Assembly (NCBI RefSeq): GCF_040054535.1
Contig: NC_090784.1
Span: forward strand, 16,308,001-16,372,000
Length of the DNA: 64,000 bases
Source: Antennarius striatus
Lineage: Eukaryota; Chordata; Actinopteri; Lophiiformes; Antennariidae
Reading direction: 5' to 3'
In this document: positions 1-64,000 of the stretch, one piece after another
Layout: each line of letters starts with the position of its first letter
Position numbering within the stretch: position 1 is the stretch's first letter
Translations under genes and position numbers: made by a program
The notes under the pieces: model-generated
What the model saw: the letters and a program-made list of their open reading frames with translations, nothing else
Database searches by the model: none
What the model was told of the DNA's origin: nothing

Positions 1-305
1 CTGTCTCTGAGGTTTGCTGGCTCTGCCTTCACTTGACATGTTGGCTCACAATGTTGTGGCTTTTGAACATTGCCATAACATTAAATGAGATTCACTTTCT
101 TGCGTCATGTCAGCAGGAATCTGATTGTGTTCTTTTGCATGGTGGGGCTGTGATTTCTATGCCACTAATAACATCTCTCTCTTTCTCCCCCCACCCCGCT
201 GCCTCACATTTTTTGTCCACTTTTTTCTTTAAATCTTTGGGTTGCTTTTGTCTATGCTTCTTCATTGTGGTTTCTACCCTCTGCTGCTGCTGTTTGTTTT
301 CTCAG

Positions 306-308
306 GAG
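306..308 (+). other. cyth2: Three-nucleotide GAG microexon of the cytohesin PH domain
   Basis: A pyrimidine-rich tract ending TTTTCTCAG is followed by GAG and then by the donor GTATGT. Cytohesin genes are known to carry a 3-nt alternative exon that changes a diglycine to a triglycine in the first PH loop. The next exon starts at 474 with GG GGG CGA, so a preceding codon ending in G would give Gly-Gly-Arg without the microexon and Gly-Gly-Gly-Arg with it. The location, size, sequence and phase all fit. Use of this exon in this species is inferred, not seen. Confidence 0.8.
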
Positions 309-2763
309 GTATGTACTGACAGAGTTTTTGTAGTTATAAAGTTCTATGTAGAAGAATTACTATATAGTTAGCTACTAGAATGTGAAGATCATGTAGTAGT
401 ATCCCCTTTAGTTTTGAACCCAATCTTATTATTTACCTCACACTCTTCAAGAATTGTTTTTTATTTGTTTCAGGGGGGCGAGTTAAAACCTGGAAGCGCC
501 GATGGTTTATCCTCACAGATAACTGCCTTTATTACTTTGAATACACTACAGTAAGTGCTAATTTGACAGTGTCACTCCAATATTTATGTAGCTTAGACTT
601 TAAAACATGGAGTTGCTTAATTTAATTAATACAACGTATGCAACAGGAAATTATTAACTACAAAGTATGCATGAACAAGAATTGTCATACTCGACACAAC
701 TTATTTTTTTTCTCCTTTTTAATTTTTTTTTTTAATTTTTAGAGTGAGAGAGAGAAAGATAGAGAGACAGAGCTTGCGTGTGTGTGTGCGCTATGTAACA
801 GTTAAAATATCTATACAGTATATAAATCATTAATTTGAACTGAAGTTAGAAAGTGTCAAACTAAGAGCAGAGATTCTCCATTACATCCATCTATGTCAGT
901 GGTCCCCAACTACCGGGTCGCGACCTGGTAGCTGGTCGCGGGACATTAGGTACCGGGGGGCACAGAAGGTTTTACTTTTTTTTTTTTTTATTGTTTACCA
1001 GTCTAAAGATGTTTTATTTTGATAAGTGACGTCTGTGCGGAATGATGCACAGACAAATGCATGCGCCTGTCCTCCTTGACAGGTCTCGGTCACGTGACAT
1101 GTTACCCCTAAATTAAGCGCTCACTACTGCGCCGGTGTTCTGGATTAGAGTCAAGGCAGATTATCCTGAGATCGCCCAAATAGTATCGTAAACCCTGCTT
1201 CCAACCACCTGTCTTTGTAAAGCAGGATTTTCTGCGGTGACCGTAAACAAAACCAAACTGCAAAGTAGACTGGACGTCCGAAACACACTTCAGGTGTCAT
1301 TGTCTCTCGTTACCCCTAGGTCAGCGGTCCCCAACCACTAAATCTCATTATTGTAATTATTATTATTTGATTGACTTATTCACTCTTTTATTGGAAATGA
1401 TCAGTATTTCTCCTACGTTGAATTCACTGATTGTAAGTCACTATATTTCAAAATAAACCTCATCATTGCCGTCACTTGAACCGAGTTTTTAATATCATTA
1501 TGTCTTACAATTGTTTTGTTTACAGAGATGTTGATTATCAATCTATAAAAAAAGGTTGTTTATTGTCTGTTGATGTCTGCATTTACACAAAACCACTGCG
1601 GATGATTTATTATTAGACTACAGCTGTCCTGGCATCAATAACGATTATCGAGCAAATGAAGGCCGGTCCGTGATACGTCAAAGAATAATGTGGAGATGTT
1701 TTAATTTGAAAAGTGTTGTATTCTGAAATAAAAAACTTTCTGAAAGTATTTTAATGTTTTATTATGAAAAGACCAGGTATTGTGGTCATGCATTGACTAC
1801 AGTACTTTTGTTGAGAGGGAAAAAACAATTACCCGTACAATTTTGCTCTATTTTTAACAGTCAGAACTATTTCAGAGATGGGATGCATTTCTGTTCATGA
1901 ATTCACACAAAAATTCCGACTAGGATGTAAAGAGCTTGTATTTGTAGAAACCTTTTTGCTCTAATGTTTAAATTCCTTTCCTTCTGACAGGATAAGGAAC
2001 CACGAGGAATCATTCCATTGGAAAACCTTAGTATCCGCGAAGTTGAAGACCCAAGAAAACCTGTAAGTTTGAATTGTCTCTGAAATACATAGGCAAGAGG
2101 TAGTTCTATTTACAGTTTAGTCAGTATGAGGGATACTTTATTCCCCCTTTGGCCCTGATGAGAGGGAACAGTGAGTAGCCCATAAGGCTTCCAGTGACCA
2201 GATCTTCACATCTACATGTACACTGTTTGAGTTTGGGAACCACTGAGTCGATGACTATTTCCCCTCCTGAGCCTCAGCTGCTTTAATATGATTGTTCATC
2301 CAATCTTCTCTGCCTTTCCCCTCAGAACTGCTTTGAGTTATATATCCCCAACAACCGTGGTCAGCTAATCAAGGCATGTAAAACAGAGGCTGATGGGAGA
2401 GTAGTGGAGGGGAACCATATGGTGTACCGTATCTCCGCTCCTACACCCGAAGAGAAGGATGAATGGATCCACAGCATCAAGTATGTACATGGAAAAAAGG
2501 ACGGTAATGTGACAAAAAAATGAAGGTAGTGGTAGACCGATGAAACATTGTGTCCCAACACTGGGTCACTTTGTGTTTAAGGTCCTAATTTAATTTCTAA
2601 CTGCAGTCTGCATGTTAATGTACTTTTTAAAATCGCATGTCTTGACTCAATAGTGTCTATTTGTCACTTGTACAGATCTGCTGTCAGTGTTGACCCCTTC
2701 TACGAAATGCTTGCTGCCAGGAAGAAACGTATATCTCTGAAGAAGAAGGAGGAACAACCATAA
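306..2763 (+). CDS. cyth2: Cytohesin (ARF guanine nucleotide exchange factor), C-terminal PH-domain exons; 5' part lies outside the window
   Basis: Coding pieces, joined in phase: 306-308 (optional), 474-550, 1991-2062, 2326-2480 and 2676-2763 (stop TAA). They encode about 130 residues covering most of the pleckstrin-homology domain and the C-terminal polybasic tail. Readable landmarks are [20 protein letters not shown], then [18 protein letters not shown], then the end [19 protein letters not shown] followed by EEQP. Cytohesins activate ARF GTPases through an upstream Sec7 domain, not present here; the PH domain and basic tail recruit the protein to phosphoinositides at the plasma membrane. 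The tail ([17 protein letters not shown], ending in EQP) and ELYIPNN match cytohesin-2/ARNO better than what I recall of cytohesins 1, 3 and 4. All introns have GT-AG ends. The family is certain; the paralog is likely, and the neighbouring LMTK gene supports it. Confidence 0.9.
897..1690. mobile_element. hAT-like non-autonomous DNA transposon remnant (family A, copy 1)
   Basis: It lies in a cytohesin intron. It opens with CAGTGGTCCCCAAC and a G/C-rich stretch containing several small palindromes; a second GCGGTCCCCAACC occurs near 1323. The block at about 1505-1632 is closely repeated at 54700-54833, which identifies it as interspersed. CAGNGGTCCCCAAC termini are typical of hAT-type elements. 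I see no transposase reading frame. The right boundary is approximate. Confidence 0.55.
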
Positions 2764-5700
2764 ATTATTCCCTCCATTCCCTCCCTGTCTTTGTCCGTCT
2801 TGTGTCTCCTAACACTGGACGTGTTTTCATTCCTGCTTCTTATTACCTTTTCATAGGTTTTGTTCCCCATCTCCTTTTCTTCAAATGCACCCTCATCTGA
2901 CTTCTTGCTATCCTGTTTTCCAGACTCTTTAAAACCACATTCACACCTTCTGTGGCCGCCTCTTCTTTTGGTTTTACACTACTGCTGTTATATACAGTCT
3001 GACAGCACTACAGCCATAGCAAACTGTCTGTCCCATCTTCTCACCACATTCCCCCAAAATGTGTCTTAAACATACACACTCTGATTTTGATACATTTGGT
3101 AGCAAATCAATCCCCATTGTATATGAGTTTTATTGGCAAACATTTTGTACATAAGCTGTTTGCAGGAACCAATAACATTTTAAATAGTTAAATGATTATT
3201 CTATTGATCACTGCAATATTCTATTTATTCAACCTGCTGTATAGAATCCTGTAGAGATGACATTTGCAATTGAGATTGTTTCAACACAGGTCAACTGAAA
3301 GAGTTACTTTAGCAGTAAAGACCTGAAGTTTTTTTCTTTAAAGACCTACACTTACATAATGTCTCATTCTCAAACTCCAAGATGTAAGCCACATCCGACA
3401 GAAAACACAGGAAAGGTTAATTATATAAATAAACTGGCAAAGTTTAGGGTTTGTAGAGCATTGAGGGGAAAAAATCATCCTAAAAAGGGTAGCGATCCCA
3501 AGACTTGTTTTCGGGAGAAATTCTGGATCATTCTAGAGTTAGAGTCACCTGACTTGAATGCAATAGAAAATCTCAGGTGGGATTTTAAAGTGCTGGTTGC
3601 AGCATAGAAACCTATGAATAGAACTGAAGTTTTGCCAATGAGGAATGAGCTAAGATTCCTCAAGGATGCTGCCAAGAGCTGGAGCGTGGATGTGTCATGT
3701 TTCCAGCAGATCAAACAGCAAAGTTTTAGGCTTTTCCAGGAGTAAAACATCTGGAGACTGCAGTAGTCAGTAAAAAAAAGTTTAGGATATATTTGGGGGA
3801 GAAACACGTGAAACATTTGATTTTTTTAGCTATTTGATTTGGTTCTTGCAAACAGCTGATAAATTTTCCCAATAAACCTAATATACCAGCGGTGTTAAAT
3901 AGTTTTGCCAAAAACACCTTTATTTCTGTTTTGGCCTGTCATTCAAAAATACTGGGAAAATGGAGGATTTGAAAATGCTGGGATCATTGTGGTCACAGGC
4001 GTTTGCATCTTAATTTTCCTGAATCTTCCATTATTCTTCCAACTTCCTTCTTCACTCTTGTAAACAACAACAAAAAAACTTTTAAAATGTCAGATCATGT
4101 CTAAGGCTGGCCGAATGTTAATTTGGAACTTATCTATAACCAACTGTTAAACTGATATCTGGAAATGCCGGTGCGGCCAAAGCTCCTCTAAATGGTGTCT
4201 TCTGACATTGTTCATTTGATGAACCTGGTCTTCAGGGTAGCAAGCAGTTTCGGTTCTTAGGAAGTCTTAAATATTTATTGATCCTGCTTAAATATGAAAT
4301 TGCTTTATCCCACACACAACATCTGAACTCATTATTCAGACACATGTCTTCAGTCAGCGTTAATCAGAGTGGTGGGAGGGATCGAATTTGGTCAGAATAG
4401 AATGAGATGTGACCATTGCTTTGTATGGTACCTGTAATTGCTTAAATGCACATGACTACTGTTCACACCGAGATACTTGTTTTGTGAGGAAAATGTTGGT
4501 GTTCTTATTTCATATCACCAAGGTTCAAATATGGCTGGGTCTCATGGCTAAATGACTGCTTTGCTTGCCCTCTGCAAGTCAAGCAGCTTAGAGACAAATA
4601 TAAGCAGTTCTCTCCTTCCAGATTGCTGCTTGCTTCTGCTGACTGAGTCAGTATGTTTTTCAGCATGTTTGAGCAGCAGCAGAGAAATGTCCAGTTCCAG
4701 GCAAGATGCTTGGGGAATCCTTCATAACACTACACTGAGCAACAGTCAAGTTTTGTGGCTTTACTAACGTGCCTGCATGTCACAGATTATGTCCCACCCG
4801 CTGGACACTACAAGATGAACACCAACATCTCTCTCACAAGCTTTTACTGTCAGAAATGTAACTTAGAGCCTCATCTGTCTGCTATAGTTACTTGGAAGAA
4901 ATCACGAAGGCAGCTCATTCCAATGTATACGTTTGTAAATAGATGTTAGCATAGAAGACACATAGAAATGATTTAATTTATTCTTTATTTTTTGTTAAAA
5001 TCTGATTTTTGTACGGGCTACTGTAGGACTGCATGTTGATGAACTGAGGCATCGCTGGTAATGCTAGTGCACTGATGTGAGAAGTTAGTGTTCCCTATTG
5101 GAAAAATCCCATTGAAAAGAGAAGTTGATTTATAGATAGAATGAAAAATCTTATAGTTTCTTGAATTAGAAAGTATTGAAGATATGTTTAGTAGTCTGTT
5201 TTTTCTCTGGACCACCCTGTTGGTATTTGAAGTAAAACAGACTTGTTGAAAGCACAAGAAGTACAGTAATAAGTCTGACTGTTAAACTTCCATCCTTTTA
5301 TTGATTCATTGGCTGCTTAGTATCCACTTGAACCGTGAGAAAGCTTTTCTCTAGCTCAATTGAACCTTTCCATCATAGAACAGTGTCAAAACAAGGAACA
5401 CTGATATATTCATTATATATAGTCAAATATTCAGATTTGTGTCCAGTGATCGACTTGCTTGATATCCAGTTCATAAACCTGTCAGTACTTATTGAATTGG
5501 AGTTTTGAAATGGTAGTAAAAATAGCTGTCTACTGCACTTTATCAATTTTAGCATTTTTGAAGAAAATGCTGTTACTTTGACTGACAATACTCCAATACT
5601 GTGTGGCACTCTTTGCTGGTGATCTACATACACTGCAGTACACTGAAGGATGAACTATGAATTGTGTATAATTACTGTATAACAATCCACTGGTCAGGGC

Positions 5701-6200
5701 AGCTATAGCAGCAATGTTTCTGAACAGTGAACTGTATTTTTCACCGTATAAAGCTGGATGGGGTGTTATACCTGTGGGATCTAAACGTGTAAACTCAGCA
5801 GGGGTATGCCTGTCAAATACACATGTAGGATTGCCTTTAGCTGTATTACTTCATCAACCCAACAAAGGCCTATCTAAGTGCTTGTAGGTGCTTGCGACAT
5901 GGACTGTCCATAGGCCTTCACTTTCTGTGCAAAGTTGCCAAAAACCATTTGGGAAAAGTGTTTCCATTACAATAATAGAATGAATGAATAAAGTGAAATG
6001 ATCAAACTGAATCTGGGCCTCAGTCCCTTTCTGATTCATTTGAACCAATGACCACCTCTTTTACAAAGTGTGCTGATTTTGTATTTATTTATTTACAGTG
6101 AGGTGAAGATGAATTGATCATCTGTAAATGTAGCAAAAGGAAAGTCACAATACACTGGTGCCAGTAACTACTGTATAACAATAAAAGGTGAACGAAGATG
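2764..6200 (+). other. cyth2: Probable long 3' UTR of the cytohesin gene
   Basis: No coding exon is recognisable for 3.4 kb after the stop codon. The first convincing poly(A) signal (AATAAA at 6180-6185) lies at the end of this AT-rich stretch. A long 3' UTR is inferred; an earlier cleavage site cannot be excluded. A decayed transposase fragment lies inside it. Confidence 0.45.
3359..3607 (+). mobile_element. Decayed Tc1/mariner-type transposase fragment
   Basis: The 82-codon reading frame contains SPDLNAIENLRWDFK, a close variant of the SPDLNPIENLW motif around the second catalytic Asp of Tc1-like DDE transposases. Sequence upstream in the frame is not convincing transposase, and I did not find terminal inverted repeats. 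This looks like a short relic within the cytohesin 3' region. Confidence 0.5.
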
Positions 6201-8060
6201 ATGGGTTGTCGTGTGATTTTTATGTCTTATGTTCATTTAAGTAAATTTTATTTAGTCCAACAGGTTTGCCTCAAGCGGCTTTAGAATCCATCCATCTTCA
6301 GGATCTCCGAGTCATAACCATAAAGAACAACAGGTAGAACAGCACATATCTGGACCAGGGGGCTTTCACTGTGTTTTAATTATTTATTTTTTGATAATGA
6401 ACATTTGGTCAATTACGTTGAGAGGTCAGATCTCTCGACGTTGAGGGGTTCAGTATGGTCAGAACCCTTCAGATACATTTCCATTAACTTCTTACCATTC
6501 CTACACTGGACAATTATCACATGCTTCTCTAAATACAGCAGGTTCACGGAAAATTAAAATAATTATTGCTCGTAAATTAATATACGTTATTTAATTTTTT
6601 AAAACGTCTATACATAATGCAGCGTTATTATCAGTTAAATGTTTTGATGCTGCAGCGCAAACATGTTCAAAATTGTTCTGATTAGCTAAAGACGTTAAAG
6701 TGTTAAATCAATTATTTAGTTATTATTTAGTTATTCTATGCAATAGTTTTTAACCAGCTTGTTACATTAATATTTAGAAGTCTTCGCATGGCTATGATGA
6801 ACAATGATGAAGGGAAACGTGGAGTTGGTCGATCAGTATTTATTTCTGAAAAACATCACATAGAAGAAGGGGTTAAAGAAAGTTGCCATCCCCTTTTTTG
6901 CAGATTTTCAACATGACAATCAAAATAATAAAACAAGGCAGTCAGAGACTGCAACATCCCGCGAAGGGCAGGTCAGGGTATCCTGAAAGTAGTATCTGAC
7001 AAGTGCATAGCTTTGACCTTCCAGGGTTAGTCAAAGCTATGCACTAGCTTTGACCATAGATCAAAGCTAGTGCAGCGATACTGTAGATCAAAACACTGAC
7101 AATTACATCACCGCTTTGAAGCGGTATGCAATAAATCTACCTCTAATATGGGCTACACGTTTCAGTACACATGTCAGGACATCATGGCCTACTGTGTGAT
7201 GCTGTATTACAGCAATGTTTGTGGTCCTGTAGTGTCATTTTGAAAAAGTGAGACAAGTTAAAAGAATGAAAATACATACAAAGAGTTCTGAATAAAGTAC
7301 AGGCCAAATCTTTTTAGAAGTTTCTTAACAACTCAGGAAACATACCTGTAACACTTCAGATGGCATCAACTGGATGCTAATTTAACATTAGACAATTCTC
7401 AAGTATTTTCTGACGCTAATTTGCATATTTATAATTTTACAAACGACGAAAGTGACAGTAGGCATTCTCACACCACAAAACATGTTACACAAAATAACCA
7501 AAAGTACTGTACCAGGCATTTACAAATGAATTCGCTTCACGGAACAATAAGAAATCCAGTTTACTCCTTTTTCCAGACTTCCGGCATGAGAAAACCTGCC
7601 TGTGTGCAACTTCAATAAATGTCCCACTGGAAACAATGGCAAAACAATTCATGGAAACAAAAGACGTCACATATGTAAAAAGTAAGATATTTGAGGAAGT
7701 TCAAAAAATATAAAGTTTATGTATTACACTGGTACATCTACATGCAGGGGACAATCCTGTCACACTAACCGCCAGGATTCGTTGTTTCCGGTTGAGGTGT
7801 CACCGTTTTCTCTAGACCTGTTTCAGTGAAACCTTTACTAGAAACAAATTATAACAAAAGAGGTGAAGTTAGGAAAATTAAATAAGTTAGGAAAGTTAAA
7901 ATTTAAAATATGAGTTAGTTCGTAAATTAAGCTACGTTAAATTAATATCTTGAAATATCTACGAAATACAGTGTGATTACTTATGAATTAAATGTTGTGA
8001 CGCTACGGTGCAAACATGAGTTTGAAATTTTATAGATTAACTAAAGAAATGACATTGTTA
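6201..8060. other. Intergenic spacer between the cytohesin and BTG-family genes
   Basis: AT-rich sequence with no supported exon. It contains the family B repeat described separately at 6930-7140. Short open frames here (for example 7421-7618) have neither family resemblance nor splice context. Confidence 0.5.
6930..7140 (+). repeat. Hairpin-bearing interspersed repeat (family B, copy 1)
   Basis: It begins with CAAGGCAGTCAGAGACTGCA and ends near CACCGCTTTGAAGCGGTATG; both blocks recur at 21744-22115, and the first recurs reversed near 55690-55715. Internally it has two adjacent perfect hairpins: 13-base arms at 7005-7017/7030-7042 and at 7041-7053/7061-7073. No open reading frame is associated, so this is probably a non-autonomous element. 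Confidence 0.65.
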
Positions 8061-8063
8061 AAC

Positions 8064-8102
8064 TTAATTAATTAATTAATTAATTAATTAATTAATTAAT
8101 TA
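8064..8102. repeat. (TTAA)n microsatellite
   Basis: About ten uninterrupted tetranucleotide units upstream of the BTG-family promoter. Confidence 0.9.
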
Positions 8103-8204
8103 TTTATTTAATAAATTATGACAAATTTAGATGCAAAACAAATCAAAAATGTCGTTTACGCGTCACAACGGCAACTTTTTCTTTTTTCTTTGTGACGTAT
8201 TACT

Positions 8205-8346
8205 TGACCAATGAGTGTGCTGCACTGGACCTTAGTAACCAATGGGAATAGTTCGTAGGCGGAACTTGCACTTCAAAGCGCGGCAGCTATAAATGTAATG
8301 ACAGCTATATTGTTGTCATTCACTGCTCATTCGCTCAATGTATAAA
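8205..8346 (+). promoter_or_regulatory. Core promoter and first non-coding exon of the BTG-family gene
   Basis: Two CCAAT boxes (ACCAATGAG near 8208 and ACCAATGGG near 8239) precede a TATA-like CTATAAAT near 8287. About 30-60 bases downstream a short exon ends at AAA|GTAAGT (donor 8347). A matching acceptor, TGCTCTGCAG, ends at 8517, upstream of the coding start at 8643. Order and spacing are those of a compact TATA/CCAAT promoter. The start site itself is not determined. Confidence 0.6.
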
Positions 8347-8642
8347 GTAAGTTTACTGATTTATGTCCTGTTGTGTGTTCAGGCAGATAGAATATAGAAA
8401 TATTTACAAGTTTAATACAAAAATCTTCTTATATATTCAAAAGTGTTAACTATATAAGCATACTTAACATTTTTTAACTATTCAAATACATTTTTTCTTG
8501 AGTGTCTTTGCTCTGCAGTCATTTCCATGCATTACAAAACATTTTGGTGGTTTCTCTAACACAGTACTTTAGATTTATTGTTTATCTGAACAATGTTCAG
8601 GCAATGCAGGACAGAAGAGGAAAAAACCAAACAAACACAAGA

Positions 8643-9678
8643 ATGAAAGCAGAAATTGCAGCCGCTGTGTGGTTCCTGAGGAACCTGGTGGAAAGGGCCC
8701 ACCGCAAGCCGGAGCCTCACAAGTTGGATTTGTTTTGTGAGAAGCTGGCGTCTGCCTTGCAGAAAAAGTTTGAAGGGCACTGGTACCCTGAAAATCCCAG
8801 CAAAGGACAGGCATTCAGGTAAAGCTTCTCACTTCAGATGAAATTCAATCTTTTTTGTGGTGACTGTTGGGGCTGAAACTGAATTGTTTTTCAGACGGCG
8901 TCAGGACCCTCGTAAACTAACAGTGCTTTTGATCGCAGGAGCATTCGAGTGAATCAGTTCTCTGGACCCGATCCAGATGTGCTTTGGAGCTGTCAGGAAA
9001 GTGGAATCGAGAGTGGTGAGATGATCATGCCTCCTGAGCTGACGCTGTGGGTGGACCCTGGTGAGGTCTGGTGTAGGTGAGTGAACTAGTCATGAACATC
9101 TGAAATTAAATCTAGTACATGGACCAACAAAAAGACTGACTGCCGTGTTCTCCCTCTGTTCTCATTAGAATCGGAGAAAGAAATTATCATTTCTTGGCAA
9201 CCAGACTCTCTAGCAGCGAGCAAGAGCACAAAGTCACTGCAAAGATGACAAGTTTCAAGGATAAAGTGATGTCACATTCCCACTCTGCCCCTTCCTCTGA
9301 CGTGGAGAGGTGTTATAGTTCTCCTCTCACAGTCTCCAGCACCGACAGGGTAAGGCATCCCGTTGTTTAGGACCCCCATAACTATGTATCCTACTGGTTT
9401 AGGACAGAATTTTAAGTTCTGGAATGGTGGACTAGGATTGTGTCTGAGGCAGTCGATAGCAGGTTATCAATGTGGTTTCTTCTATTTTTAAGTTGCTCAA
9501 TCCAGAAAATCCACCATATGTTCCTCTACGGGTGCCTCCAGGACTAGCCAACATCCCTTCATCCGTCCAGCAAACATCCTTTCATCCCTCCAGACAACAT
9601 CCTTTCATCCCTCCAGTCAACATCCTTTCATCCCGTCATGTACCTGCTAACAGACAATTAACTCATGACCTCAAATAA
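8643..9678 (+). CDS. BTG/Tob-family anti-proliferative protein (BTG3/BTG4/B9.15-like)
   Basis: Four coding exons join in phase: 8643-8818, 8939-9076, 9169-9349 and 9493-9678, giving 226 residues. The start MKAEIAAAV was chosen because BTG proteins begin with M-x-x-EI. The BTG domain (about residues 1-120) shows GHWYPENPSKGQAFR (box A region), SIRVNQFSGPDPDVL, and the box B-like ELTLWVDPGEVWCRIGERN. BTG/Tob proteins bind the CAF1 deadenylase of the CCR4-NOT complex and restrain proliferation; the BTG3/BTG4 branch includes oocyte and maternal members. Domain sequence fits that branch better than BTG1/2, but I cannot fix the ortholog. The C-terminal third is unconserved Pro/Ser/His-rich sequence that contains a 23-base tandem repeat. 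The stop codon lies inside an AATAAA signal. Confidence 0.85.
9550..9641 (+). repeat. 23-base tandem repeat inside coding exon 4 of the BTG-family gene
   Basis: About four units start at 9550, 9573, 9596 and 9619, each beginning AACATCC and containing TTCATCC. The unit length is not divisible by three, so successive copies are translated in different frames (NIPSSVQ, TSFHPSR, HPFIPPV, NILSS). The array therefore makes a non-repetitive Pro/Ser/His-rich peptide from a repetitive DNA. Confidence 0.85.
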
Positions 9679-9679
9679 A
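9674..9679 (+). terminator. Poly(A) signal overlapping the BTG-family stop codon
   Basis: The AATAAA hexamer spans the TAA stop at 9676-9678. Use of this signal would give a 3' UTR of only a few tens of bases. A second AATAAA at 9854-9859 offers a longer alternative. Confidence 0.5.
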
Positions 9680-9859
9680 AACTAATCTGCCATTTTATGA
9701 TGAGTTGGGCATTTCTCTAGTTATGTTACGTGCTGTGCTGAAGCTTCGGTGCCTGTTGAAAAAGCCTGTGTGTGTTATTTCTATAACACATCAGATAGGA
9801 CACTTCACATGAGGGCAGGAAAAAAGACAGCTCCAATCCCCCTAAAATATAGTAATAAA

Positions 9860-10294
9860 ATAAATGTACCTCTGACATAGGCTATCACATTGTGATCCCC
9901 CATCCAAGCATCCAACTGGTTCTCATGCCAGTTTCAGAGTTAAGTATATTTGTATTTAGGAGACCTATTTAGGAGGTCTTTCCTGTCTGTATAGTATCAA
10001 GTTTGAATCATACATATGAGTGTCCTTCAGTTTGAACCCCTGACATGAATTATTGACAAATGGCTGTGCCTATCCACAGAAGTCCACATTTTATCTGTAT
10101 TTTAGCCTTGACCAGTAGTTTTACCCTCAGCAACAATATACTGTAACTGTTCGATGGCAGCATCAGCAAAAGGCTAGTAGTTCATAAAGCTATAGCACAT
10201 TTAATACACAGCAGACATTCAAACAAAAGGTTTTGTGATTTGAGATGTGGTGGCTGATGGTCTACTACATCAGGATTGAGACTGAAAAACAAAA
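9860..10294. other. Short spacer between convergent BTG-family and pentraxin-like genes
   Basis: AT-rich, with no exon, RNA gene or clear repeat seen. The two flanking genes point towards each other, so this is a 3'-to-3' interval. Confidence 0.4.
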
Positions 10295-11393
10295 AACATT
10301 CTCTTTCACACTTTTATTCATGCTGTCATTTAAGGAAAGATAAACATGAATCACATTCAGGAATATCAACATTCTAACTTACTAAATTCAGGGTTTTATA
10401 CAATATAAACAATGAAGGCCAGATCATTTCAGAAAATTAAAAGCCTCAGTACAATGACTTGATTATACACAAAACATAATTTCACAGACCAGTCTTACAT
10501 ATTGGAGAGAAAGCTATAAATGTCAGATAAACGTTCATTGTGAAGAAAACAGTCCTTAAAAACATGTTTAATAAACATTTTGTTTAAAGCATTACTTTTG
10601 GGTGATCAGGTCAAGATGATTGTACAGCCCCAGTTGAAAAAGGCACGATGCTATGCTAGAGGTGTAATCATTTGTTTACCAGCTGCTCATCGCAACAAAA
10701 TAATGAAAACACTGTTTTGTTGATTTTGAGTTTGTGAGTCCATACAGTAACATGAGTTTTTTTGCACATTTAATTCTATTATTTTTATAGTGAGAGTGTT
10801 TGCATTTGTACTATTTTCACTTGAGTACATGTCAAGAAGAAATCCGGAATTGTGGGTAGAAAACCATCAGAGGCTGGGAATCACTTGATTCTGTCTGACA
10901 AATATTTCTCCCAAAACAAAACATTGATCTATCAGTAACACACAAATTATCAAAACTGAGTTGAGCACAAATCAGTTCTACATTTTCTTTGGTAAATTAG
11001 CTGTATCTCCAGTGAACATCTTCGTAAAAGAAAGAAAAAGAAAAAAAAAACTTAAAAAACTTCTAATTAAAAGTAACAATAGAACTAACCAAATACAGCT
11101 GTTAACTTCACAACAACAGAACTCATCACACATGATAACGTCTTATGAACAATATGACAATATGTCACATACATATTTTTCTGTTTAAAATAAAACACTA
11201 GTCCCAAAACCACTAAGACCTACTGTTCTTTTAAAAAAGTCTCTGATTAAGTTAAAGAAAGGCATTGATGGAGAGGTCACAGAGTGATCATCCTGAAAAA
11301 AACAAAAAACAAAAACTGAAAGTCAAACAGACTTTTTTTGCTTTTGAAGAATGTTCTTAGTGCGTCTTTACTTCTTCATTGTGGGTATGGCCT
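10295..11393 (-). other. 3' UTR of the pentraxin-like gene
   Basis: On the minus strand, sequence after the stop codon runs without another exon to an AATAAA signal (plus-strand TTTATT at 10313-10318). It is AT-rich and non-coding. Confidence 0.6.
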
Positions 11394-15211
<3,818 letters not shown>

Positions 15212-15426
15212 CCACGGTTTAGCTTTCAAATCAAAAGATCTTGGCTTCACTTCAAAATGAAGTGATGAAAAGAAAAATCTCCATCCACAAAGAATCGGCT
15301 CATCTGTTAGGAACAAGTAGAAATCACAGTTTTGCCTCCAGAATTTTTGACATGTGAGATTATATCTTTTCCTCTGGATGCAGCCTTGTTTCTTTATTTC
15401 GTCCTCTGTGAAGAATGGAATAAACC
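15212..15426 (-). other. 5' UTR part of exon 2 of the pentraxin-like gene
   Basis: On the minus strand a pyrimidine-rich TTTTTTGTTTTGCAG acceptor ends at 15427, and the exon then runs into the start codon at 15211. The reading frame stays open upstream of the chosen ATG, but the signal peptide begins cleanly at that ATG. Confidence 0.45.
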
Positions 15427-16145
15427 TGCAAAACAAAAAACACAGATTTTACATTAACTAACATCAACAGAGAGAGGGTGGATTGCTATTCAGTGTTGAT
15501 TCTGCTATATGTCATAGCAAAGGACACAGAGAAGTGAGACCTCTACTGTAGGTTGATAAAGGTCCTCGGTTCTCAGCGGGATGCGTTTGTAGGTGAACGC
15601 CTCAGTGTGACGTCTGTGGCCTCAATTAGCTGCAAGCTGCCTGACCGGCAACCTTAGATGGTGCAGATGTCAAAACAAGGATCAGAGGTGGCATCCTGAG
15701 CAGGACCAGCCAACCACACTTTAATTATTACCTGCAGTGTGAGTTACCTTGGAGATGCTGACCTGATTTTACCCGAAGGAGCCTAAAAGACATCTCCTAA
15801 CATCTACAGAAATGTGCTGTAAAAACCTGAGTTCCGACACGATCTTTAAACATCCCATCATCTTATATTCCCTGTCTATATGGTAAAAGGCTTGCTGACC
15901 TCTCTGAGCACAACATGCCCTTCATTATGCAGGGTCGGCATTTTGAAATGGCAAACACGTGATGCGGCAGCTAAACCTCGCTTACCACCTGTTGCTCGCA
16001 GTGGCGAGCCTCTCCAGTGTGTGTATGTTTGTGTTCAGTTCACACATGATTCACTATAGTTTTATCAATAATGAAACAGAGAGAAAAATACATAGAACTA
16101 TATCCACTCCCATGAATGATATTCTACTCTTCCAGAGATCTCTTC

Positions 16146-16497
16146 AAAAACCATCCATCCATTTTCTTCCGCTGTATCCACCGCAGCGGGTCACGGGGAG
16201 GTGGAGCCTGTCCGAGCTGGAGTAGGGCGTGAGGCGGGGCACACTCCGGGCACGACGCCAGTGCGCCGCAGAGCCACACACAAAGACAGACAATCACGTG
16301 CACGCACACTCACACCTACGGGCAATTTGGGACCGGCCAATTAACCTGAAGTGCATGCTTCTGGAGGTGGGAGGAAGCCTGAAAACCCGGAGAGAACCCA
16401 CACAGACACGGGGAGAGCATGCAAACTCCGCACAGAGCGGGACTCGAATCCGGAACCGCCGTGTTGTGAGGCAACAGCGCTACCCACCGTGCCGCCC
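16146..16497 (+). repeat. Widespread teleost interspersed repeat (family C, full-length-looking copy)
   Basis: It begins with (CATC)n and CATTTTCTTCCGCTGTATCC, then GGCGGGGCACACTCCGGGC, GGAGGTGGGAGGAAGCCTGA, GGGGAGAGCATGCAAACTCC, and ends with GTTGTGAGGCAACAGCGCTA. I recognise this as a repeat scattered through fish genomes. A truncated relative lies at 22755-22935. It lies in the upstream intron of the pentraxin-like gene. Confidence 0.8.
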
Positions 16498-17887
16498 CTC
16501 CCTTCAAAATCTGATACAAAAATGAATTGTGGAATTCCAAACAATAATAATGATTTTCTTTTTTTCTTTTTTTTTAATGAGAATCATCTTTGGAGTCATT
16601 TTATCATCACAAGTAAAGCAAGTGACCACTGAACTAGCGGTTATATGTTTCCGTGTCTCTAGTTCCTGCTGCGATTTACGGGGCTTAGTGTAGAGACAGA
16701 TGGTGGAGGTAAAGAAGCGTGACACACCCAATCTCCACAACTCATCCCTAAGTTTAATACCACCCACAGATCACTCAATTAACCTAATTACGAGTGGTTG
16801 TTGTACTACCTCAGCCAGAGACAAGGTTGGCTTCCTCTGGCCTGTATGCCTCTGTGTGTTTGTGGTAATCCATGGTGACGACGTGATCGCGCTCCATCCC
16901 TGCACCATATGGTCAAGACGGATATTTAAGTAGTGTGATTAGAACCAAATTAAGTGCACTTTAGACCCCTGATTTAAAAACATCCCAGGCTAGCAGAACA
17001 AAGTGTGCTGATTAACACAAACACGATTCTCTCTCATGCAGTAGAATCATTCTGCTTACAGGATCAATATCAACGTCTTTTTGTCGATCCAGTGGCTCAA
17101 AAACAAAAAACAACAGACGTGTTCATTTACAGTCATTACTGCTGTTTTAACATTAAGTGTGCTTTATCTATTGTATTTTTATATTACAGCTACACACCAA
17201 CAATACTAACACAGGTACATATGATTAAGCAATCACTGATTGGGAAAATGATATTTAATTCCTGTTCATTTCTTATCTAACTCTGCATAAACACAAACTC
17301 TTAAAATATCAGATAATCATCATTTCTAGTTAGATGTACAATTTGTCAAGGAAAGAAATTACAATTTACAGTGACCTCCTACTTCTTCTTAAGAATAAGT
17401 ATGAGATGCAGCCATAGAAACAAACAAAAGTAGTAAATGGTTGGTCTATATGGTTGATCGATAAGAACAATTTGCAGAAATGTATAAAGTAGCTTTAAAG
17501 TAAGGTTCTGAAAACAGCTAAAACTAATTATTCTGTATGAGGAAAATAAAAAGAATAACCAAAGGCAGTAGTGTTTGGCATATCTGATGAAAGATTCATA
17601 AAAATATTAAAGAGTAACTCGAGTAACAGACTTAACATTGGCCCTCAGATAGGATTTTAACATCACTTAGTTTTCTTAGAAAATCACAAAAAGCAAGAAC
17701 TACAGTATGGGGTTGAACAGATTCAAAATAAATCTCTGTTAGGATCTATTATCCCACCCATATGATTCAGCCAGATGTCACTGATTTATTCAACTTGTAG
17801 ATCCCTCAACTGCCTTGAGTTACTGCAGAGCTGCAGTTGAAACAACTTCAGATAATTCCCCCTATGTTCCAGTTCAAACACCTTTAC

Positions 17888-18012
17888 CTTTGTGCGTCTG
17901 TGCCTGCAGCTTGTGTATCCACCCGCTGAAGTTGTTGTAGTGTCTTAGTTCCTCACACACTGATCAGATTGAGAGAGATTTACTGCAGAGGAGAGCTCAA
18001 CACTTTTTATCC
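17888..18012 (-). promoter_or_regulatory. Candidate promoter and first non-coding exon of the pentraxin-like gene
   Basis: On the minus strand a TATA-like GGGATAAAAAGTG sits at about 18003-18015, followed some 30 bases later by a potential start region. The exon would end at CACAAAG|GTAAAGG (donor at 17887). This splices plausibly to the acceptor at 15427. The link is inferred from signals alone. Confidence 0.4.
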
Positions 18013-18015
18013 CTC

Positions 18016-19470
18016 CGTCATCATCTGCACCTCTTTTGCCTCCTTCTCTCCTCCCTTCTTTCAGATTAGTTGAGTTTTTTTCGGTGGACCACACCTCTTT
18101 TCCTGTCAGACTCTCTTGATCATCTGATTATTAACCTTCTTTGACAACCCGCGCAAACACTCAAAATAATTTAACCGGAGGTTTATCATTAACCTAGCTA
18201 ACAAGTTTAAATTATTGGCCTGACTCCTGCAGAACAACGTCACACAGATCAGCTGGATCTCAACATGGGAGTAATTAGCCTGATTAATTCTTCGTCTCCT
18301 CCAGTCTGACACACAAAGGCTGTGGCAGGACGGCAGATGGCTCTGCTCAGGTTAAAGCAAACCACACAAATAATGGAGCCAGCATGTTAATCACAAGACC
18401 AGACACACTTAGATTAACATTACAACCTCGTAAGGACATGTCATTAAAAACTCAATCATATTTAATTACATTTGATCATCCTGGCCTAACAAGAGGAATA
18501 AGTTCAAGGCATTTTTTAAATAGCTCTCCTTAAGAACTTTCATGTCCCCACATCTGCATCTGAATAAAAATCGAATCACCTCTGGAGAGAGAACTTTGAG
18601 AGATCTTACAGAGATCTTATCCAGATCTATTCCAAACCCTAATGGTTCCTTCGTTGGTGTATATCACTCTTCCTCCAGGCTTGTCTTACTTATCAAGTAG
18701 TTTTTTGTGTAATCTTGCTAAGAGACAAACTATCTGGATGATCTATATTCAGGCAAACACATGACTTGTGACAGAGACATACTGTATGTCTACCTGCTGT
18801 CCATTGATGATTGGACAGGAGATAAAGGCCTGACAAGGAGACACGTATAAGACTTTACTGTCTGAGAGGTCAGCACTAGCTAAGTTCCTCTGTCTGTCTG
18901 TCTCGTTAGTGCCTGTGAATTAGGCCTCCAGGAAGTGAAACGACACAAACAGCTCTTAGGCTCATATCCAAGGAAGCAAGACCACAGACGTCCCAATGTT
19001 CCTCCTCAACACTGAAGCAACTGAGCTGGAACCCCGCAGAAAAGTCGCCCACTGCAGCCGACAGGAAGACATGATGTCGGTATGACGGACGGAATAAACT
19101 CTGATAAACTAGCGGTGGTGGGTTTGAATTGTTCTGAGTGTATCCAGTAAGACAAAAATACAAAGTTAGAATCTGGACTGTTTTTAATTATGTCAGTGCT
19201 GCAGTAATGAAGTGAGTCTGCACAATAAAGAATCAGAAAACCACACCTGAAGAGAAGACATCTCACGCTCAAGCTTCAAAATGAACAAACTTAGAAATTA
19301 CACCTTTGATTCTTTGTGTTAGTGCCTGATCTGTTCGGGCAAACCAAGGTTTGCCGTCCACACTTGGTTCATTGTGCTGCCCTAGAGGCAGAAGGGAAGG
19401 CCACACTACGCCACCATGTGTATAAAACCTGCAACTGCAAAAAAAAAAAAAGACAGTTGAAGCTATTTTA
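18016..19470. other. Intergenic region without recognised genes
   Basis: This lies upstream of the pentraxin-like promoter. I see only short unrelated open frames and a small TCTG run near 18890. No exon with supported splice sites or homology was found. Confidence 0.4.
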
Positions 19471-19473
19471 TGC

Positions 19474-19668
19474 AGATAAAGGGTGTTTCTGGTGCGTCCA
19501 GCTGGGAGGAGACCTCGGGGCAGACCCAGGACCAGGTGGAGGGATTATATCTCAACACTGGCCTGGGAACGCCTTGGGATCCCCCAGTCAGAGCTGGCTC
19601 CCTGTTGAAGCTGCTGCCCCCGCGACCCGACTACGGATAAGTGGTGGAAGATGGATGGATGGATGAAA
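19474..19668 (+). mobile_element. 3' end of a fish non-LTR retrotransposon with GGAT tail
   Basis: It contains GTGTTTCTGGTGCGTCCAGC, TGGCCTGGGAACGCCTTGGG, GCTGCTGCCCCCGCGACCCG and a terminal GGATGGATGGATG tail. This matches the end of a common teleost LINE whose reading frame closes with LAWERLGIP and LLPPRPD motifs. It is 5'-truncated and frameshifted. Confidence 0.65.
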
Positions 19669-20091
19669 ACTGTTAGCATTTAATAGCAGACCTCCACAGT
19701 CAATCTGGATTTTAGGTGCACACATATAGAAAACCGACATTTTGCTTGAGACTAATTTATTACATTGTAGGTAAAAATATTTTCCTTTCCTATAGTGGGA
19801 TGATGGTTATCAATCATTTCTGGCTGTCTTTGCTTTTGATTTTACATGAGAACCATGTTATATCATTACTATGTCCCACTGAGCTGGCTTCTCAGTCTCC
19901 TCATCATGGTTCCCATTGGCTTATGGGTATTCTGTGTGTCCATTGTGGTGCTTCATTTGTGCACTCATGCATTTTGTTTTTACTTGTTTTCCTTTTGTAA
20001 TGCCGTGCGGTGTCACAAAAGATTGTGGTCTGCGAGGTTTCCAAGATTCTCTCTCAAATCTTATTAGACACAACAGCATAGACATACAGTT

Positions 20092-20273
<182 letters not shown>

Positions 20274-20699
20274 TCTTCCATTACATACAATAAACAACTT
20301 TCCAGTAGACGGGGGCTCCATGCAGGGGCCTCCCCCCTATGGGAACAGGACTATGGTGATGGTCCTGGTTCTATGTAGGCCAGTGATAGGCCTGCCTGTG
20401 CTGCGGCTTAAAAAGTTCAAGTCATTATTCTCCTTCTCCCATTCACACGGGGTCCCGTTGGCTCATTGTTATTCTGTCCGAGTGACAGAGATAGAGGGAC
20501 ACACAGAATGGGAGGCTGACCGAGGTTCTCCAACGGCAGCGAGGCTGGTTCCACCCCGGCGGGGGTTTGTCGGTGGTGGTCGGGTTCGGCGGGCGTGATG
20601 GCAAGTCGGTAATCGGCTAAGTAATGAGGAGGAAGAGGTACTGAACGGTACCAAACATCTGACCTCCATTCCTGTGAGGAGAGAGAGGGGGTGGGAGGG

Positions 20700-20806
<107 letters not shown>

Positions 20807-20859
20807 AAACTGGTGGGGGTAGTTGTGATTTAGTGCCCTGCTGGATGAAAAAACCCCCA

Positions 20860-20977
20860 CCAACTAACGGAGAGGGAAAGCAGCTAATAGGAAGAAAAGA
20901 GGAGGTGTTCTCCCTTCATTTAGGGCTCAAAGACGCGCAGGAAGTCTTTATCGTTTCCCACAATGAGATGTGAAAAG
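20860..20977 (+). promoter_or_regulatory. Candidate first non-coding exon of the BAIAP2-like gene, with a short upstream ORF
   Basis: The exon ends at GTGAAAAG|GTAGGT (donor 20978). The next acceptor, CTTCTGTTTAG ending at 23315, leads into the coding exon, whose ATG is at 23411. An ATG at 20963 opens a 13-codon frame that would end in the second exon before the main start. The transcription start is not determined. Confidence 0.45.
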
Positions 20978-21743
20978 GTAGGTAACTTTTTTTGTTTATT
21001 AAGTCGCTGATTTATTTTTATGTCTCTTTTACTCCATGGAGTGGAGCTGGGGGGGTCAACAGGTGGCTCTCCAGGAGCGGAACTGCGCGCAATTTCTACG
21101 CGTAATTAAAAGTGTTCTTCTTGTCCGGTTTGCGCGTCATTTGGGTTCATTGTGCATTTTGATGTAGTTGAAATGAGACGGTGTGGATCACGAAGCTCGC
21201 TTTCAACTAGCTATTTTAACTGCAGTCATTTATAAATTGAGATGTGAAGATAAACGGGGAGCATTTCTGTTTAAATCAAGACTTTCATCACTACAGAAAT
21301 GCACAGCAATTATATATGTTTGCAATGAAAAATTTTCTCTAATCAGTTTCTCTAATCATTAATAAAGCAAAATTCGCGATCGAGAGGTTTAATTTAATTA
21401 AATATGAAAAAGTGTCTACTTTCGTTTCTTTCTCTTTTTTTGTTGTTGTTGCTTACAATGATTATATTCCTGCCACTTTCTTCCAGCAATGATTGCAGTT
21501 TTAGGTGACACGGTGATTTAAGAGTTTGCTTCTTGACCATTTGAAGGCATTTAAAGAGGCCAAACCACATGAATGCACCTTCTGTATCAGTTTCCCAACC
21601 ACCTGCAGACTGTTCCTGTTGCATCCTAAAACAAACAACACTTTATTTCGCAGAATGGAACCACACTAAGCAGAGAATGTACTCACATAGACATGGATAC
21701 AGCTGCAGTGTTTCACTTCACTATTGCAAATGTTCACAGTTTA

Positions 21744-22115
21744 AACAAGGCAGTCAGAGACTGCAACATACCTTGACCTACTTCCAGGGTAGGTCTTTGA
21801 CCATAGATCAAAACTAGTGCAGAGATCAAACCACTAGCTTTGATCTATGGTCTTACATTGGCCTTTTCCCTCATTTTTCTTTCTTATCGGGTTCCTGAGT
21901 GCACAAAATTTGAAATTTGACCTTGACGTACTTTTCCTCAAGGTCAAGGTCATCATCTCATTTTCATCCCCTTTGCTGCCCGAGTAATGTGCTTTTTGTT
22001 TCATCTTTCTATCTGCAACGGTTGCACAGATATTTGGTGGACATACTAACGGATGAACGAACACACGAACACTGACAATTACAATTCATCACCACTTTGA
22101 AGCGGGATGTACTAC
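21744..22115 (+). repeat. Hairpin-bearing interspersed repeat (family B, copy 2, longest)
   Basis: It starts with CAAGGCAGTCAGAGACTGCA, includes TTTGACCATAGATCAAA and its inverted partner CTAGCTTTGATCTATGGTC, continues through CAAGGTCAAGGTCATCATC and GGACATACTAACGGATGAAC, and ends CACCACTTTGAAGCGGGATG. Both ends match copy 1. It lies in the first intron of the BAIAP2-like gene. Confidence 0.65.
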
Positions 22116-22754
22116 CCTTCAAAATCAATATGAAAGACAAAGTTGTTGCAGACTGGTAGACTACTGCAGCTCCTTTGATAAATCACAGACTGCACCAGGG
22201 AGGCTTTAATGAGCAAGAGTCTGGAAATGTTTCATTTCTGTCATATACCATTAGCTGATCTGGGTCAATGTTTTGTCTGTAATCTCGCTGTGATAACAAA
22301 GGGGGGCTGCACAGGGAAAACTGTGTGAGCATTTACCAGTAAATCCGGACTAGAAATCCTTATGACCCCAGGCCAGTCCCCCCACTGATCATATCCTCTG
22401 TTGAGGAAACCTCGTCATGTGTTTATTTAGCTCCCTGACACCTGGGACTCAACGGAGAAGTCAATTTTTTGTATCTGAAATGGTCTAAATTGTATGACAC
22501 TGGATTCAAAGAGAAATATTTGTGCAGCCTCAATAATAAGGTGATAATGTAGAAACCAAAATTGTGTGTAAATGCTGCTGTTTGACAGCCTCATCAAAAG
22601 TTCCGATGGTTTAATGATTTTAAAGTTCTCTAGCTTGTTTAACTTTAACACAAATATTCCTCCACAGCATTAACTAGTCAAATAGATTCACCAGAAGATC
22701 TGAAAGAATTTGTGAAGGAAAAAATCTTGCACTTTGAAAATGTGTGTGCAAATG

Positions 22755-22935
22755 AAATTCATTCATTCATTCATCTTCCAACCCGCTTAATCTGCTAACG
22801 CAGGTCGCGGGGTAGCCAGTGCCTATCCTGGCAGTCTCAGGGCGTGAGGCGGGGGACACTCCGGGCACGACGCCAGTGTACCTCGGAGCCACATAGAAAC
22901 AAGCAATCATTCACACAAACACTCACTCACTCCTA
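22755..22935 (+). repeat. Truncated family C interspersed repeat
   Basis: It contains an ATTC run, CAGGTCGCGGGGTAGCCAGT, GGCGTGAGGCGGGGGACACT and CCGGGCACGACGCCAGTG, parallel to 16146-16497 but missing the second half. Confidence 0.75.
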
Positions 22936-23410
22936 ATGAAATCACATTTAAATATCCAGAAATAATGTAGTTGTTTCACTGCTAATAGACTAATAAACCT
23001 TCTATTATATACCAGAAAATATAAAATAAATAACAAATAATGTACCAGAGTCTGAGATGTTTTGAATCCTTTTTTTAATCTGTCCAAAACTCTTGTTTTG
23101 TCAATTTAGTCTTTTTACAAAGAAACGGCAACTTTTGATTATTTCTTGTCCATTTCCATTAAAGCTTTTATATAGATACATTTAAGCACTTTTGGCAACA
23201 ACTGGATTCATTGCTTGTCCTCAAGTTTTTCATTCAATTCAATTTAATTCAATATTTTTTATTGAAGAAGGTAATTTTCATCTCATTATGTTTTTTGCCC
23301 ATCTCTTCTGTTTAGGGAGTCACATTTTACTGTAAATTGTAGGACCTGAACAAGAGGGATAAAAGTTAATAAAACATTCATAGAGGCAGGACGTAACTGT
23401 GTGAAGGAAA

Positions 23411-26400
23411 ATGTCTCGTACAGAAGAAGTCAACAAGATGACTGAAAATGTCTACAAGGTACGTCTCTCCTGTCTGAGTGCTTCCTTTGGTAGCCCATAG
23501 GAAACATTTTATTTTTATATTATATTATTTCAATAAAGGATGATTTCTAAAACAGTATGCAGCACATTTGTTTAAAAAAAATCCTTTAATTTGTATTTAT
23601 TGTCAACAGGGGATCCTGGACCAGTTCAATCCCAGTTTGAAGAACTTTGTGACCATGGGAAAACACTATGAGAAAGCTCTAACAGGTTAGGCACAGCCCT
23701 TTGATTGTCCTCTTATCTGGGAGAAGTGGAAATACTGAATCACTGAACGGGTTATTTTTCTGTTCCTTAAAACCTACTCCCCTCAGGAGTAACTGTGGCT
23801 GCCAAGGGCTACTTTGACGCTCTGGTGAAGCTTGGAGAGCTGGCAAGTGACAGCCAAGGATCCAAAGAGCTGGGTGAGTGGGCGGCTGGTGGAGAGGTCC
23901 AACTCTGAGGGGGAAATAGTGGCACCTAATGAAGTGAAGAGAACTAGTGTAGCAGCTGGGAAGACGTTTCACGCTGCATGCGTTGGTGAGGGAGGAGATG
24001 AAGACGAGAAGGAATGAGGAAATGTGGAGGGACCAGAGGGAAGGGGAGAGAGTAGGGTCATTGTTGGGAGATTAACAACACCACATGATCTCATTGTAAT
24101 GCTGAAAACGGCGGGGGAGGCTAGCAGGAGAGTCGGAGGACGGGATGCCAGTCGCCACAAACTGCATTGCTGTGTGACAGAAGGGGGGAACTCACAGCTG
24201 ACCAATGCTCTGAAAATGAAAAATGTTAAACCTGCAGGTTTTAAAGCATTCTGAACAGCTGACATCTGCATAAATCTGGTGATGACAACAGTACTGTGAA
24301 CAGCCATTATTAAAATCTAGATTTTGGACTATGAATAGTTCCTGCACTGTGGCTCATAAATAATAGCTACTACATTTATTATTTTGTCATTTGAATGTTT
24401 CTAAATCATTGATCACCTTCACTGTGCTTCACTGGTCCTCACAGGAGACACACTGTTTCAGATGGCTGAGGTTCACAGACAGATTCAGGTGCAGCTGGAA
24501 GATGTGGTAAGGCTGTGATCAGACCATCAAAATATTGACATTTTCATTTAATCTGAGTGCATTAAGCAGCGCATATATGTAGATAATATCATTATTGTAG
24601 CCACCATCTTCAATAAATCGAAAAATGACTTTTTATGAAGTAACCAGATTGATTTTGCTTATTACATGTTTCTCCAAAATGTTGTTAACTCCACCAGTAA
24701 CAGTTGGAATAGGTCATGTAATTATGTGTTTCTGTGTATATAAAATATTTATGTAGGTGCATCTCATGAGCTAAAGAAGAGTAAGTTACATTTTGGTGTG
24801 GATCAGGATGTTTCAGCAGATTCTGAATCAGTTTTTAACTTTTTATTTACATACTAAAATGTCACTCCTGAATACTTCCATCAACAGCTAAAACTGTTTC
24901 ACTCTGAGCTGCTTGCCCAGTTGGAGCAGAAGCTGGAACTGGATATTAAATACCTCACAGTAAGTGAACAGTTTAACAAAGACATCTCCTTTAGATCATG
25001 TCTGGCAAAAGAAGTTTGCCTAATTTGAAATGATAATTTTTATTTATCTGATTGGAAGGTGAGCTGGTGTGATGCAGTTTATTCACCTTATTTCAATCAT
25101 GAAATTAACAAATTTGTTGAGCAATTGTGTGATTCTGACCATATTTTTTTTTAAGCTTAATTCATTTTTAAGCATAATTTAACCAAACCTTGCTTCATTC
25201 GGCATTCATTGAATAAATCCTCTGACATCCTTGTTGTTCTCTCAGGCCACCTTAAAGAAGTATCAGAGTGAACGGAGGTCTAAATCTGAGTCTATCGAGC
25301 GCTGCCAGTCCCAGCTGAAGAAACTCCGCAGGAAGAGCCAGGGCAGTCGTCACCCCAACAAATATGGAGACAGAGAGATGCAGGTTTGCATTGCCTAATG
25401 TGAAATATACAAATGTGAAATTACAAGTCTGAACGACATCCCGGCTTCTTTTATTTATGCAATGAAAAATCCTCAAAATGCATGTTTACAAGAAACATTC
25501 CTGTACTGCGGAATACAAAGCAGTTATGTGTTTGTGTGAGAAATAGGGCAGTGTTAATAAGATTAAAAAACAATCTGCCTCAGCCGGTATTTCACAAAAC
25601 AAGCACCTTAGTACATAAAGTGCATTAGCCTGAACTGAAGACGTATGAATAAGGAGGTGAAAGAATTAAGTCATGTAAAATGAGGCCAATACATAGAAGA
25701 AAAGGGCATTCACACTTTAGAATTTCTGTTTTTTTTTTATCTTTGTACATCAGACAGGATATGATGTCATATCCAGATGTTTGTTCCATAAAGTGAGCCA
25801 GAGAAATGGGGTATCTGATTTGAATGATCCTGAACTGTTCCACTAATGAATACAAGACAGATTCAGGTAGTCAAACAAGTGTGTTTGCATGCTATCCACC
25901 AGAAGCGCAAAAGATCTGAACATAGATCAAATGAATTGAACGAATGAGTCAGACTAACCAGAATAAGCACCGACTTTTCTATATGTAACACACCTCAGTC
26001 TCTGTATTGTTCTGCTTTCCTTTTAACCTTCATTAAAGGTCACTCTGTCTTGGACTAACAGGTCTGAGTGTGAATGTAGGGCTGGTTCTATTTGGGTTTG
26101 AATTGAATTCTCTGCTCACTTTTTCTTCAGTTTGTGGAGTTGATGAGTCGCCGCCAAGGGGAACTGGATGCTTTGGTTGCCACGGGTTACAAGTCAGCCC
26201 TCACTGAGGAAAGAAGACGGTATTGCTTTTTGGTAGACAGACAGTGTTGTGTCACCAAACTGCTCATCAACTACCACTCCAAGGTGACTTCAGTTTCTGT
26301 TCAGGTTACATTTCAGAGTTTGGATATTGTCCAGTTGTATGAGATGTTTCAGGTAGGGAGATTAATTTGGCATAGATCTCTAGTCATAGATGAACCGAAT

Positions 26401-29400
26401 ACATTTTAGTGGTAAAATGTGATAGTAAGTGTGACCTCATGAAGTATATTTCTGGCCATTAATCAAGAATGTTCAGACAAAAGCCTGTCAAGATATAATA
26501 ATGAAGCAATGATATTTTAGATGTAAAAAATATGCATTACTCAACAGCTTACCTCTGGAATAGGAGGGAAGAAGGGACACTAACCTTGTTTACTAACCAA
26601 TGAAAACTCTAACTTATTAATTTTGTGTTTTTGTGAAATCCCAGGTGAGAGAGCTCCTGTCACAGAAACTGTCATCCTGGCAGCAGTCGTGTTCTCAGCC
26701 CACCAAACTACCAGAGCGCGCTCTGAATCTGCTGCGCCACACTGCGCCTCAAACCTCAGGCGCTGCTGGGATAGCTGAGGTCCTCCGACACACCAAGATT
26801 GGTTCTGCTCAACCAGAACAGGTTCATTATTTTCTATGATTAGTTTTCTTGTCTTTTTAGAACAAATGTTTTCTTCAGAACGATTCAACTGTGCGTTGAT
26901 TGTTGACTTGAAAACCTCACTCAACTGACATGCTTGTTGGTGGTTAGCATTATTTGTTGGTCCTGGAAGAGAAAAAAGTTGTTTAATAAACATGATTAAA
27001 CCTTTGCAGTTATGTTTGAATTAAGTTCCAAAGTCACCAAGTCTTCAAATCCTTGATAAATCCCTGACAACAGTATTTCCTCTTTTTCTTTCAGAGACTG
27101 TCGGTTCAAGAAGTTCCTCCTTTGCTGAACGGAGACTCTAGTCGCTCTCAGCAGCAGCGCTTGCCCCCCCCCTCCCAGAGTGAAGCCTGTCCTTCTCATG
27201 ACTCCCCACAAACTGTCCGTGCTCTTGCCACAGGAGGAGCTGCCGGAGGCTCATCACGAGGAGCATCACCTCATCACACCGGCACCCCTCTTAGTGCCTC
27301 AGCAAGCCCCCTCCCAGACAGCAGCGGTAGCCCCAGCCCTGCTGCATCTACTCCCACCACTTCCACAAACTTTTCCCAACAAAGTGCCCTCCTTCTGACT
27401 ACCAACACATCCAACCTCTCCCCGTGCCTCATCCCCTCAACGGTGATGTCGCTCAGTCAGATCTCCCCGGCTGGCAGCTCGTTACAGGGCATGACCCTCC
27501 CAATCCCCCACAGCGCTCCTCACAGCCCCCCACTGCCTCACAGCGCTCCTCTGTCCAGGGCCATGACTCCTGTGCAGTTGCTGCACCAGAAGGTAGGACC
27601 AGGGGGGAGCAACACTACGACACTGTCACATAACCCCTGGCTGCTCAGGGCCACGGAGATAAATGCAACGGCAACCCTTCCACTGCCCAGGAGACCTGCA
27701 AGTGAAATGCGGCTGGGTGGCTTTCAGGGTAAAATAATGCAGCTATGAGGAAGTAACACTGTTCCACATTGCATCAAACACAAGGTCAGAAATACTCTGA
27801 AAGGTTATTGTGTTGGATTATCTCTTCCCTTCTACTTCCCCCTCTATATAGGCTCCAGTCTCCCCAGGATGCTGCAGCTATCTGAACCCACACGTGTGGA
27901 GGCCATGTTCCCGCATACTCCTGGAGCAGCTGAGGGTGGCGGCGCAGGGGGTGGAGCTTGCTTACTGAACTTTTTACCTGGCGACAACATCACCTTGCTC
28001 ATCTCTGAGCCCAGAGACGGATGGCACTATGGTCAAAATGAAAGAACAGGGCGGTACGTTTTACAGATCACAAATTTATGTAGAATTTGTTGGAATGTAC
28101 CTAAGAAAAAAAAACATATACCGCTAAATAAACTTGAAAGGACCCTGAAAAGAGGCTCAGACATGTCTCAATGTCAGAAGACAGTGCCAAGTGAAGTTGC
28201 TCCTGACTGGTATGTCAAGATTATAGTCGAGAGATAGCACAACACTCAATTATCCTTGAGCTTCTTTTGGCTTTTCCTGTCTGATGTCAGGAGACTTCAC
28301 ACACACCTTGTCGCTTGAAATTGTAAATCCATCACTCCATCACATAAATAAACACTTTCCATTGCAGGAAAGGCTGGTTCCCTTTCACCTACACTCAGCC
28401 ACACCACAGTAAGGGGGATCACCTCGAAAAGTAAGTCAAAGAAAAACAGAAGTCTGTAGTTTATAAGGTTGTTAAGGAACTACATGTCTGGATAATAATA
28501 TTTATAATTTCTCTCTTTAACGGCTTGGTGAATCAGCAGTACTAATAATATTAATCTGAAGCAGAGTTTAAAGATATTTCACCTCTCATCCAGTAGCCTT
28601 CAGTTATACCAGACTGGTGGAAAGCACATACAGTATATTACACATATATATGATTTCGGAACTAATATTTCATTTTGAAAGTTGTGACTGATAATGTGAC
28701 CTTTTGCAGCGCTGTGAATGCCAGGTGCCCAGAAAGTTTTCAGCACCCCATCAGCTGCAGAATAATTCTTGTACACTTTGACCTCATTATTTCCACTGCT
28801 GTTTCCCAAACCATTCAGAGTAGCTGATGAAATTACGTACAATCAAAATCTCCCAGTCCTCATCAGGTTTACTTGGTCTGTTTTCTTATATTGTCTTTCC
28901 TCTGTCTGAACATCTCTTTAGCTCGCTCTTCTTATCTAAGGCGAACAGCACCAGTACAGGCCAGCTGGACAAACTGGGCTCTCCAGGTTTGCCATCCAAA
29001 ACCTCTGAATCTGAGGAGGAGTGGTCCTTTCCTCCTCAGAGGGTCAGCACCTTCCGTCCGCGGCCATACAGCATGGCTGACAGCAACAAGGTCAGAATTC
29101 AGTGGGAGGAGGTCAGGAGGGATAGCGACTGTATTCTCCCAGCTGATCCTCATCATTATTACATAGCAAAAAAAAAAAAATACAGAGGAAATATTTTGCT
29201 AATGTTTGCTCACCTTTGCTGTACAGATCACATCAGAACTAGTCTCTCCACCACCGTCCCCTACCAGGTAATCAGTTTTTATTTGTCAAACTCACTGTTA
29301 TCAAGACTACCAGTGACTGGTTGCTTAATCACTTAATTTTTATTTCTACACAACTAACTTGAATGTCAGTCATTTTTATTTTGTCTCATTTCAGGATCAA

Positions 29401-29467
29401 TCCATTCGCCCATATACGACTCAGAAAAACTGTTACTAATGACCGCTCTGCTCCCATCATTGAGTGA
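23411..29467 (+). CDS. baiap2-like: BAIAP2/IRSp53-family I-BAR and SH3 adaptor
   Basis: Fourteen coding exons join in phase: 23411-23458, 23610-23685, 23787-23873, 24445-24506, 24888-24959, 25246-25383, 26131-26283, 26645-26821, 27095-27728, 27852-28053, 28368-28430, 28922-29090, 29227-29267 and 29395-29467, giving 664 residues. The I-BAR/IMD domain (about 1-250) shows QFNPSLKNFVTMGKHYEKAL, AAKGYFDALVKLGELASDSQ, QMAEVHRQIQ and EERRRYCFLVDRQC. Residues about 272-480 are a long Ser/Pro/Thr-rich linker (exon 9). SH3 follows (FLPGDNITLL, EPRDGWHYGQNERTGRKGWF). The tail NPFAHIRLRKTVTNDRSAPI is a WH2-like end. These proteins bend membranes into protrusions and link Rac/Cdc42 to WAVE and Ena/VASP. 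The I-BAR resembles BAIAP2, whereas the end resembles BAIAP2L1, so I do not force a paralog. The linker is longer than in the relatives I know. Confidence 0.9.
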
Positions 29468-31765
29468 CAGTTTCACAGCCACAGCAACAAAAATCCTACT
29501 TTCTGTGGTTTTTCAGTCCACCAAACCTCAGGTTGAATCCTTGAAACACCCCACTGATTCATTTTAAGGCTTTGTACTTTATTTTGGATCAGTCATATAT
29601 AATTGTTTCTTATGCAAGAATAGGACATTTTTGAATCTAATTATTAAATGTTTAAAAATTATATATTAGAAAGTTGATTATGATCCATTTAATAATGAAG
29701 ATGTTACTAGGAAAAACATTTACACAAAATGACTATGATATATGAATATTCAGTCCAGGTTGACAACAACCATTTTTTTAAAACACAGGTAAGGCTGCAC
29801 ATATCTTAGCATTTGAGACTGACAGAATGGATCCACATTAACTTTATTTGTTGCCTTTGATAAGCATCTCTATTGAATTTTTAAAAATAATTCTTCCAAT
29901 AACCAATCTGTTAGTCTGTTTTTTTGTGCCATATTCATTAAGGTTCTGACTGATCTAGGGACTGTTTCCTAACAACATGTTTTGAACTTTCAGTTTCAAT
30001 TTAGCGTTACACAGTTATGGGAAGAAGATGGGCTCGTACTCTACATGTCCTATTTCTAGTTGTTTTTTTTGTTTGTTTTTTTAGAAAAGTTGCCTGATTG
30101 TCACATTTTATTTTATTGCTTCTTTTAAAATTATTCAAAGTGTTATTCAAAGTGTCTATTTTAAACATGCTTGCGTGATTAAAAGAGACCCTGCATGTTT
30201 TAATGAAATTGGTAGAGTGGGTAATTTTTTCTTTAAATTTCTACCATACGATTACTGAACATGAGCAATGCTGTTTGATTGTTTATGTCCTGGTCAGTGG
30301 TATCACATTTATACCAGTTAACAAGGAACATTCTGCTGTAAAGTTATGTATTAGTATTTTATGAATTTAGATTTTTATTTTACTATAACTCTTTGCTTTT
30401 ACTCAAATAACATGCAAAAACAGGTTGTGTTTTAAATTTGATTATTCAAGTGATTGATCATTGTGTTACTTCATCAATGGAATACTTTATAAAACAGTAA
30501 GTCTTACAAAATGAGGAAATACCAAACACTTGAGCTTCACAGACAGAAATTGTAACATTTAATTATGGAATGTTTGGGTGGTTTTATTATGGAAGGAAAT
30601 GTTTTTTCAGAAGGTAGAAAGTTGTTGAGCGTTAAAAAATATTAATGAAAGATTTGTGCTCTATTGTTTTTAGACTTGATGTCTTCTTGATTGTTCTGAG
30701 TCAAATCTAAAGCTATACAACATCTTGGCCAGTGGGTTGTTGTTGAATTGTTAGTGATGAAACTCAGCAAAATCTTCAAGACAGATGCAAAAGCTGAGGC
30801 AGAGGTAAGATTTGGCTTTAAGGGGGAAATGTATTTTTGAAAGTGATGAAGAAAGTATAAGAGAAGTTGGTCAATGTCTGAGAAAGTGTAAACTAGGGTT
30901 CTTCAGAGTACAGTAGTATTTTGTGCTTGAAGTCTACAAATTATTTAATTAGGAAACTCTGTGCAAAGTGAAACGACTCATCTTCCCCATTACTTTTTAT
31001 ATATATGTGATCTTTTAGCACATTGAAAAATGAAGATATCACCCGAAATGTAAAGAAACAAATTCTCACAACCTTACACAACTCAGAGCTAATAGTGGTA
31101 GAGCTGATGCCTCTTCATGTTAGTAATTAGAGCTTAAAATGTGGGATTGTATGATTCACTGCTTTTAATAATGACATTTCACTTTGGTGGAATATTAGAA
31201 CTTTGTAGGAAAAGTAAATCCTATATACTGTACGTTTTCAATTTGAGCAGCAACCAAGAAGTATTATATGGTGGCATTAATTGGGGCAAGGAAACTGAAA
31301 ATGAAACTTATTAAAATACAAATGTTTGGTTATTTGACTGTACTGAAGAATTATGTGGTATATATATAAAACATGGATATGAGGTGTGTAATGTTTTAAG
31401 GAAAACTGGAATTTTTATATCAAACCCTATAAATAATATAAATATCCAACAAGAACGTTATTAAAACAATTTACAAAGTAAGTGTACAGAATATTGTACA
31501 TATGAGCTGATGCCTTAATAAAAGACACTTGGTTGCTGCAATAAAATTGGAACAATGTCAAAGTGAAACGAAATGAAATTTTGTTGTAACATCTCACACC
31601 AATTTGTTACTTGATTCTGTACAATACAAGAAACAACATAGTCTGTTGACAGAATTGCATTGACATGAAATCCTGTTGACTGCATATGATTAAATCTGCC
31701 CAGAAAATTCTTTGCCAGTACTGAATATTGCTTTATTGTGAAATAAAAGTCGTATGGATGAATCT
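29468..31765 (+). other. 3' UTR of the BAIAP2-like gene
   Basis: A long AT-rich stretch without exons, with AATAAA signals at about 31518-31523 and 31742-31747. The distal signal is followed by sequence with no further gene on this strand before ndufa3. Confidence 0.5.
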
Positions 31766-32367
31766 TTCTGTTGCTACTCTTTCATCTTTAAAATCATCTT
31801 GTGCTTTTTATGTTTAATTGTGCATTTGCATCATAATTCCAAGATTCCAGAAATCCCAGGTATGTTGTCTGTGGAATGCAGTATACATGAACTGAGACAA
31901 ACACAGATGTTAACATGCATGACATGCCTCCACTTAATTGTTCTCCCAGTTCTCTTCCTCATTCATGTGGAATAATGCAGGCATGAAACAAGGATTTATT
32001 TTGAATATGGCATAAATCTTATTTCAGGCTTGTCAATTTAAGCCTCCTCTGCAGTATCAGGATTGAATTGAAGCAGTTTCATGACTTGCTATGGAAACTC
32101 AACATAACAAACGGAGTTATGTTGTCTGGCATAAAATGTTTTTTTCTGTTGTAACACTTTAAGATGACTAAAGCACTTAACAGAGAAAATATTCCATTTT
32201 ATATGTTGATCCATTCAGTCAATTAGACTAAAATGTGTTCAAAAACCAAGAAATATAGCAAAAAAGTATGATTTAATACACAATCTTTATTGTAAGACAG
32301 GTGGAATATATATGCAGACACTTATGAACAAGAGAACAACAGAAGCATTGGTTGTGAGATTTTGAAG

Positions 32368-33443
32368 CTATAGATCTTTCAACCAATCCAAGTTGCGTCC
32401 CTTTGGTTCACAAGGATGGGCAGGAACATCAGGCATGTTTCCATCATCCCGCACAGGAACTGCATTGGGAAAGAAAATACAAAAGCTTTAATACTTATTC
32501 GCATTAAAATGATGGCTGAAGCAACTACTTGAAGCAAAAGTGATCAGTGATGATGAAACACAAATTCCTGTACAATGATCAGCAACGATGTTTACCTGGA
32601 TAGCTGCGTGGGACAATTTCAACGAGCATTGTTGTATACTTTGTGTAGGGACTGACAAATGGCGCTATCAAAGCTGAGAACAAAAAATATTATTAAGTTT
32701 GAGGCAACAGAAAAATTACATTTGACTACATATAACAGGAATTCACCTGCGCAAGCGGATAAAGCAGGTTGAGAAATTTAATGAATGATCTAATTCAGTT
32801 GCATTATTTCCCAGCTTTACCAAACGTTTTAGGTGCAACAGATCTCTTCTTCTGTATTATATTCCATCTACAATAAAATACTCTGTTTTAAGTAATAACA
32901 TCTGCTCAGGTATGTCTCATTCTGACTGAGTTTCAAAAATATATGTTTCAAAACCCTTAAATGCTGTCAACTAATACTGCATTCTAAGTAATAAAATATT
33001 AATTTATTTAAATTAGACTGAACTTTGCACAGCTAATGTGTAATGCCAGTGTAATTTTAATATGTGTGTGTGTGTTTATATAATAGTGCATATGGTTTCC
33101 TCACCCATCACCCCAATGGCACAGGACACCAGGATTACAGGCTCCTTATCCCACGTATTCTTCAAGAACGCTGCGATCTCTGCAGACAAAACATTGCAAG
33201 TTAAAGCCTTCCAAATCTAAGTCAACCCGCAGTAAGCTAACGTTAGCCACCGTTAGCGACATATTCAAGGTCACGTTTTATGCTTTATTACGAACGGATA
33301 GAACTGTCTTGAAGAAAACGTAAGATTATTTTATCTTAAATTTGAACGCGTAATGCATAATTCATAGTATTTGAAGTTCTTATTCAAGATTATTTGACAA
33401 GATACATGCACAAGAAAATAGAAAGAGTACACATACTCGCCAT
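32368..33443 (-). CDS. ndufa3: NADH dehydrogenase (complex I) accessory subunit A3
   Basis: Minus-strand exons are 33443-33437, 33179-33105, 32673-32596 and 32459-32368, giving 83 residues (the human protein has 84). The first exon holds only seven coding bases (Met-Ala plus one base). The protein reads [20 protein letters not shown], which spans the single membrane segment, then [13 protein letters not shown], then [16 protein letters not shown] and the end NLDWLKDL, closely following mammalian NDUFA3. It is a supernumerary one-pass inner-membrane subunit of mitochondrial complex I. A poly(A) signal lies at 32286-32291 (reverse). It is arranged head to head with tfpt, with about 170 bases between the ndufa3 start codon and the tfpt first-exon donor. 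Confidence 0.93.
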
Positions 33444-33612
33444 GTTGACGTATGTAGTTTTAGCCTAGCTGGTGATCATGGGAAATGAAGTTCTTACGTA
33501 CTACGTATATCTTTTGCGCCCGTCGCATATAAACGTCACCTCTGCGACAAACGTGAAGGGGAACTCGCAGTAGCTCGGGTCCAGGTCTCGTCTCAACCAA
33601 AAAGGACGTGCA
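33444..33612. promoter_or_regulatory. Bidirectional ndufa3/tfpt promoter with first non-coding tfpt exon
   Basis: The interval between two divergent genes contains GATCATGGGAAATGAAGTTC, whose reverse complement resembles the ZNF143/SBS motif (ACTACAATTCCCA type). It also has CRE-like TGACGTATG near 33446 and AACGTCACC near 33532. The tfpt non-coding exon ends at ACGTGCAG|GTAGGAT (donor about 33613). There is no clear TATA box that would favour one direction. Shared regulation is inferred. Confidence 0.55.
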
Positions 33613-34113
33613 GGTAGGATAAAGAATGTCGCTCGTAAACACTCTTCGTTCATTAACATAGACTTTAAAGGTTACACGGTCGTTTCAGTGGAGTTTTCTG
33701 TTACTGCTGTTTTTGTGTACATTTTTTTCGTACAGACACCAGTACTGTTATTTACTCAATAAAATATCGTTAACTAGGTGCTATAGACTATATAGTATCA
33801 TTACTGTAAGTAATCTAATTTCAATGTAAGCGCGCCACGACGTTACACACAATTATTATTCCCTCTTTTTCCTTAACCTTGCACTATTCTGCCTATTCTG
33901 ATACAGTATCAGAGAGAGGGTTTCATTGCGGCTTTCCATACGGTTTATATTTGCGTCATGAATTGCTTGAAATTTCAAAATTGATAAAGAGTGTTCAGTT
34001 AAATGACAGAGGTACCGCTAATATCGGACCTGCACATATTGTATATGCGTAAATAACTATGTATTTATACAATTTTCACAAATTAAAAGCACTGATTAGT
34101 TTGTGACCTCCAG

Positions 34114-36190
34114 ATGATGGAGGATTTCTCCGGTTTGGCTTTGCCTCCTCTGTTTGGAGGACACATCCTGGAAGCAGAACTGGAACCTGGTGGGGTTGAG
34201 CTCGGGCCAGGAGAGGTAACATCAATGATCAGATTCTGGAGTTAATAGTGTTGATATCACTAAACTGAGAACACTGAAAAGTAATGGCCATGTCTGTCTT
34301 CATACTCATTGCACCAGTCATTAATTAATTAATAGCACACACACAGACGGCTCAATACAAGAAAGAAACAAGTTTTTTTTTCCCCAGGTGGAGCTAGGCC
34401 CCGGAAGTAATGAGTTACTAGAGAGCTCGGCACAAGAGGATGAAGAGAAAAGAGCTCTTGTTAAAAGTAAATATCTGGCTCTGAGCAGGAGATGTAAAGA
34501 AATCGAACAGGTATGTACAAAATAGTTTGTGAATGTCTAAATGTGGGTTATTTTGCACACACCTTCTGCAATATGTTTAATTGCTAATTTTTTGCATGAT
34601 TTCTAAAAACTTACGTGTTTTTTAAGAAATTAAATAAATTTCTTATGTACGGTTGCTCATATCAGTTGGACCTGAAGAGATTTCTTTTGCTAAATAGCTT
34701 TTGAATTTTTTTTAAATTTTGATTGAAGTTATTATGTTTCCTGAATATTTTTTTTTGTCAACTTTTGTCCTTCATTGTTGTAATTGACATATAACTATGT
34801 ATACTGGTAATACTACCGAGTGTGATGATGTATCTGTCATTACTTCCTTCATCTTACCCTATAATTAACTCCAAATATATTGTTTATAGGTGAATCAGAA
34901 GATTCTTGGTCGCCTTCATCAAGTACGCAGAATTACAAGGCGCTTAAAAAAAGAAAGACGGTGCAGTAAATCAGTTTTCTTAAAATTTCCTGAGACATTT
35001 CCCACTTGATGGCCCATCTGAACATTATGCTCATCTTACAGGTTTCTCATGAGGACTCTTGATGCTCATGGCGATGACTACAGAAATGCCCACCTCACGA
35101 TACTGCTAGAGGTGAGAATAGGATTGGCAGATGACTATGTTTGATGAGTTTTAAAGGAGAAAATAATTTAAGTATAAGCACAGTGTTTAACGACAGTCCT
35201 GGATCAGTTTTTGTCTTGTCTTTTCTGTTATGGTATTAATAGTGGGGTGGAAGAAATGTTTTCTGCAGCAATATCTACACTGGGATTTTTTAAATGATAT
35301 TCAAATGTTAGCATTGTCTATTTACATGAATGGGCCCAACTGAAAATAGAGCCACAGGTGAAGAAGCGTGTACAGGCAGGATGGAACAGGTGGAGAAAAG
35401 TGTCAGGTGTGATGTGTGATAGAAGAGTTTCAGCTAAAATGAAAGGAAAGGTGTACAAAACTGTGGTGAGACCAGCAATGTTGCTTGGTCTAGAGACAGT
35501 GTCACTGAGGAAAAGACAGGAGACAGAGCTGGAGGTACCAGAGATGAAGATGCTGAGGTTCTCTCTGGGAGTGACCAGGAAGGATAGGATCAGGAATGAG
35601 TACATCAGAGGGACAGCACATGTTAGAGGTTTTGGAGATAAAGTCAGAGAAGACAGACTGAGATGGTTTGGACATGTCCAGAGGAGAGATAGTGAATATA
35701 TTGGTAGAAGGATGCTGAGTTTCGAACTGCCAGGCAGGAGGCCTAGAGGAAGACCAAAGAGGAGGTTTATGGATGTAGTTAAAGAGGACATGAGGGTAGT
35801 TGGTGTGAGAGAAGAGGATGCAGAAGACGGGGTTAGATGGAGGCAACTTATTTGCTGTGGCGACCCCTGAAGGGAAAAGCCGAAAGGAGGAAAAGAAGAA
35901 TACCTGTAATGTATTTTATTGTCCTAATTCTGAAAAAGTTGGGACATTTTTTACAATGTAAAATATGATGGTTGGCTCATTCTGCATAACTGGTATTTGT
36001 ATTAAAAACAGTACAACAACAATAATGTTTTATTATTGTTAATAACACAGGGCCTTTTATTTCAATTAGAAAGTAAGGTTGATTTTAATTTTAAAAAAAA
36101 TTTAATTAACTGTATTAATCCACGAAGGGAAATTGAGACTCTACTCTGCTCACAGGTTAGTTACATGCGTCGATATAGTGTGTACAGGCC

Positions 36191-36245
<55 letters not shown>

Positions 36246-37148
36246 CCTGTGGGCATGCAGGTGAGGTGGAGGTAGAGTGACAGGCAGCTCTTTTGTGATG
36301 TGGCTCCAATGAGCAACTTGTAAAAGGGACGGCGCCTTGGTAGTGCTCTGGAGGTGAGCTGACACCTCCCACTGTCAGCTCACACTCGGGGTGTTTTTGG
36401 GCGGGAGCGGGAATCGAACCGCCGATCTTGGAACATTGGAAAATTCGGTGAAAGGATGGACCTCTGTACGGACTAGCCTCCCTTAAATTAATGCAGTTGA
36501 TGTAAGTTCTCTACTGAGTGTCATTCTAGTGATAGTATTTGAGTTCCGGTGACTAGAACCAAACACTGTATGCACAGTCTGGAGTATTGGGTCCTTTGAT
36601 GGTCCCAGATAAGATGCTTTTCCTCTCATAATGTGTTTGATCAATCAAAACAAATAAATATACGGGAACACCTTCTGCCTTTTAAATGTGTAATTGGTTT
36701 TTGTTTGAGGATGAGCCCGGAGTCCTTTTAGATTCTGCCGGTGGAGTGGAGGATGACCAGCTCAATGGCTTGTCTGGTTCTACTTCGTCTACAGCTTTGA
36801 ATCTTGCTTCTGGACCAAAGAAAAGGAGGCACCGAATTCCACGGCAAGAAAAAGATAAAGACCAAATGGTACTACTAGAACTGTTGTATCTGCTAAAGTA
36901 TTAATATACTTTACATTTATTTATACATTAAGAACTTTCTTACAATCTGTGTCTTGTCATGTGTATACTTGTGGATGTAGATGCTGTATGTCTTCTTTAC
37001 GTCAACATTCAGACATCTATCTTGGCATAATAATCGATTTTGTGTTGATCTGAGTTTCTGTTTCTTTTCTCAGACAGAAGCAGACATTTCAGTGTTGGCA
37101 GAGACACAGTTTGGAGAAATGCCCAGCCCAACTTCTCTGTCCCACTGA
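34114..37148 (+). CDS. tfpt: TCF3 fusion partner homolog, INO80 complex subunit
   Basis: Exons are 34114-34215, 34388-34510, 34890-34960, 35042-35111, 36710-36868 and 37074-37148, giving 199 residues. ATG 34114 directly follows a splice acceptor. The N terminus contains LALPPLFGGHILEAELE, as in mammalian TFPT. The conserved coiled-coil core reads KYLALSRRCKEIEQVNQKIL, RLHQVRRITRRLKKERR and FLMRTLDAHGDDYRNAHLTI. A basic KKRRHRIPR patch (nuclear-localisation-like) precedes an acidic end. TFPT is a metazoan-specific subunit of the INO80 chromatin remodeller. The donor after the third coding exon is GTGCAG, a weak match to consensus. Intron 5 has been enlarged by a LINE fragment and a SINE. It is shorter than the human protein (about 250 residues). 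Confidence 0.92.
35355..35905 (+). mobile_element. 5'-truncated non-LTR retrotransposon fragment (family D, copy 1)
   Basis: A 170-residue frame encodes the end of a LINE protein: WNRWRKVSGVMCDRR, YKTVVRPAMLLGLETVSLRK, RLRWFGHVQRRDSEYIGRRM, LPGRRPRGRPKRRFMDVV, then WRQLICCGDP and stop. The following GGGAAAAGCCGAAAGGAGGA tail is characteristic. Catalytic reverse-transcriptase motifs are absent because of 5' truncation. It sits in tfpt intron 5 in the gene's orientation. Confidence 0.85.
36190..36478 (-). mobile_element. tRNA-derived SINE with (TG)n tail
   Basis: On the minus strand, GGCGGTTCGATTCCCGC is a good RNA polymerase III B box. The body contains GTGTGAGCTGACAGTGGGAG and CACTACCAAGGCGCCGTCCC, and the element ends in a CA/TG tract (plus-strand AC repeat at 36195-36243). 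The overall arrangement fits a teleost SINE inserted in tfpt intron 5. Confidence 0.65.
36195..36243. repeat. (AC)n microsatellite
   Basis: About 24 dinucleotide units at the tail end of the SINE. Confidence 0.97.
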
Positions 37149-37720
37149 TAGTTACACTTCCCTGGATGTTATTATAAAAGAGCACCCTGTTACTATTCAG
37201 TAGACTTTTTTGAAGTTTGTTTTTTTTTGTAACTGGTTTCTAGCTTTGATTCTACATTGTGAGCAACATGTAGAAATTAATATCTTGTTTTAGCATTGAT
37301 GTTGTATTTGATATTTTTCTCAACATATTTTGTACTAAAGGTTTATAACAACCCATAACGATTGCAAACTGTGCACAATGTGCACCATGACAGACTTATC
37401 TGGTAAATATCTGACATCCAGGTGCATTTATCGTGGTCTTTCACAATACATTCCTGGATACTATCAGTGATTTCATAGTTTTTTGTTTTATTATACTAAA
37501 TGGACTTTTTAAATTGTATCATAGAGCACTATTTATGTTTTTTTTTTAAATTTAAGAGTTTATATGCTAATTCTTGTCAATCTAAAAAACATTTCATGGC
37601 TGATGTGTGCTCAACAGCATCAAAGATTTAAACGATCTCAGCTGATCTCTTGTTTTACTGTATTTTCTGTACAAAATTTAGAAATGTTTCAGGTTCATAC
37701 AAATAAAAGTATGCGTTTTT
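37149..37720 (+). other. tfpt: 3' UTR of tfpt
   Basis: AT-rich non-coding sequence after the stop, ending near an AATAAA at 37702-37707. Confidence 0.55.
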
Positions 37721-37859
37721 ATAATATATTTTAGAGAGTAATAAATTTCAACAACTTCATTTGTTGTTAGCATGAATGAAAAATCTTACTCATACAGTAA
37801 AATCAGGGGTTACTGGAGTATCGACATGTTTCAGAGGAAATATTGTGAATGTCCTTTTC

Positions 37860-38100
37860 TCTGTTCTGTCCAACGGAAGTTACCCAGTGACGGACCTGGA
37901 TTCTGACCAATCACATCTGGTATATTAGATTTAAGGCGGGGCTCCAACGCGGAGGTGGGATTTTAGCTACCGTCCATCTTCAGCTACATTACATTGAACG
38001 AGCTTGTCGAAAAGAAAATATAATTTGGAAGTAAAGAAGACTTTCTGGAGTTAGTTTTGGCTGTATTTGAAAAAAAGACAAACGAAAGCCCATACCCTAG
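37860..38100 (+). promoter_or_regulatory. cnot3: cnot3 promoter region and first non-coding exon
   Basis: A locally G/C-richer stretch with GACCAATCAC (CCAAT box near 37907) and no TATA box. It is followed by an exon ending at CATACCCTAG|GTAAATG (donor about 38101). The next acceptor, TTCTGACAG ending at 38732, leads into the exon with the start codon. The start site is not determined. Confidence 0.45.
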
Positions 38101-38755
38101 GTAAATGTCTGAAATAAGTACAAATTTATATGGTCGAGTGACCCAGTTTCCCTTTTCCTAAATTTGACTAGCTAAGCTGCTAGCTAGCATTTATGCATAG
38201 CTAGCCAGGCAGTTAGCTGTGTTAGCTTGCAGGTTTACGATAAGAACGACTTTAGTATATTTTTGCTTTCAAAATGCAAAACTGTCATATGAAATATTAA
38301 ATGGACCCCGAGATATCGATGTATGAATATGACACACATAAAGGAATATGCTATGCGGTGCTTGTTTTGAAGCGACTCAGTTGTTATCCGAACGAGGTAA
38401 ACGAGCTAAGAAACTAGCTTGTATTTAACGATAGCAGGCTAGGTGGCTAATTTTAGCTGACATTCATGTCAGTCATTGGAAACAAGCAAGATCAAATGCG
38501 TTCATAAAAGTAAAACAATTGGCAGAGGATAATGCAAACGTTATGCATTGAAATGCCCTTATTTATTTGCGGGGAAGACAATTGTAAAGGGAACGTTATG
38601 TGGCTAGGTTGTTGGAAGTTGACGTTAGTCCCACTCTGAGGAAACTCGTGTACTGATTGCCCTGAGGGGAAGATATTCCGTGTTGCTTGAAATAATGAAT
38701 GTTTTTTCTGTTCGAAGCTAACGTTCTGACAGACGGAATGTGGACACTGTCGTAG

Positions 38756-45840
<7,085 letters not shown>

Positions 45841-46655
45841 TGGACAGGGATGTGAAAGGACAGAGAGGGACAAAACGTGCTGCTGTTGACATTCCGAGAC
45901 TGAACTTCAAACTGTGGATAGAGATTGTGATGTGTAGTAGAAACTCTCCTAAAATGGAGACTGGTGTCCGTATAGGTTGCATCTCAGTATGAAGCCTTTG
46001 TTACTCATGCAGTGCTATGCTTTTGACAAAAAGGCCCCATGGGCCTGATCAAAGGCATCGCACTGCATGAGCTAGGAGGGCTGTCATTGGAGATCTGCGT
46101 TTGTGCCTGTCTGTGTGCACACTCAGTATGTGGCATTAGGAAAGCCTACCCCATGCATGTTTCTCATGTTTTGTTTTCGTTTTCTGTTTCAACAAAAGTC
46201 TCTGTACCACCTGCCCGACATGAGCCTGGAAGCCTTTGACTTGACACAAAACTACTTGGATTTGATTTTTGCATTAACTGCCCTTCTTGTATTTACTGTA
46301 ATTTGGTGGTTTAGAATGGGGAGGTACAGTGGACATATAGTCATGGTGTGTAGGACTGGCTTCTCTTAAAACCCAACGATGCCTGTTGAATATGGTCACT
46401 ATTAGAGGTAGTGAGTGTTTATCAATAATTTTATTGATATTGTCTCAGTCAATTAAAACACTGATTGAGAGTGACCACAGGGCCTCTCCTTGTGACAGGG
46501 AAAGAGTCCTTATTGGACAAGGATTAAATTGCTATGCAATTGAACTGGTCTCTGACTCCCTCTCTTTACAAATAAAATGTTTTTAAGTTAACCTGTCAAT
46601 GAAAATGCATTATTATGGCACATTCATGTTTGTGACAAATTAATAAACTTGTAAA
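45841..46655 (+). other. cnot3: 3' UTR of cnot3
   Basis: Non-coding sequence after the stop with AATAAA at 46571-46576 and 46642-46647; either could be used. Confidence 0.55.
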
Positions 46656-47690
46656 ATAAATAGTACAATTAGGGTTTGAGACATTAATCTACTTGTTTGG
46701 TTCTTATGTTACTGAGGAATTGACATTCTTGATGCAGGTCACACTAAGCATGGTGAATGTACCTGAACCCAGATCACTTCTTGATTACTCTCACATACAC
46801 AGATAGTATTAGATAATGAACCTGATTTGAAACTACTCCCCACCTTATGTTATATTACTCTATTGATGTTATGTCATCCTAAAATCCACTGTTTAATTTA
46901 CCACCTGATATTTGGAGTAGAAACCCTTTACAGTGAATGTGCACTGATGAACTGTTTACATGTAGAGTGAAAATACATCCTAAAATACTGGTGGTAAATT
47001 CAATTCATGGGATGAGTGAAAAATATTTCATCTGTTGTGGTTGTTTGTGTTATAATGCTGAAGAACAATGACATTGAAGCTGGTTCTCTGATGTGGGACA
47101 GATCAGTTTTTCCTGGTATTTTGAATGGGGGGTGAAACACCGAAGCAGATTTTTCCATTTGAACAACCATGAAACCTTCAGATCTGTTTTTTTTTAACTT
47201 TCTGTGTGTGCTAAGAGTTCAGGCTTCTTGGGGAGGGAGAGGAGGGTCTTCAGGACATGAAGAGGAAGGAAAACAGCAAAGTAATCAGATTTGCCTTTTA
47301 CAGATTCTATTTTTTGGGGCTTTTAAGAAAGGTCAGTTAAGTTGCTAAAATGTGAATTTCAAGACGTATTTACTATTATCACAATTCTGCATGGGAGAAG
47401 TTAATGGGGTTATAACAGGATTGTAAATTTTAAATAAATACTTTTAAGAAATTAAAAGTCAGTGTGTGGTGTACAGTCCTGTCAGTTCTGCAGGGGAATA
47501 TGGATTCAAATATCTACTAATTTTAGATGATTGTTTTTTTCTTTCAAAGCATCACCAACAGATCATAGTATCATGAAGGTGGCTTCAGTCTAGCTTGACT
47601 TAATTCATGCATTTACCAGTATGTCACAACATGCCTGAAGCAAACTTGCTTCATACCTAGTGAACATTTTGTTCTTTTATAAGACAAAAT
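46656..47690. other. Spacer between convergent cnot3 and prpf31
   Basis: AT-rich. No exon, RNA gene or repeat was recognised. Confidence 0.4.
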
Positions 47691-47712
47691 GACACTTTTA
47701 GAAATTTTCTCA

Positions 47713-47843
47713 TTTTATTGGTGTGAAAAACCAAAATTAAAAGTAACAAAATACAGGGTCAAAAACTATGCAAGTAATTTGGAAAGGTACTGGCACTGCA
47801 TTTTTAATGCAACTGTCCATGTGTGGGATGATGATGTACGACT
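47713..47843 (-). other. prpf31: Short 3' UTR of prpf31
   Basis: An AATAAA on the minus strand (plus-strand TTTATT at 47714-47719) lies about 125 bases after the stop codon. Confidence 0.6.
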
Positions 47844-50800
47844 TCACATCTTCGTCTCCTTCTTGACTTTTAGGAACTCTGCCATGTTAGAGAAATATTT
47901 CTGGTTTGCTTCAGCCACCTTCTTCTCTGCAGCCTGTGGGTTCACGATCTCCAGGCCCTGCAGAGGAGCAAAATGACTATAAAGGAAAAGAACCCCTCAG
48001 TGTTCCGATTTGCTCCACAGAGGATGTTGACTTTGCTTTACCTGCAAAGGAGTGAACGCGACACTGGAACTGGTTCCTGAAGAGCGATCTCTGACGGTTG
48101 ACTTTCCACCGTACGTCATGCTTTGCTTCTGCAGCGTTCTCTGTTGTGTAAAATCAGTAAAAATAAAATGGAAGACTCAAAAGGCTGGAGAGAATGCTGG
48201 AGAAAAAAAATGAGCCATTAGTGAGTTTACCTGGAGGGATTTGGAGATTCTGGCCTTTGTGGCCTCGTTGACCTGAGCCTGCCGGACACGCCCGCTGCCA
48301 CTCTTCCCCAGCTGACCCAGACTGAAGCCCAGGTCTTCTTGATAGGCATCATCTTCGATCTGCAACAAAACATCATAACCTCAGCTTTTCTGACTCACTG
48401 CTTGTCCCCCTCAACAACAATGTATTCATTTCAAACTACATCATCTCAGTGGCTTTTCCGTAAAACAAAAGAGGTGAAATTACGATTCTAATTGAAGGGT
48501 GTGATATTTTCTCCCAGATCTCAGCGCAACCTCACTGTTTTAAATCGATGAAATCAGAAATGAGTGAATCCATTTTTATTCATCGTCCTCTCAGGAGATA
48601 GAACGGCCCAACCAGAGGAGTGTGTGAGATGAGTAACACAAAACTAATTCAATGTGGGATTATATTTAGATACTCTAGAAGGGACTATTAAGATGATCAT
48701 TTTTGTAGAAGGACTTGTCATGGCCTCGGAAAGAGTTAAACTCCGATGGACATATATGTGGAATATAAATATCTACTGGCCTCTGCGAATGTCATCCTGT
48801 TGGCATGTTTCCTGATCTCAGTCAGCCCAAGACGCTCCTTCATCTTTCGATACCTTCAGATAAAAACAAAAGCAGTGTCAGTTAAACTACATATATGGAA
48901 AGGTTGGCATTCTCAATTCAGCTACGTAATGTTATGTCAGCTCCTTCCTCTGCTTCAAAATGCATTTCCTTCATGTGTTGGTTTTTTTAATTAACGTGTT
49001 TCAAGCATCTTATGTATTGCACTTGAAATTCCTCTAAATTTGTGTGGCATGTTCAGTACGACTGCAAACAGAGCAGTCAACAGACTGCACCTTCTTCCTC
49101 CTCGCTTCTTCCTCTGCCCATCCAGTGGAGCTGGCAGTGGTTTCACTTGTTTCACTGGTGGAGGCTCCTGCCATTTATCAATCTTCCTCCTTATTTCTTC
49201 TTTCAGATCACGGCCAAACTGGAAAAAATTAATTCAGAAATCAGTAGGATAAAATGTTTAAAAGTTCGCCTTGACAAAATTTAAAACTATATACAAATCC
49301 TGGAACTTAAATATAAAATATATGTAAAATATTTGTCCCCCAAATGAGAACAGGAAAATACTAGAGAATTTGTACTTTTGCACATTCAATCATGAAGTTA
49401 ACATTTATTTATTTGCTCTGTTTGGACTGTCACCTGGCCATCTGGACTCTCATGGAAACTGTCCACTCGACTAGCCAAAGTACATTTTGCAGCCACCAAA
49501 CGAGCTGCCTTCCTCCGGAGGTCCTGAAGACAAGAACGAAAGGCAGGTATAGCTACAAGGTCTATGCACTAAGTTTAAATCACAAAAATCAGTGTTTGTG
49601 GTTATGGATTTACTGACAGGTGGTAGTGACTGCACATCCTCACAGTGGTAAATGATGCCAGTGTGGGGGAGCAGGGAGGTGCTGCTGAAACCAGACAGAG
49701 TTCTTCTCTGAGCTCCTAGCAGCATGAGATTACAGGCTGGCATCTTTGATAGATTGGTGAGACCACCCGCAATGCCTGAAGACCAGAGACAAAGAAGAAA
49801 GTGATGGGAGAAACCGAAAGGACATTTTTCAAGTTTGTTCTCTACAGTTAAAATAGTTTTTTAAGTGATCATTGTCATCTCTCACCCATAATCTTTGCTG
49901 CTGTTGATGCTCCAACAAAGTTAAACAGATTTGGGGCAATGAACGACATTCTGGACTCTACATATTCATATATTCTGTGTTTGGATTGGTTCAGCTCCAG
50001 AGCCATGTCACATGCCTCCTCCAGTTGCCTCAGTTCATCCTCACTAAGCAGTGACCTAAAAAACATGAAAATACACAGAGTCAACATTTTGATGAGCATT
50101 TAAAAGGGTACCATCCCCCTCAGCACAGATGGAGGATGTCAGTGATAAACATCACTGACCCTCAGAAAACTGTTGACTCACCCTTGTGTGGTTGAGGCAG
50201 TGACACTGACAATCATTATAGTGGCGTTGTTGAGAATCTGCTGCAGTGTTTCATTGTTTTTGCATTTCTCCAAATTATTTCCTAATTCCTGAAAAAGACA
50301 CAATGGAACGTGTAATAAAGTGAAATACTTTCCTAATATAACAAAAGAAGTCCTTTTTCCCGAGTGATAGCACAAAAGAAAGGAGCTACATTATGATATT
50401 AGTGGTTGTTCTTCAGAGTCACAGACTTAGAACTTATTTAAAAGCTCAAACTGTCACAAATATTATAATGGTGATATATTTGTTATGAAAATATTATATC
50501 ATCATTAATTAGAATTAGTGTTATTTTCAGAACAAACAAAAAGCGTCTTGTCTCACTTACTAAAACACTCAAATCTACAGTATATTGCAGGAAAAGCAAA
50601 GCATTCTGGGCTTCTTACACTCGCATCAACATGTTTATAATGAGCCTTTCATCTCACCTTGACTGTGCGGATGTAATCGAGAGAAACTGGTACCAGAGAC
50701 TCGAGCTCTGGGAACCGCTTGGAGTACTTGTCGCGGGTAAACTTGTGAATGATATCTGAAACCAGGCAAAACAACATCAACTATAAAAGAGGAGAACCAC

Positions 50801-51418
50801 ATTAAACATTGAGTTTGTTCTTTTTAGAAAATAGACGTTAAGACATCCAACTTACTGAGCTCATTGTCGATCTCTACTGTGAGGTTGTTGGCTGCTACGA
50901 TCAGTCTGTATTCTGGGTCGGCCTCAACTGGACCTGAGACTGAAGGCAAACAACATCATAAAATATTTGTAACAAATCCAAGAATAATTGATATACATTA
51001 CACTAAGATTAAAACATATGTAATACAGTATATACAGTGCTCACATGCAAATGGCACTCACCCTCTGAATTCTTGCGCTGCTGTCCAACATAAACTGAAA
51101 TTTTGTCCATAATCTCGGAAAACTGTAGGAAAAAATTTAAATAATACAGAAACATTACTATAAATATTAACTTGTATAAGACTCTTACATGACACAACTC
51201 ACCTGTTTGCTATTGCGTAGCTTGGCAATGGATGCAACACTCTCAGCTTTGCTGTAGTCCACCTCCATCTCCTCTGGGATATCTTCCAGCCCTCTCTCTG
51301 CCCTTCCTGGCACAACTTCTCCATCACATTCTTCATCCTCTCCCTCTGGATACAACTCATCCTCCCCCTCATCTCCAGCCTCCTCCAGGTCTGCCAGAAG
51401 CTCATCCGCCAGAGACAT
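47844..51418 (-). CDS. prpf31: Pre-mRNA processing factor 31 (U4/U6-U5 tri-snRNP protein)
   Basis: Thirteen coding exons on the minus strand: 51418-51203, 51122-51062, 50939-50856, 50755-50658, 50288-50182, 50055-49886, 49775-49618, 49523-49434, 49218-49091, 48853-48781, 48359-48231, 48140-48042 and 47957-47844, giving 508 residues (human 499). The start MSLADELLADLEEAGDEGED follows an acceptor directly. NOSIC/Nop domain landmarks are KFTRDKYSKRFPELESLVP, NATIMIVSVTASTTQG, HRIYEYVESRMSFIAPNL and GASTAAKIMG. The C-terminal half shows PPPVKQVKPLPAPLDGQRKK, YRKMKERLGLTEIRK, YQEDLGFSLGQLGKSGSGRV and TPLQGLEIVNPQAAEKKVAE. The protein binds the 15.5K-U4 snRNA complex and stabilises the tri-snRNP; haploinsufficiency in humans causes retinitis pigmentosa. 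The intron after 48781 seems to start with GC instead of GT. Confidence 0.95.
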
Positions 51419-52116
51419 CTGTAATCAGCAGCAGGCAGTTTCAGAACAATCAAGGTAACTGGATTGATTGGCCTCCAAACAGAATCCCAAGGACCATAGA
51501 GGATCTCAACTGTTACAGATTACACCAAAGCACTGTGTAATGGTCTTCATTATTCTCATGTCACAACATTTCAGAGTGTACCTCGGAACCTAATCACAAG
51601 TTCCTTCTTCCTCTTTGTTCATAGGATAATTTATCCTTTCAATTGAGTGCAATGAAATATAATAAACATACACGTTGCTAATCTGCTGGAAGTCAGGAGC
51701 TTCCACTCATATTTTAAATAAGGTATTTTATAAAAATGAGGGGTCAAAAATGTTAAAAGACAAAACAAAAATAATAATGGAAAATAAAGCTCTATTACAT
51801 GTCTTTAGAGGCGTGGAACCAGTTGTCAAAAGAAACTATTTGTTTCAAAGAGATTATTACTTTTCCATTTTTATAACGTTGCATTTGGGACAGGCTTAGG
51901 GTGCTTAAGAACTAACAATCGGCAGAAACAACAGAATCTGTTTGCAAAAACTGGTAACCGGGACTTGGATTCGAATCATCCCAAGAACAATTCAATTGAG
52001 AATGTTTTTCGTTTGGAGCGTGATTTACATTAGCCACGCTAGTTAGCATTAGCAAACGTTGGCTAGACGCGGCCGGTCAGGTTACTGAACGCTTAATATG
52101 CGACATTAACTTACCT

Positions 52117-52300
52117 CTAACTTCTAACTTCGGCCGCAGTAACAACAGAAAAACAAAATGCGTTTAAATGAGGCTTCAAATTCCTCTGTAAACGTTTCTG
52201 TATATAATGTTTTCCTCCTCAAATCGACTTCCGCAGTTTGTCGCATACAAATACGTCACAACCGTTGCAATGCTTTCTGGGAACTGACTTTAGCGGAAGA
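52117..52300 (-). promoter_or_regulatory. prpf31: prpf31 first non-coding exon and promoter
   Basis: On the minus strand AGAAGTTAGAG|GTAAGT marks a donor near 52117 that fits the acceptor just before the start codon at 51418. Upstream lie a CRE-like TGACGTATTTG (about 52250) and GTTCCCAGAAAGCATTGC (about 52264-52281), which is similar to the second half of ZNF143 sites. No TATA box is seen. Confidence 0.5.
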
Positions 52301-52893
52301 GAAGACAAGCAGAGCTGTGGCTCCAAGGAAGCTGAGTTGTCCGTCTGGTAGACCTCCATCGTGGCCCGAGCGGCAGTCACGCTTCAACAAACATGACCAT
52401 CGATCAGTGAATCAATCGATGAATCAATCAGTGAATAATTCAGTGAAAGGAGGAAAGAAGTGTTGGAAGTTGATGTACAAAACTGGAAGATGTGCTCAGC
52501 ATTGAGAGAAGTTTTTTTTTTCCATGTAAACCAGTAATACAGTCTTTTATTAGTCTACAGAAGACAGTAGAGAATAAAAGGTCAGGATTACAACTAATAA
52601 AATCGATTTCTGCATTTGGCACAACTCGTGTGACAGAGCTTCCCTTTGAATATTTCATGGAATCACATATTCAGCCCACTGAAGCTAGAGAAGAAGAAAC
52701 AGTCCCTCTAGCATCTAATAGAATCAGGTCAAAAACATCCGATGACACACTACCAAGTATTTCTAAATTAAAACCATAAAACCCTCCTTTGTAAAATACG
52801 TTTATTTGGCCCCACAAATTCCATGTGACCTTAAAAGTCTTCTGTTTCCACTCAACTAAATCGGTGTCCTCATCTGATCTAGCAGAAGTCTCC

Positions 52894-53157
52894 TCAGGGT
52901 TTGTTGTCTTTCTGGCGGAGGCCGGTCTGCAGCTCGACGACCACGCTCCTCATCATGTCTCCTAACTGATTGTGTATCTGCTGAGGTGAACAGCAACTCA
53001 GTTCTAGCGGTGTCACCCTGCAGCTCAGGGCCTCCACCTCCGACACCAGTCCTTCAGGTTGGCTTCTGCTCAGTGTTTGAATGGTCAGCGTTTTGATTCG
53101 CAGAGCCTTCTGCCTCGGCCTCCCGTCTGCAGGAACGAGCTCATCCATCCACTGTTG
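52894..53157 (-). CDS. Terminal coding exon of an unidentified gene (87 residues plus stop)
   Basis: The exon starts after TTTGTGTTTGCAG (a good acceptor, minus strand) in frame 0 and runs to TGA at 52896-52894. A poly(A) signal follows at 52801-52806 (reverse). It encodes WMDELVPADGRPRQKALRIK near its start, SEVEALSCRVTPLELSCC in the middle and RSVVVELQTGLRQKDNKP at the end. It is amphipathic, Leu/Gln/Glu-rich and possibly coiled-coil. Codon usage and splice/poly(A) context support a real last exon. I do not recognise the family. No upstream exons could be found with confidence in the repeat-rich 53.2-56 kb, so they may be there undetected, or the exon may be a relic. Confidence 0.5.
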   Translation of the reverse strand, partial: QQWMDELVPADGRPRQKALRIKTLTIQTLSRSQPEGLVSEVEALSCRVTPLELSCCSPQQIHNQLGDMMRSVVVELQTGLRQKDNKP

Positions 53158-53854
53158 CTGCAAACACAAAGATGACGTCCTTTTAAGTCCATCTCTTGAC
53201 ATACATTCTTGGATAACAGGATCAATACCAGTTTTGCGCTCATGCTGTAAATAGTTAACTTCGCGTTAAAGACTAGAAATCGCAGTACAGTACAATTTTT
53301 CTGGGGTAAAGCAAACAGAATTCTTGTCAAGTCATAGATTTGTTTGGGATAATCACTAGTCTCCATAAAATACCCCTTTGGAACAAAAAGTGTGCATAAC
53401 AGATATGAAGCATGCATATCATATTTTGTTTGTATTTTCTTTCTTTTAGAGTTTTTTTGTGTTGCTTTTGATTTTTGAGTTCATCTCAGGAGTCACCTCC
53501 TTTAGTTGTTAGCTTAACCTATCTAACAATCAAGAATGTTGCACGTTGAAATTATAGTTCTCCATTTTCATCAAACCAAAAGCGTCCCATGCGCTCCAAC
53601 TTTAAAGGAAATGTTTTAATGCATTTCGTTCATCTTAACAAAAGTTTGCCGTCTATAAAGTAAAAAAAATACAAGTGATATTTGAATTGTTAGGATATGT
53701 AAAATAACATTAAAATGATATTCTGAAGTTTTATTGCGAATATTTCATCCAGACGCACTGGCATCGTGTTGCATCTGCATCAAATGAAATGAAGCTTTTG
53801 TAGTTCCTCACTTTGGCCACAAGAGGGAATCAAACGTATTTACCGCCTAGAGCC

Positions 53855-54060
53855 TTCTGGTAGAAAGATGCTGAGTTTTGAACTGCCAGGCAGGAGGCCT
53901 AGAGGAAGACCTAAGAGGAGGTTTATGGATGTAGTGAAAGAGGACATGAAGGTAGTTGGTGTGAGAGAAGAGGATGCAGAAGACAGGGTTAGATGGAGGC
54001 AACTGATTCGCTGTGGCGACCCCTGAAGGGAAAAGCCGAAAGGAGAAGAAGAGGAAGCCT
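53855..54060 (+). mobile_element. 3' end of a non-LTR retrotransposon (family D, copy 2)
   Basis: Nearly identical to 35698-35900: LPGRRPRGRPKRRFMDVV, EEDAEDRVRWRQLIRCGDP, stop, then GGGAAAAGCCGAAAGGAGAA. It is strongly 5'-truncated. Confidence 0.85.
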
Positions 54061-54417
54061 GAATATTTTATCAGCAATGGAATTTAACATATATTACTAT
54101 TTGAAATGTATACAATCGTAAAACTACTTAAAATGCTAACTAGCAGTAACCCCCTTTTCCCTTCTCGTTAGAGTTTCCTAAAGGTAAAGTAAATTATTGT
54201 TTGCCTGGGTTCGGACACGAAGACTGAGTAAAACTAAAGTGTGTAATACAACTATTGACCACAGGAGGGCAGTGTCACCAATATGTGTTCATGTCCAGTG
54301 GTCGCTCAAAATAAAAGCGAACAGGAGGCGGCAAGGACGTCCAAGGACGTAGGAACAAATTCCAGTTCTTTGGTGACATGAAAATGTGAAATACTCAAAC
54401 ACACTTTATATGTGCAT

Positions 54418-54500
54418 AGTCCGTTAGCCCAGCCTGTTGAGGTGCTGAGCAGGTATACAGACATTATAGGTTCAAATCCCACTCCTCCTTTTTCAGGCTG
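54418..54500 (+). mobile_element. tRNA-like SINE head (A and B boxes)
   Basis: TTAGCCCAGCCTGTTGAGG is an imperfect A box, and GGTTCAAATCCC about 45 bases later is a good B box; the spacing equals that of a tRNA gene. Neither a paired acceptor stem nor a functional anticodon arm is evident, so a SINE or tRNA relic is more likely than an active tRNA gene. Confidence 0.45.
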
Positions 54501-54577
54501 GTTCCTGAATGACAAAGACAAATACGCGCGAAGAAAAGTTCTGCCTGTGAATGGATCGGTACCGTGGTTGGTTAGTT

Positions 54578-54845
54578 CAGAGGTCCCCGGGCTGCGGACC
54601 GGTACCTGTCCGTGGGTCATTTGTTACCGGGCTGCACCGAAAGAAAAAGTTATATCTGATTTATTTACTTTAATCGATTTTTTAAATATAATTATTTCTT
54701 ACAGTTGTCTCATTTACAGATATGTGGATTATCAATTTAAGAAAAAAAAGGTTGTTTATTGTCTGTTGATGTCTGCATTTCACATAAAATCACTGCGGAT
54801 GATTTATTATTAGACTACAGCTGTCGTGGCGTGGCAGGGCTGTGT
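54578..54845. mobile_element. hAT-like non-autonomous element (family A, copy 2)
   Basis: It begins TTCAGAGGTCCCCGGGCTGC, then shares with 1505-1632 the blocks GGTTGTTTATTGTCTGTTGA and CACTGCGGATGATTTATTAT in the same order. No transposase frame. Confidence 0.55.
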
Positions 54846-55536
54846 CCCCTCCTGGTCTCTGGGGAATATAGAATGATGGGGTTATGAAGCCTCAAATCAG
54901 AAGCGGCTGATATGTAACTGCTATCATGGACATGGTGAAGTAAAGCCTGGAGACACAGTGGGCTGCCGCCAGGCGCCAAACACCCGGGGGTCACAACTTC
55001 TTCAGGTTTGTAGGTAATAGCAGCAACAAAGGTAGGATTGAGTTTTTGGGAAGAAGAACCTGAAATGGGATGAATATGAAAAAAACAAACTACTGAGCCA
55101 CAAAGTATCGACTAACAGAACTTTATTAATATTTTATAATATACAACAGAAGCGTAAAAAGTTCAAGTCGAATATATGTGGCAAAAAATCAAAGGCCCAC
55201 AGTCCCGAAGCTCCTAATAGTGAGAGGAGCTTCTGTGGTGGGGGGGTGGGGGGTGGGAGGGTAGAGAGAGGGGTTACAGTGCTGGTGAGGGCTCTTGGGT
55301 GGAAGGAGCTTCTGCAGCTGCAACACCTTGTTCCGGCTCTTTTTAGAGAACCCGCTCTTTCGGCTCCCAAACGGTTCTTCGGATTTTTGTTGTTGCTTTA
55401 ATCAATATATTACCAATAATATAAAATTATAATGTAAAATTATGCACTTCCTCCCTCTGCTCAGCGCAGTGAGTGCACTAAGGGCAGGTTCTTCTTTACA
55501 CTCAGGAACCGGATAGGATAGAAAGACAAAGGAAAA

Positions 55537-55715
55537 GACCATAGATCAAAGCTAGTGCATTGATCTACCTATGCACTAGCTTTGATCTATGGTCTTACTC
55601 ACACTGCCCTTCTCTATATGCACTAGTCAGGTACTACTTTCAGGATACCCTGATCTACCCTGAAAGTAGGTTAGGGTAAGTCGAGGGATGTTGCAGTCTC
55701 TGACTGCCTTGTTGT
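55537..55715 (-). repeat. Hairpin-bearing interspersed repeat (family B, copy 3, reversed)
   Basis: Perfect 23-base inverted arms occupy 55537-55559 and 55572-55594 with a 12-base loop. A second inverted pair around CTACTTTCAGGATACCCTGA/CTACCCTGAAAGTAG follows. It ends in GTTGCAGTCTCTGACTGCCT, the reverse complement of the start of copies 1 and 2. Confidence 0.7.
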
Positions 55716-56104
55716 ATTTGTGATTACAGTTCATTTCAGTAATATTTTTCCTCATGGACTTCCAATTCCACAGGTTTTCAGTTTTCTGGCCAATTGTCAT
55801 GCCTTTTTGGAGGAATATGTTAATTTTCCAATTGATATTGGGGCTGTTTCTCCTGAGTGTATTGTCTTCAGAAATACACTGCATTATAAAATAAAACAAG
55901 ACCATTTATTGTCATGAAACTGTTTAGTAAGATGTTCACATTTTGAAGTTTTTATTTCCCCTTGTTTATACATTATCTCTTGAAAACCATTCTTTAAACA
56001 ATACAGGTTTAAAACCAACATTTAAATAGACTAAACCAATGAACTAGTTGGATCTCAACTGCATGATGGAATGTTATTAGTAGAAAATGGGCTAACTTAA
56101 TGGA

Positions 56105-57237
56105 TACACAAACAAATGGCTTTATTTACTGATGAAAGGCTTTTATATTTCATGCTAAGCTACATTAACTGTCATTAAACAAGGTAAAAGAATGAGACAG
56201 CTATAAATTCAAAGACAATACGAAAAAATGACACATTACAGGACAGAATTCCATACAGATTGGCATATATAAGTAAAATTATGCAAAATACTTTTGTTAA
56301 GCAATTAAGACATGTGGGAAAATATTTTCATTCATTTGTTATGAAGATCTTAAAGAGAGTTTTTTCTAAATGCATTCTGACCAAGAAAATCAAATCCAAA
56401 TGATTATATTTTGTTAACTGAAAGAGTGCGAGGAAACAAATTGATTTATAAATAAGAAATAAATAAATAAATAAAATACTGCATGAAATCTGACATTACA
56501 TTGATAAATTAAAGAACAATAAATATATCAATTAACTAATAATGTAGGAAAAATATCTTTTTGAACTCAAAATGTAAAGAAGCATAGCCTGTTTCATTTT
56601 TCGTGCAGTCTAAGAATACATCTAAAAGTAAACATCCCTAAAATGATACTGTATACACCGGTTTTATGGTATTTGTACAAATGCTGATGAGTTTTTCTAA
56701 AATACATGTGTCAAATGGTTTCTGAATCAAACTGCTGGCTACAAGAACAACTGACTGACTGCAATCAAAAACTTCTTGAATAAAGAGGGACTGGAATCCT
56801 AGCCTTTATGTAGACAGATTATTAATGAAAGAAAGTGCATTCCCAGCACATCTGGGGAATAATACAACAAAATGAAGCAGAAAAAGAGAAGGTAAGCTGG
56901 TTCACAGCAAGACTCCTACTGCATAGCTGTCAAATCTGTTTCAGATTTTACAAAGCTCCAGGCTCCTCTTCTCCTCGCATATGATGCTTGTCCTAAAGAC
57001 TTTTTTAGCCAAAGGCTATGAATAAACTCTGCAAATAGTGGCGGAGAGCACAATGATCACTGTCAATACAAAATCCTGTTGCTGGTAAAACCTGGAATGT
57101 GTCCAGCTTTCAGAACGGGAGTTTTTTTTCTTTCAGGTGCCTATTCAATAGAAAAATAGCCTCTGGGTTAATGGCTGCTTGTTGGGATTAATTCACTGGC
57201 TGCTCAGCTTTAAAGGTTCCCACGATGACATGTAGCA
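56105..57237 (-). other. lmtk3: 3' UTR of the LMTK-family gene
   Basis: After the stop codon the minus strand is AT-rich and exon-free to an AATAAA (plus-strand TTTATT at 56121-56126). Confidence 0.5.
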
Positions 57238-60200
57238 TCACACCAAGTGGGGGTCGTTGGCAGGGCTGACAGTGAAACGTGATGACGTCACTAGATTGGC
57301 TCCCACAGACCTTGGTTTGATTGATAAATCTTCTTTCCTTTTCGAGTCCTTGCTCTTGATAATTTGCCCTATTAAAAAACAAACAACAAACAAACACTAT
57401 GTGAAGACCCAGTGTTGCATCACTTAGCCTGAGTTGTTTGATTTTATCTCCATTTTATCATCAACTGGAGTTCATAGTAGAACAGAAGCAACTCATGATG
57501 AATAAAAAATATTAACCACAACTTCGCATATGTTATTCTAATAAGAGAATTTACCTTTCACCAGCAGAGATTATATTATAGGACATATTGCTCCTATGGA
57601 GGAACAGTAGAGGCTTCAATATGTCCTATAATCAGTTCATTGTCTTAAACAGTACAACTGACATACTGTATACAGTGTTCTCATTTGCGTGCATCCTTGC
57701 GTCTTTGACACACATTTTTTGACATGTATGTATGATTGTCAAACAGCATGCATTCCTGGGAAGCAAGCTCTACATGCACTTTCAACAAAAATATTCACAA
57801 TTTTTCCATTTCTCCACTTAAATTTTCCAGTGGGAAATCGCCATTATGTTTCGATCTCACGCAAGGAACTTGTGCGAGTTTCTCGTCACGAGACTCACCT
57901 GCGTGATTCTGCCTTATTAAAATTGACAACACAACATTTGCTCGATTTTACTAAGGCTATGGACAATGCGTGCTTTCTTGCATTAAAAACAATCAAAAGT
58001 TAATGAAGAAAAAGAGACAAATATTACTGACAGATATTACTGAAATGTGTGTGGAGAAGGCTCTGTCAGCTTGTTTCAGCGTCCACAGTAGAATTCAGTA
58101 TATGAAATAAAGGCAAAGAAAATTATTGAGTGAAAAGCAAAAGAGAAAAAAAATGCATTACATCTTTCCTTATTTCTACAACTGTTTTTGAAATGATTAC
58201 CAGGCTTGAACATTTTGATAAAGCTATTATATAATTTTACTCTTTTCTTTTTACTTAAACAGTTATGATGTTATGAATAAAAATATTCAAATTAATCTTT
58301 ACTTTTTGTATTGTACAATTGGAAAAACTCTATTCTTGTGTACGCTTCTACCATATATTCTGTTATTACTTTTGGGAAGCATAAACGTCATGATGGGATG
58401 AACAAATTTTTCTCGAAGTGCATCCCAAGGATGTACTACTTTCTTGAGGTACAATGAATTCTGTATCATTTATAATAAGAAATTAACAAAAGAATAAGAA
58501 TTAACGTTATTGATCCCCTGGAAGGGATTTCCCCCCCCCACTCCAGTAGTTAGTTTGTTAGTTATCACCACAAGCATATATCTGTGTACAGGCCCGAAAA
58601 ACGCCAAAACATCCCATCCTTTGGTTTTTTGACAAATCCTACTCTGTAAATGAATATAATCAGACTAGAGCAATACAAGACAGTTCTTGGATATAAATAA
58701 CTCAAAGGCAATACAGTGGGGTTTTTTTCAATGCATTGAAGTTTCAACTCTAAGGCTATGAACAATCAAGGAAGAATCTAATTTTGGAGTTTCTGTATTT
58801 CTGCATACATGCAAAGCCTAAAGGAAATCAAAGTGAAATGTGAAAAAAGTGAAGTGAAGTTAAAGTGAAATGAAGTGAACAAGATGGTGAGAGGAAATCC
58901 AGTCAGTAAGTGAAAATGTGTTGGGAAACACAGCTTAGGCTCACTTCCTTGAGAATAGCATTCATGTCCCCCACTCAGTTCCACAAATCAGTATTGAGGC
59001 AGACAATCATAGGAGATTAACTCTGGCTGCATATGTGGAGAAAAGATGAGTGAACTGATGGTTTTTCATTTCAGTTTGTCAGGATGTGTGCAATCTTGTC
59101 AGATTGTGAACATTACAATCCGGAGTACCCAGAGTGCAATGTACATGTATAGTGTCTGAGTCAACAGCTTGCTAGCAAGTCTGTCATGCTGCACTTGGGC
59201 AAAGCAATGCTGTGTGCCAACTGCTACAGTGGGTATGATAAAACACTAACACTAAAAAACGTTTACATTCCTAGTCTAAAACCTTCAAGAGAGGTATCTT
59301 ATTTAGCATGTTGGCATGCTAACATGAGTTCATATGGAGCAAAAGATACAGCTAAGAAGTCTTCAAGGAGAAATTTAAAGTATGACTTATTGTTGGAATT
59401 TGTATATTCCCAGTTTTTTTAGAATTTAGAATGTCATCATGAGTGTGAAGTGGTCATCATCTTACCACGCAAATCCAACTTGCTGCTTTTGACAGATACT
59501 GGCGCTGGACTAGTGGGTGCTGAATTACTCAGTTCATTGGTTGGAGTTTCCTGTTGTAACGAAACAGAAGAATCAAGCCTCAGTTTTTAATATCCAACAC
59601 AGTCTTGATAAATTTACCAACAAATTATTGAACGTGAAGGAGACACCTGATCAAAGAGATAGATTGTAACATCATCAAAAAAGGACACATTTCGTCCTCT
59701 GTCCCTCTCTCTGTCCATTGGTTCCTTGGGTGATTTCAGTAGACTCCTCAGCCCAATACGCTTGTCCACGTCTGTTTCTGTCACAACAATCACCCTCCTA
59801 GAGCTTTCATCCTCCTGCTCATCGTCTTCATCATCATCAGGATCACTTCCCAAGGACAGCCCTCTCCGTCTACCAATCCGATTTCCAATTGCGCCATTCC
59901 CGAATCCTCCTTTACCCGTGGGGGTGAGTGGAAGGTTCAGAGCAAGAGGAGGGAGGGCGAGAGACAGACGAGCTAGCTTTGCTGCGGAAAAGAAGGTAGA
60001 TATTAAGTTATACTAAAAAGTATGCCAGGCCTCACGTTATAGAGCTGGGATATTCCAATAAACATGGACTAGAAAATATTTTTAAATTACAATCACTTTT
60101 AAAATGAAACATACTATAGCTACAACTATGACTTGCTGGTGTAAATTAAACCAAATGATTCCTTGATTCACAGCAAAATCAACATTAAACCAAATTCTTA

Positions 60201-63200
60201 TTTATTTATTGTCCATCACACATTCCTGTCCTGTTCAACATCCCTATAAAGAACCAGAGAGAACTCTCTGAAAGGACAGCTCTTAACTTCAGTCATAGGA
60301 AAATGGCTTCTTAGCTATAGTCAAAGAAAAATCCAAACATGAATTTGCATTTAATTATAATGATTTAGCAATAGAAATAAGATGGAGGTACCTTTCATTT
60401 CCTGGTTTGCAGCAGGTTGATGGGTTGTAACCTCAGGTTGCTCAATCACAGTGAGTGGCTCAGCTTTAGTTTCATCTGGTTCTATATGGGGTTGAATGTT
60501 GGGGCAACTTTCTTGCTCCTCTTGGCTGTTTGAAAATACAAAATAAAGCAATTCATTAAAGCCATATCGCGGGATGTTGTAGTTTGTGACTGCATATTTC
60601 CTAGTTAAAGCTTCAGATCATCAAATTCTTTTTTAACTTATTCCTTGTGAGAATTACTCACGTAGGTAACTTGATTTCTCGAAAATCTGATACCCATTGC
60701 TGAAATTCCTGCTGGATTGCCCAGTATGATAGGACATATGAAGGACATATATGACAGTTTTCAAAAATTACAGAAAATCAACATCCAACATGTCTTTCTA
60801 GAGAAAATATGAAGTTACTGGAGATAATCCACATACTGTATGAATTGGAGAGTTTTAAGGAGAAGACTTTCTGCAGAAGAAAAGAGAGACTATCTGAAAC
60901 TATGTGGTGTGTTCTGTATATTATCCAGAGTAAGAACAAGAAAAACTTTATTCTTCCCACAATTGGGGAAAATATGGTCAATATCTTCATAAAACAGACC
61001 ATATTATATTTTTTGTTTTTGCAATTTGAGTGAAATGAGCCTTTAACTTAAGTCTGACATCTGACGTTTTAATACCTTTCCTCCACTTTTTGTTGTTTCA
61101 CAGTGATCAGCTCAGTGCTGTTCTCTGCAATTTGTTCCCCCCAGGGCCGAAGCATCACCGTGTCTTTAACAGTCGATCCCCAAAGCACATTTGTTTGCAC
61201 ATTTTCACTGAGGGAGAACTGCAGCCTCTCCTCACAAACCTGAAGCAACAACACAAACAAATAGGAGTGAATAAGCACACAGAGGTAATACAAGGGGAAG
61301 GATTTACACCTTTATAAAAGACCACAATGAATCCCACCTGCATCTTCAGACCATTCTTTGTTGTCATCTTCAGGAGAGATCCCTGGTCCTTCACTTCAGA
61401 TGACTGGTCTGTAGATCTCAGCTCATCGTCTCTCTCCTCTTGAGATGACGGATCCGCAATCACATATGGTACAATCTCTGTCATCTTATCAGAATGATCA
61501 GACTCTCTATCCTCCTTCAAATCCATTTTGATTCCCTCAGAACTGGAAGAGTCATGAGTTTCTTCACTTATATCACAATCAGGTACATTGCCATCTTTTT
61601 GGTTTGTAGTTTTCTTCAAAGACTCCAAAAGGTCAAGGTTCCCCAAAAAAAGGTCACCCAGACTATCCTCCTCATCCCCAGAAATGCAGCACAGCTGTTC
61701 CAGTTTTTCAAAATCCTCCAAGGGTTCCTCATCCAAATCTTTCCACTCAGAAATCAATAATTCTGGGAGATTGTTTAGGGGGGCATGGACAGACGATGGA
61801 GTGGAGGATGTATCCTGACATTGATCATTACCTTCTTCCTGCTCTTCAGGGTTGTCCTCATCAGCCAGTGTTATACACACAGAGGGTAAATCCAGATTGG
61901 CAGAGATACCTATACTCTGAGTTGGAGTTGGTTCTGAGATGTCTATGTTGTGAGTTGGGGAAATATTCAACTCTGTCTCAGTGCCAGCAATAAATTCTTC
62001 GAGATTAATGTGACGATTAAATTCCTCTGCTTCTATAACAGATGGTGGTGGACTTGGAAAAGAGTCATCTAAACTCTCCAGTTTATCATCTTGTACATCA
62101 AGGTCTATGCTTGGTGGGGGACTTGGGAAATCTATTGAGCTGAAACTGTCTACCTGTGGACATGACACATCTCTCTCCTCTTGAATATGAAAGTCACTGG
62201 GACAAATACTGGGATTGGGTGGAAAGGGAATATTCATATAATCCCCCATTGAGTTCAAACTGCTTACTCTCTCCTCCATGTGTTGTGTAGAAGGCCACGG
62301 TCTCATTTCTGCTTCGGAATCTACACCAGATTCAACATTTTGGTGGTCTGAAAAATTCACATTAGGAGCTTCTGTAATACAAATAGACAAATTTGATCCT
62401 GTATGTTCTGAAGTGTGACTGAAGTCATTCTCTATATTATCTTTGACAACATGCTCAAGTGATGTCCATTCCTCTTTTTGAATCTTGTAGAGGTGATTCT
62501 GAGACCATCTATTAAAATTTAGATTTTCTTCAGTCTTTGTAGAGTCTACAGGATTTACTGCTTTTCTGAGTGTCTGTGAACATGAAGAAACCTCATCTTG
62601 CACCAAAGGTTCTTTCCCTGGAATTTCTATATTTTCTATTTCATTGTGTGAGTTTTCTCTTTTCATGTCTTTTTCACAGGTGACAATTTCTCTTAAGTTT
62701 TCAATATTCTCCTCCTGTTGTACAATCACCACTTGGATATTCTTCTCAAAGTCTTGAGAGTCCCATATTTCCTTAATATCAAGATTGCCAGACACTCCTT
62801 GCAATTTATTGCTCCAGGGTTCTTCACAGACCTCCAAGACAGCAGGGTGAGGTTCACTTCCAGCAAGTTCATCATTTTCTTCACTCTTCCAAAACGTCTG
62901 ACCAACAATAAGCCTTTCCCCAATTTCCCAGGTCTTGTTACCAAACCCAGAGAAGAATTCAGACCTTAGTTCGGTGTTCTGGTACTTCTTTTCTGGAGAG
63001 GCCCACTGGTCATTCTCATCAGGCCACAAGCATAAGTCTTTTGACTTTGAAACATAGTGGAAGTCCAGTTCTCCATGAACCTCACCTGAACCTGCACATT
63101 CTACATCCTCCTCCAGGGCAGTACATAACTCTTTTGTTTTCACATCCAGGTCCTCAGAAGATTCTTTATCCATCCTGTTCATTGACTCCATCCATGTTGC

Positions 63201-64000
63201 TTTTCCTCTCAAAGGTGACTTTTCTTTCCTAGCATGACTCAGTTCTGCGGCAGCCAGCTGTTTCTCTGTCTGTGCACTGACCATAGACTCACTGTCATCT
63301 GAGCAGCGTAGGTTTCTCAGGCCAAGCTCATTGTGGTCAAGATCTGATCTCTCTTCACTGTCTGTTTCAGTCAAAGAATGACACATCAGATCACTTACTG
63401 TATTAGAGGTAGACACAGCATCAGTGATTCGCTTGACTACAGGCAGGGTTTCATTGCTCAGTTTGGCATCAGTGGTTTGAATGCTGTACAGTTTTGATAG
63501 ACTTGACTCTCTGTTGTCAACCTGTGTCTGTGACATGTGGAAGTTCAGTGAAGATATATCAATATCGATCTCTGTAGCACTAGTGCCATCATTTGTGCTT
63601 AACCACAGCATGCTATCCTTTGACTGGTTGCCACATGCATTAGCTGCAGTGTTTCTACAATCTGTTATTTGAGATATGATGCCATCTGTTAAGCAGTTGT
63701 CTCTGCTCTGTGGGTGCCCTTTCAGCGGCTCTTGATTTAACTCTAAGACCAACTTATCAATTACGTCAATACAGTCCTTGGCCTGAGGATCATCACATAG
63801 TGGTGTTGAATTATTGCTCTCGTTTGGGAAAATGCCAGAATCGCCTCTTTGTGCTGACCCCAGTCCTGTACTTACGAAATCTTTGCCTAAATGAGAGCTG
63901 TCATTTTCTGGAAAATTCTGATGTAGAGTACTTTCCTCAGACAAATCTTTATCCATTTTTCCTCCACTTTCAACAGCGTTATATGACATCTGTATACTAT
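57238..64000 (-). CDS. lmtk3: Lemur tyrosine kinase family protein, C-terminal region; N-terminal kinase part lies outside the window
   Basis: Minus-strand exons are from the window edge (or 63989) to 61338, then 61239-61076, 60525-60392, 59981-59647, 59550-59466 and 57368-57238. The first exon encodes about 880 residues of Ser/Glu/Asp-rich, probably disordered sequence with two copies of FPSPPPS (nt about 62050-62130). Then come an acidic linker, GSDPDDDEDDEQEDESSRRV, and the family hallmark NVSFFDDVTIYLFDQETPTN, continuing to SSRFTVSPANDPHLV and stop. This conserved segment before the C terminus is shared by AATK/LMTK1, LMTK2 and LMTK3, membrane-anchored kinases acting in endosomal traffic and neurons. 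No kinase motif is visible here. Choice of LMTK3 rests on proximity to cyth2 (both at human 19q13.33). At 63989 TATACAG precedes ATG, so the large exon could begin there. Confidence 0.8.
60566..60592 (-). repeat. Short diverged end of a family B repeat
   Basis: CGGGATGTTGTAGTTTGTGACTG-like sequence parallels the reversed end of copy 3. It is a fragment only. Confidence 0.3.
60662..60711 (-). other. lmtk3: Candidate small cassette exon in the LMTK-family gene
   Basis: On the minus strand CAATCCAG (acceptor) is followed by frame QEFQQWVSDFREIKLP and a strong donor AC|GTGAGT. It ends in the same phase (2) as exon 61239-61076, so it could feed the next exon correctly. Its own start phase (0), however, does not fit the preceding donor at 61075. 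Inclusion would need an alternative upstream donor (for example CAAAAA|GTGGAG at about 61090). Confidence 0.35.

Follow-up and report, generated by a model that had tools for sequence, protein, structure and literature searches.

Neuronal pentraxins have been described as a family of three, in which NPTX2 has five exons (PMC8866268), and NP1 and NP2 are reported to bind the GluA N-terminal domain in a Ca2+-dependent manner (PMC12799932). Cranial ganglia, spinal cord and pharyngeal arches are the reported sites of expression of zebrafish nptx1l (PMC4690400), a possible counterpart of the gene reported here. In literature searches on a fourth neuronal pentraxin, on ohnologs and on the background, no title or abstract opening among the results mentioned a fourth member. 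On the genomic side, Lamb and Hunt (2018; PMC6170504) have set out a 2R paralogon with visinin/recoverin, CACNG and other genes. Here, we describe a stretch of 64,000 nucleotides from Antennarius striatus, hereafter the window, on contig C9. It is very probably the fourth 2R copy of a CYTH-NPTX-BAIAP2-LMTK paralogon, orthologous to human 19q13.3-13.4, with its pentraxin and BAIAP2-like gene as fourth ohnologs. Ohnolog status has good support in the case of the pentraxin; for the BAIAP2-like gene, it is probable.

The window holds cyth2, a BTG-family gene, a neuronal pentraxin, a BAIAP2-like gene, cnot3, prpf31 and an LMTK gene. A sequence-only reading had placed cyth2-like, neuronal pentraxin-like, BAIAP2-like and LMTK genes within these 64 kb, and all four are confirmed; BTG, CNOT3 and PRPF31 are three further genes between cyth2 and LMTK. 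The 3' end of cyth2 (306..2763, forward strand) comprises a 3-base exon-like stretch (306-308) and four PH/tail exons (474-550, 1991-2062, 2326-2480 and 2676-2763, the last with the stop), recognised by tblastn and PDB cytohesin matches that include the 26-residue ARNO (CYTH2) tail. Compared with the human proteins, it is identical to CYTH2 at 121/129 positions, as against 107/125, 105/124 and 85/124 for CYTH1, CYTH3 and CYTH4, and judged by its sequence the gene is CYTH2. The BTG-family gene, a splice model between cyth2 and the pentraxin, lies at 8643..9615 on the forward strand (Pfam BTG 2.8e-33). On the same strand, cnot3 (38891..45437) was identified from Pfam Not3 (3.7e-47), genome matches and open reading frames; its N-terminal exons span 38891-40264, and its C-terminal exons can be recognised as far as ~45.4 kb. 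The reverse strand carries prpf31, of approximate extent 48994..51424, known from open reading frames, a Nop domain and a 51-residue piece matching human Prp31 in the PDB (E 3.5e-24). CNOT3 and PRPF31, located at human 19q13.42, add a tie to that region; human CACNG8 is near them. The C-terminal exons of LMTK occupy 59464..64000 on the reverse strand (61335-63998, 59629-59985 and 59464-59559), and its kinase exons lie 3.6-5 kb past the window end (C9:16375596-16376990). Against AATK, these kinase exons show 59% and 47% identity, compared with 63-70% and 68-69% for the two aatk loci of the genome, and the LMTK tail, searched against the whole genome, matched itself only. A viral contig scan gave three weak matches, which were left unused.

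The pentraxin, for which we use the working name nptx4, lies at 11394..15202 on the reverse strand. Its five-exon model (15202-14516, 13858-13396, 13113-12860, 12708-12529 and 11603-11394) encodes 597 residues with no internal stops. The C-terminal pentraxin domain is of NPTX type (Pfam Pentaxin E 4.9e-33; PDB matches to NPTX2 at 1.1e-96, NPTX1 at 3.9e-94 and PTX3 at 7.3e-22), and, together with the five coding exons, places the gene among the neuronal pentraxins. Judged by eye, three N-terminal cysteines and the first helix appear conserved, and the second coiled coil is broken by a His/Asp-rich segment of 83 codons in exon 2 (13493..13741, reverse strand), located by composition and alignment at the position of that coil in other NPTX proteins. 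The richest 80-residue stretch has 22 His and 31 Asp here, and 37 His and 30 Asp in a partner gene on C14. Among 10 NPTX rows, these two genes alone carry the insert, the other eight lacking it, and they share an extra pentraxin-domain residue and an FDPCH ending. Their pentraxin domains differ by dN 0.24 and dS 1.47. The idea that human HRC, a His-rich protein at 19q13.33, came from the lost pentraxin was dropped, no shared domain being known.

The NPTX tree (403 columns, 11 rows) joins human NPTX1, NPTX2 and NPTXR with eight NPTX-type genes found in the genome. The window and C14 pentraxins form a fourth clade (100/100), beside NPTX1, NPTX2 and NPTXR clades at 100/99 each. On these columns, AU tests rejected all three placements of the pair within the fish NPTX1, NPTX2 or NPTXR pair (p 0.0002, 8e-8 and 0.0003, respectively) and all three in which it joined one human gene. 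In a rerun with PDB sequences for human NPTX1 and NPTX2, the clades of these two (96/96 and 93/95) still excluded the window pair, and its placement in fish nptx1 gave p 0.052. AU tests restricted to the domain did not reject grouping the pair in fish nptxr (p 0.10) or with human NPTXR (p 0.078). The nearest clade is NPTX1 at 82/81, and alternatives to it as the sister row were not rejected (p 0.15-0.17). The stem of the fourth clade is longer than, and of the same order as, those of the others (0.57 vs 0.24-0.28). Rooting on L001, L005 and L007, which are further pentraxins in this genome, was given up: it yielded branches of 3-7 changes per column and a root of no use. That tree was poorly resolved, with one of 11 branches starred, and the window and C14 genes sat in an open fork. 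For the pentraxin, and for it only, the clade is both older than the human-fish split and distinct from the other three.

Further, the genome preserves the arrangement in several rows. Eleven I-BAR loci were found, nine in the first search and two more via SH3, and four were set aside as putative MTSS-type loci by match shape. An NPTX gene lies within ~45 kb of five of the seven kept, compared with ~0.01 expected (7 x 8 x 90 kb / 548 Mb). With some gene names assigned from position, the other rows are baiap2-aatk (C21:11.1M and C16:14.0M), lmtk2-baiap2l1-nptx2 (C16:11.3M, and C21:7.1M without a kinase match) and nptxr-baiap2l2 (C8:1.05M, with a cyth4-type match at 1.32M, and C16:7.9M); as a point against the reading, the nptx1 genes, at C8:9.49M and C16:9.48M, do not adjoin the baiap2-aatk loci. 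CNOT3 matches occur on C9 and C14 only, and given that C14 thus holds the sole other cnot3 found as well as the pentraxin partner, the two blocks, that on C14 at 0.40-0.70 Mb, look like 3R twins. The window falls in a fourth syntenic row, and the proposed 2R timing rests on the human-fish split together with this synteny.

The BAIAP2-like gene (23411..29467, forward strand) is a 13-exon model, its last splice chosen among several options, and belongs to the family by its IMD (E 7e-80) and SH3 (6.7e-8) domains, with a weak WH2 under its Pfam cut-off. Its IMD is 65.7, 45.1 and 32.3% identical to human BAIAP2, BAIAP2L1 and BAIAP2L2. No CRIB-like motif was seen between IMD and SH3, in three frames of 26740-27100 or in the gene model. 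Placement was weak across trees, with support from 34/41 to 79/84, and the IMD-alone and IMD+SH3 trees did not place the gene. The sequence-only reading had proposed that both genes may be distinct 2R ohnologs, to be checked by pentraxin and I-BAR trees; firm positions within the known clades, which would have spoken against it, were not seen. For the pentraxin the proposal held, as it forms a separate clade and does not sit firmly inside NPTX1, NPTX2 or NPTXR. For the BAIAP2-like gene the trees are less clear: the gene falls outside human and fish BAIAP2 at a moderate 79/83, but joining it to the fish pair was not rejected (AU p 0.06-0.07 in that check, 0.06-0.22 across trees), nor was joining human BAIAP2 alone (p 0.09-0.10) or, with the IMD alone, the L1 clade or human L2 (p 0.09-0.10). 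Because tree support is only moderate, synteny carries its case, the two BAIAP2 genes, each beside aatk, lying elsewhere.

It could be argued that only the pentraxin is a genuine fourth ohnolog, its neighbour being a separately moved BAIAP2 copy, given the moderate placement, the lack of an I-BAR match on C14 in the genome-wide search and the long branch (0.9-0.99). We consider this unlikely, since the gene lies 8.2 kb from the pentraxin on the LMTK side, just as baiap2l1 on C16 lies between the kinase match and nptx2; since four tests of joining it to just one of the fish BAIAP2 copies ended in rejection or a borderline value (p 0.016-0.074); and since it lacks the CRIB-like motif that is retained in the two fish BAIAP2 genes. 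Less likely still are fast-evolving teleost-specific copies (3R or later) of nptx1 and baiap2 that moved jointly into the cyth2-cnot3 block: the closeness of the one gene to BAIAP2, the fish-pair AU results and the nearness of NPTX1 to the other fit such a history, but the fish-pair placements of the pentraxin rejected on 403 columns, the two nptx1 and two baiap2 genes already in the genome and the C14 partner, which dates the pentraxin before the C9/C14 duplication, speak against it. That the fourth clade predates 2R as a hidden older paralog, as the unplaced root of a tree of human and fish rows would permit, is about as unlikely, as two other rows pair one NPTX with one BAIAP2-family gene, the window row has exactly one of each, and the stem is of the order of the others.

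On this fourth-copy reading of the window, the pentraxin would have been kept through the teleost 3R in two copies, on C9 and C14, under purifying selection. To our knowledge, human 19q13 has no pentraxin or BAIAP2 member, and neither an extra neuronal pentraxin nor an extra BAIAP2-like gene is known from the human genome; both appear to have been lost in mammals, humans included. With its signal-like N-terminus and conserved N-terminal cysteines, both judged by eye, the pentraxin may be secreted, its calcium-binding domain might cluster AMPA receptors, and the His/Asp-rich segment could bind Ca2+ or Zn2+ and tune oligomerisation. The BAIAP2-like protein would be an I-BAR/SH3 actin scaffold whose CRIB-like Cdc42 input was lost or never present. 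We tentatively suggest a pentraxin lineage lost in mammals, its second coiled coil replaced by a His/Asp-rich metal-binding arm, that could act as a zinc- or calcium-gated synaptic organiser in non-mammalian vertebrates only. A true fourth clade with this unusual shared segment would complete the four-way 2R set, change how synapse genes are compared between fish and mammals, and offer a natural test of how metal binding and the second coiled coil contribute to pentraxin clustering. Fish names such as 'nptx1-like' may then mask an ohnolog missing in humans.

Overall, the locus resembles the paralogon of Lamb and Hunt (2018; PMC6170504) in its four-row 2R arrangement, one row there, on gar LG26 and zebrafish 16/19, holding CACNG8; as a difference, the main text of that paper is without NPTX, BAIAP2, CYTH or LMTK. 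Like BAIAP2 (IRSp53), to whose human IMD its own is 65.7% identical, the BAIAP2-like protein has an SH3 domain and a C-terminus of the form NPFAH...TVTNDRSAP; unlike it, the gene shows no visible CRIB-like IPGA-LPVPPEL motif, and has an 8-residue insertion in the SH3 and a long Ser/Pro-rich linker exon. Similarly, the pentraxin shares with NPTX1, NPTX2 and NPTXR the five coding exons, a pentraxin domain with 59-63% identity to every one of the three human genes, N-terminal cysteines that look conserved, and a GQEQD stretch. Unlike them, it stands in a clade of its own, with an extra domain residue, a short C-terminus, another His-rich stretch in exon 1 and the 83-codon His/Asp-rich segment at its second coiled coil.

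The window holds a row of cyth2, a BTG-family gene, a neuronal pentraxin, a BAIAP2-like gene, cnot3, prpf31 and an LMTK gene, in which the sequence-only reading saw a fourth copy, dating from the vertebrate whole-genome duplications (2R), of a CYTH-NPTX-BAIAP2-LMTK paralogon. Synteny and a 403-column pentraxin tree give strong support to this fourth row and to its pentraxin, and synteny makes the BAIAP2-like gene a probable member. Of cyth2 the window contains only the 3' end, and of the LMTK gene only the C-terminal exons; the LMTK gene has one uninterrupted reading frame of 2143 codons that crosses the window edge (61335-64000 and beyond) and reaches a kinase exon. The pentraxin (five exons, minus strand) and the BAIAP2-like gene (a 13-exon model, plus strand, whose last splice is our pick among several options) have reading frames open throughout and GT-AG introns. 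The BTG-family gene (8643-9615, plus strand; Pfam BTG, 2.8e-33) shares 100 of 239 residues with human BTG3; the human counterpart of the block is not known to have a BTG member, and human 19q13 has possibly lost this gene too. Part of intron 4 of the pentraxin gene (11966-12463) consists of about 124 ATCT units, further simple arrays lie at 20092-20273 and 20700-20802, and two similar ORF fragments (35298-35870 and 53793-54026) resemble LINE remnants by eye, the first giving no match in a Pfam search.

The window spans C9:16308001-16372000 of a genome (548,383,777 bases, 42 contigs) whose gene content appears fish-like. Across this genome three further rows can be recognised, with genes named by similarity to human proteins. 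On contigs C21 (11.1 Mb) and C16 (14.0 Mb) baiap2 adjoins aatk; baiap2l1 adjoins nptx2 on C16 (11.3 Mb, with an LMTK-type kinase match) and C21 (7.1 Mb); and nptxr adjoins baiap2l2 on C8 (1.05-1.09 Mb, with a cyth4-type match at 1.32 Mb) and C16 (7.93-7.95 Mb). The nptx1 genes do not adjoin baiap2-aatk here. We take the human locations of the rows to be 17q25, chromosome 7, 22q13 and 19q13. The name baiap2l2 reflects SH3 and tail matches only (SH3 stretch, 55 and 48%), lmtk2 one exon 51% identical to AATK and its position, and cyth4 56% identity to the window cyth2 and its position. The genome has three more cytohesin loci (C16, 12.17 and 13.68 Mb; C21, 15.06 Mb) and a second low-identity one (C16, 1.83 Mb). 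The window LMTK gene has its kinase exons just beyond the window; they show 59 and 47% identity to AATK, and the same stretches in the two aatk loci 63-70 and 68-69%. The gene is assigned to LMTK3 by exclusion and position rather than by a tree. Since CNOT3 pieces matched only C9, in the window, and C14 (0.62 Mb, 0.17 Mb from a C14 pentraxin) genome-wide, in counts that are lower bounds, C9 and C14 seem to share a duplicated block, as the teleost duplication (3R) would give.

A genome-wide Pfam search gave 23 pentraxin matches in about 18 places, of which eight were taken as NPTX-type by match pattern (the window gene and seven others, checked by tblastn and splicing); the remainder were treated as other pentraxins, three serving as outgroups. 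The eight comprise NPTX1-like (C8, 9.49 Mb; C16, 9.48 Mb), NPTX2-like (C21, 7.09 Mb; C16, 11.38 Mb) and NPTXR-like genes (C8, 1.05 Mb; C16, 7.95 Mb), the window gene and the C14 gene (0.45 Mb). Beyond the window, C9 carries two other pentraxin loci (14.22 and 15.26 Mb), one with an in-frame stop inside the match. Identity between the window domain and those of human NPTX1, NPTX2 and NPTXR is 62.6, 62.6 and 59.1%, a little less than the 63-68% that these three show with one another.

The 403-column tree resolves four clades: three of one human and two fish genes each (100/99), and a fourth of the window and C14 pentraxins (100/100), making the window gene a strongly supported member of a fourth NPTX clade. 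Forcing the pair with the fish NPTXR, NPTX1 or NPTX2 genes costs 32, 28 or 37 log units (AU test, p 0.00025, 0.00018 and 8.5e-8). The pentraxin-domain phylogeny on which the reading was to be judged, built from human and this genome, upholds the separation from the fish NPTX1 and NPTX2 pairs (p 0.027 and 0.0004) but does not reject joining the NPTXR pair (p 0.10) or human NPTXR (p 0.078); with human NPTX1/2 letters taken from PDB, the NPTX1 and NPTX2 placements give 0.052 and 0.003. The nearest clade may be NPTX1, at 82/81 over 403 columns and 57/31 for the domain only without the C14 gene, and rooting on other pentraxins of the genome was uninformative. The C16 nptxr copy (7.95 Mb) has a branch of 0.83 vs 0.13 in its partner.

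In both fourth-clade proteins the pentraxin domain is longer by one residue and the chain terminates in FDPCH; dN of 0.24 against dS of 1.47 (202 codon pairs) is a sign of purifying selection on their domains. Before the domain, the window protein carries 47 His and 47 Asp and the C14 protein 91 and 56; none of the other eight NPTX rows compared exceeds 11 His or 23 Asp (the C21 nptx2 counted over the whole protein, the C16 copy left out). The densest stretch lies where other NPTX proteins have their second coiled coil, and exon 1 holds a second His-rich stretch. Long runs of HHDD in the C14 segment suggest repeat expansion.

For the BAIAP2-like gene, the I-BAR (IMD) phylogeny over human and this genome left the proposed separate origin weakly placed: the domain is closest to BAIAP2 (65.7%), and IMD and IMD+SH3 trees reach 34-55% bootstrap. 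The full-length tree sets it outside human and fish BAIAP2 (79/83; 79/84 with human L2), and joining it to human BAIAP2 alone, the fish pair or one fish copy gives p 0.09-0.10, 0.06-0.07 and 0.016-0.074. The tree by itself is insufficient; the gene is probably the fourth BAIAP2 ohnolog in view of its position beside the fourth pentraxin and of the two BAIAP2 genes that sit next to aatk. Unlike both fish BAIAP2 genes, it lacks the CRIB-like motif, and its product is predicted to curve membranes and interact with actin regulators while lacking Cdc42 input.

According to PMC12799932, NP1 and NP2 pentraxin domains bind the N-terminal domain of AMPA-receptor subunits, with Ca2+-dependent binding by NP2, and the second coiled coil self-associates on its own. 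The window protein retains the pentraxin domain, a GQEQD stretch and three N-terminal cysteines, which points to a putative secreted clustering protein. Metal binding is common in His/Asp-rich stretches, and by analogy the segment would make oligomerisation metal-tuned.

Human loss of these genes and 2R timing are consistent with the data of human and one fish genome. Judging by titles and abstract openings, we found no paper describing a fourth neuronal pentraxin clade, whose genes may have database entries under nptx1-like names. The main text of the 2R study PMC6170504 leaves the NPTX, BAIAP2, CYTH and LMTK families unnamed; the paralogon of its section 2.1.2, for which other gene families are named, is related to that of the window.
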